DNA of 56,112 bases from NCBI GenBank assembly GCA_016937855.1, contig JAFGVU010000180.1:1-56112 (forward strand). The letters are read 5' to 3'. The stretch is from Bacteroidales bacterium (lineage in GTDB: Bacteria > Bacteroidota > Bacteroidia > Bacteroidales > ML635J-15). The translations under genes were made by a program, and so were the position numbers. The notes beneath the pieces are model-generated. The model ran no database searches, had not been told where the DNA came from, and worked only from the letters and a program-made list of their open reading frames with translations. Below, piece after piece: positions 1 through 56,112 of the stretch (position 1 is the first letter of the stretch; each line of letters starts with the position of its first letter).

Positions 1-1236
1 ATTTATTTTGCCATCAACGAATACTGAAATCTGCTCTTTCTTAACAATGTTGGTGATAAGACCATCGAGTAAGTGAGTGTGATCAGCGTTAGCGACTTCT
101 TTAACGCTGTATTTAATTTCCGGTGGGAAACAAGGAACAGCAACTTCTACAACAACCGCTTCAGTATCTTCACCACATTCGTTTTTAGCTGTAACAAGTA
201 TTTCGTGTTTTCCCGCATCGAGTTTAAATTTGTTGTTTATTTCGCCAGTATTGGTATTGAATTCAAAACTGTTGTTTTGTTTGTTATCAATAAAGAAATA
301 AATATTGTTTTTATCTTTCACATTTTTAATAAATCCCTCGAGTTGATATAATGAGTTTTCAGAGTTTATTTCATTTACTGAGATTTTCAATTCAGGTATA
401 TCGCAAGGAGCACTAATCATTACGTTAATGCTAAATGATTCTTCGGCACATTCGTTTTTAGCACGAATTTCAAGAATATGATTTCCTGGGTTTAGCTTTA
501 AATTTGCAGTAATTTGCCCTGTATTAACATCAAAAACGAAGGAAGTGCTTGTTCTGCCGTCAATTAGAAGAGTAATTTCATTTTTAGAGCTAATGTTTTG
601 AATTGTACCAATAAGTTTATGAGTAAATCCGGCGGTAGTAATTTCGTTAACGGTAAATTCTACTTTTGGTTTAGGGCATGGTTTTTCAATATCTAATTCA
701 AACGAATGTTCATCGTTTCCGCATTCATTATTTGCTTTGAGAATAATATTGTTTTTGCCGGGTTCCAGATTAAAACGACAAGATATTTCGTTTGTATTTG
801 GATTAAATTCAAAATCGTTTTTATTAATTCCATTTATACTTAAACTTATGTTTTCTTTTCGCAATATGTTTGAAACAGTTCCTTTCAAAATATGGGTAAA
901 GTTATCTCGCAAAGATTCTTCAATAATGAAATCTACGTCGGGAGGGAAACAAGGTTGTTCAACAATTACTTGAACAGTTTCGGTGTCTTCGCCACAATTA
1001 TTTTGTGCATATATGCTAATAGTGTGCTTTCCGGGTGCAAAGTTGTATTGAGAGTTAATTTGTCCGGAGGTAGCATCAAATTTAAAATATACATCAGGAT
1101 TTCCGTCAACTGTAATAGCAATGTTGTTAGCATTTTTGATATTTGTAACGGTTCCGTTTAGTTTATGAGTAACATATTCTGAGTCCACTTTTCCTACAAT
1201 AAAACTAACAACAGGATCAACACAAGGAGGAGTTGG
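1..1236 (-). repeat. Coding tandem repeats, ~273 bp unit (about 4.5 units visible)
   Basis: Cysteine-proline landmarks (PC-x-x-P, minus strand) fall near 1223, 950, 682, 404 and 133, about 270-278 bases apart. Each unit encodes ~91 residues with matching G-T-x-x-N-I, F-x-x-N-T-G-x-I and NxCG motifs. Units are clearly homologous but diverged at DNA level, so they are old duplications rather than recent copies. Confidence 0.75.
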
Positions 1237-2010
1237 AGTTGTTGCATATCCAATATCCCATTTTAGTAAAAGCCCTGTATAGTGATTTCTATCGATATGG
1301 CTATCATGATTTATTACTCCATCGATATTAGCACCGGAGATCGAATTGTCTTCTTCCATAAAATAGTTAGTTTTATGCTCTATTCCCAGTGAAAAACGAG
1401 GTGTGAATTGATAACCAAGATAAAGTCCTAGAGTTGGCGTTAAGCTACCGCGATTAATGTCGGCAGTTTCAAAATCATAATCGGATAATTCTTTTAGGTC
1501 AGTATATATTTCTGATCGATTATCGTTCCCATCAGCATTAATGCTTGAATAGTCGTATGGAGCTCCACTTTTTTCCAAATCAAAACTAGTCATGCTATGA
1601 GCAACACCGCCGCCCCCAAAACCACTTAGAATAATGCCCGTATTTTCACGAAGTCGATTTAGTGTTAAAACAAATTCGAGATCGTAATTAAAGTGGGTAT
1701 ATTTAATATTGTTATATGACCCATCTGTGTTTATTCTGTCGTCAAAGGCAATGTTCTGTCCGCCAAGAATTCGTAATCTCCAATCGAGACTTAGTGGAGC
1801 ATTTTGCTTTTGAAAAATAGAGCGTCCTACCAATAAAGTAGCACCGCCGCCTGTAAAATTTCGGATATCGCTGCTTTGATAAGAGCCACCAACACCAAAA
1901 CCAATGTCCCAGCCACTGTCGGTTGTATAATCGACTCTTTGAGCCTTTAGTTCGTTAAATCCCAACAATAGTAACGGTAACAGGATGAGTAATCGTAGAT
2001 TTCGTTTCAT
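1..2010 (-). CDS. Partial exported surface protein: barrel-like N-terminus plus ~91-residue tandem repeats
   Basis: The frame is open from an ATG at 2010 to base 1 (670 codons), so the C-terminus lies outside the window. It starts MKRNLRLLILLPLLLLG and reaches LKAQ, a clear Sec signal peptide. Residues ~30-255 are rich in alternating glycine and aromatic strands (GWDIGFGVGGSYQ, GLYLGYQFTPRFSLGIEHKT), like a small PorT/OmpA-type outer-membrane barrel. From about residue 260 the protein consists of at least four complete units and one partial unit of about 91 residues. Each begins PC-x-x-P and ends around NxCGEDT or a variant, with an inner G-x-I-x-x-I segment and an F-x-x-N-T-G-x-I segment; the fold looks all-beta and Ig-like. 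The gene is divergent from comM. Family not recognised; a domain such as an OmpA-like or sorting domain may lie beyond the edge. Call of an exported repeat protein is firm, the barrel is inferred. Confidence 0.8.
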   Translation of the reverse strand, partial: MKRNLRLLILLPLLLLGFNELKAQRVDYTTDSGWDIGFGVGGSYQSSDIRNFTGGGATLLVGRSIFQKQNAPLSLDWRLRILGGQNIAFDDRINTDGSYNNIKYTHFNYDLEFVLTLNRLRENTGIILSGFGGGGVAHSMTSFDLEKSGAPYDYSSINADGNDNRSEIYTDLKELSDYDFETADINRGSLTPTLGLYLGYQFTPRFSLGIEHKTNYFMEEDNSISGANIDGVINHDSHIDRNHYTGLLLKWDIGYATTPTPPCVDPVVSFIVGKVDSEYVTHKLNGTVTNIKNANNIAITVDGNPDVYFKFDATSGQINSQYNFAPGKHTISIYAQNNCGEDTETVQVIVEQPCFPPDVDFIIEESLRDNFTHILKGTVSNILRKENISLSINGINKNDFEFNPNTNEISCRFNLEPGKNNIILKANNECGNDEHSFELDIEKPCPKPKVEFTVNEITTAGFTHKLIGTIQNISSKNEITLLIDGRTSTSFVFDVNTGQITANLKLNPGNHILEIRAKNECAEESFSINVMISAPCDIPELKISVNEINSENSLYQLEGFIKNVKDKNNIYFFIDNKQNNSFEFNTNTGEINNKFKLDAGKHEILVTAKNECGEDTEAVVVEVAVPCFPPEIKYSVKEVANADHTHLLDGLITNIVKKEQISVFVDGKIN

Positions 2011-2312
2011 ATTTTTAAATTTTCGTTTTTTTGCTTAATTTAATTGTGTAAAAGTAAGTATTATTTTTTTTTTAAAATAATTTGATTTTGTTTTGTAAAC
2101 CAATTCTTATGCCAAACATGTAATGGGCTGATAATCAGCAATATAAGAAATAGGGTGGGATTTTGTGAATTATTTGAAAACTATAATAGGGATTATTTTT
2201 TTAATGTTTTTTTGGATAGTCTTATCATTAAAATGATTTTTGTGTGGAAAAAGAGGTACGAAATAAACCCAAATAACTATCTTTACAGACCAGTTTACCA
2301 AAAATAATTATT
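2011..2312. other. Divergent intergenic region between the repeat protein and comM
   Basis: This 302-base AT-rich stretch separates two divergent genes and should hold both promoters. No exact TAnnTTTG box with a correctly spaced TTTG was found. The nearest candidates are TATCTTTA at 2278-2285 toward comM and TACTTTTA (minus strand, around 2051-2058) toward the repeat protein, each one base off the consensus. No hairpin, small ORF or RNA gene was seen. Confidence 0.5.
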
Positions 2313-3851
2313 ATGCTTGTAAAAACATACGGAAGTGCTGTTGACGGAATTAACGCAAGCACGATTACAATCGAAGTTAACATATCTAAAGGAATAAACT
2401 TTTATTTAGTGGGTTTGCCCGATTCTGCTGTAAAAGAGAGTCAGCAACGAATAATAAGTGCACTAAATAATAACGAGTTTAAGTGGCCTGGAAAGCGAAT
2501 CGTTATTAATATGGCTCCGGCAGATATCCGAAAGGAAGGTTCTTCGTATGATTTACCTATTGCAATGGGTGTTTTGGCAGCATCGGAACAAATTAACCCC
2601 GTTAGCTTGGAGGATTATATTATAATGGGTGAATTATCCCTTGACGGTATGGTTAATCCAATAAAAGGAGCTTTGCCAATAGCAATAAATGCTAAAGAAG
2701 CAGGATTTAAAGGAGTAATCTTACCGGAACAAAACACTCTCGAAGCAGCTGTGGTAGAAGGTTTAGAAGTTTATGGCGTTAGGCACATTAGCGAGATTGT
2801 TGGTTTTTTAAACGGTGATAGAGATTTAAAAAGAGTTGAGGTTGACATTGAAAAAGAGTTTGAAAAAGGGATAAGAGAGATAGATATAGACTTTGCAGAT
2901 GTAAAGGGGCAGGAAAATGTAAAGCGTGCCCTCGAAATAGCAGCAGCAGGAGGACATAACATAATTTTAATCGGACCTCCTGGTTCGGGCAAAACAATGT
3001 TAGCAAAGCGTATGCCCGGCATATTGCCCCCATTGGGTCTTGACGAAGCAATTGAAACAACCAAAATACATTCGGTAGCCGGTAAAACAGGAGCAGGAAG
3101 TTCTTTAATGCTACAAAGACCATTTAGGTCGCCACACCACACAATATCTGATGTGGCACTTGTTGGTGGAGGAACATATCCACAGCCTGGCGAAATTTCT
3201 TTAGCACATAATGGCGTTTTATTTTTAGATGAATTACCCGAGTTTAAGCGTACAGTACTCGAAGTAATGAGACAGCCACTGGAAGATAGAGTTGTTACAA
3301 TTTCCAGAGCGAAATTTACTGTAGAATACCCTGCCAGTCTTATGCTTGTTGCATCAATGAATCCATGTCCTTGTGGGTACTATAACCATCCCGAAAAAGA
3401 ATGTGTTTGCACCCCAACGATGGTACAAAGGTATATGAGTAAAATTTCCGGGCCATTATTAGACCGAATTGATATACATCTTGAGGTTACTCCGGTAAGT
3501 TTTGATAAATTGTCGGATGTTAAGCCTGCCGAAAAAAGTAGCGACATACAAAAACGTGTTGTAAACGCCAGAAAAATTCAGACAGAAAGATTTAAAAACA
3601 GAAAGAATGTTTATTGCAATGCTCAGATGAATTCGAAAATGATAAAAGAGTTTTGCGTTCTTGATGATACTTGTTTAGGTTTGATTAAAAATGCGATGGA
3701 AAAGTTAGATTTATCGGCTCGGGCGTACGATAGAATTATAAAACTATCGCGAACAATTGCCGATTTAGAAGGATCACAAGATATCAAAGCATCGCATATT
3801 GCAGAAGCAATTCATTATCGTAGCCTCGACAGGGAGACTTGGGGAAGCTAA
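2313..3851 (+). CDS. comM: ComM/YifB-family Mg-chelatase-like AAA+ ATPase
   Basis: This 512-residue protein matches the usual length and order of the YifB/ComM family. It has an N-terminal ribosomal-S5/Lon-like fold domain (from MLVKTYGSAVDGINA), a central AAA+ Mg-chelatase domain with Walker A GPPGSGKT at residues 221-228 and Walker B VLFLDELPEF, a Cys cluster CPCGYY...CVC, and the C-terminal chelatase helical domain with SARAYDRIIKLSRTIADLEG. In Vibrio and Haemophilus, ComM is a hexameric branch-migration helicase that helps integrate DNA in natural transformation; the same role here is inferred from the family. The ATG at 2313 fits the family N-terminus. It stands alone, divergent from the gene to its left and convergent with the kinase gene to its right. 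Confidence 0.93.
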   Translation: MLVKTYGSAVDGINASTITIEVNISKGINFYLVGLPDSAVKESQQRIISALNNNEFKWPGKRIVINMAPADIRKEGSSYDLPIAMGVLAASEQINPVSLEDYIIMGELSLDGMVNPIKGALPIAINAKEAGFKGVILPEQNTLEAAVVEGLEVYGVRHISEIVGFLNGDRDLKRVEVDIEKEFEKGIREIDIDFADVKGQENVKRALEIAAAGGHNIILIGPPGSGKTMLAKRMPGILPPLGLDEAIETTKIHSVAGKTGAGSSLMLQRPFRSPHHTISDVALVGGGTYPQPGEISLAHNGVLFLDELPEFKRTVLEVMRQPLEDRVVTISRAKFTVEYPASLMLVASMNPCPCGYYNHPEKECVCTPTMVQRYMSKISGPLLDRIDIHLEVTPVSFDKLSDVKPAEKSSDIQKRVVNARKIQTERFKNRKNVYCNAQMNSKMIKEFCVLDDTCLGLIKNAMEKLDLSARAYDRIIKLSRTIADLEGSQDIKASHIAEAIHYRSLDRETWGS

Positions 3852-3944
3852 TCACTAATTTACATCTAAACGTGGTGATAAGTAGCCCCTAAGTAAACAA
3901 TTTGTTTGTGTGATGCAATGGGAAATTATAATCTTGTCAATAAC

Positions 3945-4877
3945 CTATACAATCACATTTAAGCTTTTGGGCACTATACTAATTTCGTAGGGAGCGCTTC
4001 CTATAATTTCGCCGTCGGTTTCGGCAAAAATAATTTCTTGCGATTCAATCCGGAAACTTTTTGTTTTAAAAGACCTTACTCCTTTAACGGTGGTGATTTT
4101 TGAATTATATAGTTTATTAACATTTGTGACAATTTTATATTTAGGCATATCCTGATAAATTGTCACATGTAAAAATCCGTCATCTATAACTGCATCGGGT
4201 GTTTGAATCATTCCACCACCCGAAAATTTACCGTTTCCAATACTAATAGATAAAAATTTGCCTTCGAGAATTTTGTCGTTTATGTAAACTTTTAGTTTCC
4301 AAGGTTTATAATTGATGAGGCTTTTTAACAAACTAATAAGATATGCAAATTTTGTTCGACGACCGCGCTCTTTCATCTCGTTAGTTGTTTTAACGACCGT
4401 TGAGTCAAAACATAATCCGGCAATATTGATAAAATACGAAGCTTTTTCGCCATTATCCGACATAAATACAATTTTTCCAACATCCTGAACTCGTGTCGGA
4501 AAGGTTTTTAATCTTTCCATCTCTTCGGCGTAGTCGGGTTTCATATTATAATATCTTGCCCAATCGTTGCCGGTTCCCATTTGAATTAAACCCAGATATA
4601 TTTGATTTGTATCGACAGATTTTTGCTTAAAAATGCCATTAGTAACTTCGTTTAGTGTCCCATCACCGCCAACAACAATAAATTTGCGATACCCTGATTC
4701 AATTTTTTGATGTACTAAAAATTCGGCATGACCAACTCTTTCGGTAAAGGCAAAATCGTATTTAATCTCGTTATCTTCGAGCATTTTCACAATCTTTGGC
4801 CACTCACGACTACCACCTTCGTTTCCCGCGTTTGGATTTATGATAAAGAAATATTTTGTTTCGGTTTTAAATTCCAA
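3945..4877 (-). CDS. Diacylglycerol/sphingosine-kinase-like lipid kinase (DAGKc/YegS family)
   Basis: At 310 residues the protein has the size of YegS/DgkB-type lipid kinases. Near the N-terminus is IINPNAG (residues ~13-19), and the nucleotide-binding GGDGT motif is at residues 70-74 in the context VVGGDGTLNEVTNGI. GLIQMGTGNDWAR is the following conserved GTxND block. The C-terminal beta-sandwich part contains ISIGNGKFSGGGMIQTPDA, also typical. The family phosphorylates lipid alcohols such as diacylglycerol with ATP at the membrane; the true substrate cannot be read from sequence. The gene is convergent with comM (93-base gap) and divergent from the YD-like repeat gene. Confidence 0.88.
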   Translation of the reverse strand: MEFKTETKYFFIINPNAGNEGGSREWPKIVKMLEDNEIKYDFAFTERVGHAEFLVHQKIESGYRKFIVVGGDGTLNEVTNGIFKQKSVDTNQIYLGLIQMGTGNDWARYYNMKPDYAEEMERLKTFPTRVQDVGKIVFMSDNGEKASYFINIAGLCFDSTVVKTTNEMKERGRRTKFAYLISLLKSLINYKPWKLKVYINDKILEGKFLSISIGNGKFSGGGMIQTPDAVIDDGFLHVTIYQDMPKYKIVTNVNKLYNSKITTVKGVRSFKTKSFRIESQEIIFAETDGEIIGSAPYEISIVPKSLNVIV

Positions 4878-4964
4878 ATTGTAAAAGTTTTAGGCAATTT
4901 TAATTTTTTTGAGCGAAAATAATGTTTTTTATTTCAATATTTTTAAAAAATTGATACTAAATTG

Positions 4965-4972
4965 TAGCTTTG
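4965..4972 (+). promoter_or_regulatory. Bacteroidota -7 box TAGCTTTG for the YD-like repeat gene
   Basis: TAGCTTTG matches the Bacteroidota consensus TAnnTTTG exactly and lies 22 bases before the ATG at 4995. The -33 position has only TTTA. The short leader suggests transcription starts close to the start codon. Confidence 0.55.
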
Positions 4973-4994
4973 CACTAAAAATAAAGTTCAAATT

Positions 4995-5843
4995 ATGTCA
5001 AAAAGTCTCAGATTATCAAAAGTTTATAAGGTTTTTAAAACCTCGTCAGATGAAAAAGTTCTACAAAGAATTTCTGAATATAACCCAAACGGCGATCTAA
5101 CTTATATTAAAGAATATGATGAAGAGGGAAATGCCGTGCTTGAAGAAAAAACGGAGTATAATGAGCAAGGAAAACCTCTGAAATCAATAAGTGTAAACTT
5201 TTTAGATGATATCGAAGAAACTATCACTTATACTTACGACAATAGCGGAAAACTGGTAAGCGAGAAGATAGAAAATCAACAAGGTTGGACATCAATCAAA
5301 AAATACGAACGTCAGGATGATGGTAAAACTGTTGTAGTTAAAACCGTTGACGAAGATGATGAACTAGAGGAAATGTGGATGGTAGAACTGGACGATAAAG
5401 GTAGAATTCTTAATCATAAAAGTTATGATGAAAATGAAAAACTAATAGAGTCTGTGAAAAACAAATACAATGAAAATGGTGACTTATTGTTGAAAGAGGA
5501 ACTTGATCATAAAAACAAGCCCGAAAAGACTCATCACTACTACTATAATGAGAATAGTAAAATTACAGCTGTAAAAACATTAAACCGAAAAGGAAAAACA
5601 ATAGATTGGGTTAAGATTGAGTACGACGAAAACGACAAGCCAATTGAGCAGTTTTCTATGTCGGGTGCAAAAATTGTGATGACTTATAACGATGATGGCA
5701 GTGTTACCGAGACAAAACTTAATCCTGGTGGAGCCGAGATTAGCAAGGAAACTCGATATTTTGATGAAGACAAAAATCTAATTAGAGAAGACTATGGCGA
5801 TTATGTTGTGTTGATAGAAAATGAGTTCTGGGAAAATAAATAA
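4995..5843 (+). CDS. Cytoplasmic protein of YD/RHS-like tandem repeats, function unknown
   Basis: The 282-residue product has no signal peptide or membrane segment and is very rich in Glu, Asp and Lys. It consists of about ten short repeats of roughly 20-24 residues with the pattern Y-[DN]-E-x-G-x-x-[LIV], for example EYDEEGNAVLEEKTEYNEQG, TYDNSGKLVSEKI and KYNENGDLLLKEE. These resemble YD repeats of RHS proteins or the YwqK/MORN-variant repeats seen in some Bacteroidota proteins. Such repeats form extended beta-hairpin stacks. Here there is no toxin domain and no export signal, so a toxin role is not supported. It is preceded by a good -7 box and followed immediately by a palindromic repeat element. 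It is a single-gene unit; function unknown. Confidence 0.75.
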   Translation: MSKSLRLSKVYKVFKTSSDEKVLQRISEYNPNGDLTYIKEYDEEGNAVLEEKTEYNEQGKPLKSISVNFLDDIEETITYTYDNSGKLVSEKIENQQGWTSIKKYERQDDGKTVVVKTVDEDDELEEMWMVELDDKGRILNHKSYDENEKLIESVKNKYNENGDLLLKEELDHKNKPEKTHHYYYNENSKITAVKTLNRKGKTIDWVKIEYDENDKPIEQFSMSGAKIVMTYNDDGSVTETKLNPGGAEISKETRYFDEDKNLIREDYGDYVVLIENEFWENK

Positions 5844-5845
5844 TT

Positions 5846-6025
5846 GGTAAATTTTCGAGTAACTCGAAAATTTTGGTTGAAAAAATTTGAATTTTGATGA
5901 GTGCGCAGGCCTCCCCTAGGTCATTGCTCCGATGGTTATCGGAGGTCGAAATGAGGGATGCAGGGGCGCGTTGGGAAAAAAGAAAAAAAAGAAAATAGGT
6001 AAATTTTCGAGAAACTCGAAAATTT
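5846..6025 (+). repeat. Dispersed palindromic element, composite copy with GC-rich core
   Basis: Two hairpins bracket a core. The left hairpin (5849-5873) has AAATTTTCGAGT facing ACTCGAAAATTT; the right one (6001-6025) has AAATTTTCGAG, an AAA loop and CTCGAAAATTT, preceded by TAGGT. Between them is a GC-rich stretch (about 5901-5974) containing GCAGGCCTCCC, a smaller inner hairpin (CTCCGAT...ATCGGAG) and GATGCAGGGGCGCGTTGGGA. The same core and hairpin occur in the same order on the minus strand at 20988-21103. Base composition of the core is unlike the surrounding AT-rich DNA. The left hairpin starts 3 bases after the stop codon of the YD-like repeat gene. Confidence 0.8.
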
Positions 6026-6103
6026 GGGTTTACAAGGAAAAGAGATTGAGAAAATTAGGAAAGAAAAAAGGAAGTTAAAAAATAAGAAAACGAAATAAAA
6101 AAT

Positions 6104-7375
6104 ATGAAAATATTAGTTTTAGGTTCTGGAGGTAGAGAACATGCGATTACATGGAAGCTTAGTCAGAGTAAAAAGGCAGATAAGATTTTTGTAGCGCCTG
6201 GTAATCCCGGTACTGGCGAAATAGCTACAAATATTGCTATAAGTGTTAACGATTTTGATGCAATTGCTGATGAAGTTCGAAAAAACAATATCGACATGAT
6301 AGTTGTTGGACCCGAAGATCCTCTGGTAAACGGAATATGGGATTATTTTAATAACAGACCGGAATTTGCTCAATTAAAGGTTGTTGGTCCGTCTAAATAC
6401 GCGGCTCAGCTTGAGGGAAGTAAAGATTTTGCAAAGGAATTTATGCAAAAATTCAATATCCCTACGGCAGGATATTTTACAGCAAATAAAGACAATATTG
6501 AGGACGCGATTTTGTTTCTTAAAAAAGTTAGTTCACCATATGTTCTGAAAGCCGACGGATTAGCTGCCGGTAAAGGAGTTTTAATAATTGAAGACTTAAA
6601 CGAGGCCATTTCTGAACTAAAAAATATGCTTGACGGTAAATTCGGTGAGGCAAGTACAAAAGTTGTTATCGAAGAATTTCTCGATGGTGTAGAGTTATCC
6701 GTTTTTGTAATTACCGATGGCAAAGATTATGTATTATTACCCGAAGCCAAAGATTATAAACGAATTGGAGAAAATAATACAGGACTTAATACCGGTGGAA
6801 TGGGCGCAGTATCTCCAGTGCCGTTTTTTGATAAGGATTTTAGAGAAAAAGTTGTTTCTAAAATTGTTGAGCCTACTATAAATGGCTTGTATTCCGAAAA
6901 AATGGATTATGTCGGATTTGTCTTTTTTGGGCTGATAAATGTTAAAGGAGAACCTTTTGTAATTGAATATAATGTTAGAATGGGAGATCCTGAAACAGAG
7001 GTTGTTTTACCAAGATTAAAATCAGACCTTGTTGAGATTCTTGATGCTGCGTGTAATAGTAAACTTAGAGATATTATACCGGAATATCACTCTGATGCTG
7101 CGGCAACTGTTATGTTGGTTTCTGGTGGATATCCTGAAGATTATCAAAAAGGAAAAAAAATACAGGGGCTAGATATTCAGAATCAAAGCGTGGTATTCCA
7201 TGCCGGCACAACTCTTAAGGATGACGATATTTTTACTAATGGAGGTAGAGTTTTGGCCGTCAGCTCTTATGGTTTGGATATTTTTAAAGCTCTCGAAAAA
7301 TCTTACAATACTGCAAAACAAATATCTTTCGAAAATATGTACTATCGTAAAGATCTGGGATTCGACCTAAAATGA
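6104..7375 (+). CDS. purD: Phosphoribosylamine--glycine ligase (GAR synthetase)
   Basis: The enzyme joins phosphoribosylamine and glycine with ATP, the second step of purine synthesis, in the cytoplasm. The 423 residues match the usual PurD length. The N-terminus MKILVLGSGGREHAITWKLS is diagnostic, followed by an ATP-grasp domain with VLKADGLAAGKGV, the block NTGGMGAVSPVP, and EYNVRMGDPETEVVLPRL with the metal-binding Glu and Asn. The C-terminal block ends around TNGGRVLAVSSYG. The ATG at 6104 is the only start consistent with the family. Its stop overlaps the next gene's start by 4 bases (ATGA), so the two are translationally coupled. No other purine gene is nearby. Confidence 0.97.
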   Translation: MKILVLGSGGREHAITWKLSQSKKADKIFVAPGNPGTGEIATNIAISVNDFDAIADEVRKNNIDMIVVGPEDPLVNGIWDYFNNRPEFAQLKVVGPSKYAAQLEGSKDFAKEFMQKFNIPTAGYFTANKDNIEDAILFLKKVSSPYVLKADGLAAGKGVLIIEDLNEAISELKNMLDGKFGEASTKVVIEEFLDGVELSVFVITDGKDYVLLPEAKDYKRIGENNTGLNTGGMGAVSPVPFFDKDFREKVVSKIVEPTINGLYSEKMDYVGFVFFGLINVKGEPFVIEYNVRMGDPETEVVLPRLKSDLVEILDAACNSKLRDIIPEYHSDAAATVMLVSGGYPEDYQKGKKIQGLDIQNQSVVFHAGTTLKDDDIFTNGGRVLAVSSYGLDIFKALEKSYNTAKQISFENMYYRKDLGFDLK

Positions 7376-8364
7376 TAAAAATTCTAAAGGCAAATAATCC
7401 AATTAACTATTTGTTAATGTTTGGTCTTATGCTTTCGCTTTGGGCATTTAAATTCTATTACATGCCAACCGAGATAGAAGCATATATTCTAAAAAACTAT
7501 ATATTACCGGGATTTCCCGAGACAGTGTTTATGAAATACTTGTCGGCAGTTTTGTCTTTTGGTGTATATTATTTATTTGCATTGTTGATTATTAAATTTA
7601 ATGCAAATTTGATGATTGTTGAGAATGCATATCAGAGTGCAGGTGTTATTTTTGTTATGATGACAGGCTTTTTTATTAATTCTCAAAGAATTTTGCCGGA
7701 AACATTGGCATCTTTTACCCTTTTTATCGCTGTTATGCAAATATTTAATTCTTACCAAAAGATAAAGGCCGAATTAAATATTTTGGATGCATCAATTTTT
7801 ACAGCTTTAACTGTGATTTTAGTTCACAAACTTGTTTTTGTAATAGCTTTGGTTTTTATTGTGATGGTCATTATCAGACCTGTTAAAACCAAAGAAGTGT
7901 TGATTTATTTTACAGGTATCTTTTTTAGTTTTTTAGTTTTAGTCGCAATTGTTTGGCTAACAGGCGATATTGTTGAAGCATACGACATTGGTAAACAAGC
8001 CATGATATCAAAATTTGCAGAGTTCAAATACAATTCATTAAATTACATTGTTTTTGCTCCAATGATAATATTGGCTGCAATATCGGTATTTAGCCGATTT
8101 TCCTTAAGTCAGTCAAGAAAAGTTTCTGCCCGTAAATTTCAAAATGCTATAGTTTTTATTATTGTTTGCTTGACTGTATTTTTTGTCAGTCCTCATTCAA
8201 CAAATGAAGGAATTGTATTAATCTATCCTTGGGTTGCAATATTGTTATCCAATGTGATAATTAATGCAAGAAATGTTTATGCAAGTATTGTTTTTGTTGG
8301 CTTTATAGTTTCGCTTTATGCCGTGCATGTTTTGCAGATAGTTTTTTACTTGTCAATTTTTTAG
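7372..8364 (+). CDS. Polytopic inner-membrane protein downstream of purD (DUF6427-like)
   Basis: This 330-residue protein has about eight to ten hydrophobic segments and almost no soluble domain. It starts MIKILKANNPINYLLMFGLM, and contains a positively charged loop around SLSQSRKVSARK. The start overlaps the purD stop by 4 bases. From memory, it resembles the Bacteroidota membrane family DUF6427; that was not checked. No catalytic motif or transport signature was recognised, so a function is not assigned. Distribution of charged loops and aromatic residues would fit a membrane enzyme or flippase-like protein, but this is speculation. Confidence 0.75.
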   Translation: MIKILKANNPINYLLMFGLMLSLWAFKFYYMPTEIEAYILKNYILPGFPETVFMKYLSAVLSFGVYYLFALLIIKFNANLMIVENAYQSAGVIFVMMTGFFINSQRILPETLASFTLFIAVMQIFNSYQKIKAELNILDASIFTALTVILVHKLVFVIALVFIVMVIIRPVKTKEVLIYFTGIFFSFLVLVAIVWLTGDIVEAYDIGKQAMISKFAEFKYNSLNYIVFAPMIILAAISVFSRFSLSQSRKVSARKFQNAIVFIIVCLTVFFVSPHSTNEGIVLIYPWVAILLSNVIINARNVYASIVFVGFIVSLYAVHVLQIVFYLSIF

Positions 8365-8424
8365 ATATTTGCATATCTTTATAATGAAATTAAATAAAAT
8401 GGATGTTTTAACGTTAGTAATAAA

Positions 8425-9594
8425 GTGGTAAAAGGAAGGATATATAGGAAAAAGAGGAAATGGAAATTTCTTTTAGTCTTGTTTGCCTTTATCATAGGTG
8501 GATTGTCGTTGTGGTACACAAATACCTTGATGACAAAATTGTCATTAGAGGAGAGAAAAAAAATCGAACTTTGGGCAGAAGCAACTCAACAATTAATTAA
8601 TTCTGATCCTGAGCAAGATGTAAGTTTTTTGTTTGAGGTTTTAAGAAATAACGAAACAATTCCGGTAATTTTAGTCGATATGGAAGACAATATTTTGTCG
8701 TATCGAAATATTGACACAATAAAAATGGAAAATTCTGAATATCGTAAAAAGAAACTCGAAGAGTTTAAGACAAATCAAAAAGTTCATTTTGTTATAAAAA
8801 TGGAAGACGGCACACCTTTGAACAAGATATATTATTCCGATTCCCTTTTGTTAAAACAGCTTCAATACTATCCATATATTCAATTAGGAATTGTTTTTTT
8901 GTTTATTTTGATGGCATATTTTGCGTTTAGCATTTCGCGTAAAGCAGAGCAAGATCAAGTGTGGTTGGGGATGTCAAAAGAAACAGCTCATCAGTTGGGG
9001 ACTCCAATTTCTTCACTAATGGCATGGGTAGAAATGCTGAAGGAAACCGATAAAGGAACAGGATATTCTGCTGAATTAGAAAAGGACATAAATAGATTAG
9101 AAAAAATTGCTGCCAGATTTTCGAAAATTGGAAGTCAACCTCAACTTATACCAGTAGATTTGGCCGAAACAATAGAAAATTCTTTGGGATACTTAAAAAC
9201 AAGAGTGCCGAAAACAATTAATATTTTAACCGATTTTAGCAATGATGCAAAGCATGTAATACCATTAAATTCTGAGTTGTTTGAGTGGGTTATCGAAAAC
9301 ATTTGTAAAAATGCTGTCGATGCAATTGGCACACAGGGGATAATAACTGTTAAAATGGAAACACATGGGAAATATATCCACATTGATATTTCAGATACAG
9401 GAAAAGGGATCCCAAAATCTGAATTTAAAACGATTTTTAGCCCCGGATTTACAACAAAAAATCGTGGCTGGGGACTTGGTTTGTCTTTAGTTAAAAGAAT
9501 TGTAGAGCAATATCATGGAGGCAAAGTTTTTGTTAAACATTCCGAAATAGGTGTTGGAACAACCTTTAGAATTGTGTTAAATAAATCGAATTAA
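8425..9594 (+). CDS. Membrane sensor histidine kinase
   Basis: The 389-residue protein has two membrane segments (about residues 13-31 and 152-169) bracketing an extracytoplasmic domain of ~120 residues with no recognised sensor fold. The phosphoacceptor helix reads MSKETAHQLGTPISSL, with the histidine at about residue 189. The ATPase domain follows with an N box NICKNAVDAIG, G1 box DTGKGIP, F box GFTTKNRGWGLGLSL and G2 region GVGTTFRI. It would phosphorylate itself and then a response regulator. No regulator gene is adjacent, so it is an orphan kinase. The start is GTG at 8425: an in-frame TAA lies at 8395-8397 and no in-frame ATG precedes the first membrane helix. Confidence 0.9.
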   Translation: MVKGRIYRKKRKWKFLLVLFAFIIGGLSLWYTNTLMTKLSLEERKKIELWAEATQQLINSDPEQDVSFLFEVLRNNETIPVILVDMEDNILSYRNIDTIKMENSEYRKKKLEEFKTNQKVHFVIKMEDGTPLNKIYYSDSLLLKQLQYYPYIQLGIVFLFILMAYFAFSISRKAEQDQVWLGMSKETAHQLGTPISSLMAWVEMLKETDKGTGYSAELEKDINRLEKIAARFSKIGSQPQLIPVDLAETIENSLGYLKTRVPKTINILTDFSNDAKHVIPLNSELFEWVIENICKNAVDAIGTQGIITVKMETHGKYIHIDISDTGKGIPKSEFKTIFSPGFTTKNRGWGLGLSLVKRIVEQYHGGKVFVKHSEIGVGTTFRIVLNKSN

Positions 9595-9680
9595 CAATTC
9601 TGTATGCATTGGAAATAAAAGGAAGAATCTTAGTTGATGTTAATAATTCAATTTTTTTTCTCCTTTTAAAATTGTTTTTA

Positions 9681-9688
9681 TAACTTTG
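9681..9688 (+). promoter_or_regulatory. Bacteroidota -7 box TAACTTTG for the DUF177-rpmF-plsX-fabH operon
   Basis: TAACTTTG is an exact TAnnTTTG match, 22 bases before the GTG start of the DUF177 gene. The -33 position is only T-rich with no TTTG. It lies in the 116-base gap after the histidine kinase and is the only good promoter candidate for the four genes downstream. Confidence 0.6.
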
Positions 9689-9710
9689 CACGAAATTTTT
9701 TTTAGAAAAA

Positions 9711-10247
9711 GTGAACTATTTGAGTCAATATATTGTGCCTTTTAACGGTTTGGATAACAAAGAAAATCAGTTCGATTTTGTTGTTACTGATCAATTTTTT
9801 GATTGTTTTGAAGAAAATACAATAAAAGGTGGAAATATTGACGTAAGTTTGTTGCTGCTTAAGAAATCTAACTCATTACACTTAAAAATTCATTTAAAGG
9901 GTTTTGTGAAGTTGATTTGTGACAGATGCCTTGAATTATATAATCAAAGCATAGATTTCTCGGATACAATAGTTGCCGAATTTGGTGAAGAAACAAACTT
10001 TGATACAAATAGTGAAAGTGTTATTCTCGAAAAAGGCAAAACGGAGATTAATATTGCTCAGTTTATTTACGAGTTTGCTCATTTTGGATTACCTTTGCAA
10101 CACTATCATCCTGATACGGAATCAGGCGAGCCGGGATGTAGTTTAGAGATGTTAGAAATTTTGAGTAAGCATATAATAGATGAAGAAAGTGAAGTAATTG
10201 ACCCCAGATGGGAAAAATTACAAGAAATAAAAAAAAATACTAGGTAA
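9711..10247 (+). CDS. YceD/DUF177 family protein
   Basis: The 178-residue protein carries the DUF177 signature in the form CDRCLELY (cysteines at 70 and 73) and the late block HPDTESGEPGC. The gene is directly followed by rpmF, the classic yceD-rpmF-plsX-fabH arrangement, which supports the call. The family is linked to 23S rRNA maturation and ribosome function in other bacteria and chloroplasts; that role is carried over by homology. Translation probably begins at GTG 9711, just after the -7 box at 9681. The stop codon TAA lies inside a copy of the dispersed palindromic element (TAGGTAA...), so the extreme C-terminus (NTR) may have been shaped by that insertion. Confidence 0.85.
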   Translation: MNYLSQYIVPFNGLDNKENQFDFVVTDQFFDCFEENTIKGGNIDVSLLLLKKSNSLHLKIHLKGFVKLICDRCLELYNQSIDFSDTIVAEFGEETNFDTNSESVILEKGKTEINIAQFIYEFAHFGLPLQHYHPDTESGEPGCSLEMLEILSKHIIDEESEVIDPRWEKLQEIKKNTR

Positions 10248-10270
10248 TTTTTCGAGAAACTCAAAAATTT
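10243..10270 (+). repeat. Dispersed palindromic element, short degenerate copy
   Basis: TAGGTAATTTTTCGAG, AAA and CTCAAAAATTT correspond to the hairpin of the element at 6001-6025 with two mispaired positions in the stem. The copy supplies the stop codon of the DUF177 gene and sits between it and rpmF, so it would be in the transcribed spacer of the operon. No GC-rich core accompanies it. Confidence 0.7.
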
Positions 10271-10316
10271 GGTAAAAAAATAAAAAAAATAAAGTTTAAT
10301 TTTAAATTTATAAACG

Positions 10317-10508
10317 ATGGCACATCCAAAAAGAAAAACGTCAAAACAAAGAAAAAACAAACGTCGTACTCATTACAAAGCTGAATTTCTAACTTTAGCT
10401 AAATGTTCGAATTGTGGAACAACTGTTCAGTATCACCATGTATGTCCAGAGTGTGGATATTATAAAGGAAAACTTGCAATCGATAAGGAAGCAATTGCAG
10501 TCAACTAA
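10317..10508 (+). CDS. rpmF: Large-subunit ribosomal protein bL32
   Basis: The 63-residue basic protein begins MAHPKRKTSKQRKNKRRTHY, the expected L32 N-terminus, and holds a full zinc ribbon with cysteines at 30, 33, 43 and 46 (CSNC...CPEC). It is therefore the zinc-binding form of bL32, not the Cys-less paralogue. It lies between DUF177 and plsX, with 6 bases to plsX, so ribosome and phospholipid genes share one transcript. Confidence 0.98.
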   Translation: MAHPKRKTSKQRKNKRRTHYKAEFLTLAKCSNCGTTVQYHHVCPECGYYKGKLAIDKEAIAVN

Positions 10509-10514
10509 TAGTTG

Positions 10515-11468
10515 ATGAATATTGGTTTCGACATAATGGGGGGAGATTATGCTCCCGAGCAAGCATTAAAAGGTGCAGTTCTTGCTATTGGTGAGCTATC
10601 AGAAAACGATAAGCTTTTTCTGTTTGGCAATGCCAAGCTTATTCGTGAGTATTTCTCACAGCATGATGTTTCTCCAAAAAAATATGATATTGTCGATTGT
10701 AGTCAGACTATTGAAATGGGTGATGAGGCGATAAAAGCCTTTAAAGAGAAGCCTGATTCTAGCATTAGTAAAGGGTTTTATTTTTTGTCAAAGAATTTGA
10801 TTGACAGTTTTGCAAGCGCTGGTAATACAGGCGCTATGATGGTTGGAGCAATTCAAATTATTGGAGTTGGAAAAGGCATTTTGCGACCTGGAATATCTTC
10901 ATATTATCCTAACAATATGGGGAAAAATAATTTATTGCTAGATGTTGGGTTAAACCCCGAAACTAAACCCGAAGTCTTGGTTCAATATGCACACATGGGA
11001 GATTTATTTGCTCGAAATGTGATGTCTGTGAATAATCCAAAAATAGGGCTATTAAATATCGGAAGCGAAGAATCTAAGGGAACTGCTAGTATAAAACAAG
11101 CTTATAAATTGCTAAAAAGAGATAAAAAAATTAATTTTATTGGTAATATTGAGGGTGGTGATCTTCATGATGCCGATAAAGTTGATGTTATTGTTTGCAA
11201 TGGTTTTACTGGAAATATTGTACTAAAACAGGCAGAGTCTTTTTATAAACTTTTAAGTCAAAGGAATATTTCCGATTCTTATTTCGACAATTACAATTAT
11301 GAGAATTATGGGGGAACACCTGTTTTGGGCGTTCCTAAACCTGTAATAGTAGGACATGGTATAAGTAATGACATTGCATTAAAGAATATGATTTTATTGT
11401 CGAAAAAGCTTATCGAATCCGGAATTTCAGAAAAAATTACAAAATATTTTAGTTATGGCACAAATTAG
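10515..11468 (+). CDS. plsX: Phosphate acyltransferase PlsX
   Basis: PlsX converts acyl-ACP and phosphate to acyl-phosphate, the first committed step of membrane phospholipid synthesis in bacteria with PlsY. The 317-residue sequence shows the family's opening MNIGFDIMGGDYAPEQALKG, the SAGNTGAMMVGA block and the GLLNIGSEESKG and VIVCNGFTGNIVLK blocks. I chose ATG 10515 over the TTG at 10512 because the family starts exactly at this point. The 3' end overlaps fabH by 14 bases, indicating coupled translation. Confidence 0.96.
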   Translation: MNIGFDIMGGDYAPEQALKGAVLAIGELSENDKLFLFGNAKLIREYFSQHDVSPKKYDIVDCSQTIEMGDEAIKAFKEKPDSSISKGFYFLSKNLIDSFASAGNTGAMMVGAIQIIGVGKGILRPGISSYYPNNMGKNNLLLDVGLNPETKPEVLVQYAHMGDLFARNVMSVNNPKIGLLNIGSEESKGTASIKQAYKLLKRDKKINFIGNIEGGDLHDADKVDVIVCNGFTGNIVLKQAESFYKLLSQRNISDSYFDNYNYENYGGTPVLGVPKPVIVGHGISNDIALKNMILLSKKLIESGISEKITKYFSYGTN

Positions 11469-12465
11469 AGCTGCAATTACTGGTGTTGGTGGTTATGTAC
11501 CGCCTTATGTACTTACTAATGAAGAGTTGGCAAAAATGGTTGATACTTCCGATGAATGGATTATGGAGCGAATTGGTATTAGAGAACGCCATATCTTGCT
11601 TGAAGAAGGTAAAGCAACTTCTGATATGGCGACCGAAGCCGTGAAACAACTTTTAGAGAAAACAGGCACCACTGCAGATGAGGTTGATATGCTTATTTGT
11701 GGTGTTGTTACCCCCGATATGCAATTCCCGGCAACGGCAAATATTATTTGCGACAAAGTAGGAATTAAAAATGGGTTTGGATATGATATAAATGCAGGCT
11801 GTTCGAGTTTTCTTTTTGCGTTAATTACGGCATCCAAATTTGTTGAGAGTGGATCTCATCGTAAAGTTGTGGTCGTAGGAGCAGATAAAATGTCGTCGAT
11901 AGTTGACTATAACGACAGAAACACATCTCCCATTTTTGGAGATGGTGCCGGAGCCGTTTTACTTGAGCCGGATACAACAGGGCTTGGACTTGTGGACTCA
12001 ATAATGCATGTTGATGGTTCGGGAAGACAACACTTGCACCAAGTCGCTGGCGGCTCTTTAAGACCAGCAACTTTCGAAACAATTCTTCGTCGTCAACACT
12101 TTATTTATCAAGAAGGGCAACCTGTTTTTAAAGCAGCTGTCTCGAGTATGGCAGATGTTTCTGTTCGTATGATGGAAAGACATAATCTAACATCTGAGAC
12201 ATTAAAATATTTAGTTCCTCATCAAGCAAACATGAGAATTATCGAAGCTACTGCTCGACGAATGGGAATTCCTAAGGAACGTGTAATGCTTACAATTACA
12301 AAATATGGGAATACTACCTCTGCAACAATTCCTCTCTGCTTGTGGGAGTATGAAAACGAACTTAGAGTTGGCGATAATATAATTATTGCTACGTTTGGTG
12401 CAGGTTTCGCCTGGGGTTCTACTTATATCAAGTGGGCTTACGACGGAAGCAAATTTGCAAAATAA
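11455..12465 (+). CDS. fabH: 3-oxoacyl-ACP synthase III (KAS III)
   Basis: FabH condenses acetyl-CoA (or branched acyl-CoA) with malonyl-ACP to begin fatty acid synthesis. The 336 residues match the family. The catalytic triad is visible: Cys116 in YDINAGCSSFLFAL, His256 in VPHQANMRI and Asn286 in KYGNTTSA. The N-terminus AAITGVGGYVPPYVLTNEEL is also standard. The start lies inside the 3' end of plsX. It is the last gene of the operon, and a terminator-like hairpin follows 42 bases after the stop. Confidence 0.97.
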   Translation: MAQIRAAITGVGGYVPPYVLTNEELAKMVDTSDEWIMERIGIRERHILLEEGKATSDMATEAVKQLLEKTGTTADEVDMLICGVVTPDMQFPATANIICDKVGIKNGFGYDINAGCSSFLFALITASKFVESGSHRKVVVVGADKMSSIVDYNDRNTSPIFGDGAGAVLLEPDTTGLGLVDSIMHVDGSGRQHLHQVAGGSLRPATFETILRRQHFIYQEGQPVFKAAVSSMADVSVRMMERHNLTSETLKYLVPHQANMRIIEATARRMGIPKERVMLTITKYGNTTSATIPLCLWEYENELRVGDNIIIATFGAGFAWGSTYIKWAYDGSKFAK

Positions 12466-12467
12466 AA

Positions 12468-13268
12468 TTATAAGGAATATTTATTCCGAATAGATATTAT
12501 ATCGTTTAAAAGGCTCTGAGATTCGGGGCCTTTTTTGTAAATTTCCTGTAATTCAATCTTAATTTCAGAAATAATAGAGTCATCTTGTAAACATTCGAAA
12601 AGTTTATTTATTTCGCCAAGAATCTCAAAATGTTTTTTTAAAGCATCCACCAATAAAGCCTTATCTATTTGGTTTTGTGATGCAAGTCCCAAATATAAAC
12701 TCTCTGTCCATAAACCACTTAAAACCAATGCACTTATTCCATATTTTTCGTTAGACGACAGCATAATATTGCCGGCGTTTAGCAAACTATCGGTTATACG
12801 GAATAGCTCTTCGCGATTATTCAAATTAGACTCAATTAGCGGAACAACAGAATTAAACTCTTTAGACCCCACAGCAAGCTTTTGAGCTAAAGTATTTACA
12901 GCATTTAGATAATCCATACAAAGTTGAACTCTCTCAAAATGTCTGACATACCCCAAATCAGCAATATACATTCCAATAGCGAAAGCGGTTTGCTTGGAAC
13001 TTTGGTACATTTCGGCCGATGAGTAGGGCAATAGTAGTTTGGAGTCAAATCCGGCATGCATTATTGATATAGATTTGCTAACTTCATCGTAATTCGGGAT
13101 TTTTGCATAGATGCTGTCAAAACTCTCAAAATTATCAGCAAACTCAACATCTCTAAACTCTTTCTTCATTTTTTCATACTCCTCCGAGTTCACACATGAT
13201 AATATTAGTACCATCATTAAAGTGATGGTTAGAAAAAAAATATAGGAATTAAACTTTTCCAAATTCAT
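12468..13268 (-). CDS. Predicted lipoprotein, function unknown
   Basis: The 266-residue product begins with a hydrophobic segment ending in LILSC (Cys25), a lipobox, so it is probably a lipid-anchored periplasmic or outer-membrane protein. The rest is mostly alpha-helical, with a central block IGMYIADLGYVRHFERVQ and ALVLSGLWTESLYLGL. Similar Tyr- and Ala-rich helical lipoproteins occur widely in Bacteroidota, but I do not recognise a named family. It is convergent with fabH, with only 2 bases between the two stop codons. A hairpin with a T-run for fabH lies inside its last ~25 codons (12508-12536). Confidence 0.75.
   Translation of the reverse strand: MNLEKFNSYIFFLTITLMMVLILSCVNSEEYEKMKKEFRDVEFADNFESFDSIYAKIPNYDEVSKSISIMHAGFDSKLLLPYSSAEMYQSSKQTAFAIGMYIADLGYVRHFERVQLCMDYLNAVNTLAQKLAVGSKEFNSVVPLIESNLNNREELFRITDSLLNAGNIMLSSNEKYGISALVLSGLWTESLYLGLASQNQIDKALLVDALKKHFEILGEINKLFECLQDDSIISEIKIELQEIYKKGPESQSLLNDIISIRNKYSL
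12508..12536 (+). terminator. Probable intrinsic terminator of the fabH operon
   Basis: AAAAGGCTC (12508-12516) pairs with GGGCCTTTT (12526-12534), a 9-bp stem with one G-T pair, followed by further T residues. It is 42 bases past the fabH stop. Unusually, it sits entirely within the coding sequence of the convergent lipoprotein gene. Confidence 0.65.
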
Positions 13269-13345
13269 ATTTCAAATCTAATTCATATTTTTCAATTACG
13301 CAAATTAAGAAATTTTAATTTTAGTTAAATATTAGTAAATGAGCA

Positions 13346-16324
13346 TCAATCAATTTCAATTTCATCTATGAACAGCCATGAATCAAATCCTGGACTTAAG
13401 TGCCAGTCGGGCAGAGGACCATAATTTTCTGCTACAACCTTTACATAACGTCCAGTAAGGTCATTTGCCGGAAATGTAAATTCTTGTATTTTAACCTCTT
13501 CGTCTTTATCGCTGAGTTGTGATGTCATTTCGTAAACCAAAGAATATTTATATCCGTCTTTTGATACATAGTAGCTTACTTTTTTAGGGAAAAATATCCA
13601 CGATTTAGTATCCTGAAGAAAGCGAGCGTTAATTTTTTCGATTGGTTTAATTTCAAGTAGGTCAACAATAGCTTCAAAGTCCTGTCCTCTGTACCCTTGC
13701 CATAATCCATTTCTAAACCAATTAGAGCCTTTAACAAAGTCGATTAGCGCATTGTCGCCACCTGCTGAGTATTGTTGGCTGTATTCGCTTTTAATTTCGA
13801 TTGTACGCAAATCCGGTATTTGAAAATATTCGGCAACTATAGTTTTACTTTTATTTTTGCCGGGCGAAACTGCATAAGCATGCAGAGTTTCATTTTTATT
13901 AATCTTGATAGGTTTTGTGTATTTTATAGGATTTTTATCGATCTCTCCATCTAATGAATAAAATATTTCAGCATTTTTATCAGCGCAGAATAAGCCAATT
14001 GATATTGAATCGTGAAAAGATTTTTGTTGATAATCGGTATAAGGAACAGGAGTAATTTGATTGTCGGTTATTATTGATTGATAAATGTCTTTTGCTTGGG
14101 TTCCACGTTCTTTGTTTGGCTCAGAGCCCATGTAAAACTCGAGTCTTCCGCCTTGCATTATTTGTTTATGAGAGATATAGTTTTTTGTGTATTCGCGACC
14201 GTTAAGTTTAATCGATTGTACATAGATGTTCTTTTTGCTGTTATCGTGAGCAATAATTGTAAATTGACGATGATTTTCCAATTGGATTATTGCTGTGTCG
14301 AAAACCGGACTGCCAAAATCGTAAACTCCATTTGCAGGATTAACAGGATAAAAACCTAATGAACTTAACACATACCACGATGACATTTGTCCACAATCTT
14401 CGTTACCGCACAACCCGTCAGGTTTTTCGGAGTATTGTTCGCTCATAATTTTGCGAACCATTTCCTGAGTTTTCCATGGTTTACCACAGTAATTATACAA
14501 ATATGCCATGTGATGACTAGGTTCATTTCCGTGTGCATATTGTCCAATTAAGCCGGTAATATCAACTTGATGTGTACCCGATGTTTGACTTTCTGCTGCA
14601 AACATTTCGTCGAGTTTGGAGCAAAAGTTTTCGTTACCTCCATGCATTTCGATAAACATAAGTATGTCATGAGGGACGTAAAAGCTGTATTGCCAGGAGT
14701 TTGCTTCTGTAAAATTGTAGTTTACTTCTGTTGGATCAAATGGATATTGCCATGCGGCATTTATTTTTGCCTGCATAAAACCATTGCCGGGATTAAAAAC
14801 ATTTTTGTAGTATTGTGATCTTTCAATATAATAGTTATACTCTTCAATATTTCCTGTTTCTTTCGCAAACATTGCAATACACCAATCATCATAAGCATAT
14901 TCGAGTGCTTTTGAAACCGATTCGTGCTCTAAATCAAGTGGGATATAACCGTATTTATCGAATTCGGGCTTTCCTAAACGGTCTTCTGTCGCAGCAGAAA
15001 TCATTGCTTCAAGTGCTAATTTTGAATCAAAATCTCTAATTCCTTTAAAGTAAGCGTCAACAATTACAGGTACCGAGTGGTAGCCAATCATACACATAGT
15101 TTCGTTTGCTGCGAGTTCCCAAACAGGCAACTGTCCTCCGTATTTATATTGATCGAGGAATGTTTTAATAAAATCGAGAGTTCTTTTTTGCTGTACGATA
15201 GTAAATAAAGGATGTGTTGCTCTGTAAGTGTCCCAAAGCGAAAACACTGTATATGTGTCGTGATCTTTTGATTGATGAATCTTTAAATCTGTTCCACGAA
15301 AGTTTCCATCTACATCAGAAAAAATATTTGGTGCAATAAAACTATGATAAAGAGCTGTGTAAAAAACTGTTTGCTCCTCAGCACTTGCTCCATAAACTAA
15401 AATTTTGCTTAACTCATGGTCCCATTGAGCAGTAGCATTTTGACGAACTTCTTCAAAATTCCACCCTGAAATTTCACTTTCGAGATTCTTAATTGCTCCT
15501 TGGGTACTAACTGCCGATAAGCCAACTTTTACTAGCACTTGTTTAGAGTCAGTGGGCTTAATTTTAAAGATTATTTTTGAATACTCATCTTTTTTAATTG
15601 ACTGATTGTCAGGTGATTGGGAATTAGTTTCCGCTTTATTGTGCAATTTGTAATAAATAACTTCAACCGGCCTGTTAAAATCCAATGCAAAATACTGATA
15701 TTGATTTTCTGCCCATGATTGAGAACGTCTTAAGCCAACAAATCTGGTTTCGCTAACTTGCTCAACATAACACTCTAAAAGTTTGTCGCGATGTTCTAAA
15801 TCTAAAAGAATGTATTGATTGTCGGTTTTTGGGAAACTATATTTATGAAAACCAACTCTTCTACTGGTTGTTAGCTCAACATCGATATTATAATCTTTAA
15901 GAAATACTGAATAAAATCCGGGTTTCGAAATTACAGAAGATTTTTCGTAAGAGCTAGTAAAATTATCATTTATTAAATCTATTTCATTTTTGACAAATGG
16001 CATTAAAAGAATGTCCGCATAATCGGCTACACCTGTTCCGCTTAAATGTGTATGCGAGAAACCGTAAATTATTGAGTCGCTGTAATGAAAACCGGAACAA
16101 CCATCCCAGCCTTCGAGACGAGTATCCGGACTTAGCTGCACCATTCCAAACGGTACTGTTGCTCCCGGGTAGGTATGTCCGTGAAAATCGGTACCAATAT
16201 GTGTATCAACCTGACTTGACCTTGGTTCAACTTTAAACTTTTCGTATTTGTGAAAAAATAAAGCGTAAATAAGAGTCGCAGCAAATACTATTGCAAGGCT
16301 TAATGGGAAAATGATTCTTCGCAT
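13346..16324 (-). CDS. GH92 alpha-mannosidase with C-terminal CHB_HEX-like and F5/8-like domains
   Basis: GH92 enzymes are calcium-dependent exo-acting alpha-mannosidases that trim host or fungal mannans and N-glycans. This 992-residue protein begins with a signal-anchor-like segment (residues 1-24). Near the N-terminus is HIGTDFHGHTYPGATVPFG and SHTHLSGTGVADY, then SLWDTYRATHPLFTIVQ and GNEPSHHMAYLYNYCGK. The catalytic-region signature GNEDCGQMSSWYVLSSLGF is around residue 640. The family core ends near residue 755. Residues ~785-835 (FYSLDGEIDKNPIKYTKPI) look like the chitobiase C-terminal/Fn3-associated domain, and the last ~150 residues resemble a discoidin-like module. A -7-like box TATTTTTG lies 15 bases upstream (16340-16347), without a matching -33. 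It stands apart from any SusC/SusD pair. Confidence 0.92.
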   Translation of the reverse strand: MRRIIFPLSLAIVFAATLIYALFFHKYEKFKVEPRSSQVDTHIGTDFHGHTYPGATVPFGMVQLSPDTRLEGWDGCSGFHYSDSIIYGFSHTHLSGTGVADYADILLMPFVKNEIDLINDNFTSSYEKSSVISKPGFYSVFLKDYNIDVELTTSRRVGFHKYSFPKTDNQYILLDLEHRDKLLECYVEQVSETRFVGLRRSQSWAENQYQYFALDFNRPVEVIYYKLHNKAETNSQSPDNQSIKKDEYSKIIFKIKPTDSKQVLVKVGLSAVSTQGAIKNLESEISGWNFEEVRQNATAQWDHELSKILVYGASAEEQTVFYTALYHSFIAPNIFSDVDGNFRGTDLKIHQSKDHDTYTVFSLWDTYRATHPLFTIVQQKRTLDFIKTFLDQYKYGGQLPVWELAANETMCMIGYHSVPVIVDAYFKGIRDFDSKLALEAMISAATEDRLGKPEFDKYGYIPLDLEHESVSKALEYAYDDWCIAMFAKETGNIEEYNYYIERSQYYKNVFNPGNGFMQAKINAAWQYPFDPTEVNYNFTEANSWQYSFYVPHDILMFIEMHGGNENFCSKLDEMFAAESQTSGTHQVDITGLIGQYAHGNEPSHHMAYLYNYCGKPWKTQEMVRKIMSEQYSEKPDGLCGNEDCGQMSSWYVLSSLGFYPVNPANGVYDFGSPVFDTAIIQLENHRQFTIIAHDNSKKNIYVQSIKLNGREYTKNYISHKQIMQGGRLEFYMGSEPNKERGTQAKDIYQSIITDNQITPVPYTDYQQKSFHDSISIGLFCADKNAEIFYSLDGEIDKNPIKYTKPIKINKNETLHAYAVSPGKNKSKTIVAEYFQIPDLRTIEIKSEYSQQYSAGGDNALIDFVKGSNWFRNGLWQGYRGQDFEAIVDLLEIKPIEKINARFLQDTKSWIFFPKKVSYYVSKDGYKYSLVYEMTSQLSDKDEEVKIQEFTFPANDLTGRYVKVVAENYGPLPDWHLSPGFDSWLFIDEIEID

Positions 16325-16564
16325 AGTTTATGTTTTTTACAAAAATACGTGATTTTATTAAAACATCAGTTTTATTTGCAAAGCATTATTTCAGAATCGT
16401 ATATTTTTGTTGTGAGAATAAAAAATCTAACAAAAAAGTGAAGATATGAATAAAGGGACAGTGATTTTCGAAGGCGTTATATATATGTTCCTTGGGGAGA
16501 GTTAAAGCTTTTTACCAAACTTACAAAATCCCACCTAATCTGCCAAAAATCCTGAGGCTTTATT

Positions 16565-19500
16565 TTAGAAAAATGCTCTTAATTGTACACCACCGGTATG
16601 AATTATCTCGGTATCTTCTGATTTTCGAGCATTATAATTTAGATTTATTTGTAAGCCATTTGCCAATTGTCGCTGAAAGTTTATTGACCATGTTAAGTTT
16701 GAGCCGGGCATAAATCCCTGAAGCATTTCGTAGGCAATAGCGGTGTTTGTTGCGGAATTATATGAATAGTAAATATAATTAAACGTTGCACTAAAAGCTC
16801 CTTTTGTTACAGAGCTTAACCGATACTCAAACCCGGCATTATGCGAATCAAGAATTTCGCCACCACCGTTATTTTCTTTAGTTTCATATTCGTACATAAG
16901 TGTTAGACGATTGTTTAAGTTTGGTTGTATGCTTAACTGAGATTCGTTTGTGAGAGATTCGATCTGATAGTCTTTATTTGAAAAAAACTCCGATTTGTAT
17001 AGCTTGTCTCCTATGCTGGAGTTGTTTCTAATGCTAACAACTTTGCCGATATTATATCTTACCAAAAAATTATGATTAAAGTTTGTTCGTGTGTCGAAAC
17101 CGGAAACAAGTAAGATTTTACTACTATTTGATTGAAGGATGTAGTCGATACCAAAGCCGGGTTTGCCCCGATTAAACGAAAAACTATTGCGAAAGGATGA
17201 GTTTAAATTTACAAGTTGTGCTTCATCAATTCCTGAGTTAAAAGGATTTGCGTAATCAATAATGTCTGATGAAGTGTTTTTTTGTGAAATACGATATGCA
17301 AATTGATTAGAAAATCGACTGATAAGTTTTTTTACTCCTGTTTTTGAACGCCAAATCACATCCGGACTAATTTTAAGACTCTGGTTAAACTGATTTGTGT
17401 ATGTTTTAATATAGTCTGTCGTTGGAATCAATACTCTGATAAAATTTGCCTGATCAATAAAATTTGCAATTTCAAACTCATCCAATTCCTGAATTCCATT
17501 TTCGTTGTAATCTGTCCATGCAAAAACTCCTTGTCCCGGAGCAACTTCGATATATGAAAACTCAGTTTTACGTTCAAGTCCTGATCCAATTTCGTAGAGG
17601 CTGGTAGATGTAATTACACCTTTTAATAATCTAAAAGTGTATTCTGCTTTTCCTGTCATATTGTTCTCGGAACTTCCGTCATACAAACTGGTGTCCTGAA
17701 CGTGTAATTTCCGGAAATTGAAAACTGCGGTAAAACGAGAATTAGAATTAGAAATTAAATTGGTACCAATGCCAAAATCTTGGGCAATTGTAGAGTTTAT
17801 GAGTTTGTTGTTTGAAGGAAGATCATCGTCACGATATTTATAATTGATAAAGAAATTGTTTTTTGAACTGTCGGCACTGGAAATATATCCTTCGAATTGA
17901 TTGAAGTTAAAACTGTTTAGAGTGATGCTGTCGCTTGTCTGACTTGTCCAGATATTACGTTCGGATAACTCTTTTATGCCAAATTCAAATATGCCTAATG
18001 TTTTGGATATCAAAGCATTATGGCGAAAAAAATTTGTTTGATAAAGATTGGTTTCCGATTTAAGTAAACTTGCTTTCCCATTTATTTTCCAGGTGCCGAA
18101 CCGATAGTTGGCAGATGCATGGTTTTGTATGCCCGAATATTCGTTGCCTCTGTCGATAAGCGATGTCCCAATACTTGAGCTCCCGTGATTTTTATTAACA
18201 AAAAACAGATTTCCGTTAATAAGATTCTCATTGCTCTGAGGGTAAATAGACTCAAGGTTCCAATCTCTTGTAAATTCTGTTTCCCGAAAGTTTTCAATTG
18301 CCTGAAAGCTATTTTGAAGAAAGCCATAATTTACGATTAGGCCGAGATTTGATTTTTCGGTTTTTAATAGATCTCTGCTAATGCCAAATTTTGCTGCATA
18401 TCCGTTATCGTCGTTTGAGTCGAGTTTTGAGAAAGTATTTAAATCTGTTTTACTATAGGCTATTTCAAAGTTTATTGTGGTTTTATCGCCTATTTCGGAT
18501 AATCCACCAAAGCTTACTACTTGGTTTTTCTTGGGAGTAACAATTTGTTTTAGTGGAATGTAGTCGCCTTGTGGCACACCGTTATCAGGTGCAACCCATT
18601 GATAAACACGTCCGTTTGCAGCAGAAACGCCTTTTATGTAGTTTCCTTTATTTGCGCCCACAAACGAAAAACTGATGCGGTAAAAAGCAGAATCGGGATT
18701 AGTGTTATAAACAAAAACAGAGTCGTAAACAATGCCCTCAACGACTGTGTCAATAAGTGCGTATCTAATTTCGCCGGCATCAAATAAAAGGCTGTCATAT
18801 CCGGGTATTACAGCCATATCTAAATTGTCGCCAATACTTGCTAGCAAAGCTCTGTCTTCTGTCGAAATTGTTTGATCGAAGGGCTGATTTTTATTATCGC
18901 TTTCGTCGTAAACATTTAACCAAAACTCGCTATTATCAAACTTTATAGAATTAGATGTAGTAACTAAAAATCTTGTATAGTTACGATCGGAGTATTCAAA
19001 TTCTACAATTATTCTTTTGTCTTTATTTATAGGTTGGTTTGCAGTAAATACTATCTCGCCAAGATTGTAATCAATAATATAATCGTTTTCGGTACCTCGG
19101 GTTAATAACATTCCATCAATATATACTTTTTCAGTTCCGGCAAGAACAACAATAAAAGTTTCGTTATTTGAGCCGGTTAATTTGTATGGTCCTTGATTTC
19201 CTTCTATTGCTTTTATTTCCTGTCTTTGTAGTTTCCCTTTTGCTACTGCACCACTAACCGACGTGTTGATTTCAATATTTTTTTCTTTTTTGTTAATCAA
19301 ATTTGTCTGGTATTTTATTTCGGCGCCTTGAGCTTTTTTGTAGTAATTTAAAAAATATCCTTTTGGTTTCTTTAGTTCAAAATCTCCGGCTATTACAGAA
19401 AAGTTTTCATTGTATAGTTTAATAAAGACTTTGTCGAATTCCTGCAATTGCTGAGATGTACCATCGGGTTGTATCGGTATGTTATTGTCACTGACTGCTG

Positions 19501-20032
19501 CAGTAATATTTAGATCGTTGTTAAGTTTTCCGTCTAATTGTAGGTTTAAACTGCTGTTTACAATAACATCCTGAGCATTCCCAAAGCTAATGCCACGACT
19601 AATACTACCTTTTCGCGAAAGACTGCTTTGAGAAAAATTCGACTTATAATCGTCTTTGCTAAAAATGAATTGATACTCAGATTCTTCATCAGCGCCATCA
19701 AGAAAATCTGATTTGTTAAACAGGCTGACGGATTCGAAAAAATTTATCGGAAATGTTTTAAATTTTATAATTATAGTTTCGTAGTTTGGTATGGAATTAA
19801 AAACAATTGATGATTTTTCGAAATTAAATGTATAGTCTAAATCAGTAATAATATTATTGTTTTTGTCGGTAACAATAATGGAGTTTTGCACAACACTAAG
19901 CGAGTGTAAAAAAATTGTGTCGTTTGAGGGTGTTATTTCAATTGTATGCAGATTTATTAAACCATCATCATGCTGTGCAGACATCAACAGGCTGATAACT
20001 AATAAGAATGATATTAAAGCATACTTTTTCAA
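16565..20032 (-). CDS. Large outer-membrane beta-barrel-type protein with a SprA-like motif
   Basis: The 1155-residue product has a signal peptide ending LLMSAQ and a C-terminus GVQLRAFF, a typical barrel-terminal aromatic. Residues ~135-205 hold RKGSISRGISFGNAQDV, LNLQLDGKLNNDLNITAAVS and IPIQPDGTSQQLQEFDKVFI. This block resembles one found in the T9SS translocon protein SprA, from memory. The remainder is a long series of amphipathic strands. SprA itself is about twice this length, so this is at most a relative. Start: TTG at 20032 is used because the signal peptide begins directly there, an in-frame TAA lies 15 bases upstream and the first in-frame ATG is inside the signal peptide. A promoter (20048-20077) lies just upstream. 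Substrate unknown. Confidence 0.75.
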   Translation of the reverse strand: MKKYALISFLLVISLLMSAQHDDGLINLHTIEITPSNDTIFLHSLSVVQNSIIVTDKNNNIITDLDYTFNFEKSSIVFNSIPNYETIIIKFKTFPINFFESVSLFNKSDFLDGADEESEYQFIFSKDDYKSNFSQSSLSRKGSISRGISFGNAQDVIVNSSLNLQLDGKLNNDLNITAAVSDNNIPIQPDGTSQQLQEFDKVFIKLYNENFSVIAGDFELKKPKGYFLNYYKKAQGAEIKYQTNLINKKEKNIEINTSVSGAVAKGKLQRQEIKAIEGNQGPYKLTGSNNETFIVVLAGTEKVYIDGMLLTRGTENDYIIDYNLGEIVFTANQPINKDKRIIVEFEYSDRNYTRFLVTTSNSIKFDNSEFWLNVYDESDNKNQPFDQTISTEDRALLASIGDNLDMAVIPGYDSLLFDAGEIRYALIDTVVEGIVYDSVFVYNTNPDSAFYRISFSFVGANKGNYIKGVSAANGRVYQWVAPDNGVPQGDYIPLKQIVTPKKNQVVSFGGLSEIGDKTTINFEIAYSKTDLNTFSKLDSNDDNGYAAKFGISRDLLKTEKSNLGLIVNYGFLQNSFQAIENFRETEFTRDWNLESIYPQSNENLINGNLFFVNKNHGSSSIGTSLIDRGNEYSGIQNHASANYRFGTWKINGKASLLKSETNLYQTNFFRHNALISKTLGIFEFGIKELSERNIWTSQTSDSITLNSFNFNQFEGYISSADSSKNNFFINYKYRDDDLPSNNKLINSTIAQDFGIGTNLISNSNSRFTAVFNFRKLHVQDTSLYDGSSENNMTGKAEYTFRLLKGVITSTSLYEIGSGLERKTEFSYIEVAPGQGVFAWTDYNENGIQELDEFEIANFIDQANFIRVLIPTTDYIKTYTNQFNQSLKISPDVIWRSKTGVKKLISRFSNQFAYRISQKNTSSDIIDYANPFNSGIDEAQLVNLNSSFRNSFSFNRGKPGFGIDYILQSNSSKILLVSGFDTRTNFNHNFLVRYNIGKVVSIRNNSSIGDKLYKSEFFSNKDYQIESLTNESQLSIQPNLNNRLTLMYEYETKENNGGGEILDSHNAGFEYRLSSVTKGAFSATFNYIYYSYNSATNTAIAYEMLQGFMPGSNLTWSINFQRQLANGLQINLNYNARKSEDTEIIHTGGVQLRAFF

Positions 20033-20047
20033 TAAACGATTTTAATA

Positions 20048-20077
20048 CAAAAATAAACAATATTAGTAATAATCAAA
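20048..20077 (-). promoter_or_regulatory. Bacteroidota promoter (TTTG-N18-TATTTTTG) for the large barrel gene
   Basis: On the minus strand TTTG (20077-20074) is followed by 18 bases and TATTTTTG (20055-20048). The start codon TTG is 15 bases further. The leader would be under 10 bases, which fits leader-poor transcripts. Spacing is one short of the N19 seen at three other genes here. Confidence 0.6.
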
Positions 20078-20111
20078 TCTGGGGTAATAACGTATTTAAA
20101 AGATGTTTGTT

Positions 20112-20975
20112 TTATCCTTTTCTTCTAAGACGAACAAAATAACCGTGATTTATTTCGTTGCCACCGGAGCTGAGTCCAAAAATGGTTTCCTGAAAATCAA
20201 TAATAAAGTCAGAGAAATATGTGAGAATTAGACGATGAATAAATTTATCGTTTATTGAATGTGAGTACAAATTCATGATAACAAATGAATCTTTTTCAAG
20301 TATCTGAGTGAGCTTGGTTAGTAAATCATCTATTTTATTTTCGAGTATCCATTTTTCTTTATTAGTGCCGGTTCCAATAGAAGGTGGATCGAGGATAATT
20401 CCATTATATTTATTTCCGCGTTTCAATTCTCGTTCAACAAATTTGAGCGCATCTTCAGTAATACAACGAAGATTATGATATCCTGAATTTTGAGCGTTTC
20501 GTTTTGTCCAATCAACAACTTTTTTAATAGAATCGACATGTGTTACGATTTCACAGAATGGCGCTGCTGCAACGCTAGCTAGCCCTGTATATCCAAAAAG
20601 GTTTAAAAAGCTTTGATAATTGTTTTCGTTGCATATTTTACTAATATAAATCCAATTAAGTACTTGTTCGGGAAAAATCCCTATATGTTTGGAACTTGTA
20701 AGAGCTAATTCGGCGCGGATGTTTATTTTACCTGATTCGAATTTAATTTGCCATTTGTCGGGAATTTCGCGATAGATTTTCCAAGTTCCAGAATTTTTGG
20801 AGGTTTCTATAAATTCTGCATTTGCAAGTTTGCGCCATTCCGATTCGGTTAATTTAGGTTTTTCAATTGCTGTAATTTCCGGGCGGATTAGAACAATTTC
20901 ACCAAATCGCTCGAGTTTTTGTGAATTACCGCAATCGATAAGTTCGTAATCGTGGAATATTGAGTTAATTTTCAT
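20112..20975 (-). CDS. Class I SAM methyltransferase, RlmI/COG1092-like
   Basis: The fold shows motif I NLFGYTGLASVAAA, an acidic VDSIKKVVDWTKRNAQNSG that binds SAM ribose, and the catalytic-side motif LDPPSIGTGTNKEKW; these match the COG1092 family of rRNA m5C methyltransferases such as RlmI. The family's N-terminal PUA domain is not obvious. The reading frame stays open upstream to an ATG at 21065, but residues 1-28 of that longer version (ending with AKQ) are the in-frame translation of a dispersed repeat element, so I start at ATG 20975 (288 residues; 20981 is also possible). The gene lies 36 bases beyond the YhbP-like gene's stop when the longer start is used and shares its transcript. 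Confidence 0.85.
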   Translation of the reverse strand: MKINSIFHDYELIDCGNSQKLERFGEIVLIRPEITAIEKPKLTESEWRKLANAEFIETSKNSGTWKIYREIPDKWQIKFESGKINIRAELALTSSKHIGIFPEQVLNWIYISKICNENNYQSFLNLFGYTGLASVAAAPFCEIVTHVDSIKKVVDWTKRNAQNSGYHNLRCITEDALKFVERELKRGNKYNGIILDPPSIGTGTNKEKWILENKIDDLLTKLTQILEKDSFVIMNLYSHSINDKFIHRLILTYFSDFIIDFQETIFGLSSGGNEINHGYFVRLRRKG

Positions 20976-20987
20976 TTTCATTTGCTT

Positions 20988-21103
20988 TGCTATTTTTCCG
21001 CTTTTTTTCTCTTTTTTATTTCCCAACGCGCCCCTGCGTCCCTGAAGGGAGGCCTTCGCGTTCATTAACTTTCAAATTTTCGAGTTTCTGGAAAATTTAC
21101 CTA
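20988..21103 (-). repeat. Dispersed palindromic element, second copy with GC-rich core
   Basis: On the minus strand this reads TAGGTAAATTTTCCAG, AAA, CTCGAAAATTT (hairpin 21098-21074), then GCGAAGGCCTCCC and GACGCAGGGGCGCGTTGGGA with a following A-rich tract. The order and orientation match the copy at 5846-6025, where the core reads GCAGGCCTCCC and GATGCAGGGGCGCGTTGGGA. It is shorter, lacks the inner CTCCGAT hairpin and has one hairpin only. The first TAG (21103-21101) is the stop codon of the YhbP-like gene, and the core runs into the frame of the methyltransferase gene. Confidence 0.8.
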
Positions 21104-21532
21104 TTCATTTTTTTCCCAATGTAATTTTTTTCCAAAACCAAGTCTATTGTCGGTCATTTTAATTTTCGAGAGCTTTATTATCCAAAGATCGGTATTTACA
21201 ATGATTGCAAATGGGAATTTTTTTAAATATTTAAACCTGTATTTAGAGTGTTCAGAGTTTTCAACCTTTATCAACTCTCCGGCGAACTGTATTCCACGGA
21301 TTTTGCCTACAATTCTTGTTTCGAGAACAATAGAGCCCGAGACATTTGGATTTTGCAAAGCCATTTCGATATGTTTTGTGTCGCTGTCGGATGTAAAAAG
21401 CAAAGCCGCTTCGTCATCGATATAAGTGTAAAAACAATTGCTACACCACGATTCCCCATTAACACAAGTTGCAAGGGTAAGAACATGGTGCTCTTTGATG
21501 AAACTGGTAATTCTTTCAGGGATTTCGATCAT
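21101..21532 (-). CDS. FMN-binding split-barrel protein, YhbP/UPF0306-like
   Basis: The 143-residue protein has the pyridoxamine-phosphate-oxidase-type barrel: HHVLTLATCVNGESWCSNCF near residues 14-34, then LLFTSDSDTKHIEMALQNP and a core IRGIQFAGELIKV. That combination matches the YhbP/UPF0306 subfamily, of about the same length. FMN binding is a family trait; the reaction is unknown. It has its own exact promoter (21555-21585). Its stop codon is the first three bases of a palindromic repeat element. The methyltransferase gene follows on the same strand. Confidence 0.82.
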   Translation of the reverse strand: MIEIPERITSFIKEHHVLTLATCVNGESWCSNCFYTYIDDEAALLFTSDSDTKHIEMALQNPNVSGSIVLETRIVGKIRGIQFAGELIKVENSEHSKYRFKYLKKFPFAIIVNTDLWIIKLSKIKMTDNRLGFGKKLHWEKNE

Positions 21533-21554
21533 TTAAAATTAATTCTAATTAGAG

Positions 21555-21585
21555 CAAAACTAGTTTTTTGACGGATATTTACAAA
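21555..21585 (-). promoter_or_regulatory. Bacteroidota promoter TTTG-N19-TAGTTTTG for the YhbP-like gene
   Basis: On the minus strand TTTG (21585-21582), exactly 19 bases, then TAGTTTTG (21562-21555). Both boxes match the consensus fully. The ATG at 21532 is 22 bases downstream of the -7 box. Confidence 0.75.
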
Positions 21586-21657
21586 AAATAACTGTGGAAA
21601 ATAGTATGCAAATATAATTTTCAATACAAATCTTTTTTAGATTAACAAATTGAGAAG

Positions 21658-22344
21658 TCAGTTTTTACTTACCAAATCAATCAAATAATGCCATAAAACG
21701 ATTCTATCTTTTTGTGTTGTTCTTTGGTGTAAAGAACTTAGTTTAACTACAGAAGGAAATGACTCTATTTTATACAGCAACTCTTTTTTATCACTCCAAT
21801 CAATAGTTGAATCTGGGTTGTTTGCTGATAAATTGCTAATCCAAGTATTTATTTTAACAATCCATTCTGGAGAGGTTCTACTCTGAACATATCCAAACAT
21901 TCCACAAACTTTTAAATGAGATGAGTGATGTCCTCTTTTAAAACGTTCAATACCCCCACGAATTCCACAAACATATTCATTATTGTTTGAGGATTCTGAT
22001 AATCGTTTTGCTTCAAATTCTATTATTGGGATAGGCTTTTGTGTTCTTGACATTACAAAAACACCAATATCGGTTTCTTTGTCTGATTCTGGTTGTGTTG
22101 GGTTTTTACCAAATCTAAAAGGAAAGTAACTTTCTAATTCGTTTTTGCATAATTCGAAATGATGAACCAAATTATCGCTTATACGATTTTCTTTCTTTGA
22201 GTCTTTAATTGATTGATAGTAACCTGGGAACCCTGAAATATTTTTATCGATAAAAGATAATATTAAATTGACCTCATAATTCATATCAATGCTCAAATCA
22301 TTTGCACTTGGAGTTTGGCTTATTGGTGAAGAATCTCTAAGCAT
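21658..22344 (-). CDS. Predicted PD-(D/E)xK restriction endonuclease subunit
   Basis: The 228-residue product shows an early helix ENRISDNLVHHFEL, then TDIGVFVMS and, ten residues on, IIEFEAKRLS. This is the Glu...Asp...Glu-x-Lys layout of the PD-(D/E)xK nuclease fold. ATG 22344 is chosen (an open frame reaches 22389) because it overlaps the methyltransferase stop as ATGCTTAG, an 8-base overlap typical of coupling. Its sole neighbour in the transcript is the Eco57I-like methyltransferase, so it most likely provides DNA cleavage for that enzyme. Also possible: a nickase or a subunit that needs the methyltransferase for target recognition. No exact family was recognised. Confidence 0.72.
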   Translation of the reverse strand: MLRDSSPISQTPSANDLSIDMNYEVNLILSFIDKNISGFPGYYQSIKDSKKENRISDNLVHHFELCKNELESYFPFRFGKNPTQPESDKETDIGVFVMSRTQKPIPIIEFEAKRLSESSNNNEYVCGIRGGIERFKRGHHSSHLKVCGMFGYVQSRTSPEWIVKINTWISNLSANNPDSTIDWSDKKELLYKIESFPSVVKLSSLHQRTTQKDRIVLWHYLIDLVSKN

Positions 22345-25234
22345 TATAATAACGGGATTTAATATAATCTGCAAAGGTTTCGTCTGCATCCCTTAATGCA
22401 ATAGATGGTAACCAATAACGTAGTTGTTTTGGCTTGGCTAATATGATAGAATCTTGCCCATAAGCTTTTATGATCCTTTGTATATGTACTTTTTGCTGAT
22501 TATCATTTCGTGTTGGAATTGCTTCTTCAATATATTGCTCTAAATCTAAAACTTTCTCTTGTCTCGGAATTATTGTTTCAGATGAATATTCAAAATGTAA
22601 AGCATAATACTTGCCAGTGTCAATGATTTTGAATAATTGAAAGTATTTTTCTTTTTTATAAATACTGTTTAGCGTTTTGCAAAATGTTATGTTAAATTCG
22701 TAAATACTATCTATGGTTGCATATTTCTCAAGACTATCTGAATTAGAATTTAGAAAATGTTCCATAGAATCGCGTATAATTATATTCTCAGTCTCTGATA
22801 GCCCTAGATTATTGTTTTCAGGATATGGAATTGCTAAGATATCTTCGTCGTATAATGAGGTGGCTTTAATTATCTTAACCCGACTACTTGTTACTAATAT
22901 GAAGAACCTTAATATATAATCATTATCTTTCAAATAATTCCCAAGTTTAATTAATTCTTCTCTTTGATTTTTTGGCGCATGAATAGAATATATGTCACTT
23001 AAAAAGGTCAAATAATCATCAGTATATTGGGTTATAAGATTGCTCTTTCCTAAGACTTTTCTAATCAATAAATGAGGAGGAGTATATAATTCTTTTTTTC
23101 TTGGCCTATGAAAATTTGGAATATTACATTTTGGAAGAGTGTCTATTTGAATACCATCTTCTGTAAAACATTCTGTAGGAAGAAAGCTTTTACCTGTAAT
23201 ATATTCTGCTATGTTTTTATCTCCTTTCTCAATAAAGCCTTCTCCTTTTATCCATCCATAATCCTTTTTAAATTTTAGGAATTCTTCCAAAGTTCTATTG
23301 CCATTGAGCCTTTCCAGTAAATCAACTAGTCGACCACCTCCAAACAAATTAGCTTTCCATACAAATGGATTATTAACAATTGAATCTTTGGTCACAAAAT
23401 GAAAATCATAATGGTCAAATTCCAAGAAAAGTCTATTCGTATTTGAAAAAGTCTTATTCGCTATTAAATGCAAAACCTCTTTACTATCAGGCTTTTTGTT
23501 TTGAAGAAAAACTGCTGCAGTTGCAACATTTTTTCTTCCCCATAGCTTATCGGCAAGTTTAGTAAAGTCGATTACTTGTAGTAAATTGTTTTGAGAAAAA
23601 AGCTCATGCTTAAAATTTTTGTCCTTCTGATAAAGAATTGGCCCGGATGGCTGGATTAAACATAAAACAGCATCTTTTTTTAGTAATTTCAATGATTGAA
23701 CGAGAAAGTGTAAGGCTGGGTTTTCATCAGGAATACTTATTTCACTTTTATATCCAATACTCTTTTTTAGTTCTTCGAAATATTTTTTTCTAATAGGCTC
23801 TTTGCCATTAACTGTTGGCAAATTAAATGGAGGATTGCCTATTACTAAATCAAAATCTGCTTTTGGTTTGGAGGTAATAAAATTGAAAAAATTCTGAGTT
23901 ATAATATTATTGCTTAAATCAGGAAATTTTAATTCTTCCCAAGTAGGAGGGTCTAAATCAACTTCATCTAAGATTGCTAGTGCAAGGCTAAATACAGACA
24001 GGCGAATTGCGTCTTGTTCAATATCAATACCATGAATGCTTTTTAGTAAGAGTTCCTTTAAAACAGACAATGAAGGTTTGACAAGTTTTCCTGTTTTCTT
24101 CCATTCATTGTATCTCCACCATTGAACAATTCGCTTGTAAGTTTTTACAAGAAAGATTCCAGAACCGCAACTAACATCGATGATTTTAAAATTTTCTTTT
24201 GTTTGTTTTAAAGGCATACACTCATCAACCAAAGTACCAACAATCATTTCTGGAGTATAGACTATATCCTTACTGTCAGTTAAAAGTTCTTCATAAACTG
24301 AACTTATTACTTCAACAGGTAAATGTGAAAATGAGTACAATCGCCACAATACATATTGATTGTTTATAATTTTTCCATCCAGATAGTCAGCTAATTTTCT
24401 TACTTTAACATGTTGAATTGCATTTCTTTGTTCAATTTCACCTTCTTTATCCCATTCAAAAATTTTACCGTTAAAATCTCTTGCCAATTGGTCTAACAAA
24501 TATAGTAATTTACCAGCCCTAATTGTGTCGCAAAAGTCTGAACATTGAAAATATTTTTTAAAATAAGTTCCAGCAAAATACCCACTCGCGCTTTTCTCAT
24601 CCCTTTCTTCAAGATACTTTATCAGTAAGCTTTGAACTAAAAGCTTAAGTGCAATATGTTTATCTAATCTCGATTCTTTTTGGAAATCCAGATATACTTC
24701 TTTTAGGCCTCTTATTAAGTCTCTCGTAGCTGATTCTTCAAAACGAAAATCTTTCTTCTCATCTTGCTCATCCCAAAATAAACCGCTATCAAAATCTTTA
24801 GCACGAAAATCTCTTAAAGTTTGTCCAGTTAACGTAAGTAACTCTTTTACATAGTCATCATTCTCCTCTTTGGGTCTTTTACGAGAATCAAAGATGCTTA
24901 CTGATGATTTTTCAATTATTATATAGGCAGGAACCTGAAAGCCATTCCACATTTTGATGTGAATGTGATGTTTCTCCTGAGTTGTTATGCTTTTATGTGT
25001 GAAATCAAACAAATAAAGTTGGGGTATATTTCCTCTTCCGTCCGAAAAATGTCTGAAATATACAGCATCTGCATTAAATTTCTTTTTTGCAGTTTCTAAA
25101 GCAAAAAGAATGTCAGGGCTCGCAACATCAGGGTTTATGTTTTCATAATCATCTGTCAACAACACACCATTAACCTCATTGCTTTCCAGAAATGAGAAAT
25201 TTAAGTTAACGATTTGCTGTTCAAATAATTTCAT
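22337..25234 (-). CDS. N6-adenine DNA methyltransferase of Eco57I/type IIG-like class
   Basis: The 965-residue protein holds SAM-binding motif I IIDVSCGSGIFLVKTY (about residue 350) and catalytic motif IV LVIGNPPFN (about residue 466), the order of gamma-class adenine methyltransferases. Regions ~520-850, including GWIKGEGF and LPKCNIPNFHRPRKKEL, likely form the target recognition domain. The N-terminal ~300 residues contain AYIIIEKSSVSIFDSRKRP, as in large single-chain modification enzymes, but no intact nuclease motif there was found. Cleavage is probably contributed by the small PD-(D/E)xK partner translated from the overlapping downstream gene. A perfect promoter lies at 25266-25296. No BREX, Pgl or DISARM gene is adjacent. 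Confidence 0.88.
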   Translation of the reverse strand: MKLFEQQIVNLNFSFLESNEVNGVLLTDDYENINPDVASPDILFALETAKKKFNADAVYFRHFSDGRGNIPQLYLFDFTHKSITTQEKHHIHIKMWNGFQVPAYIIIEKSSVSIFDSRKRPKEENDDYVKELLTLTGQTLRDFRAKDFDSGLFWDEQDEKKDFRFEESATRDLIRGLKEVYLDFQKESRLDKHIALKLLVQSLLIKYLEERDEKSASGYFAGTYFKKYFQCSDFCDTIRAGKLLYLLDQLARDFNGKIFEWDKEGEIEQRNAIQHVKVRKLADYLDGKIINNQYVLWRLYSFSHLPVEVISSVYEELLTDSKDIVYTPEMIVGTLVDECMPLKQTKENFKIIDVSCGSGIFLVKTYKRIVQWWRYNEWKKTGKLVKPSLSVLKELLLKSIHGIDIEQDAIRLSVFSLALAILDEVDLDPPTWEELKFPDLSNNIITQNFFNFITSKPKADFDLVIGNPPFNLPTVNGKEPIRKKYFEELKKSIGYKSEISIPDENPALHFLVQSLKLLKKDAVLCLIQPSGPILYQKDKNFKHELFSQNNLLQVIDFTKLADKLWGRKNVATAAVFLQNKKPDSKEVLHLIANKTFSNTNRLFLEFDHYDFHFVTKDSIVNNPFVWKANLFGGGRLVDLLERLNGNRTLEEFLKFKKDYGWIKGEGFIEKGDKNIAEYITGKSFLPTECFTEDGIQIDTLPKCNIPNFHRPRKKELYTPPHLLIRKVLGKSNLITQYTDDYLTFLSDIYSIHAPKNQREELIKLGNYLKDNDYILRFFILVTSSRVKIIKATSLYDEDILAIPYPENNNLGLSETENIIIRDSMEHFLNSNSDSLEKYATIDSIYEFNITFCKTLNSIYKKEKYFQLFKIIDTGKYYALHFEYSSETIIPRQEKVLDLEQYIEEAIPTRNDNQQKVHIQRIIKAYGQDSIILAKPKQLRYWLPSIALRDADETFADYIKSRYYNA

Positions 25235-25265
25235 TTGTTGCTTTTAGTTTTAATATAATCTTAAA

Positions 25266-25296
25266 CAAAAATACAATTTTATTAATGATTTTCAAA
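25266..25296 (-). promoter_or_regulatory. Bacteroidota promoter TTTG-N19-TATTTTTG for the R-M operon
   Basis: On the minus strand TTTG (25296-25293), 19 bases, TATTTTTG (25273-25266), then 31 bases to the ATG at 25234. Both boxes and spacing match the consensus exactly. No controller-protein (C-box) palindrome or regulator gene was seen. Confidence 0.75.
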
Positions 25297-25444
25297 ATTA
25301 CTTTAATTCCGATATTGATGGTTTAAGGTTAAACTTCTCGTTAAACGAGGTTTTTAATGACAAAGCATTAGAAGTTTTGTTTATAGTCTTGATGAGAATA
25401 GAAAAGCTTTTTTGTGAGCAATATTTCACTATTATCTTTTATGA

Positions 25445-26725
25445 TTACTGAAGCTTTTTTTCTCGTAATTTGCGTTTTAATTCATCGGTGTTAACCAACT
25501 TATAGAATTTGTCGCCTCTGCGCACTAAATCAATGGTTTGTGTCGAAAAGATATCATCTTTTTTTACAAATTGTACAATTTTTTTATCTTTTCTGATTTC
25601 TTTTACAATTTGTTGAACAACTCCTGTTGTTTCGCCGAGAAAAATTATTTCGTCATTTACGGCAAGTTCTTCTCCTGTATCTATTTTTAGTTCAGCAACA
25701 CCAATATTGCTGTAATAATTGTGCACTTTTCCTAGATATACTTTTGTTTTTTTTGCTTTTGAACCATACTCTTTAGACCATTCTCCGAGTTTTTGTCCAA
25801 GATAATATCCATTCCAAAAACCTCTGTTAAAGACATTGCTAAGTCTTTCTGTCCAATTGTTGATTTTTTCCTTTGAGTATGTGTTATCGAGTACAGAGTT
25901 TATGGCCTCGTTATAGCACTCAACAACTGTTTTAACATATTCTCCGGACCTTGCTCTACCCTCAATTTTTAGTACAGATACACCGGCATCGATAATTTTA
26001 TCGATAAATCCAATTGTGCATAAATCTTTTGGAGACATTAAATATTCGTTATCAACTTCGATCTCTTCGCCGGTTTCTTTATCGGTTAGAACGTAAGATC
26101 TTCGGCATGTCTGTAGGCAAGCTCCTCTATTTGCCGAATGATTATACTCATGCAGGCTGAGATAACATTTGCCCGACACAGCCATGCATAAAGCGCCATG
26201 ACAAAAAATTTCTATTTGAACCAGATTCCCTGATGGACCGGTAATGTTTCTTGTTTTTATAAGATGAGTAATGTCGGCGACTTGGTCCAGAGTTAGCTCG
26301 CGGGCAGTAACCATAACATCGCAAAAATTAGAGAAAAACTCTACGGCTTCGATATTAGTAATATTAAGTTGTGTTGATGCATGAACCTCTAGGTTTTTTT
26401 TACGTGCATACTGCATTACAGCAATGTCTGACACAATTACTGCTGTAACTTTTGCCTCGGCTGCTGCATCAATAACCTGCCGCATTTTATCTAATTCATT
26501 ATCATAAATAATTGTGTTAACTGTCAGATATGTTTTAATTCCGGCATTATTACAGATATCAACAATATTATGTAAATCTTCGAAAGTGAAATTATTTGAG
26601 GATCGTGCCCTCATATTGAGTTTTTCTATGCCAAAATAGACGGAATTTGCTCCGGCCTGAATGGCTGCCATGAGGGATTCATACGAACCAACAGGAGCCA
26701 TCAAGTCTATGTTTTTTCTTTGCAT
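25445..26725 (-). CDS. Peptidase U32 family protein (TrhP/YrrO-like)
   Basis: The U32 signature is plain: DLMAPVGSYESLMAAIQAGA at the start, then SVYFGIEKLNMRARSSNNF, and the Cys motif EIFCHGALCMAVSGKCYLS...RGACLQTCRRSY. Those cysteines bind a 4Fe-4S cluster in TrhP/RlhA relatives, which hydroxylate tRNA or rRNA bases using prephenate; others act on collagen-like substrates or in ubiquinone synthesis. The C-terminal beta domain (KVYLGKVHNYYSNIGVAELK) is also typical of TrhP/YrrO. I use ATG 26725: the upstream TTG at 26749 would fall inside the -7 box (26747-26754), so it is not a start. RNA-base hydroxylation is the likely role, by homology. Confidence 0.88.
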   Translation of the reverse strand: MQRKNIDLMAPVGSYESLMAAIQAGANSVYFGIEKLNMRARSSNNFTFEDLHNIVDICNNAGIKTYLTVNTIIYDNELDKMRQVIDAAAEAKVTAVIVSDIAVMQYARKKNLEVHASTQLNITNIEAVEFFSNFCDVMVTARELTLDQVADITHLIKTRNITGPSGNLVQIEIFCHGALCMAVSGKCYLSLHEYNHSANRGACLQTCRRSYVLTDKETGEEIEVDNEYLMSPKDLCTIGFIDKIIDAGVSVLKIEGRARSGEYVKTVVECYNEAINSVLDNTYSKEKINNWTERLSNVFNRGFWNGYYLGQKLGEWSKEYGSKAKKTKVYLGKVHNYYSNIGVAELKIDTGEELAVNDEIIFLGETTGVVQQIVKEIRKDKKIVQFVKKDDIFSTQTIDLVRRGDKFYKLVNTDELKRKLREKKLQ

Positions 26726-26746
26726 GATAATTCTTTTAACAGAGGA

Positions 26747-26754
26747 CAAAATTA
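26747..26754 (-). promoter_or_regulatory. Bacteroidota -7 box TAATTTTG for the U32 gene
   Basis: The minus-strand TAATTTTG is an exact TAnnTTTG, 21 bases before the ATG at 26725. No TTTG is at -33. Its position rules out the upstream TTG at 26749 as the start codon. Confidence 0.55.
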
Positions 26755-26793
26755 GTGATTTTTTTAAGAATATCGCCTATGTGCTTTTGTCAT

Positions 26794-26824
26794 GCTTTTT
26801 GGTTTGCTATCGCACCAAAAAAGC
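26794..26824. repeat. Inverted repeat, possible terminator between clusters
   Basis: GCTTTTTGGT (26794-26803) pairs with ACCAAAAAAGC (26814-26824), with one bulged A, around a 10-base loop. It lies between the MTH1187-type gene stop (26945, minus) and the U32 start. It could end transcription of the envelope cluster, but no separate T-run follows. Confidence 0.4.
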
Positions 26825-26944
26825 ACGCCAAAAGAGAATTAATGTATTACTGTATCCAGATTTTACTGTGTTTAGTTAGTTTTATCACATCTGAGTTTAA
26901 ATAGATTTTAGACAGGTTTGTCCCGATAACAAAGAGCCACTACT

Positions 26945-27259
26945 CTATTTATTTACACTTCCTATTTTATTCTCGATAGATTTTATTTTATCGTTCAAGC
27001 GTCCGATTGGTTTGTTGGTTTGGATATCAAATGTTATAGTTGAATAAACTCTTTGAGAGAATGGTTCAAGAATTTTATATGATTTGTTAACAAGCTCTAG
27101 TGCTTGCTCAAGATTTTCGGTTTCTATTATAGTTCCCATTGCGGTTAGTTTGTATTCATATCCACTTTCGGAAACCATTTTAATAATTTTACTTACATAC
27201 TCACTAACGCTGCTTCCTTTATCGGTAGGAAACATTGCATAATTCATTAAAACTGACAT
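26945..27259 (-). CDS. Thiamine-binding MTH1187/YqgV-family protein (DUF77)
   Basis: The 104-residue protein matches the MTH1187 family length and pattern: MSVLMNYAMFPTDKGSSVSE, KLTAMGTIIETENLEQAL and a final RVYSTITFDIQTNKPI. Members form ferredoxin-like tetramers that bind thiamine or related molecules. The gene starts 4 bases after the LPP20-like gene's stop, so it is the last gene of that transcript, although a cytoplasmic vitamin-binding protein has no obvious link with envelope lipoproteins. Confidence 0.85.
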   Translation of the reverse strand: MSVLMNYAMFPTDKGSSVSEYVSKIIKMVSESGYEYKLTAMGTIIETENLEQALELVNKSYKILEPFSQRVYSTITFDIQTNKPIGRLNDKIKSIENKIGSVNK

Positions 27260-27262
27260 ATT

Positions 27263-28630
27263 TTATTTATTTACTGCTGAAATTAGCTCTCTTGCAACCG
27301 TTCTTTCTATTGTTTTGGCGACCTCTACGTATGCTTTGCTTGTTGCAACATCATAATCGGCACCGGAATACTCCCCTGTTTTTGTTTTTCTAAAAACAAC
27401 GCTTCCGTTTGCATCAGTTAGGTCGAAAGTGTAGTTTATGGTAACCTGTGCTTCGCCGTAATATTCTCCGTTTTTAATTGTATTACTTGTAATGTTTAGA
27501 GTAAAATCGGGTTCTTGATTTGAGTTAATAGAAAACTCACTGCTAAGCACTCCTTCAAATGTAGATTTTAGTCTATTTGTTTCTAAAAGACTGTCGAATG
27601 CCGATTCTTGTGAAACTATTTTGAGAACTGGTTTTTCTACAATAACTCTTATTTTATTTTCACTTGCAGGAATGTTTTTAATTAGGCTACGAATCATGTG
27701 GTCTTTTGCTGCTCTGGAAAAGCTAATCATATCAACAGTTACAGTGAGAGTTTCGGTAATTGGCTGAGATTTTATTTTTCTTAAAGAACAATAAACCTTA
27801 CCATCATTTCCTGAAACTTCGGAATTTCTCAAGAGACCCGATCCTGTAAAGCTAATTTTAACAGGAACACCTGAAACCGGTTTACCGTTTTTGTCGGTAA
27901 TTACAAATGAAAAGATTTCGGAGTTTAAATCTACACCTTTTTTTGCTTTAATTTCGGTACTCGAAAATGTGATATTTAGTCCGTTAACAAAGTCGGCAAT
28001 AGCGCTAAATACTTCATTTCCTAAATCTTTATCTTCTCCGTTAATGTCAGTAATTGTGCTTTCTGCCAGATAGGGTTTTAATGCAGTAAGAGATTCAACA
28101 TAAAATTGAAAAGCATTATAATGTAAATCACGACCAAGTAATTCGCGAGCCTGATAGTATTTGTTTTTAGCATCGAGGATGCTTTGTTCTTTTTGTGCAG
28201 ATTTTTGAGCTGCGTATTTCGATTTTGACAATTGATAATAAACCCAGTAGAAATCATCATCTTCCCAAGTATCAACAAGCTCATATCCTTCGAGTTGCTG
28301 ATTTGTTGATGCGGTAATTTCGCTCGAAAAGTTTTCGTTAATATTATAGTTTGTTTCAATAATTGATAAAACTGATGTTGATTCGATATTAACTGAGATA
28401 CTTGCTGCAAGATCGCCCAAAGCTTTTTGTTGAGCATTTGATTGATAGTCGGCAGGTAAAAATCCTTTTTTTGGTGAAGAGCTGACACCAATATAATACA
28501 TTGAATTTTGTGGTTTTGTTGAAACCCACTCAGGTTTTGGTTTCTTTTCGTAAGCCTGTCGTTTTCCAACCTGACACGAAGACACCATAACAACTAATTG
28601 CAAAAGAATTATTATTTGAATCTTTTTCAT
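27263..28630 (-). CDS. LPP20-like lipoprotein
   Basis: The product begins MKKIQIIILLQLVVMVSSCQ with lipobox VSSC, so it is lipid-anchored. Residues ~35-150 show the LPP20 pattern PEWVSTKPQNSMYYIGVSSS followed by QQKALGDLAASISVNIES and a WVYYQLSKSKYA strand-helix end. Residues ~230-310 (KGVDLNSEIFSFVITDKNGK) look like a beta-sandwich Big-type domain, and the C-terminal third resembles a LPP20/penicillin-binding-activator-like repeat of the same fold (VTINYTFDLTDANGSVVFRK). ATG 28630 is preferred over 28648 because the signal peptide begins there; 28648 overlaps the upstream stop. It follows the TPR lipoprotein gene by 7 bases. Function unknown; such proteins occur with CsgG-like or TPR partners. 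Confidence 0.75.
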   Translation of the reverse strand: MKKIQIIILLQLVVMVSSCQVGKRQAYEKKPKPEWVSTKPQNSMYYIGVSSSPKKGFLPADYQSNAQQKALGDLAASISVNIESTSVLSIIETNYNINENFSSEITASTNQQLEGYELVDTWEDDDFYWVYYQLSKSKYAAQKSAQKEQSILDAKNKYYQARELLGRDLHYNAFQFYVESLTALKPYLAESTITDINGEDKDLGNEVFSAIADFVNGLNITFSSTEIKAKKGVDLNSEIFSFVITDKNGKPVSGVPVKISFTGSGLLRNSEVSGNDGKVYCSLRKIKSQPITETLTVTVDMISFSRAAKDHMIRSLIKNIPASENKIRVIVEKPVLKIVSQESAFDSLLETNRLKSTFEGVLSSEFSINSNQEPDFTLNITSNTIKNGEYYGEAQVTINYTFDLTDANGSVVFRKTKTGEYSGADYDVATSKAYVEVAKTIERTVARELISAVNK

Positions 28631-28637
28631 GCTAAAT

Positions 28638-29999
28638 TTAATTTTCATTTACGTAACTGTTTACTTCCTGCGAAATGGTTGTAGAAGCACTATTAATTGC
28701 TTCTGTTGATAAAGTGTTATAGTCTTTAATTTGAGACCGAGCATCGAGTAAAGCATTTAGTTGCTTAAGGTCGTTGCTTTTATCATTAATGTAATCTTCA
28801 GGAGAAGATGTTTTCTGATTTTTCCAATATCCAGGCACCAGATTTTTTTTGTCACCCTCGTATCTTGCATAATGTATGTCGTCTCTTGTGAGTATATTTT
28901 TGGATTTCGTTGCTTTAATCTCTCCTGTACGAGTGTCGATTAGTTTAAACATAAAGCTCATATCGAGAGTTCTCGACATTTTATACTCGTAATATTTTAC
29001 TTTATCATATTCGGTTTTATATTCATATTCTTCGGTTTCCCGATTAAGAACTTTAACTTTTTTGCGTAAGTATCCTCGTTTTTCTATTGTTTCTACATTG
29101 CCTTTATTATATGTGAATTTGGATATTTCACAATATAGAGTTAATGTCGAAAGAGTTGATTTCGTTGTACTAGATGAATTAATATGGGCAGCTCTATTTT
29201 GATTATTTGAATCAATTAGTTTAATAAATGGGTTGTTAAAGCCTTGAATTTCAGTAATGATCTTACTTTCAAGCATGCTTTCGATGCCGCTTGTTGCAGT
29301 TAAGTTTTTGATTTTTTCGATTGTAATAGTTACAGTTCCTTTTTTAAGACATTCTGCCTTAAGGTCGTATGAGCTTTTGTATGCACCAGCGCCAGTGATA
29401 ATTCCATCAAAAATGTAATAGGCCTGACGATATTGACCATTATCCATTTTTTGTAGTGCGTCGCGATATTTAGGTTCATAAGTAGCTGTAGTTAGCTTAT
29501 CCTTAGAGTCCTTGTAATTCGGTTGTAAGCGTACAATTTCTTTAAAAACTCTTTCGGCTTCGGCAAACTTTTCCGAATCGAGAAGATTTGATCCTTCGTA
29601 GTATTGATCTTCGAGGAAAATATCTTTTACTTCCTGATAATACTCATCATAAAAAGTAGGAAAGTTTAGTTCTACTCCAACAGCTGCTATTTTATCATTA
29701 TACTCTTTTGCGTCTTCGTAAAGATAAACAGCGTTTTTGTTTTCCTGATTATTGTATGCCTTGTTAAATTCCGACAGTTTTTTACTCAAAGTCATTTGTG
29801 CAGTTCTTTTAAGTCCTGCAAAAGCTTCAATATTTGTGTTTTTAATTACAACAGCCTGATAATATAAATCAGCTGCTTCTGAATACTGACCAAGAGCCTC
29901 AAGTTTTGTTGCTTTTTTTGTATATCTTTTTGATGCGCAGCCACCCAATGCTACCACCAAACTTAATAATATTAACGAAATTGTAAAAAATCTTTTCAT
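28638..29999 (-). CDS. TPR-containing lipoprotein
   Basis: The 453-residue product starts MKRFFTISLILLSLVVALGGC, with lipobox ALGGC. Residues ~25-220 form helical TPR-like repeats, for example ALGQYSEAADLYYQAVVIKN and KFAEAERVFKEIVRLQPNYK. The C-terminal half (residues ~220-400) is beta-rich with VTITIEKIKNLTAT and MSFMFKLIDTRTGEIKATKS; this resembles the CsgG/LPP20 nucleotide-fold-free lipoprotein type, from memory. It lies between the transglutaminase-like gene and the LPP20-like gene, with a short repeat element (30022-30052) just upstream. Role unknown; a scaffold for an envelope complex is inferred from TPRs and co-location. Confidence 0.72.
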   Translation of the reverse strand: MKRFFTISLILLSLVVALGGCASKRYTKKATKLEALGQYSEAADLYYQAVVIKNTNIEAFAGLKRTAQMTLSKKLSEFNKAYNNQENKNAVYLYEDAKEYNDKIAAVGVELNFPTFYDEYYQEVKDIFLEDQYYEGSNLLDSEKFAEAERVFKEIVRLQPNYKDSKDKLTTATYEPKYRDALQKMDNGQYRQAYYIFDGIITGAGAYKSSYDLKAECLKKGTVTITIEKIKNLTATSGIESMLESKIITEIQGFNNPFIKLIDSNNQNRAAHINSSSTTKSTLSTLTLYCEISKFTYNKGNVETIEKRGYLRKKVKVLNRETEEYEYKTEYDKVKYYEYKMSRTLDMSFMFKLIDTRTGEIKATKSKNILTRDDIHYARYEGDKKNLVPGYWKNQKTSSPEDYINDKSNDLKQLNALLDARSQIKDYNTLSTEAINSASTTISQEVNSYVNEN

Positions 30000-30021
30000 A
30001 ATTATACTTTTTTCATTTAAA

Positions 30022-30052
30022 CCTTTTTCGAATTTCTCGAAAAATTACCTAT
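30022..30052 (-). repeat. Dispersed palindromic element, short copy
   Basis: On the minus strand TAGGTAATTTTTCGAGAAA continues to TTCGAAAAAGG. TTTTTCGA (30024-30031) pairs with TCGAAAAA (30037-30044). It lies about 35 bases after the stop of the transglutaminase-like gene and 22 bases before the start of the TPR lipoprotein gene, so it is in the intercistronic spacer. No GC-rich core. Confidence 0.7.
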
Positions 30053-30086
30053 TATTTTTAATTTTTAAATTAACCTCAAATATAGT

Positions 30087-32696
30087 TTATTTTAATATAT
30101 CCTTCTTAAGTTTTATAACTTTTTGGTCGTTATCATCATCATAGTCGATAATTATCTTTCCATTATTATTGTATAATTTAATATAATTGATCTTGTGTTT
30201 ACGTAAAAATGGTTTGTAGGTAATGCCAGATAATACTGTGATTTGAATGTCTCCATTCTTTAGAGATCGAATGTGTATTCTTGAATTATCGTCTATTATT
30301 ATCCCTCCAATTCTAAAGTCGTCGAGACTCTTAACGTTTATCGAAACGATATCATTTTTGCTTTTTATGTTAACAATATCGCGAAGATTTTTGTATAGTT
30401 TGGGATATTGATTCTCAAAATCGGGATTCATGGCAATAATTGCAGCCATAATTTCTTTACTCTTTAATTTTATTTTGCCATTTTCAAGTATTGTTAAAAA
30501 TGCGAACAGCGCAGCAGCATTTTCGTCATATTTTTTTGCCTTAAAACTTTGGGTAAGTTCATTTAACGAAACTGCAAATTCGTATGAACTTTTTGCTGCA
30601 TATACTTCACTATTTGCCAAATAAGAATTTGGAGTATTAAAATAGCCTGAGAATATTAAGTTTTCGTTAGTTGCAGATATTATTGGCAATTGTGTTAAAA
30701 ATGATTGTTCGCTAATGTCTGTCTTTTCTAAAACATTTCCTGTTTTATCAACAGTTAAGTTAAAATATCTTGTTGTTTTGTCATTTTGTTGATATTCACC
30801 GGTGCTTTTTATCCAAAGAGGGTTTAGGTTGGAATCAAATCCTGCAATAAACATTTCGCGTGGATATTTTGTAGTAATTTGTGAGTCATCAAGTTTTATC
30901 CCTTGGTTAAAATAACCTGATAAAAATAATTTGTTGTCCACAAATGCAATAGCGGTAGGAATTAATAGTCCATTTCCATTTATCCTTTTAATTTTAGATA
31001 TTTTACCCAAATTATCTGTTAGGCAAACAAAAAGGCTTTCTTCGTTTTCGGATAACCGAATTAGTTTACCATTTAGCATAATTGAGTCTTGCAGAAGACC
31101 GGTTACAAAATATCCTGATGAAGACTTTACGATATCATTTTTGTAATTAGTTCTTATTAAACCTTGTTCTAGTAAGGCTAACCAAACATTTTCTTCGCTT
31201 GTATTACTGATATTGCTATTGTTTAGTTTTAATACACTAACATCTGCTCTAACATATTCTGGCATACAAGCACCCACAGGAGCATTGATATAGGTTGGAT
31301 CGCAAATTACATATCTGTCGGATCCGATTTCAAAGTACATGCCGTCTGTTTTGTCGGAGAATTTTACAGCTGTGGCAATATGTCCGGGATAGTTTAACCC
31401 GACAACCGGCAATTCTAAATATTCGTTAATAAGATAAGCATAAAAAACAGATCGGTCTTCGCAGTCGGCATGTTTGTAGTGAAATATTTCTTCAGGAAAA
31501 AAGAATTTTTCGAATCCAAATTGCTCTCCATCTGTTTGATAACTAAAAGCTGTCTGTACGAAGTGTAAAAGGAAATTTGCTGCTGTTATTTCATCCATGT
31601 TTACAAGAGCAGAGTCAAGGTGTCTGTCGAGCGATTCTTTTACACAATGAGATATTCCTGCGTCAAAGAAAATTTGTATTTCTCCCTGAGGATAGTCTGC
31701 AAAAAAATCGATTAGATTTTTGTTGTAATCAATGTCAAAATTGTAAATTTTGCTGTCAAAATCAAAATTGAGATTACGGCTAAGTGTTTCCTCATTAAAT
31801 ATTGGAGCCACATACATATTAAAATTCATAATTTTATTAGCACTTGGGTAGTCGTGTTTGTAAGTGTATATAGTGCTTAGCTGAATGTTTTTTTCGAAAA
31901 CATAGTATTTTAGATTGTCAAATACGAAATATGAATAACCATAAATTTGATTAACTACAGGAACTAATATGTGTATGTTTTGTTTTTCATAACCTACTTT
32001 TATTTTGTAACCTGTTTTTGATAGCAAAAACCAGGTAAGTAGTTTTTGTTCGTTGGATGAAGAAAGAATTGACGCGGAGATGTTTTCTGCAAGTTTTAAA
32101 AATGCAAAGTCGTTTAGATTGTTTTCGTTTTTGTATTCCAGCATTTGCTCAATCAAGCGATAATGGTCCGATTCGGATGCGGTAGTCCAAAACTCCGAAA
32201 TGCTATTTTCGCTAACATTACTTAGTTTAAGATTATTGAATTTTTTCGGATAAATAAAATCGAAAGATGTTCCATAAAAAGAAATCTGTAAATAATCGTA
32301 GTCTTTTTTTGCAGTCAGGGACTGAGGTTTTGGAATTGGCCTTAATTGCATATCCATGATTGGAATTTGCGGGACTTTGATCTCAGTTAATTTTTTTTCA
32401 GGGATTTTTTTAATTGGAATTGTTGGTTTGTCAGCTTTGAAAACCGGAATCTCTTTTGGTCCCGGAAATTCTATAGGTTTACCTTGCTTAAGAAGCTCGA
32501 AATTTTCCCAGTCTTGCTTTAGAAATTCAGAGAATTCTTTATCGCGTTCTTCTTTAAATCTCTGGAAAGCTTCGTTTTCTTTTTGGACAAACTCATCGTA
32601 TTCTTTTTGTAAATCCTCATATTTAATAGTGTCTCTCTGGGCAAAAGCCAGAGCGCAAAACATCATTAAAATCGCAGAAAGTAAATATTTTTTCAT
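30087..32696 (-). CDS. Exported protein with transglutaminase-like domain
   Basis: The 869-residue product has signal peptide MKKYLLSAILMMFCALAFAQ. Residues ~25-75 are highly charged coiled coil (KENEAFQRFKEERDKEFSEF). Residues ~100-390 look beta-rich. A transglutaminase-like triad is visible: Cys412 in HADCEDRSVFYAY, His439 in YPGHIATAV and Asp466 in CDPTYINAPVG. This order and spacing match the transglutaminase/cysteine protease core. Residues ~490-650 look like repeated beta-propeller-like strands (SSGYFVTGLLQDSIMLNG, KLFLSGYFNQGIKL). The protein is the first gene of the envelope cluster with the TPR and LPP20-like lipoproteins. Its substrate is unknown: peptide crosslinking, cleavage, or a structural role are all possible. 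Confidence 0.75.
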   Translation of the reverse strand: MKKYLLSAILMMFCALAFAQRDTIKYEDLQKEYDEFVQKENEAFQRFKEERDKEFSEFLKQDWENFELLKQGKPIEFPGPKEIPVFKADKPTIPIKKIPEKKLTEIKVPQIPIMDMQLRPIPKPQSLTAKKDYDYLQISFYGTSFDFIYPKKFNNLKLSNVSENSISEFWTTASESDHYRLIEQMLEYKNENNLNDFAFLKLAENISASILSSSNEQKLLTWFLLSKTGYKIKVGYEKQNIHILVPVVNQIYGYSYFVFDNLKYYVFEKNIQLSTIYTYKHDYPSANKIMNFNMYVAPIFNEETLSRNLNFDFDSKIYNFDIDYNKNLIDFFADYPQGEIQIFFDAGISHCVKESLDRHLDSALVNMDEITAANFLLHFVQTAFSYQTDGEQFGFEKFFFPEEIFHYKHADCEDRSVFYAYLINEYLELPVVGLNYPGHIATAVKFSDKTDGMYFEIGSDRYVICDPTYINAPVGACMPEYVRADVSVLKLNNSNISNTSEENVWLALLEQGLIRTNYKNDIVKSSSGYFVTGLLQDSIMLNGKLIRLSENEESLFVCLTDNLGKISKIKRINGNGLLIPTAIAFVDNKLFLSGYFNQGIKLDDSQITTKYPREMFIAGFDSNLNPLWIKSTGEYQQNDKTTRYFNLTVDKTGNVLEKTDISEQSFLTQLPIISATNENLIFSGYFNTPNSYLANSEVYAAKSSYEFAVSLNELTQSFKAKKYDENAAALFAFLTILENGKIKLKSKEIMAAIIAMNPDFENQYPKLYKNLRDIVNIKSKNDIVSINVKSLDDFRIGGIIIDDNSRIHIRSLKNGDIQITVLSGITYKPFLRKHKINYIKLYNNNGKIIIDYDDDNDQKVIKLKKDILK

Positions 32697-33225
32697 AGCT
32701 CGTTAAATTTGGGTAAACACAAAAACAATATTTATGCCATTGGTGTAAAGATATAAAATTCTCTTGAAACATTAAATAGAGAGATGTGATTTTTCTTTTA
32801 GTTTTGATTTTTTGTAATTTTTTAGCTGCGTTTTAGACAAGAATTTGGATTATAATAAATTGCATAGGGCATGGGGCTTTTCTGTGTAGCAATTGTTAAT
32901 ATTTTATACTTTGTATAATCTCAATTTTGCACAAATGTATTGCTTGTCACACAATAATAGCCCTATGCCCCATGCTCTATGAGATTTGTTTAAATATAAA
33001 TGCCAAAAAATCAAACACATAAAAAAGATGATAGCTCTAAATAGTTGCATTAATTTATTTTGGAATATAAAATTTATTTTGTTATTAAATCGTTGTTACA
33101 TAAAGGTTTAAGAAAAAAATTATTGTTTTTAAAAAAAAAAATCCAAAGTTCTTTCATGTATATAAATTTTTTTACACATTTACAGCAAAATTAAAAAAGG
33201 AAATTAACGTCATTAATTTATCATT
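32697..33225. other. Large divergent intergenic region with imperfect palindrome
   Basis: A 529-base AT-rich stretch between the minus-strand envelope cluster and the plus-strand acidic protein gene. It holds an inverted repeat: CATAGGGCATGGGGC (32863-32877) and its near-complement GCCCCATGCTCTATG (32967-32981), 14 of 15 pairs. Around them, partial pairing continues inward (TGTGTAGCAAT against ATTGCTTGTCACACA). No ORF of note, tRNA or Bacteroidota -7 box was found; the rest is poly-A/T. Confidence 0.6.
32863..32981. repeat. Imperfect long inverted repeat (GCATAGGGCATGGGGC arms)
   Basis: The arms are CATAGGGCATGGGGC and, reverse-complemented, CATAGAGCATGGGGC, 89 bases apart. The right arm also contains an extra CATAGGGC copy. 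The AT-rich interior pairs partly. A related fragment TTGCATAGGG recurs at about 40413-40422. The GC-rich arms stand out from the local composition. Confidence 0.55.
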
Positions 33226-33615
33226 ATGAGCACTAACAAACTTAGAGTAATACAGGATTTCGAGAAACTTTCAAAAGAGATTCAAGAACAAATTAAATTG
33301 TCGTATCCAGAAGGTTTTAGTCAACATTTGATACAATTTACAAATAAAGAGGGGAGATTGGTTAGTGCGCTACCTTTTGAAACTGATGAGAAAATTTATT
33401 TGGTAAGAATGACAACACAAGAGGCGTTAGATATTATTTTGGATGATGACGATTATAATGATGACGGGATGCTAAAAGTTGCGAGTAAGGAACAATTTGC
33501 AGACAAATATGCAGAATTAGATTATATGAGTGATGCAGTTAGTGATGATGATGATGATTTATCAGATGATTACGACGAGCCTTACGATGATGACGAAGAT
33601 GATGACGAAGACTAA
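33226..33615 (+). CDS. Small conserved acidic protein, function unknown
   Basis: The 129-residue protein has an ordered N-terminal part (MSTNKLRVIQDFEKLSKEI, then YPEGFSQHLIQFTNKEGRLV and LPFETDEKIYLVRMTTQEA) and an Asp/Glu tail of about 60 residues, nearly all acidic after residue 100. I remember similar proteins in Bacteroidota but no assigned function; some databases label relatives as DNA primase, which I would not trust. Acidic tails often bind basic or nucleic-acid-binding partners. It is monocistronic and ends at a strong bidirectional terminator. Confidence 0.8.
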   Translation: MSTNKLRVIQDFEKLSKEIQEQIKLSYPEGFSQHLIQFTNKEGRLVSALPFETDEKIYLVRMTTQEALDIILDDDDYNDDGMLKVASKEQFADKYAELDYMSDAVSDDDDDLSDDYDEPYDDDEDDDED

Positions 33616-33623
33616 ATACTTAT

Positions 33624-33650
33624 AAAAAAGCCGGAAATTCCGGCTTTTTT
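33624..33650. terminator. Bidirectional intrinsic terminator
   Basis: A 13-bp perfect stem, AAAAAAGCCGGAA, one-base loop, TTCCGGCTTTTTT. It lies 8 bases after the acidic protein gene's stop and 18 bases beyond the kbl stop. With A-runs and T-runs on both sides it can serve both convergent genes. Confidence 0.93.
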
Positions 33651-33668
33651 ATTGATAATGAAATTATT

Positions 33669-34859
33669 TTACTTAATTACACCTAATTCTTTGCCCACTT
33701 TTTCGAATGCAGTTATCGCTTTGTCGAGATGTTCTGTTTCGTGAGCAGCCGACAGCTGTACTCTGATTCGAGCTAAACCTTTTGGTACAACAGGGAATGA
33801 GAACCCAATAACATAAATGCCTTCGTCTAATAGTTTTGCAGCAAAATCCTGAGCAAGTTTTGCATCATAGAGCATAACTGCACAAATGGCTGATGCAGTA
33901 GGCTTTATATCAAAACCTATTTTGCTCATTTTTTCCATAAAATACTCTGTATTATTATGAAGTTTGTCTTGCAATTCGTTAGTAGAGCTCATCATTTCTA
34001 CCATTTTTATTCCTGCTGCAGCAACTAATGGTGGTATTGAGTTAGAGAATAAATAAGGTCTTGATTTTTGTCTAAGCATTTCGATTATTTCTTTTTTTCC
34101 GGTAGTGAAACCACCTATTGCACCGCCAAAAGCTTTACCTAAGGTTCCGGTAATGATTTCGACTTGTCCTTTTAGGTTAAAATGTTCGGTAACTCCGCGT
34201 CCTGTATGTCCGACAACACCGGCAGAATGCGATTCGTCAACCATAACCATTGCATTATATTTGTTTGCTAACTCAACAATTTTATCAAGAGGTGCAACAT
34301 TTCCGTCCATCGAGAAAACTCCATCTGTAACAATTAGTTTAAATCGACAGTTTTTGGCATCAATAAGTTGTTTTTCGAGGTCAGCAACATCTGCATTTTC
34401 GTATCTGAATCTTTGAGCTTTACAAAGTCTAACCCCATCGATGATAGATGCATGATTGAGAGAATCCGAAATAATTGCATCTTCGGGACCTAAAAGAGGT
34501 TCAAATACACCACCATTTGCATCAAAGCAAGCAGCATACAAAATTGTATCTTCTGTTCCGAAAAACTCAGCTATTTTTTGTTCTAATTCTTTATGTAAAT
34601 CACCTGTACCACAAATAAATCTTACTGATGACATCCCATAGCCGTGTGTGTCAAGTGCTTGTTTTGCAGCAGCAATAAGTTGAGGATTGTTTGATAATCC
34701 TAAATAGTTATTTGCGCAAAAGTTTAAAACCTTTTTTCCGCTGCTAACTTCTATTTCTGCTCCTTGTGGAGAAACAATAACACGCTCGGCTTTATATAGC
34801 CCAGCTTCTTTAATGTCAGCAATTTCGTTTTGTAAAAATGCTTGAAAATCTTTGTACAT
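33669..34859 (-). CDS. kbl: Glycine C-acetyltransferase (2-amino-3-ketobutyrate CoA ligase)
   Basis: PLP enzyme that cleaves 2-amino-3-oxobutanoate with CoA into glycine and acetyl-CoA in threonine breakdown. The 396 residues match KBL. The PLP lysine is Lys242 in GTLGKAFGGAIGGF. Other marks are FCANNYLGLSNNPQL, the MSSVRFICGTGDLHKELE block and DESHSAGVVGHTGRG with the PLP aspartate region. AONS/SPT relatives share the fold, but length and the ICGTGDLHKELE block favour KBL. No tdh (threonine dehydrogenase) lies in the window. Own promoter at 34893-34923, terminator at 33624-33650. Confidence 0.94.
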   Translation of the reverse strand: MYKDFQAFLQNEIADIKEAGLYKAERVIVSPQGAEIEVSSGKKVLNFCANNYLGLSNNPQLIAAAKQALDTHGYGMSSVRFICGTGDLHKELEQKIAEFFGTEDTILYAACFDANGGVFEPLLGPEDAIISDSLNHASIIDGVRLCKAQRFRYENADVADLEKQLIDAKNCRFKLIVTDGVFSMDGNVAPLDKIVELANKYNAMVMVDESHSAGVVGHTGRGVTEHFNLKGQVEIITGTLGKAFGGAIGGFTTGKKEIIEMLRQKSRPYLFSNSIPPLVAAAGIKMVEMMSSTNELQDKLHNNTEYFMEKMSKIGFDIKPTASAICAVMLYDAKLAQDFAAKLLDEGIYVIGFSFPVVPKGLARIRVQLSAAHETEHLDKAITAFEKVGKELGVIK

Positions 34860-34892
34860 ATCTCTGTGTTTTTAATAATAACTAGTTTTCAC

Positions 34893-34923
34893 CAAAAGTA
34901 TAAAATTAGAACAATACTGCAAA
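34893..34923 (-). promoter_or_regulatory. Bacteroidota promoter TTTG-N19-TACTTTTG for kbl
   Basis: On the minus strand TTTG (34923-34920), 19 bases, TACTTTTG (34900-34893), then 33 bases to the ATG at 34859. Exact match to both boxes and spacing. It is the only strong promoter in the 91-base gap between the GH25 gene and kbl. Confidence 0.78.
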
Positions 34924-34950
34924 GAATAATTATCAACATTTTTTATTCTA

Positions 34951-35736
34951 CTACTTTATCCTTAAGCCATCCAAATCCTGTTTTTTCCCATTAAAAACAT
35001 TGATATCAACATTGCCCTCAATTCCGTCAAACAAACCTTTTTCAGTAAACTGCCAGAAAACCCAGTCGTTAAAAATGGTGTTTGGGTCACCTTTAATGTT
35101 GTACCAAGCTATCCAGACGGGATATTTATCAAATCGACGGTCTGTTTGTATTGTGCTTACATAGAATTTATTGTAAGTATATAATATAGGAGTAGTGCCG
35201 TAATGCTTTTCTACAAGGGTTAACCAATTAAGCAATCCACTTTTCAAGCTATTTACACTTTGCACACGACTATATTTTTCAATATCCAAAACAGGAGGTA
35301 AATCTCCAACTTCCAATTTCACATTTTTTATATAATTCATAGCTTGCAAAGTGCTGTTTTCGTCGGGGCGATAATAATGATAGGCTCCTTTAACAACATC
35401 GGAACTCCTAAGCGCATTCCAGTTTTTTGTAAACTTTGAATCTGTTTTATTATTACCCATTGTTGCTCTAATAATCACAAAATCTATTTGATGATTTTTA
35501 AATAGTTTATCCCAATCGATATCTGCTTGATATTGAGACACATCAATACCAAAAACACTATAGTCTTTTAACTCCTTTTTAAATTTGTCGTATGATTGGG
35601 TTTTTTGTCCCGAAGGATTAAATAGAGAAATTATTTCTGGATAAAAGAAATATGCAGATACAAAAATTGTTAGCAGTACAAAAATTATTGCTATTATTTT
35701 GGTGTTTTTATTTTTCCTGCGTTTTCTTCTAACCAT
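34951..35736 (-). CDS. GH25 family lysozyme-like muramidase
   Basis: The 261-residue protein has an Arg/Lys-rich N-terminus followed by one membrane segment (IIAIIFVLLTIFVSAYFFY), so it is probably anchored in the inner membrane facing the periplasm. The catalytic domain shows FGIDVSQYQADIDW, IIRATMGNNKTDSKF, GAYHYYRP and PPVLDIEKY (the Asp-x-Glu pair of GH25), then LYTYNKFYV and WQFTEKG. GH25 enzymes hydrolyse the glycan of peptidoglycan. The ATG is directly after the asd stop (0-base gap), so the two genes form one transcript. Confidence 0.9.
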   Translation of the reverse strand: MVRRKRRKNKNTKIIAIIFVLLTIFVSAYFFYPEIISLFNPSGQKTQSYDKFKKELKDYSVFGIDVSQYQADIDWDKLFKNHQIDFVIIRATMGNNKTDSKFTKNWNALRSSDVVKGAYHYYRPDENSTLQAMNYIKNVKLEVGDLPPVLDIEKYSRVQSVNSLKSGLLNWLTLVEKHYGTTPILYTYNKFYVSTIQTDRRFDKYPVWIAWYNIKGDPNTIFNDWVFWQFTEKGLFDGIEGNVDINVFNGKKQDLDGLRIK

Positions 35737-36729
35737 TTAATCGATAAAGTTATCAGCAATATATTCAGCTATTTGAACTGCATTTGTGGCTGCGCCTTTG
35801 CGTAGATTATCTGCTACTATCCATAAATTAATTCCATTTTCACAAGAGTTGTCATATCTAATTCTTCCAACAAAAGTTTCGTTTTTATCGGATGACTCTA
35901 TAGGCATTGGATAGGTATTTGTTTTTGGATTGTCGAGAATTACAATCCCCATTGAGTTTTGTAGAACTGTATTTACTTCTGTCAGGTTTGGTTTTTTTTC
36001 AAACTCTATATTTACGCTTTCGCTATGTCCACCCAAAACAGGAACCCGCACAACTGTCGATGTTAATTTTAGATCCGGCAAACTCAAAATCTTTCTCGAT
36101 TCATTTGTAAGTTTTTCTTCTTCTTCGGTGTATAAATTATCGAGAAAAGCGCCTCCATGAGGAATGCAGTTGTGATGTATCTGATGAGGATATGCCGGAG
36201 TCTCAGATTTTTGTCCTTTTTCTTCCTCAAATAGTTGATTTGAACCCTTATATCCAGATCCGGTTACCGATTGATAGGTTGAAACAACAATTCTTTTTAA
36301 TCCATAAAGTTTATGTAATGGCCATAAAACAACAACTAATTGAATCGTACTACAATTAGGATTTGCAATAATCTTATCTTCAGGATTTAGTAGAGAAATA
36401 TTAACCTCGGGAACAATCAGTTTTATGTCATCTAACATGCGCCAAGCAGAAGAATTATCAACAACGTAAACTCCTTTTTGAGCAAATTTGGGCGCCCATT
36501 CCAGCGAAATGGCTTTTCCAGCAGAAAAAATTGCAATATCAATATTTTTTTCTAAAGCTTGTTCTAAACTTAGAATAGTATATTCATTATTTCTAAAAAT
36601 AATAGGTTTGCCTGCAGATTTTTCTGAAGCAATGGGATAAAACTCCGAAATTTCTGTATTAAAATCATTCAGAACTTTTAATAATGTTGTTCCAACCATA
36701 CCCGTAACACCAACAATAGCAAGTTTCAT
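35737..36729 (-). CDS. asd: Aspartate-semialdehyde dehydrogenase
   Basis: The enzyme reduces aspartyl phosphate to aspartate semialdehyde, the branch point to lysine, diaminopimelate, threonine and methionine. The 330-residue sequence begins with NADP-binding MKLAIVGVTGMVGTTLLKVL. The catalytic Cys126 is in NPNCSTIQLV, followed by QSVTGSGYKGSNQL, and the catalytic-base His is in RVPVLGGHSESVNI. The GH25 muramidase gene follows with no gap; both products touch peptidoglycan (one through diaminopimelate), though this linkage is inference. Confidence 0.96.
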   Translation of the reverse strand: MKLAIVGVTGMVGTTLLKVLNDFNTEISEFYPIASEKSAGKPIIFRNNEYTILSLEQALEKNIDIAIFSAGKAISLEWAPKFAQKGVYVVDNSSAWRMLDDIKLIVPEVNISLLNPEDKIIANPNCSTIQLVVVLWPLHKLYGLKRIVVSTYQSVTGSGYKGSNQLFEEEKGQKSETPAYPHQIHHNCIPHGGAFLDNLYTEEEEKLTNESRKILSLPDLKLTSTVVRVPVLGGHSESVNIEFEKKPNLTEVNTVLQNSMGIVILDNPKTNTYPMPIESSDKNETFVGRIRYDNSCENGINLWIVADNLRKGAATNAVQIAEYIADNFID

Positions 36730-36837
36730 GAGTTTAAGCTTTTGTTAAGTAAAAATTATTTTATCGTAAAAATAGTTAAATTTTGACATTTTGCCCTTTC
36801 ATTAACAATAAAACGACCAATTTTTAAAAATTTTTAA

Positions 36838-36845
36838 TAATTTTG
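36838..36845 (+). promoter_or_regulatory. Bacteroidota -7 box TAATTTTG for the lamin-tail protein gene
   Basis: TAATTTTG is an exact TAnnTTTG, 31 bases before ATG 36877. No TTTG lies at the -33 distance. It overlaps a TTG (36847) that an open-frame search would take as the start, arguing against that start. Confidence 0.5.
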
Positions 36846-36876
36846 TTTGTTGGGATTTAACCCCTTTTTGAAAATA

Positions 36877-39800
36877 ATGAAATTTTGTTTTATGAAAATA
36901 TTTGCTGTTGTTTTTATCTTCTTGTCTTTTGCATCTTTTTGTCAGATAAATGATGATTTTTTGGATGGCGATTTTACCGCGAACCCCGAATGGACAGGAA
37001 ATACTTCCGAGTTTATTGTAAATGGCTCAAACGAATTACAACTAAACGGTAATTCAACCGAAGGAGGAACCTCATATCTATCAACGGTTTCGCAATCTTT
37101 TTATGATGCAGAATGGGAGTTTTTGGTCAAGTTTGGGTTTAATCCTTCGTCAACAAATTATTGTAATGTTTATCTGTCATCAGATCAAGCGAATATGACA
37201 AATGCAAGTATGGGTTATTTTGTTAAGATTGGAAACACTGCAGATGAAGTAAGTCTGTATCGTAGAGATGCCTCGGGTAGCACGATGATAATTGATGGAA
37301 TAGACAAACGTTTGGACATGACAAATGTAAATGTCAGAGTTAAAGTTACACGCGATTTTGATGGAAACTGGACCCTTATGTCAGACACACTTGGTGGTAC
37401 AAGTTATTTTACAGAGGGTAGTGTTTTTGATAACACTTATCTTAATTCTCAGCATTTTGGCTTCGAATGTATATATACCTCAACACGTTGGGACAAATTC
37501 TTTTTTGATGATATTATTGTAAGCGGCGATCCATATATTGATACCGACGCACCGGTTTTGTTATCTCACCAAATAATTGATAATCAAAATATAATCTTAA
37601 CTTTTAACGAAGATCTTGATGCCACAACAGCGTTAAACACTAGCAACTATTTGATAAACAACGGTATTGGTACTCCTTCGTCTGTTAGCTTTTATGGTGG
37701 TCTGAACTCAAAAGTATTGTTGGAATTAGCAAATTCTCTTGTTTCTCCGGGAGAGTATATTTTGTATTATCAGGATATCGAGGATTTGAGTTCTAACATA
37801 ATTGAAGATGGAACAATAGAGTTTTCGTTTTTGGAATTTGAGCCGGGCATGATTGTTATTAACGAAATAATGGCTGATCCAACACCGGTTGTTGAGTTGC
37901 CTGATGCCGAATTTGTTGAACTTTATAATACAAGTGAATATGGTATCGACTTAAAAGACTGGACATATCAAATTGGGACATCTGTAAAAGATTTGCCATC
38001 CTTTTATTTAGCTTCGGGTGAGTACGTTATTCTATGTCATGAAGATAATGTCGCATTATTGGAATCTTATGGCAATACTCTAGGGGTTCCTTCATTTCCA
38101 CTAATAACAAATGGAGGTCAGACAATAACACTTTTTGATACAGCCGGAATTGTTATTGATGCTGTATCATATTCTGACACATGGTATCAGGATTCATACA
38201 AAGCCGAGGGAGGGTGGACACTAGAAAAAATCGATCCAACAAATACATGTTCACCACAAACCAATTGGATTGCATCTAATGATAATTCAGGCGGAACTCC
38301 CGGACGAATAAATTCAGTCTATGCTGAAAATAACGATACTCAGGCACCCGTTGTACTCAGTGTTGCTGTTACCGCCGCTAATGAATTAACTGTAACATAT
38401 AACGAACCAACCGATACAGCTCAATCGTTAATTCTTACCAAATATTCTGTGAGTCCAGATTTTGGGAATCCAATTTTTGCGATGACAAATCCGGATGACT
38501 CAAAGAAAATAATCTTACAGTACTCTGCCTCTTTTGTTGAAAATACGAATTATGTAATGACAGTGGAAGATATCCCTGATTTTTGCGGCAACATATTAAC
38601 AACTCAGAATATTCCATTCATTATATACAATGCAAATCCTTACGATGTCGTTATTTGCGAAATAATGGCCGATCCCGATCCTGTTGTTTTACTTCCAGAA
38701 GTCGAATATATTGAGCTTTATAACTCAACCGAATACGATTTGGATCTTTCGAATTGGACAATTAGTGCAGGAAGCACTATCAGAACATTAGGATTAACGA
38801 TTGTTGAAGCAGGAGGGTATGTTGTATTATGTCATATTGACGATGTTAATTTGTTTGATGAAAATATAAGTATTAGTGGGGTTGAGAGCTTTCCATCTCT
38901 AACAAACGGAGGAACAGTGCTTACATTAAAAGATGATAAAGAAAACGTAGTTCATACCATACATTATAGCGACACCTGGTACGGCGATAATTTTAAAAAG
39001 GAGGGAGGCTACTCTCTCGAAATGATAGATGTTAATAATCCGTGTGAAGGTGTTGAGAATTGGATAGCAACGAATGATATTAGAGGAGGAACTCCCGGAG
39101 AACAAAACTCTGTTTATAGTAATGGAAATCCTGATCTTACAAGTCCTTATCCTTTTGCCTGCGAAGCAATTGCACCTGATACTGTGATTGTATATTTTAA
39201 TGAAACATTACAGGAAAGTTTTGCAAATAATACAATTAATTTTGAAATTGCGCAATTTGGAAACCCCACGTGGATAGAAGCTGCCGAACCTGATTTTTCG
39301 GTTATTAAAATGAAATTTACTGCTGAATTTGAAATTGGTACAGTTTATTATCTTTCAGTTCTTGATAGCATTAGAGATTGTTTTGGGAATATGGTTTTGG
39401 ATAACACATCAATTCGATTTGCTATTGCAGACTCTGTACATCAAGGGGATGTTGTGATAAATGAGATCTTATTTAATCCATTTTCAGGTGGCAGCGATTT
39501 TGTCGAGCTGTATAATAATTCAGACTGTGTTTTAGACCTTAAAAAACTATGGATTATGAACGAAGACGAATCAGGAGCGATAAAAGACGTTTACCAACTA
39601 ACTGAGATCAGTAGGTTACTACTACCGGGTGAGTTTTGTGCTGTAAGCGAAGATATTCAGTTTTTGACAGATAATTATTATATCATGTATCCCGAAAATC
39701 TTTATGAGGTTAGCAATATTCCATCTATGTCTGATGACGAAGGGAATATTATTATTGCTGACAGATATCAAACATATATTGATGAAGTTTCTTACACAGA

Positions 39801-40284
39801 TGATCAACACTATAAGTTATTGGCGTCAGACGATGGAGTGTCTCTCGAGCGAATAAACTATGATTCGCCTTCGAGTGATCCTTCTAATTGGCATTCGGCA
39901 GCTCAGGATGCAGGATTTGCCACTCCGGGATATGTAAACTCTCAATATTCTGATTTAATTGTTAGTGAGTCGGTAATTGCAGTTAGTCCGGAGGCGTTTT
40001 CGCCAGATAATGATGGTGTTGACGACCGATTGACAATTAGTTATAATCTTGATGAGCCTGGTTATACGGCAACAATTGCAGTTTATGGTTCGGGGGGGAA
40101 TTTTATTACCTACCTAAAGAATAACGAGATGTTGGGTATGCAAGGCGAATTGTTTTGGGATGGTTTTGATAATGGTAACAATATTTGTCCTCCCGGGATT
40201 TATATAGTTTATTTTGAGCTGTTTAATCTTACAGGGAACAAAATTGTTGAGAAAATACCTGTTGTTCTAAGCGTTAAGATTTAG
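36877..40284 (+). CDS. Exported protein with three lamin-tail domains and FlgD-like C-terminus
   Basis: From ATG 36877 the product is ~1135 residues (ATG 36892 is also possible; both precede the signal peptide IFAVVFIFLSFASFC). Residues ~25-230 look like a LamG/concanavalin-type lectin fold. Three lamin-tail domains follow, each with NEIMADP or NEILFNP, FVELYN and GGTPG (or ATPG) at the end, separated by Ig-like segments (APVVLSVAVTAANELTVTYN). The C-terminal ~95 residues (SPEAFSPDNDGVDDRL to IYIVYFELFNLTGNKI) resemble the FlgD-like Ig module of type IX cargo, without a canonical sorting end. Surface or secreted location is likely; its role may be carbohydrate or DNA binding, which is not shown here. 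Confidence 0.82.
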   Translation: MKFCFMKIFAVVFIFLSFASFCQINDDFLDGDFTANPEWTGNTSEFIVNGSNELQLNGNSTEGGTSYLSTVSQSFYDAEWEFLVKFGFNPSSTNYCNVYLSSDQANMTNASMGYFVKIGNTADEVSLYRRDASGSTMIIDGIDKRLDMTNVNVRVKVTRDFDGNWTLMSDTLGGTSYFTEGSVFDNTYLNSQHFGFECIYTSTRWDKFFFDDIIVSGDPYIDTDAPVLLSHQIIDNQNIILTFNEDLDATTALNTSNYLINNGIGTPSSVSFYGGLNSKVLLELANSLVSPGEYILYYQDIEDLSSNIIEDGTIEFSFLEFEPGMIVINEIMADPTPVVELPDAEFVELYNTSEYGIDLKDWTYQIGTSVKDLPSFYLASGEYVILCHEDNVALLESYGNTLGVPSFPLITNGGQTITLFDTAGIVIDAVSYSDTWYQDSYKAEGGWTLEKIDPTNTCSPQTNWIASNDNSGGTPGRINSVYAENNDTQAPVVLSVAVTAANELTVTYNEPTDTAQSLILTKYSVSPDFGNPIFAMTNPDDSKKIILQYSASFVENTNYVMTVEDIPDFCGNILTTQNIPFIIYNANPYDVVICEIMADPDPVVLLPEVEYIELYNSTEYDLDLSNWTISAGSTIRTLGLTIVEAGGYVVLCHIDDVNLFDENISISGVESFPSLTNGGTVLTLKDDKENVVHTIHYSDTWYGDNFKKEGGYSLEMIDVNNPCEGVENWIATNDIRGGTPGEQNSVYSNGNPDLTSPYPFACEAIAPDTVIVYFNETLQESFANNTINFEIAQFGNPTWIEAAEPDFSVIKMKFTAEFEIGTVYYLSVLDSIRDCFGNMVLDNTSIRFAIADSVHQGDVVINEILFNPFSGGSDFVELYNNSDCVLDLKKLWIMNEDESGAIKDVYQLTEISRLLLPGEFCAVSEDIQFLTDNYYIMYPENLYEVSNIPSMSDDEGNIIIADRYQTYIDEVSYTDDQHYKLLASDDGVSLERINYDSPSSDPSNWHSAAQDAGFATPGYVNSQYSDLIVSESVIAVSPEAFSPDNDGVDDRLTISYNLDEPGYTATIAVYGSGGNFITYLKNNEMLGMQGELFWDGFDNGNNICPPGIYIVYFELFNLTGNKIVEKIPVVLSVKI

Positions 40285-40465
40285 CCTTTTTGTTATTTGT
40301 ACAGGTTTAGGAGATAACTCATATTATTTAAAAAAGTAAATAAGTTATTTTTTCTTGTAATTATTTAAGTTTATTTCGAGAAATATGCTTGTTGCGAGAT
40401 AAACATTATGATTGCATAGGGTTATGCACCAAGCAAGATGTTACGATAATATTTTGTATTTAAAG

Positions 40466-42862
40466 CTATTGCATTTCCTCAAAATTGAAAGGGTTATCTT
40501 TTTTGTCTTTTTTTGCTAATCCAAATTTATATGTAATTTTAAATCCAAATCGTTGATTATCAGTATATCTGTCCCCATAAGTGTAAATGCTTCCCTGATT
40601 GATTGAAAAATTTACAAGCATAGTTTTTAAAACATCGCGAGCATTAACAGCGATTTGCAGTCTGTCGTCTAAGAACGATTGTCGGAGGCCAAAATTTAAA
40701 GACCCAAAGGTTTCGAGTTCAAGAAATCCCATTTGACCTTTAGTCATCATAAAGCCACTCATAGTAAGTTTTGTGTTTCCAAATAGTCTTAACATGTGAA
40801 AAGTAAAAAATCTCCAACTTCCACGGGTATATTGTAAAGGTTCGCCTTGATAGTATCCATCGTATTCGTTTAGATTATATTGAGTTCCTATTGCAAAGAA
40901 GTATGCACCTCCGGGTGGAATACCAACCATTCCACGAAAATATGTTTCCTTGCTTTTGCCTAAATTGTCGTAAGTTCTAACAATGATGTCTGAATTGTTT
41001 GGATCGGTGTAAATTACTTCTGAAAATATGTCGTTTGTGTAGTTTTGCCCAACTGCAAAAACCGGGAAATCATTAAAACTTACATTGAATTCAATATTGT
41101 CGGTAAACTGTGGTTTTAATGATGGATTACCTGCTTCGTACATAAATTGATCAACAAAATTGATACTTGGATTTAGCATGTTGTAATCAGGACGATTTAT
41201 TGTTTTGCGATAAATAGCGTAGGCTCGCAACTCTATATCCTTAAGCTTAAAAACACTTCTGCTCAGATATACGTATGGAAACAAATCGACGCGATTAATT
41301 AAGAAGCTTGTGTCTGTTGGTATTTGTTGAGTTCCATTCATGTAGGTGTGTTCAGCACGAGCTCCAACTTTTAAAATCAGATCTTTGAAAAAGGTTTTAG
41401 ATGCTTGTATATATGCTGCATTAATGTTTTCTAAATAGTTAAAGTGATTTGTCCGTAAACTATCATTTATTCGATATTCGAGATAATTTACAAAGTAATC
41501 AGAATTGCTTGAGTATTGCTGATACGAAGTTTTTAGACCAGTTTCAAAGCTTATTCTATTATTAAAATATTTCGTTAAATCCGTCTGTATTATCACAAAA
41601 TGTCTATTTTGATTGTTTGAACCGTCACCTGTTATCTGATAGTTTGTTGGGATGGTAAATAAGTATGAATAATCTTGTGTTTTTATATTTCTGTTAAAGT
41701 TGTAGCTTATCTTTGTGTCGATGTCAGAATCTGATGTGTCAAGTTTGTAATTAAAGCCAAAATCTTGCTGTAAATTAAATGCATTTGAGAGATTTTCGAT
41801 ATCGTTCTCATTTTGAGATATCCTAATAAGTTCAGCGGACTCTATATAGTTAGTATTTTTAGTTAAGTTGTTAGGAAGGCTATAGTTTATTCTGCCATCG
41901 TAGCTAAATGTCAATTTTTCTGAAATATCATAGTTGATTCCATAACCAATATATGCATTATGGCTTTTTTGACGTGTTGATGAGTTTTGACTAAGTAAGG
42001 TGTCTGTTGCAATGAATCTGTATGTATTTAAGACGTCTTGTCTGTCGTTAAAACTGTAATTTCCATTGATGTAGGTTGTGAATTTGTCTCCGCTGTCGTT
42101 TAGCGAGAAACCAATATTTCGATTTCCGTATTTTCCCTGATTTAATCCTGCTTTTAAAGATCCAAATCGACCAATTTTAACTCCTTTTTTAAGTACAACA
42201 TTTATTATTCCTCCCGAACTGGCTGCATCATATTTTGTTGAAGGTGTCCGCAGAACTTCGATTTTTTCAACGCTCCCCGGAGGTAAACTTTGTAAAATCA
42301 TTGAGATGTCCTGCGAGCTAAGTTTTTGTTCTCGTCCGTTGATATATACTTTTGCAGGAGTTGCTGAGTTAAGGAATATTCCATTATCCTGATCTACATA
42401 TAACCCGGGCGTGCTCTCCAAAACTTCTAGTGTGTTTGAAGCTGCATGTGCAAGACTTTCGGGATCGATAATCATTTTATCTCCCTCTTGTCGAATTAAT
42501 GGTTTTTGTGCAGCAATAGTAACCTCATCGAGGGCGTAAGCATTTTCCTCTAATTTAAAAGTAAAATTTCTTTCGTTCGATTTAATTGTAATTGCTTTTT
42601 CTAAAGGAGTAAAACCAATATAGCTAACTTTTAGAAGGTATGTAGTGTTTTTTAAATTTTCAAAAAATGCAACTCCGTCTATGTTGGTTGTTGAATATAT
42701 AATTGCCGAATCATTAATGTGACTTATGCTGACTGTTGCTCCGGGTAATGGATTGCGGCTATTGTCAATAACTCTGATGCTTACTTTTTGTGAAAATAAA
42801 GTAACTGTTACTATTAACAGAAAAACCAGAGTAATAAATTTTTGAAAACTGTTTGTATTCAT
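40466..42862 (-). CDS. TonB-dependent-receptor-like outer-membrane barrel
   Basis: The 798-residue protein has a signal peptide ending TVTLFSQ, then a carboxypeptidase-regulatory-like domain (residues ~25-115, NPLPGATVSISH), a plug domain (residues ~120-235, with ALDEVTIAAQKP and KIEVLRTPSTKYDAASSGGIINVVLKKG) and a C-terminal barrel with no SusC signature. This fits the OMP_b-brl_3 family of TonB-receptor relatives. Its substrate is unknown; no SusD-like partner is nearby. An exact -7 box TAGCTTTG lies 40 bases upstream. Confidence 0.88.
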   Translation of the reverse strand: MNTNSFQKFITLVFLLIVTVTLFSQKVSIRVIDNSRNPLPGATVSISHINDSAIIYSTTNIDGVAFFENLKNTTYLLKVSYIGFTPLEKAITIKSNERNFTFKLEENAYALDEVTIAAQKPLIRQEGDKMIIDPESLAHAASNTLEVLESTPGLYVDQDNGIFLNSATPAKVYINGREQKLSSQDISMILQSLPPGSVEKIEVLRTPSTKYDAASSGGIINVVLKKGVKIGRFGSLKAGLNQGKYGNRNIGFSLNDSGDKFTTYINGNYSFNDRQDVLNTYRFIATDTLLSQNSSTRQKSHNAYIGYGINYDISEKLTFSYDGRINYSLPNNLTKNTNYIESAELIRISQNENDIENLSNAFNLQQDFGFNYKLDTSDSDIDTKISYNFNRNIKTQDYSYLFTIPTNYQITGDGSNNQNRHFVIIQTDLTKYFNNRISFETGLKTSYQQYSSNSDYFVNYLEYRINDSLRTNHFNYLENINAAYIQASKTFFKDLILKVGARAEHTYMNGTQQIPTDTSFLINRVDLFPYVYLSRSVFKLKDIELRAYAIYRKTINRPDYNMLNPSINFVDQFMYEAGNPSLKPQFTDNIEFNVSFNDFPVFAVGQNYTNDIFSEVIYTDPNNSDIIVRTYDNLGKSKETYFRGMVGIPPGGAYFFAIGTQYNLNEYDGYYQGEPLQYTRGSWRFFTFHMLRLFGNTKLTMSGFMMTKGQMGFLELETFGSLNFGLRQSFLDDRLQIAVNARDVLKTMLVNFSINQGSIYTYGDRYTDNQRFGFKITYKFGLAKKDKKDNPFNFEEMQ

Positions 42863-42901
42863 TTCAAGAGAAAATTTCTTTGCGAATTTGTTTGTTTAAC
42901 G

Positions 42902-42909
42902 CAAAGCTA
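42902..42909 (-). promoter_or_regulatory. Bacteroidota -7 box TAGCTTTG for the TonB-receptor-like gene
   Basis: The minus-strand TAGCTTTG matches TAnnTTTG exactly, 39 bases before the ATG at 42862. No TTTG lies at the proper -33 position. The box lies just past the stop codon of the upstream small membrane protein gene (42943). Confidence 0.55.
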
Positions 42910-42942
42910 CATTTTAATGCAATTTTGCTGTGTAAAATTTCT

Positions 42943-43374
42943 TTATATTTTGTTAAATCTAAGAGCATGACCACTGTGAGCAGTAAACTCTACTTCGATT
43001 TCATCGCCAACTTGTATTATGTTATATTCTGCATAGTTTATTATTACTTTTCTTTCACCTATTGTAATGTATGGAGTATTAGATTTTCCAGTTGAAACCA
43101 TTTCCTTTTTTTCGACTTGTCCGACTATATGATTTTTATAACCGGCTTTTAAATCCTTGTCTCCTTTTTTATAGATAAAAACTACAGGGATTAACATAAT
43201 GACGTTAATTACTAAAACAATTAAACTTGACCATAAAGTGTTTTCTCCTGCAACCAGTATTAGTATCGATATTGGAATGTTTGCAGCAACAATAATGATA
43301 ATCGGAAGGTTTCTTATCTTTTTAATTTTAGTTACATCGGCTTCTGTAAGCGACAATTGCGATAGTTTATACAT
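42943..43374 (-). CDS. Small membrane protein with C-terminal soluble domain, function unknown
   Basis: The 143-residue product has two membrane helices (about residues 24-43 and 49-68) and a C-terminal beta-rich domain (residues ~75-143, ending EVEFTAHSGHALRFNKI). Both ends face the cytoplasm if the helices form a hairpin. It starts 7 bases after the GH20 gene's stop and so is probably co-transcribed. No family recognised. Confidence 0.7.
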   Translation of the reverse strand: MYKLSQLSLTEADVTKIKKIRNLPIIIIVAANIPISILILVAGENTLWSSLIVLVINVIMLIPVVFIYKKGDKDLKAGYKNHIVGQVEKKEMVSTGKSNTPYITIGERKVIINYAEYNIIQVGDEIEVEFTAHSGHALRFNKI

Positions 43375-43381
43375 GATAATA

Positions 43382-45283
43382 TTAGTTTTTACGATAATAG
43401 TTTAATAATTTTTCCAGTTTCCCTGCCGAATCATCAAGTCCACCAGGTCGATTCCGATATTCCCATATTTCTCGATGACTACCAATTAAAGGGCTAAGTT
43501 CTTGATATAGTTCATCTTTAATTTTATCCGGAATGTTTTCTGTCGCTTTATCTTTAGCCATTAGTCTTGCAATACCTAAGTTTATGGAATGCAATGCAAG
43601 AAAAGCTGCTTGATTTACTTCTTTGATTATAATTGTGGAGTCTTCACTTTGTGGTTTAGCCATTTCTAATATTTGTAAGGCATCGCTTATTTCTTTTTTT
43701 GCAGCTTCTAGCCCTTCGATATTTAGTTCTTTAGTTTGATAAAATCCATCCATTGTCCATTTATACCGATATAGCATTAAGTGAAACGCATTAGCATTGC
43801 CATTTGGAATGTTGGTTTTAAGATATGCATTACCCAATTTAAGTATCGCTCTTGCAGTGTTTTGTGTTTTATCTTTAAACACATATAAGTTTAAAGCAAA
43901 CTCGAGGTTTTTTAATGAATTACCGCTACAATTCCATGAGTATGCTGCTCCCATCATAATTGCCGGCATGCTTACCGATAAAGGTTGCCAGTGTCCATAA
44001 TCTCCCCAACAAGTATTTAGGTAGCCTTTGGCTCCATGTTTTTTGCCCATTATTGCAGCATTTCGTAAATTTCTAAATCCGTTTTGATTTCGTCCGATTA
44101 AAGAATTCCAAGAGGAGGTACCCGGGCAAACATAAAATTGCAGACCTGCATCACGAAACTTTGGGAGATTCTTTCCTGCCGGAAAATTTTCGTCATAACC
44201 CCATACCAATGCTATCATGTTTTTTGGCAATTCAGGAATTAATTCGGGATGGTTTACAATTATATCTCCCCAAAACTGAGTGATTTTCCCATGTTTGTTT
44301 GCCTCATTATTGAGTTTTATGAGATAATCAAGATAAACACGTCCTTTGCCAATTTTTTGACACGAGTCAGCCGATCTTCCTAGTCCGAGTTCCATGGTTT
44401 CGTCACACCCAATGTTAAAGTATCTGCTGCTGAAATTTGGAAGTAATTCAGCATATAGTTCTTGAATCAATTCAAATGATTTTGGATTAGTTGGATCAAG
44501 GCTATGGCGTTTACTTGGACCCCAAATAGTATTGCAAGTTGTAGGACATTCAGCCAGATCAAGATATTCGTCGTGTTCAAGCCAGTTTTCCAAATGCCCA
44601 AATGAGTTTTGATTTGGAACCAGGTCAATATATCTATCCATACAGTACTTGTCGAGTAGCTTAATTTCATCTGCCGTCATCGGGCTGCTGTTTTCCCAAA
44701 CAACTTTATGATTTTTATAAGCAAATGTATGTTCGGTGTAAAGTTGAAATTCATTTACTTTCCAACTTGCTAAATAATCGACAATTTGATAAAGAGTTTC
44801 CATTGTCGGAACTTTATCACGACTAATATCCAACATAAAACCTCGTCTTTCAAAATCAGGATAATCTCTTATTTTTATGCATGGGATGGGTTTTTGTTCA
44901 GTGATGCAATAATCAACAATTTGCGTTAAAGTTTGTTTTGCATAGAATAACGAAGCCTGGTTGTAGGCTTTTATGGCAATTTCGTTTTTATCTATTTTTA
45001 GTAAATATTCGTCCTTTTTAAGAGAAACACTGTCAAAACAAACAGAAAATTTATTTATGCCATAAACTAATTTAATAAGTGGTATGCTCGCTGATTTATT
45101 GTGATTTTCGAAATGTTCGATTAAGCTTAATACATTATTTGGTTTTGCTTCTGATGTTTTAGTGGAATCAACACTAATATGTTTTGGGAAAGGTATAAGG
45201 AACTTGTGTAATGTGTTGGATAATAGATTGTTACAAAGTGTTGCAAAAAACAAAACAATAATAAGGCTTAGTATATTTTTCAT
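43382..45283 (-). CDS. GH20 beta-N-acetylhexosaminidase-like enzyme
   Basis: The 633-residue exported protein (signal peptide MKNILSLIIVLFFATLC) has a GH20b-like N-terminal domain and a GH20 catalytic barrel starting at RRGFMLDISRDKVPTMETL. The acid-base pair Asp294-Glu295 is in NIGCDETMELG. NQNSFGHLENWL and NTCWGDYGHWQPL are typical of the barrel. The C-terminal ~150 residues (AKPQSEDSTII onwards) are helical. GH20 enzymes remove terminal GlcNAc or GalNAc from glycans; with the GH92 mannosidase 27 kb away this suggests some capacity to degrade N-glycans, though they are not in one locus. Confidence 0.9.
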   Translation of the reverse strand: MKNILSLIIVLFFATLCNNLLSNTLHKFLIPFPKHISVDSTKTSEAKPNNVLSLIEHFENHNKSASIPLIKLVYGINKFSVCFDSVSLKKDEYLLKIDKNEIAIKAYNQASLFYAKQTLTQIVDYCITEQKPIPCIKIRDYPDFERRGFMLDISRDKVPTMETLYQIVDYLASWKVNEFQLYTEHTFAYKNHKVVWENSSPMTADEIKLLDKYCMDRYIDLVPNQNSFGHLENWLEHDEYLDLAECPTTCNTIWGPSKRHSLDPTNPKSFELIQELYAELLPNFSSRYFNIGCDETMELGLGRSADSCQKIGKGRVYLDYLIKLNNEANKHGKITQFWGDIIVNHPELIPELPKNMIALVWGYDENFPAGKNLPKFRDAGLQFYVCPGTSSWNSLIGRNQNGFRNLRNAAIMGKKHGAKGYLNTCWGDYGHWQPLSVSMPAIMMGAAYSWNCSGNSLKNLEFALNLYVFKDKTQNTARAILKLGNAYLKTNIPNGNANAFHLMLYRYKWTMDGFYQTKELNIEGLEAAKKEISDALQILEMAKPQSEDSTIIIKEVNQAAFLALHSINLGIARLMAKDKATENIPDKIKDELYQELSPLIGSHREIWEYRNRPGGLDDSAGKLEKLLNYYRKN

Positions 45284-45444
45284 TTGTCCAAAAAATTATT
45301 TTCGGATAAAGATAATAAAAATGATATTCCTTTAATAGGATTTCAAAAATTTTGTAATTCACCTAATAGTTCGTCAGTATAATTAACACAATAATCTTTA
45401 ATCAAATCAGAATTTGGAACTATTCATGTTTTAAATTTACTGGT

Positions 45445-46161
45445 TCATTTAACAAAATCAATTTTGTAATAAAATGAAAAGTTTACTTCAAATGATCCCT
45501 GAAAAAGAAATGTTACAGGTAATTTGCTTATAAATTTATATTTTGAAAAAGATAATCCCAAACTAATATTATCATTAAAATCATGTTTTATTCCAGTTGT
45601 AAATCCAGTCATAGAAATGGAAAAAGGGCTTAATTTCAGATTGTGATTCCATGTGGTGGTAACCATTCCAAAACTCTCTTCATAACTCGTTTCAGAGCCA
45701 TCAATTTGATATTTCCCAGCGATAGATGTTTTATAGCTTAAGCCACCATAAATGTGTGTATTGTTTAGTTTAAAATCCAAATAAATTGGAAGTCCAACAG
45801 TGTAAAACACTACAAGACAATCATAATTAGAGTTATAATTTGGTTCATGTGGATCTTGATTGTTATAATTATACCGAATTGCTCCTTTATATCTAGAGAA
45901 ATTAATCTCCGTTCTTAACCCAAAATATTTTATAAGCTTATACTCATAAAAAATAGCCATTTCTTTTGTTCCTGAGTACGAAAACTCTTTGAATGCACTA
46001 CCATAACTTAAGCTTTGTTCAAAAGGATTTTCGCCCAATTTACCATACCCACCGGTTGCTTTAACACCAATAATATGTTGAGATCGCATTTCTGTGTTAA
46101 CTCCTAGAATAAAAATCAGCGAGATAAAAAAGAATATTATTTTATTTTTCCTTTCTGTCAT
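45445..46161 (-). CDS. Outer-membrane beta-barrel protein (PorT-like)
   Basis: The 238-residue product has a signal peptide ending EMRSQ and a strand-rich body (IIGVKATGGYGKLGENPF, FGLRTEINFSRYKGAI, NHNLKLSPFSISMTGF, SLGLSFSKYKFISK). The last residues are FYYKIDFVK. It resembles the PorT/OMP_b-brl_2 family of 8-stranded barrels. Its first 20 bases overlap the upstream barrel gene, so both are made from one transcript. Confidence 0.78.
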   Translation of the reverse strand: MTERKNKIIFFFISLIFILGVNTEMRSQHIIGVKATGGYGKLGENPFEQSLSYGSAFKEFSYSGTKEMAIFYEYKLIKYFGLRTEINFSRYKGAIRYNYNNQDPHEPNYNSNYDCLVVFYTVGLPIYLDFKLNNTHIYGGLSYKTSIAGKYQIDGSETSYEESFGMVTTTWNHNLKLSPFSISMTGFTTGIKHDFNDNISLGLSFSKYKFISKLPVTFLFQGSFEVNFSFYYKIDFVK

Positions 46162-46774
46162 TCATTTTTAATTTAAGACCAATTGATGAGTTTAAGTAAA
46201 ATGGAATAAAGAATAAGCGTCCCTCACCGACAAAAAAAACGTAGTTTAATGAGATTGATGGACTAATGTATATGTTGTCTTTGATTTTAAAATCCAATGA
46301 TAAGCCATTTGTTAAATAAGGAATAGGAAAAATAAAACCATCCTGGTGTAAACTTGTAAGATTCTGAGTCAATAGGTCTCGATTAATAACCAAATGCGAA
46401 TATGTTACAAATACATTTACATCTGTCCAAAGTGTATAGTCCACAATCTTTCCATCAACCATAAATCTAAACGGAAATTTTAAGGAAACAAAACTTCTGT
46501 TATATTCACTAAATTGTTCGCCATCATCATTTGTAAAATATTGATTGTTTTTTACCAATCCAAATCCCCAGAAATAATTAAAATGCTTCTTTTGCTTAGT
46601 AAAGAATAAAATATTTGTAAATGAGTAATTAAGGTAACAGTCTTTGTGTAGTTTAAAATTCTCAAGAAAAATATAATCATACCCCGCATCAAACTCAAAA
46701 TATGTGGTTTTTTGAGCCGAGATAACACCACTCAGCGTAATAAATAATGAAACTAAAAGAATTTTAAATCGCAT
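46142..46774 (-). CDS. Outer-membrane beta-barrel-like protein
   Basis: From ATG 46774 the 210-residue product has signal peptide MRFKILLVSLFITLSGVISAQ, then alternating aromatic and hydrophobic strands (KTTYFEFDAGYDYIFLEN, HFNYFWGFGLVKNNQYF, NIYISPSISLNYVFFVG). The TTG at 46789 was rejected because the signal peptide starts at 46774 and the -7 box is at 46794-46801. Pairs with the overlapping downstream barrel gene. Function unknown; both could be porins or receptors for surface exposed ligands. Confidence 0.72.
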   Translation of the reverse strand: MRFKILLVSLFITLSGVISAQKTTYFEFDAGYDYIFLENFKLHKDCYLNYSFTNILFFTKQKKHFNYFWGFGLVKNNQYFTNDDGEQFSEYNRSFVSLKFPFRFMVDGKIVDYTLWTDVNVFVTYSHLVINRDLLTQNLTSLHQDGFIFPIPYLTNGLSLDFKIKDNIYISPSISLNYVFFVGEGRLFFIPFYLNSSIGLKLKMNDRKEK

Positions 46775-46793
46775 ATAGAAAAACAACAATTTT

Positions 46794-46801
46794 CAAATAT
46801 A
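46794..46801 (-). promoter_or_regulatory. Bacteroidota -7 box TATATTTG for the two-barrel operon
   Basis: The minus-strand TATATTTG matches TAnnTTTG exactly, 19 bases before ATG 46774. No TTTG at -33. The leader would be short (about 13 bases). Confidence 0.5.
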
Positions 46802-46951
46802 CACAATATTATTATACACGATAAGATTTTTATCAAAAATCCATTACAACAAACATCTATTACTGCCTTAAACCACGTGCATGAAGCTATTAACTTAAGT
46901 AATACTATTATTTAGTATTTGTAATCGAGGGTTAAACCTGCAAGCTGTTTA

Positions 46952-47473
46952 CTATAATTTTGTTATAACACATGCTTGGTAATCAAAATCTCCAATATCA
47001 TAGGTTCTAACCATATACTGTTTTTTATCAAGATATATTTCGACAAATGGTAGGTTTGGAGCATAATGAAAACTTCCGCCCGATTTTAATGATTTTAAAA
47101 TATCCATATATTTTTTTGCATAGTTAGCATAGTCTCCATCTTCACGCAAATTGTGGTGAATGAAGTGATTAGAAAATCCTAAGTTGCTAATAACAGTTCC
47201 CCATTTCTCAGTACCAAAATCAAATTCTAACCAATCTGCATTAGTTAGATTACTTTTTGAAATTGTAAATCTATCAATGCCCGTTGCCCGAATTCCATGT
47301 TTTTGAAGGAATTTTACCAAATTTCCTTTTTTTCCACATCCTATGTCTAAAACTGGTTCTATTAAGTTTGTAATATCTATATTAAGTATCTCTATTTGTA
47401 AATTTGCATTGTATTCGGAGCAGGCAACAGGTCTAATTTCAGAATCTTTTTTTTGAATAAACCTTTTCGGCAT
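46952..47473 (-). pseudogene. Class I SAM methyltransferase, C-terminal part of an apparently split gene
   Basis: This 173-residue frame carries motif I VLDIGCGKKGNLVKFL, ATGIDRF and a motif-IV region VISNLGFSNHF, a normal class I methyltransferase core. It starts with an ATG inside the end of the previous gene, a 35-base overlap containing a run of eight A (minus strand; T8 at 47447-47454). One A fewer would continue the upstream frame straight into this one, so it reads as the C-terminal half of a single ~290-residue protein. Whether the frameshift is real, a sequencing error or programmed is unknown. It may also be a genuine short gene. Confidence 0.65.
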
Positions 47474-47834
47474 AGGGGTTTGTTTGATTAAGCCAGTTTT
47501 TTAAATTTAGATAATGTGTTTTTTCTATTGTTTTGATATCATTTTTGTCAGAGCGAAAACTGCATAAAAGGTTACGATAAATATTTTTCAAATCATCTTT
47601 TGCCCTACTATTAAAGGAGTAATACTGATTGATTTTGCAAAATTCTTCAATAGCTTTTTCTGCTACATAATCAATAAGAATACTTTCTTTTTCCGAATCA
47701 ATCTCGTTTATGTTTGAAAAAGAACTTATAGTGTCTCCAAAAAACTTTAGCGCAAGCTCATTTTCCTCAACAAATAAGTTTTTCCCATGATTAAATGCGA
47801 TTTGTTCATCTATTTTTTTTAAAAACTCATTCAT
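47439..47834 (-). pseudogene. N-terminal helical part of the apparently split methyltransferase gene
   Basis: This 131-residue frame is mostly charged helices (EIDSEKESILIDYVAEKAIE, KDDLKNIYRNLLCSF). Alone it shows no active site. Its end, AEKVYSKKRF, passes through the A8 run; deleting one A gives YSKKDSEIRPVACSEYN, the start of the methyltransferase core. The helical region would then be an N-terminal cap, common in class I methyltransferases. The ATG at 47834 sits 49 bases past the giant adhesin gene's stop, with no clear promoter between, so co-transcription with the adhesin is possible. Confidence 0.62.
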
Positions 47835-47883
47835 TTTTATAGGATTGTTGAAAATTATTTAACGGCAAGTTTTAATAATAATT

Positions 47884-50800
47884 TTATCTAACCACCGTAA
47901 CTGTTCCAATCCGTGGATCTTCGTCAATGTTTAGCATAATGTGGTAAAGATAAGCACCGGTAGGTACTGGATTACCATTATATGTTCCGTCCCAGAAACC
48001 GTTTATTCCTCTGTCTTCGTAAAGAAGTTGTCCCCATCTATTGTAAATTTGAACCATTGAACGAGGGTATAAGTGTATGTTTTCGATGTAGAATTCGTCG
48101 TTGTGTCCATCACCATTAGGACTAAATGCAGCCGGAATTCTCAAGCAGTCGATTTCAGTATCAGGAACAAAGATTGGTCCCAAGTTTAATTCACAATCGT
48201 TAGAGTCTCTAACAGTGATGTAATAATCACCACGATAAAGCGAATCAATTATGTATGAATCCCAAAGCATGTCCATCAAATAATAAGAATATGGAGGTGT
48301 TCCTCCTCCGGCAATAACAGCAATATAACCATCGTGATTTCCGATACACGATGTTGCTCCAACTTCTGTATTGGCAATAAGAGTATTAACTTCGTAAATT
48401 TGGATTATGGTGTCGGTTATACAACCAAAATTATCGCTTACTTGTAAGGTGTAGAATCCACCATCAAGATTTCTGATACTTGGCTCGTTTATTTCGACTC
48501 CGTTGATAAACCACGTGTACCAATATGGAGGATTTCCACCGGTTGCAAAAGCATTTATTGCTCCGTCTTCAGCTCCATTGCAAGTTACGTGTTTAATATT
48601 AAAGTTTACCACCATTCCTGTTTCAGGTTCAGTTATAAATGAACTTCCTGAGGTACGACAGTTATTTGCATCGGTAACAATAACGCTTGCTTCTCCGGGG
48701 CCTAAATTACCTAGAGTATATCCTGTGTCGCCGGTATGCCACTCTATGTCATAATCTGGTGTTCCTCCGGTTATTTCGACGTTGGCAACTCCACTTAATT
48801 CGCCTTTACATAAAATGTTAATCGAGCTAACCTCAGCAACCAACAGTTCTGGTTCGCTAACTGTTATTGAGTCAATTCCAAAACATCCCCAGAAGTCTGT
48901 TATTGTAACAGAATAGTCTCCTGCCGGTAAATTTGGATTAACAGAATCTAAAATATAATTTGACCAATCATAATATACTGGCATTGCTGCAAGAGTTGTG
49001 TGTGCTACTAACTCTGCAATTTTATCACCATAACAAAGATTATATTCCGTTTGGGTAATAATTGTTGTTAATCCACCTTCGGAAGGCACAAATAATGTTG
49101 TGTCAATCATGCATCCGTTTGCATCTTGAATTGTTACAGTATATTCTTGCGAAAGAACATTCGGTAAAAGAGGTAAAGTGTCGCCGGTTGACCATAAGTA
49201 ATCGTAAGGCTCTGTTCCTCCAAAAGCGTTTATCTGAATTGATCCGGTTTGTTGATTACAGATTACTGGGGTTATATCTATTTCAATATATATTGGAGCT
49301 GGTTGTGTTATTAAAACACTATCAGATATCTGACAATCATTTTCGTCAATAACTGTAACGGTGTAGTAGCCAGCTTCTAAATTTTCGACTGTTAAACCAA
49401 TTGTTGAACTATCATCATTCCAGAATGCGGTATATGGCTCTGTTCCACCTTGCGGTTCAACAGTAACTGACCCATCACTATTTCCATAGCAACTGACGTT
49501 GAATATATCAATAAAGCTGAGGCTTAAAGTATCGGGTTCAGTAATAAAGGCTGTATCTGTGGCAGTACACATATTAGCATCTGTTACAGTAACAATATAT
49601 GTCCCAACAGGAAGACTATCTATAAAGCTTGTGTCTGATGGAGGGAAGTTGTTCCATAAAAATTCATAGTCGGGAGTGCCTCCAGTTGCAGAAGCTAACA
49701 CAGAAGCATCTTCAAATCCATAGCAACTTGCATTAACTGAACTGACAATATCTACAATAAGTTGTGGTGGTTGTTCAACAAACACACTGTCAATAGTTAT
49801 ACACAAATTATCATCTGTAACGCTAAGATAGTACCATCCTGATGGAACATTACTAATTTCATTAGTCATCGATGAAGTATAATCGCTCCATAAATAATCA
49901 AATGGGTCATACCCGGTAACTGTTGCAATAGCAGAGCCTGTTGAATCACCAAAGCATTGTGTTTGAGTACTTTCAAACTCAATATTTGCGTAGTCGAATA
50001 CAGTTGTGCTAACATAACTTGTATCAGAACATCCAAAAATATCAGTAAAATGATAAATAAGTTCAAAGTCTCCGGGTCCTGCCAATGCTGGAACAAATCC
50101 AACATCATTAAAAGTGCCTGGGCCTTCAAATGTTCCGCCAATTGGTAGTAATGCAGGATATACAGTATCTTCATAAATACAATATGTTGGATCTATACCA
50201 CTGATACTAACTGTCGGGATGTCGTGTACTTCTACCGTAAAGCTAGCAGTATTTGAGCAAGAATTTGCATCTGAATATACATATTCGATTAAATGTGTGC
50301 CAACTCCTGCAACTTCTGGGTCGAATAATGTTCCAACGATATTGCCACCTGATAATACTCCTCCAGATGGAGATACATTTACAAGAACAGCTTCATCGTT
50401 AATACAATAATCAGAGTTTAAACCAGATATTGTTACTACAGGAAGTTCATGAACATTTAGTGTGTCGAAATCGATAGAAGAACATCCATCAACCGTAACC
50501 TGATAGACAATTAAAAATCCACCTACTCCGGATAATTGAGGGCTAAATGTTCCGGCAACTACATCAGTAAAACCGGTACCTGACCACAATCCTCCCGAAG
50601 TTGCGGCGGTGTAGTTAAATGGAGGCTCATTTTCGCACACATCCCAAGGTCCGCTAATAGTTGGGTCTGGATTACTTTTTACTAAAAGATCTTGTGTATC
50701 GTCATCAAAGCAAGCTCCATTAGTTATTTCATAAGTGATAGTGTGAGTGCCCACACCAGCTCCTGCTGGAGAAAATAAACCATCAAAGCTTATTCCGTCA

Positions 50801-53800
50801 CCCGACCAAACTCCTCCAGGATTGAGAGACGTTAGATAATCAGGAGTATCATTAAAACAGAATGGTCCGGTAGATGTTATTTCAGCATCCACAAATTGAT
50901 CAACAGTTATGTTTTCAGTTTCTACAACAACACAACTTCCAGAGCTCAGAGTATAACTTATTGGATGTATTCCGTCTCCTGCAGTTGATGGGCTAAAATT
51001 TCCAGTCATATCAATACCGTTTCCGCTCCATACTCCTCCTGCGACATCTGCAACAAACAATTGATTGCCTTCATTTTCACAGAAAGGACCGGTAGTAAGG
51101 ATATTAACTTCAGGAGAATCTTCAACAGTTATTTGTGTGTCATCTGTATCACTACAAACACCATTTGCAACAGAATAAGTAATTGTGTGGTTTCCGACTC
51201 CGGCATTTAGCGGATTAAAAACGCCGGTAACAGGGTTAACAATACCCGGCCCCGCCCAGTTTCCACCCGGACTAACTGCGGTTAAAACAACCGAAGCATC
51301 TGTTTCACAGAATGGTCCAACATCAGTGATTGTTGCATCTACTAAAGCATCAACAGTAATGTTGGTTGTTCCCGAAGAAACGCAAGCACCGTTAATATTT
51401 GTATAGGTAATTAAATATGTACCATCTGTGGCAAATGCCGGATCAAAAATTCCTGTAGTAATGTTTGTTATACCCGTACCAGACCAAGTCCCGCCAGGAG
51501 AAGGCTCTACTAAATCAACAGCGGCATCTGTTTCACAAAAAGGACCAACAGTTGATAGCACGGTATTCGGATTTGAGTCAACATGAATTATTTCAGTATC
51601 GTTGGCCGAACATACTCCATTGATTATTTCGTAAGTAATAACATGATCACCAGCACCTGCAACAGAAGCATTAAATGTTCCATTTGTAGTATTTGTTATT
51701 CCCACACCACTCCATTGTCCTCCTGTTTGAGCTGCGGTTAAATCAAATGATGGTTCATTTGCACAAAGAGGACCTGCAGGAGTAATCGTTGGGTCTGGTT
51801 GTGCATCAACATGTACAGTTTCCGAATCTGATGAATAGCAAGCACCTGTTGTGATTTCGTAAGTAATTATGTGATCTCCGGCTCCTGCACCTGATGGGTC
51901 AAATGTGCCGTTTGCAGGTACAATTATACCATTTCCACTCCATGTACCTCCAGGATTTAACGAAGTCAAATCAACAATAGCATCAGTTTCACAGAAATCG
52001 CTTATAGCAAGAATCGAAGCGTCAAAATATTCATCTACATGAATTGTAATATTGTCGGAATCGGAACATAGTCCGTTTGTAATTTGATAATCGATAACAA
52101 AATCTCCTGGTCCGGCTATTCCGGGATGGAAGGTTCCATTTGCCGGATTTGTGATTCCGGTTCCCGACCATGTTCCTCCTAGTGTAGCAGCAGTTAATGT
52201 AACAGCTGATCCATTATTACAATACGGTCCTGCAGGCGTTATTGTTGCATCGAGGAAATCGTCAACTTGTATAGTTATGCTACTTGAGCTAGTGCAAGCT
52301 CCATTTGTGATTTCGTAACCGATTAAATGGTTTCCATTACCAGCAGTAGCCGGATCAAATGTTCCTAATATTGCATCGGTTATTCCATTACCCGACCATG
52401 TTCCACCTAGAGTAGCTGCTGTTAAATTAACCGAAGCAGCATCTTCGCAGAATGGTCCTGCCGGAGTAATTGTTGTGTTTAGATATTCATCGACATGAAT
52501 TGTAATATTGTCAGTATCAGAACATAGTCCGTTAGTAATCTGGTATTGAATTACAAAATCTCCATCTCCTGAAACTCCCGGGTGGAAAGTTCCGTTTGCA
52601 GGATTTGTAATTCCTGTTCCGGACCATGTTCCTCCTGTAGAAGCAGCCGTTAATGTAGTTGCCGCGCCATTATCACAAAATGGTCCTGCCGGAGTAATAG
52701 TTGCATCGAGGAAATCGTCAACTTGTATAGTGGTACTACTTGAGCTGGTGCAAGCTCCATTTGTGATTTCGTAACCGATTAAATGATTTCCATTACCCGC
52801 AGTAGCCGGATCAAATGTTCCTAATATTGCATCGGTTATTCCATTACCCGACCACGTTCCTCCAGGTGTAGCAGCTGTTAGGTTTACTGATACAGCATCT
52901 TCGCAGAAAGGTCCCGCAGGAGTAATAGTTGTATTTTGATATTCATCTACATGGATTGTAATATTGTCAGTGTCAGAACATAGTCCGTTAGTAATCTGGT
53001 ATTGAATTACAAAATCGCCTTCTCCGGAAACTCCCGGGTGGAAAGTTCCGTTAGCAGGATTTGTTATTCCTGTTCCAGACCATGTACCTCCTGAAGAAGC
53101 AGCCGTTAATGTAGTTGCCGAGCCGTTATCGCAAAATGGACCGGCCGGAGTTATTGTCGCATCATACAGTTCATCAACCTGTATCGTGATACTACTTGAG
53201 CTACTACAAGCGCCATTTGTGATTTCGTAACCGATTAAATGGTTTCCATTACCAGCAGTTGCCGGATCAAATGTTCCTAATATTGCATCGGTTATTCCAT
53301 TACCCGACCACGTTCCTCCAGGTGTAGCAGCTGTTAGGTTTACCGATACAGCATCTTCGCAGAATGGTCCTGCAGGAGTAATTGTTGTGTTTTGATATTC
53401 ATCGACATGAATTGTAATATTGTCAGTATCGGAACAAGTACCGTTAGTAATCTGGTATTGAATTACAAAATCGCCTTCTCCGGAAACTCCCGGGTGGAAA
53501 GTTCCGTTAGCAGGATTTGTGATGCCGGTTCCCGACCATGTTCCTCCTGTTGATGCAGCCGTTAATGTTGTTGCCGAGCTGTTATCGCAAAATGGTCCTG
53601 CCGGAGTAATAGTTGCATCATAGAAATCATCAACTTGAATATTTGTATTGCTAGAGTTTGTGCACGCTCCCACTGTTAATTCGTATGTTATCAGATGATT
53701 TCCACCTCCTGCGGTAGAGGGGTTAAATGTCCCCAACACTGCATCAGTTATCCCTGTGCCAGACCAAGTTCCACCTCCGGTGGCAGCAACTAAATTTATA

Positions 53801-56112
53801 GCAGCATCGTTTTCGCAGTATGGTCCTACGGGAGTTATCGTGGTATTTGGAAGAGCGTCGATGTGTATAGTTTCAGTATCCGAATCAGAGCAAGTTCCAT
53901 TTACAATATCATATTGAATAGCATGATCTCCAGGTCCGGCAACATTTGGATGAAACTGTCCTGTTGCAGGATTAACTATTCCGGCTCCAGACCATGTTCC
54001 TCCCGCATCAGCAGAGATTAGTGTTTGAATTGCATCATTTTCACAGAATGGACCGGCAGCAGTTATCGTTGCAGTAACACTTGCGTCAACGCTCATGTCA
54101 AAAGTGTCAATATTTGTACATGCGCCGGATATGATTGTATAAGTAATTACATGTGTTCCGTCGCCAGCTGTCGAAGGGTTAAATGTTCCAAGTATTGGGT
54201 CTGTTATGCCAGTCCCCGACCATGTTCCGCCAGCATCTGCAGCAGAAAAATTAAATGGTGCAGTATTTTCACATAGTGTAGCCACAGGAGTGATTATTGC
54301 ACTAAGAGAATCATCTACCTGAATCATTTGAGTGTCAGTATCAAAGCAGGCAGGATTACCAACATCGTAGGTTATTGCATGAGCGCCAATACCTGCTACA
54401 TTTGGATCAAATGTCCCATTAACAGGGTCTATAATTCCAACTCCCGACCAAATTCCGCCAGAGCTAACTGCTGCAAGAGTAATCAACCCGTCGCTGATAC
54501 AATATGGACCAGTAGTTGTAATTGTTGCATCAACAGCTGCATCATAAACATATATTGTTATAGAACCAATTGTTGTACAATCTGCGTTGCTTACTGTATA
54601 TAATATGTTATTTGCTCCATCATTGGCCACAGATGGATCAAAAGTTCCATTTACAGCATTTGTAATGCCCGTTCCAGACCAAACACCACCAGGTGTAGCA
54701 GCAGTTAAATTAACTGGAAGATCGTCGCTGCAAAACTCGCCGGGGTCGTTAATTGTTCCATCAGGAGCGAGCAAAACATCTATATCAGTATTATCCGAAT
54801 CAGAACAGAGTCCGTTTACAACATTATATGTTATTGTAAAAGTTCCAACTCCTGCAACTGTTGGATTAAAGGTTCCAAGATTAATGTCAGTAATTCCCGA
54901 TCCTGACCAAATTCCACCAGATGATACCGCGGTAAGATTAACTGGAGTATCAAATTGGCAAAATGGACCGGCAGGAGTAATTGTAGCATCAACTTCATCA
55001 TCGACGTGAATAGTTATAGTGCCTTGTTCTGTGCACGCACCGTTTGTAAGATCATAGAATATTGTAAAATCGCCACCTCCTGCAGTTGCGGGATCAAATG
55101 TTCCTAATATCGCATCTGTTATTCCTGTTCCGCTCCATATACCACCAGGCGTTGTTGCTGTAAGGTTAACTGGTGCATCCGATTCGCAAAATGGTCCGGC
55201 TGCATTAACTGTAGCATCTGGTTCAGCACTTACTTCAATAATAAATGAGTCGGAATCGGAACAAACTCCATTACTGATGTTGTAATCAATAGTGTGAAAT
55301 CCAACACCTGCAATTGCAGGGTCAAAAGTGCCATTTGCAGGGTTTGTTATACCTGTTCCACTCCAAATACCTCCAGGATCAGCTGCAACAAAATCAAATG
55401 CAGCATCCGATTCACAAACCGGTGCAACAGGAGTAATGGTTGCGTCAACATCATTATCGACATGAATATTTATCGAACCTTGTTCATTACAAGCACCATT
55501 TGTGAGATCATAAAATATTGTAAAATCGCCACTTCCTGAGACTGATGGGTCAAAAGTTCCATTAACAGCATCTGTTATTCCTGTTCCGCTCCATGTACCA
55601 CCAGGCGTTGTTGCTGTAAGGTTAACTGGTGCATCCGATTCGCAAAATGGTCCGGCTGCATTAACTGTAGCATTTGGTTCAGAGCTTACTTCAATAATAA
55701 ATGAGTCAGAGTCAGAACAAACGCCATTAGTTATATTGTAATCAATAGTATGAAATCCAACACCTGCAATTGCAGGGTCAAAAGTGCCATTTGCAGGGTT
55801 TGTTATTCCTGTTCCACTCCAAACACCACCTAAATCAGCTGCAACAAAATCAAATGCAGCATCCGATTCACAAACCGGTGCAACAAGAGTAATGGTTGCG
55901 TCAACATCATTATCGACATGAATATTTATCGAACCTTGTTCAGTACAAGCTCCGTTTGTAAGATCATAGAATATTGTAAAATCACCACTTCCTGCAGTTG
56001 CGGGATCAAATGTTCCTAATATCGCATCTGTTATTCCTGTTCCGCTCCAGATTCCACCCGGTGTTATTGCAGTAAGATTCACAGGAGCGTCTGATTCGCA
56101 AAATGGTCCGGC
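47884..56112 (-). CDS. Giant repeat adhesin with SprB repeats and T9SS type B sorting domain (5' end missing)
   Basis: The frame is open to base 56112, so its start is outside the window; at least 2743 residues are visible. About 27 units of ~76 residues (TITPAGPFCESDAP, GGTWSGTGITD, GTFDP, NGACSD) cover 49995-56112; each has two conserved cysteines and an Ig-like pattern. Eight SprB-type repeats follow (CYGFEDASVLASATGGTPDY, YIVTVTDANMCTATD and similar, about 48160-49995). The C-terminal ~90 residues, AAFSPNGDGHNDEFYIEN to YNGNPVPTGAYLYHIML, are the gliding-motility/type B sorting domain of T9SS. It should be exported by T9SS and exposed on the cell surface as a filamentous adhesin. A PorP/SprF-like partner, usual for type B cargo, is not in the window. 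Two tracts are higher-order repeats. Confidence 0.92.
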   Translation of the reverse strand, partial: AGPFCESDAPVNLTAITPGGIWSGTGITDAILGTFDPATAGSGDFTIFYDLTNGACTEQGSINIHVDNDVDATITLVAPVCESDAAFDFVAADLGGVWSGTGITNPANGTFDPAIAGVGFHTIDYNITNGVCSDSDSFIIEVSSEPNATVNAAGPFCESDAPVNLTATTPGGTWSGTGITDAVNGTFDPSVSGSGDFTIFYDLTNGACNEQGSINIHVDNDVDATITPVAPVCESDAAFDFVAADPGGIWSGTGITNPANGTFDPAIAGVGFHTIDYNISNGVCSDSDSFIIEVSAEPDATVNAAGPFCESDAPVNLTATTPGGIWSGTGITDAILGTFDPATAGGGDFTIFYDLTNGACTEQGTITIHVDDEVDATITPAGPFCQFDTPVNLTAVSSGGIWSGSGITDINLGTFNPTVAGVGTFTITYNVVNGLCSDSDNTDIDVLLAPDGTINDPGEFCSDDLPVNLTAATPGGVWSGTGITNAVNGTFDPSVANDGANNILYTVSNADCTTIGSITIYVYDAAVDATITTTGPYCISDGLITLAAVSSGGIWSGVGIIDPVNGTFDPNVAGIGAHAITYDVGNPACFDTDTQMIQVDDSLSAIITPVATLCENTAPFNFSAADAGGTWSGTGITDPILGTFNPSTAGDGTHVITYTIISGACTNIDTFDMSVDASVTATITAAGPFCENDAIQTLISADAGGTWSGAGIVNPATGQFHPNVAGPGDHAIQYDIVNGTCSDSDTETIHIDALPNTTITPVGPYCENDAAINLVAATGGGTWSGTGITDAVLGTFNPSTAGGGNHLITYELTVGACTNSSNTNIQVDDFYDATITPAGPFCDNSSATTLTAASTGGTWSGTGITNPANGTFHPGVSGEGDFVIQYQITNGTCSDTDNITIHVDEYQNTTITPAGPFCEDAVSVNLTAATPGGTWSGNGITDAILGTFDPATAGNGNHLIGYEITNGACSSSSSITIQVDELYDATITPAGPFCDNGSATTLTAASSGGTWSGTGITNPANGTFHPGVSGEGDFVIQYQITNGLCSDTDNITIHVDEYQNTTITPAGPFCEDAVSVNLTAATPGGTWSGNGITDAILGTFDPATAGNGNHLIGYEITNGACTSSSSTTIQVDDFLDATITPAGPFCDNGAATTLTAASTGGTWSGTGITNPANGTFHPGVSGDGDFVIQYQITNGLCSDTDNITIHVDEYLNTTITPAGPFCEDAASVNLTAATLGGTWSGNGITDAILGTFDPATAGNGNHLIGYEITNGACTSSSSITIQVDDFLDATITPAGPYCNNGSAVTLTAATLGGTWSGTGITNPANGTFHPGIAGPGDFVIDYQITNGLCSDSDNITIHVDEYFDASILAISDFCETDAIVDLTSLNPGGTWSGNGIIVPANGTFDPSGAGAGDHIITYEITTGACYSSDSETVHVDAQPDPTITPAGPLCANEPSFDLTAAQTGGQWSGVGITNTTNGTFNASVAGAGDHVITYEIINGVCSANDTEIIHVDSNPNTVLSTVGPFCETDAAVDLVEPSPGGTWSGTGITNITTGIFDPAFATDGTYLITYTNINGACVSSGTTNITVDALVDATITDVGPFCETDASVVLTAVSPGGNWAGPGIVNPVTGVFNPLNAGVGNHTITYSVANGVCSDTDDTQITVEDSPEVNILTTGPFCENEGNQLFVADVAGGVWSGNGIDMTGNFSPSTAGDGIHPISYTLSSGSCVVVETENITVDQFVDAEITSTGPFCFNDTPDYLTSLNPGGVWSGDGISFDGLFSPAGAGVGTHTITYEITNGACFDDDTQDLLVKSNPDPTISGPWDVCENEPPFNYTAATSGGLWSGTGFTDVVAGTFSPQLSGVGGFLIVYQVTVDGCSSIDFDTLNVHELPVVTISGLNSDYCINDEAVLVNVSPSGGVLSGGNIVGTLFDPEVAGVGTHLIEYVYSDANSCSNTASFTVEVHDIPTVSISGIDPTYCIYEDTVYPALLPIGGTFEGPGTFNDVGFVPALAGPGDFELIYHFTDIFGCSDTSYVSTTVFDYANIEFESTQTQCFGDSTGSAIATVTGYDPFDYLWSDYTSSMTNEISNVPSGWYYLSVTDDNLCITIDSVFVEQPPQLIVDIVSSVNASCYGFEDASVLASATGGTPDYEFLWNNFPPSDTSFIDSLPVGTYIVTVTDANMCTATDTAFITEPDTLSLSFIDIFNVSCYGNSDGSVTVEPQGGTEPYTAFWNDDSSTIGLTVENLEAGYYTVTVIDENDCQISDSVLITQPAPIYIEIDITPVICNQQTGSIQINAFGGTEPYDYLWSTGDTLPLLPNVLSQEYTVTIQDANGCMIDTTLFVPSEGGLTTIITQTEYNLCYGDKIAELVAHTTLAAMPVYYDWSNYILDSVNPNLPAGDYSVTITDFWGCFGIDSITVSEPELLVAEVSSINILCKGELSGVANVEITGGTPDYDIEWHTGDTGYTLGNLGPGEASVIVTDANNCRTSGSSFITEPETGMVVNFNIKHVTCNGAEDGAINAFATGGNPPYWYTWFINGVEINEPSIRNLDGGFYTLQVSDNFGCITDTIIQIYEVNTLIANTEVGATSCIGNHDGYIAVIAGGGTPPYSYYLMDMLWDSYIIDSLYRGDYYITVRDSNDCELNLGPIFVPDTEIDCLRIPAAFSPNGDGHNDEFYIENIHLYPRSMVQIYNRWGQLLYEDRGINGFWDGTYNGNPVPTGAYLYHIMLNIDEDPRIGTVTVVR
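52245..53625 (-). repeat. Higher-order repeat: three two-unit blocks of 456 bp
   Basis: Two Ig-like unit types alternate: one with PFCDNGSATTLTAAS, one with PFCEDAVSVNLTAAT. The landmark TCTTCGCAGAA (plus strand) is at 52442, 52898 and 53354, exactly 456 bases apart. The pair (152 residues) is the duplicated unit, not the single 76-residue module. DNA between copies differs at few positions, so these are recent tandem duplications. Confidence 0.85.
54980..56112 (-). repeat. Higher-order repeat at the window edge, 456 bp pairs
   Basis: A second two-unit array: type PFCESDAPVNLTA alternating with type PVCESDAAFDFVAAD. The landmark GATTCGCAAAA (plus strand) is at 55181, 55637 and 56093, again exactly 456 bases apart. 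About 2.5 pairs are visible and the array continues past the right edge. The unit types differ from those of the array at 52245-53625, so the two arrays were duplicated independently. Confidence 0.85.

Follow-up and report, generated by a model that had tools for sequence, protein, structure and literature searches.

In a 56,112-nucleotide stretch of Bacteroidales DNA (contig JAFGVU010000180.1, here called the window), dispersed AT-rich hairpins, REP-A, are found alone or joined to half of a separate palindrome, REP-B. We think it probable that REP-A is the repeat of a RAYT (REP-associated tyrosine transposase) system, and that one REP-A lineage and a REP-B half formed a composite that spread, mostly in sense behind stop codons.

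REP-A hairpins are dispersed through the genome

REP-A is an AT-rich hairpin with the apex CGAG-WAA-CTCG and a 3-nt loop. All five hairpins named in the original prediction were located (Table 1). At up to 3 mismatches, the motif TAGGTAATTTTTCGAG has 6 matches in the window against 1.26 expected, a number reached by 0 of 100 shuffles. Across the genome, the unit model R1 finds 30 places at E<=1e-5, among 99 at E<=1, and the hairpin pattern occurs at 88/81 places versus 0/1 for a control pattern. Further copies are thus not few, and the predicted REP-like spread through the genome is borne out. Chance similarity among AT-rich hairpins, which has the AT-rich background in its favor and nothing further, is refuted by these copy numbers and its probability is negligible.

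The palindrome is short and mostly intergenic: 63 REP-A clusters were found in the 62 genome stretches examined, and mechanical ORF calling places 3 of the 63 within an ORF of at least 100 aa. The five bases preceding the stem (n=98) are TAGGT in 45 copies, AAGGT in 12 and AAGGA in 9, GG being part of the search pattern. The GT[AG]G tetranucleotide is absent from this 5' foot, which is mostly AGG[TA], and REP-A is therefore not a canonical REP. The window has no Rfam match at the gathering score. REP-A units are near-identical over 80 nt, and the boundaries of the element are A-rich, not sharp.

Table 1 Features of the window discussed in the text
Feature	Position	Strand	Remarks
ORF of 282 aa, no Pfam match	4995..5843	+	Stop codon ends 2 nt before GG of REP-A
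REP-A TTGGTAAATTTTCGAGTAACTCGAAAATTT	5844..5873	+	Left end of composite unit
GC-rich core, long form (REP-B half-palindrome)	5901..5974	+	Model R2, 47.2 bits
Extra hairpin in core loop (GGTCATTGCTCCGAT..ATCGGAGGTCGAAATGA)	5919..5954	+	6 genome copies at <=3 mismatches
REP-A	5996..6026	+	Right end of composite unit; orientation as left hairpin
purD (GARS)	6104..7375	+	Downstream of composite unit
yceD-like ORF (PF02620)	9711..10247	+	Stop TAA within REP-A foot (AGGTAA)
Single REP-A	10241..10270	+	Between yceD and rpmF; not there in 13 related genomes
GC-rich core, short form (REP-B half-palindrome)	21023..21061	-	Model R2, 60 bits
REP-A	21074..21103	-	Upstream of short core; foot overlaps stop of ORF 21101-21532; no REP-A behind core
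ORF of 143 aa, PNPOx_N (PF01243, 29 bits, cut-off 28.1)	21101..21532	-	Stop overlapped by REP-A foot
Degenerate single REP-A	about 30022..30051	-	Degenerate 3' arm; 37 nt past stop of ORF 30087-32696 (-)

Composite units join REP-A to half of a second palindrome

Two hairpins of the window are followed by the same GC-rich core in the same order, as predicted, except that the first core carries an extra loop hairpin that the second does not have. The predicted difference in composition also held, with a GC content of 0.62 and 0.72 in the two cores versus 0.345 for the window. That hairpin and core form a single element family, as had been assumed, is not supported, since the core represents one half of a distinct inverted-dimer palindrome of ~85 nt, REP-B, that is linked to DUF559 genes. 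The units in the window are chimeras of a REP-A hairpin and a REP-B half, and the full composite has the order REP-A, REP-B half, A-rich linker and REP-A. Model R2 finds the core at 32 places in this genome and at one place each in the genomes G020, G019 and G001.

Among 25 testable cores, REP-A is also present behind the core in 19, in the same orientation as the hairpin before it, and absent behind 6. At least 6 of these 19 cores share their right-hand hairpin with the next unit, in which it is the left-hand one. Because the hairpins at the unit ends are direct in these 19 cases rather than terminal inverted repeats, the MITE-like reading of the original prediction is unsupported; a MITE of a classical DNA transposon would account for a short, non-coding and dispersed element, and we consider it very unlikely.

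Multi-hairpin REP-A clusters run head-to-tail, with 0 of 27 of mixed orientation. The inverted pairs or alternating orientation of BIMEs and REPINs were not found in REP-A clusters, and inverted pairs are confined to the REP-B source dimer. Such head-to-tail clusters, and the many contigs that end in them (C162, C31, C26, C124, C233, C235, C236, C140), would also fit passive amplification, in which slippage and recombination turned RAYT relics into arrays, copies were dispersed long ago and nothing moves the composite. We regard this as quite improbable: composites lie on 18 contigs, some contig ends possibly being one and the same place, and the R1 composite was found at E<=0.001 in none of 60 other genomes, where filters were stricter, so that dispersal looks recent in this lineage.

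REP-B palindromes flank DUF559 genes

This genome has two DUF559 nuclease genes and the relative G019 has one; all three are flanked by full REP-B inverted dimers. More widely, CCC..GGG double-hairpin inverted dimers adjoin DUF559 genes in Bacteroidota, Cyanobacteria, Deinococcus and some proteobacteria, and flanking repeats were found in 0 of 34 and 0 of 49 cases in two clean controls. A further control with ORFs near RAYTs (33/128 with flanking repeats) was discarded as unfit because REPs surround RAYTs. One inverted-repeat measure misses two DUF559 genes that have flanking repeats (C229, G021), and it also scores in 24 of 240 control sides.

The exact core pattern gave 0 records in a genome contig collection from which records near the window's genome were possibly excluded, and a search of viral contigs with the core pattern gave none; DUF559 relatives were not found there either. 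Within the genus, at up to 3 mismatches, the core pattern occurs in 1 of 26 genomes, this one only. The core has no proven conserved RNA structure: 95.5% of cells are paired, but compensatory pair changes were not seen and every measure was reached in 500 of 500 shuffles. The RAYT was also rejected as the mover of REP-B, since 0 of the 4 Y1_Tnp places of this genome lie near an R2 match. A limited literature search on DUF559 with repeats or mobility did not find the association, which may have been described elsewhere. These results point to a partnership of DUF559, an uncharacterised nuclease family, with a class of palindromes.

An intact RAYT and the hairpin apex

The matching RAYT-type transposase that the original prediction proposed to look for is present as an intact gene on contig C86, coding for 220 aa. 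Its protein matches Y1_Tnp above the cut-off and NF047646 with 98.2 bits (cut-off 80); by sequence, its match to a solved structure is weak (4er8, E 0.16). H96 and H98 of the HxH motif and Y179, the tyrosine of YIH.NP, are invariant in 4 proteins of its clade.

The gene is flanked on both sides by hairpins of the REP-A kind, which belong to a sister subfamily, GGACAATTTCGAG, and not to the TAGGTAAATTTTCGAG form. In G000, G010, G003 and G019, the nearest same-apex hairpins are inverted, with a TTA or TTT loop upstream and a TAA loop downstream of the RAYT, and in G000 the outer copies stand in direct orientation. The three nearest RAYTs among 60 relatives likewise have same-apex hairpins on both sides, with different lower stems, and more distant RAYTs have other apices. 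Apex and protein tree are closely associated: a tree of 26 RAYTs with 8 apex labels needs 7 changes, the minimum (shuffled mean 16.4), and a larger one of 106 RAYTs, 71 of them labelled with 14 labels, needs 14 (minimum 13; shuffled mean 34.1), with 0 of 200 shuffles as low in either case. Support for the CGAG clade is 92 in the smaller tree and low (15) in the larger. RAYT L224, which is 49% identical and closer than that of G019, has a different apex.

The apex sequence CGAGWAACTCG occurs 45 times in this genome, 43 times in G010 and 21 times in G019, all three with a RAYT of this clade. G003 has the RAYT, yet only 3 apex matches, and G001 (17 apex repeats) and G020 (10) yielded no RAYT of this clade. 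From these sequence comparisons, the RAYT would recognise the apex. They suggest a readable recognition code in the poorly described RAYTs of Bacteroidota, in which the apex tracks the protein tree and the lower stem drifts.

Most REP-A clusters lie in sense behind stop codons

The constant orientation relative to genes that had been proposed largely holds: the upstream gene is on the same strand for 42 of 57 REP-A clusters and on the opposite strand for 15. Of these clusters, 35 begin no more than 20 nt from the upstream stop codon, and every one of the 35 is in sense; none of 54 downstream neighbours has an antisense gene end within 20 nt. Against a null for position and orientation, 28 of 47 were observed versus 5.5 expected, with a maximum of 16 in 200,000 simulations. 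The REP-A foot (TAG or AGG-TAA) can itself provide the stop codon. An empty site was found between yceD and rpmF, where the gap is 12-24 nt in 13 relatives versus 70 nt here, past the REP-A-borne stop.

This placement is what a host-selected 3'-end element would show, that is, a signal kept behind genes to end transcription, protect mRNA or dampen translation, without mobility; part of PMC12306157 cites work in which E. coli REPs less than 16 nt from the stop reduce translation. Such an element is unlikely given the near-identity of units, the arrays, the composites with an unrelated palindrome, the hairpin kind shared with RAYT flanks and the empty site; moreover, in the copies inspected the hairpin is not followed by a T run.

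The related species G010 lacks the bias (10 same versus 9 opposite strand; 2 of 19 within 25 nt), which rules out stop-codon bias as a general rule of the RAYT clade. A REP family whose sense placement behind stops is seen in this species but is missing from a relative makes target choice versus selection testable by strain comparison.

Proposed origin of the composite

In the reading we favor, the Y1 HUH transposase would recognise the folded single strand, chiefly by the CGAG-WAA-CTCG apex, and would copy or move REP-A. One REP-A lineage in this species may then have acquired one half of the REP-B palindrome, whose full inverted dimers flank DUF559 genes, which would give the composite with direct hairpins at its ends. 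Spread of this composite would have produced both dispersed copies and head-to-tail arrays, with most gene-following copies standing in sense directly past a stop that the foot can supply. Its movement as a unit is inferred from sequence comparison. By analogy with E. coli, REP-A so placed may reduce translation.

A broader reading, which we offer tentatively, is that DUF559 genes could act as autonomous partners for a second class of REP-like palindromes, one independent of RAYTs. The window element would then be a chimera with one hairpin per class, now a portable 3'-end cassette inserting in sense at stop codons, where it would provide a stop codon as well as a translation-damping hairpin.

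Comparison with known systems

A hairpin with a 5' guide is a trait shared with IS200/IS605 ends. The composite resembles these elements in its direct hairpins at both ends, like left and right ends, but it has no enzyme gene between them. A passage of PMC8266576 describes a 3-nt loop as important for recognition in a group 3 REP.

GTAG REPs, as treated in the relevant sections of PMC3733652, are likewise mostly intergenic, lie behind genes, often less than 20 bp from ORF ends, and often yield a TAG stop codon from the foot. They differ in the GT[AG]G foot itself, in convergent REPs by both ORF ends, and in common head-head and tail-tail dimers. The same sections describe Pseudomonas RAYT composite TIRs made of a degenerate GTAG-1 unit and an unrelated stem-loop; there too a REP was fused to an unrelated stem-loop and then multiplied, but those TIRs are inverted repeats around RAYT genes, whereas the second part here is a DUF559-linked half-palindrome. 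Hybrid BIMEs of Stenotrophomonas, as outlined in part of PMC2817692, also hold repeats of two REP families within one array, but both families are RAYT-linked and their orientation alternates.

The original prediction knew of no such family in this group. This is unsupported, because the section of PMC6006769 on TnpAREP/RAYT subclass 2.6 (Bertels group 5) describes Bacteroidetes REPtrons with 'atypical secondary structures'. The system described here shares with that subclass a Bacteroidota host, a Y1 HUH protein with an SS motif in its tail, and a RAYT gene between hairpins that lack GT[AG]G, with further copies across the genome. RAYT L014 differs by one residue in each of the key motifs printed there (SHVH for NH[LIV]H, WI for WQ and YIHYNP for YIH[QN]NP), and RAYTs L077 and L078 have WQ and YIHNNP, but SH in place of NH. 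A composite with a second palindrome and sense placement close to stops are not found in that section's description of the subclass. Overall, REP-A behaves as a RAYT-linked REP of the atypical type seen in Bacteroidota and not as a canonical REP.

Organization and copy number of the hairpin and its core

We examined the hairpin and its GC-rich core across the source genome, a 4.44-Mb draft of 264 contigs (95% complete) in which the window is one entire 56,112-base contig, C49. The original prediction had placed five hairpins and two GC-rich cores in the window, and all of these positions were borne out on inspection. The AT-rich hairpin, which we call REP-A, has the layout AGGT-AAATTTTCGAG-WAA-CTCGAAAATTT. 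Of 98 copies, collected with a pattern that already fixes the GG of the foot and the AA of the loop, 45 have TAGGT as the five bases 5' of the stem, 12 have AAGGT and 9 have AAGGA; 73 carry an AAA loop and 17 a TAA loop. The hairpin pattern matches the genome at 88 forward and 81 reverse places and its reversed control at 0 and 1, respectively; since the pattern is almost palindromic, a single site may be counted twice. Using a model of the whole composite unit of hairpin and core, we found 99 places at E ≤ 1, including 30 at E ≤ 1e-5, and no match at E ≤ 0.001 under stricter filters in 60 other genomes, which include 25 congeneric ones.

The short core reads GCGCGCAGGCCTCCC-TTCA-GGGACGCAGGGGCGCGNNGG, and a long form carries a second hairpin within the loop, which occurs six times genome-wide; allowing two mismatches, a 19-nt pattern of the core matches 11 times. 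Searching with a model restricted to the core yields, at E ≤ 0.01, 32 places in the source genome and a single weak one in each of G020, G019 and G001; the 36 other genomes searched have none. REP-A is not nearby at the model's places on C125, C229 and C251, or at two places found by pattern (C118 and one on C51). An inverted copy accompanies the core on C125, C229 and C251 as well as in G020, G019 and G001, giving a self-folding dimer of about 85 nt. We refer to this second palindrome as REP-B.

Five of the 32 places are standalone dimer halves, and the other 27, two of which reach a contig end, are spread over 18 contigs. At 19 of the 25 testable places, REP-A lies before the core and again within 75 nt behind it, in the same orientation as read from the flanking sequence; these 19 include a poor upstream hairpin on C223 and a unit cut upstream on C31, and in at least six (three on C162, two on C234, one on C233) the right hairpin doubles as the left hairpin of the next unit. 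Composite units also stand in tandem, four of them on C162 at a spacing of about 96 nt. No inverted REP-A pairs were seen, and none of 27 multi-hairpin clusters is of mixed orientation.

Repeat arrays, transposase genes and DUF559 loci in the source genome (G000), its relative G010 and other relatives
Locus	Genome and contig	Positions	Feature
Window	G000, C49	50500-56112	Tandem array of about 19 units of 228 nt that reaches the contig end and in part shows a 456-nt superperiod; probably belongs to a long repetitive coding sequence
L129	G000, C234	9414-9738	Seven REP-A head-to-tail, period about 47 nt, without core; linker GTTTTATAGAAAAGAAGTA and variants
L013	G000, C74	1059-1613	Second RAYT, flanked on either side by its own hairpin kind (CACACGATTGCATCGTGTGG and variants)
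L012	G000, C163		IS200-type TnpA, 95 bits to PF01797; TTATTCGCTACGCGAAAACAG repeats on both sides
L106	G010, C107	10300-12000	Array of eight units of about 139 nt; in each, an outer TCACAC/GTGTGA stem encloses the CGAG-TAA-CTCG apex
L357		3431-3832	DUF559 gene bracketed by inverted-dimer palindrome copies
L358		337-738	DUF559 gene bracketed by inverted-dimer palindrome copies
L331			DUF559 gene bracketed by inverted-dimer palindrome copies

Most REP-A clusters lie in sense orientation just behind genes

We surveyed 62 merged stretches (226 kb) around a part of the listed matches, with ORFs called mechanically and the upstream neighbor taken as an ORF of at least 100 aa. These stretches hold 63 REP-A clusters, 57 with such a neighbor, which lies on the same strand as the cluster in 42 cases and on the opposite strand in 15 (p = 4.6e-4). 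In 35 of the 57, the cluster start lies no more than 20 nt from the upstream gene end; all 35 are sense, with offsets of -5 to +15 nt. In seven clusters the stop codon falls partly or wholly inside the element. When each cluster is randomly placed and oriented within its own gap, 5.5 of 47 are expected to be sense and stop-proximal versus 28 observed, and the maximum in 200,000 simulations is 16. No antisense gene ends within 20 nt downstream of a cluster among 54 downstream neighbors, and in the seven convergent gene pairs the copy is 7-30 nt from the sense gene and 74-795 nt from the other. G010, surveyed in 20 stretches around listed apex matches (21 clusters, 19 with an upstream gene), has no such bias: the upstream gene shares the strand of the cluster in 10 cases and is on the opposite one in 9, and 2 of the 19 are sense and within 25 nt, indicating that the bias is special to the lineage of the window.

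An empty site is seen between yceD and rpmF. The gap is 12-24 nt in 13 relatives, a count that excludes two relatives without detectable rpmF and four more distant loci, and their yceD frames stop at the same place, give or take a few residues. In the source genome, a REP-A between the two genes supplies the yceD stop, with 70 nt left.

Hairpin apex and RAYT phylogeny

Four Y1_Tnp places are present in the source genome. The gene on C86 is an intact REP-associated tyrosine transposase (RAYT) of 220 aa, scoring 98.2 bits against the NCBIfam cut-off of 80, and is bordered on either side by hairpins of the REP-A kind (GGACAATTTCGAG-WAA-CTCGAAATTGG and variants). The second RAYT, on C74, is also intact and is flanked by another hairpin kind (CACGATTGCATCGTG and variants), so the genome holds at least two RAYT/REP systems. 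Relatives of RAYT occur in 28 of 60 genomes at E ≤ 0.001. The nearest three, in the same-genus MAGs G010 (55% identity), G003 (51%) and G019 (45%), have hairpins with a CGAG-NNN-CTCG apex on both flanks and differing lower stems; RAYTs farther from the C86 protein have other apices. A record titled as a Bifidobacterium breve MAG (L247) has a Bacteroidota-type RAYT and is probably a mis-binned contig.

On a tree of 26 RAYTs, eight apex labels assigned by eye need seven changes, the minimum, versus 16.4 with shuffled labels, and none of 200 shuffles is as low; GATT by itself takes three changes. On a 106-row tree (80 rows from named records), 14 labels need 14 changes (minimum 13) versus 34.1, again with 0/200 as low, a clustering helped by near-copies. 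Here, no label was given to 35 rows that lack a shared apex, rows with several shared apices became GATT whenever it was among them, and L224 was labelled by hand. The CGAG clade has a support of 92 in the smaller tree and 15 in the larger, where the three CGAG rows from named records duplicate G010, G003 and G019, so that the clade rests on four distinct proteins. L224, a 49% identical RAYT, adjoins this clade and has a different apex. In a scripted comparison, 45 of the 80 named loci have the same apical 4 bp and the same loop length on both sides. The commonest apex at named Bacteroidota loci (L226-L301), GATT-3 nt-AATC, is on both sides of 27 of 80.

CGAGWAACTCG occurs 45 times in the source genome, 43 in G010 and 21 in G019, as well as 17 in G001 and 10 in G020, where no RAYT of this clade was found. 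None of the other 56 genomes exceeds 8, and G003, which bears a RAYT of this clade, has 3. The reversed control is low in the source genome, G010, G019, G001 and G020 but reaches 50 in G046. According to PMC8266576, the palindrome recognized by a group 3 enzyme is perfect and has a 3-nt loop, and both loop and foot are important; this would fit recognition of the apex by the RAYT here.

REP-B palindromes border DUF559 genes

The source genome has two genes of the DUF559 nuclease family (PF04480), on C229 and C251, each an intact 133-aa frame with a REP-B palindrome on either side. The two flanks share 71 nt at 97% identity on C251 and 49 nt at 94% on C229, where they are cut by the contig end. 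The sole DUF559 match of G019 has a dimer upstream and a decayed dimer downstream. In the source genome and its relatives, both flanks share repeats at 7 of 9 standalone DUF559 genes (up to 700 nt per flank, E ≤ 1e-4), a set that leaves out a further broken gene and two G043 fragments. Shared repeats were absent from the standalone gene of G042, one of G043, two matches lying in long frames and another six DUF559 matches. Clean controls showed them at 0 of 34 and 0 of 49 ORFs. The association within this group is strong.

In a plasmid collection, the same test detected repeats shared between the flanks in 5 of 12 records hand-picked from 40, four of them being hairpin repeats; in one of these plasmid cases, Pseudanabaena galeata, DUF559 is annotated within a longer CDS. 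Around 21 DUF559 genes, 17 of 42 sides carry inverted repeats with CCC or GGG arms of at least 10 nt; around 120 other genes, taken from five plasmid stretches, 24 of 240 sides do (p = 4.8e-6). Both sides carry them at 3/21 versus 0/120 genes. Outside this group, the association is suggestive. Similar GC-rich double hairpins adjoin some DUF559 genes on plasmids of cyanobacteria and Deinococcus. On Sphingomonas parapaucimobilis replicons (L370, L373), DUF559 lies within conserved-looking gene orders (sufB-DUF559-sufC; GatB/YqeY-DUF559-dnaG), with CCCC..GGGG hairpins near the gene edges, as if inserted.

Probable mobility and comparison with known REPs

The RAYT is the most likely mover of REP-A, and the composite, bounded by REP-A on either side, would be a passenger form. 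The placement of REP-A within 15 nt of the stop falls in the zone where, according to PMC12306157, which cites earlier work, E. coli REPs reduce translation; a similar effect may apply here. As a canonical GTAG REP, REP-A fails in one tested feature. Its tested features fit an atypical Bacteroidota REP, except that the RAYT departs from the printed key motifs. Strict sense orientation, as seen here, does not appear for GTAG REPs in the consulted text of PMC3733652, which does describe REPs close behind genes and REP feet serving as stop codons.
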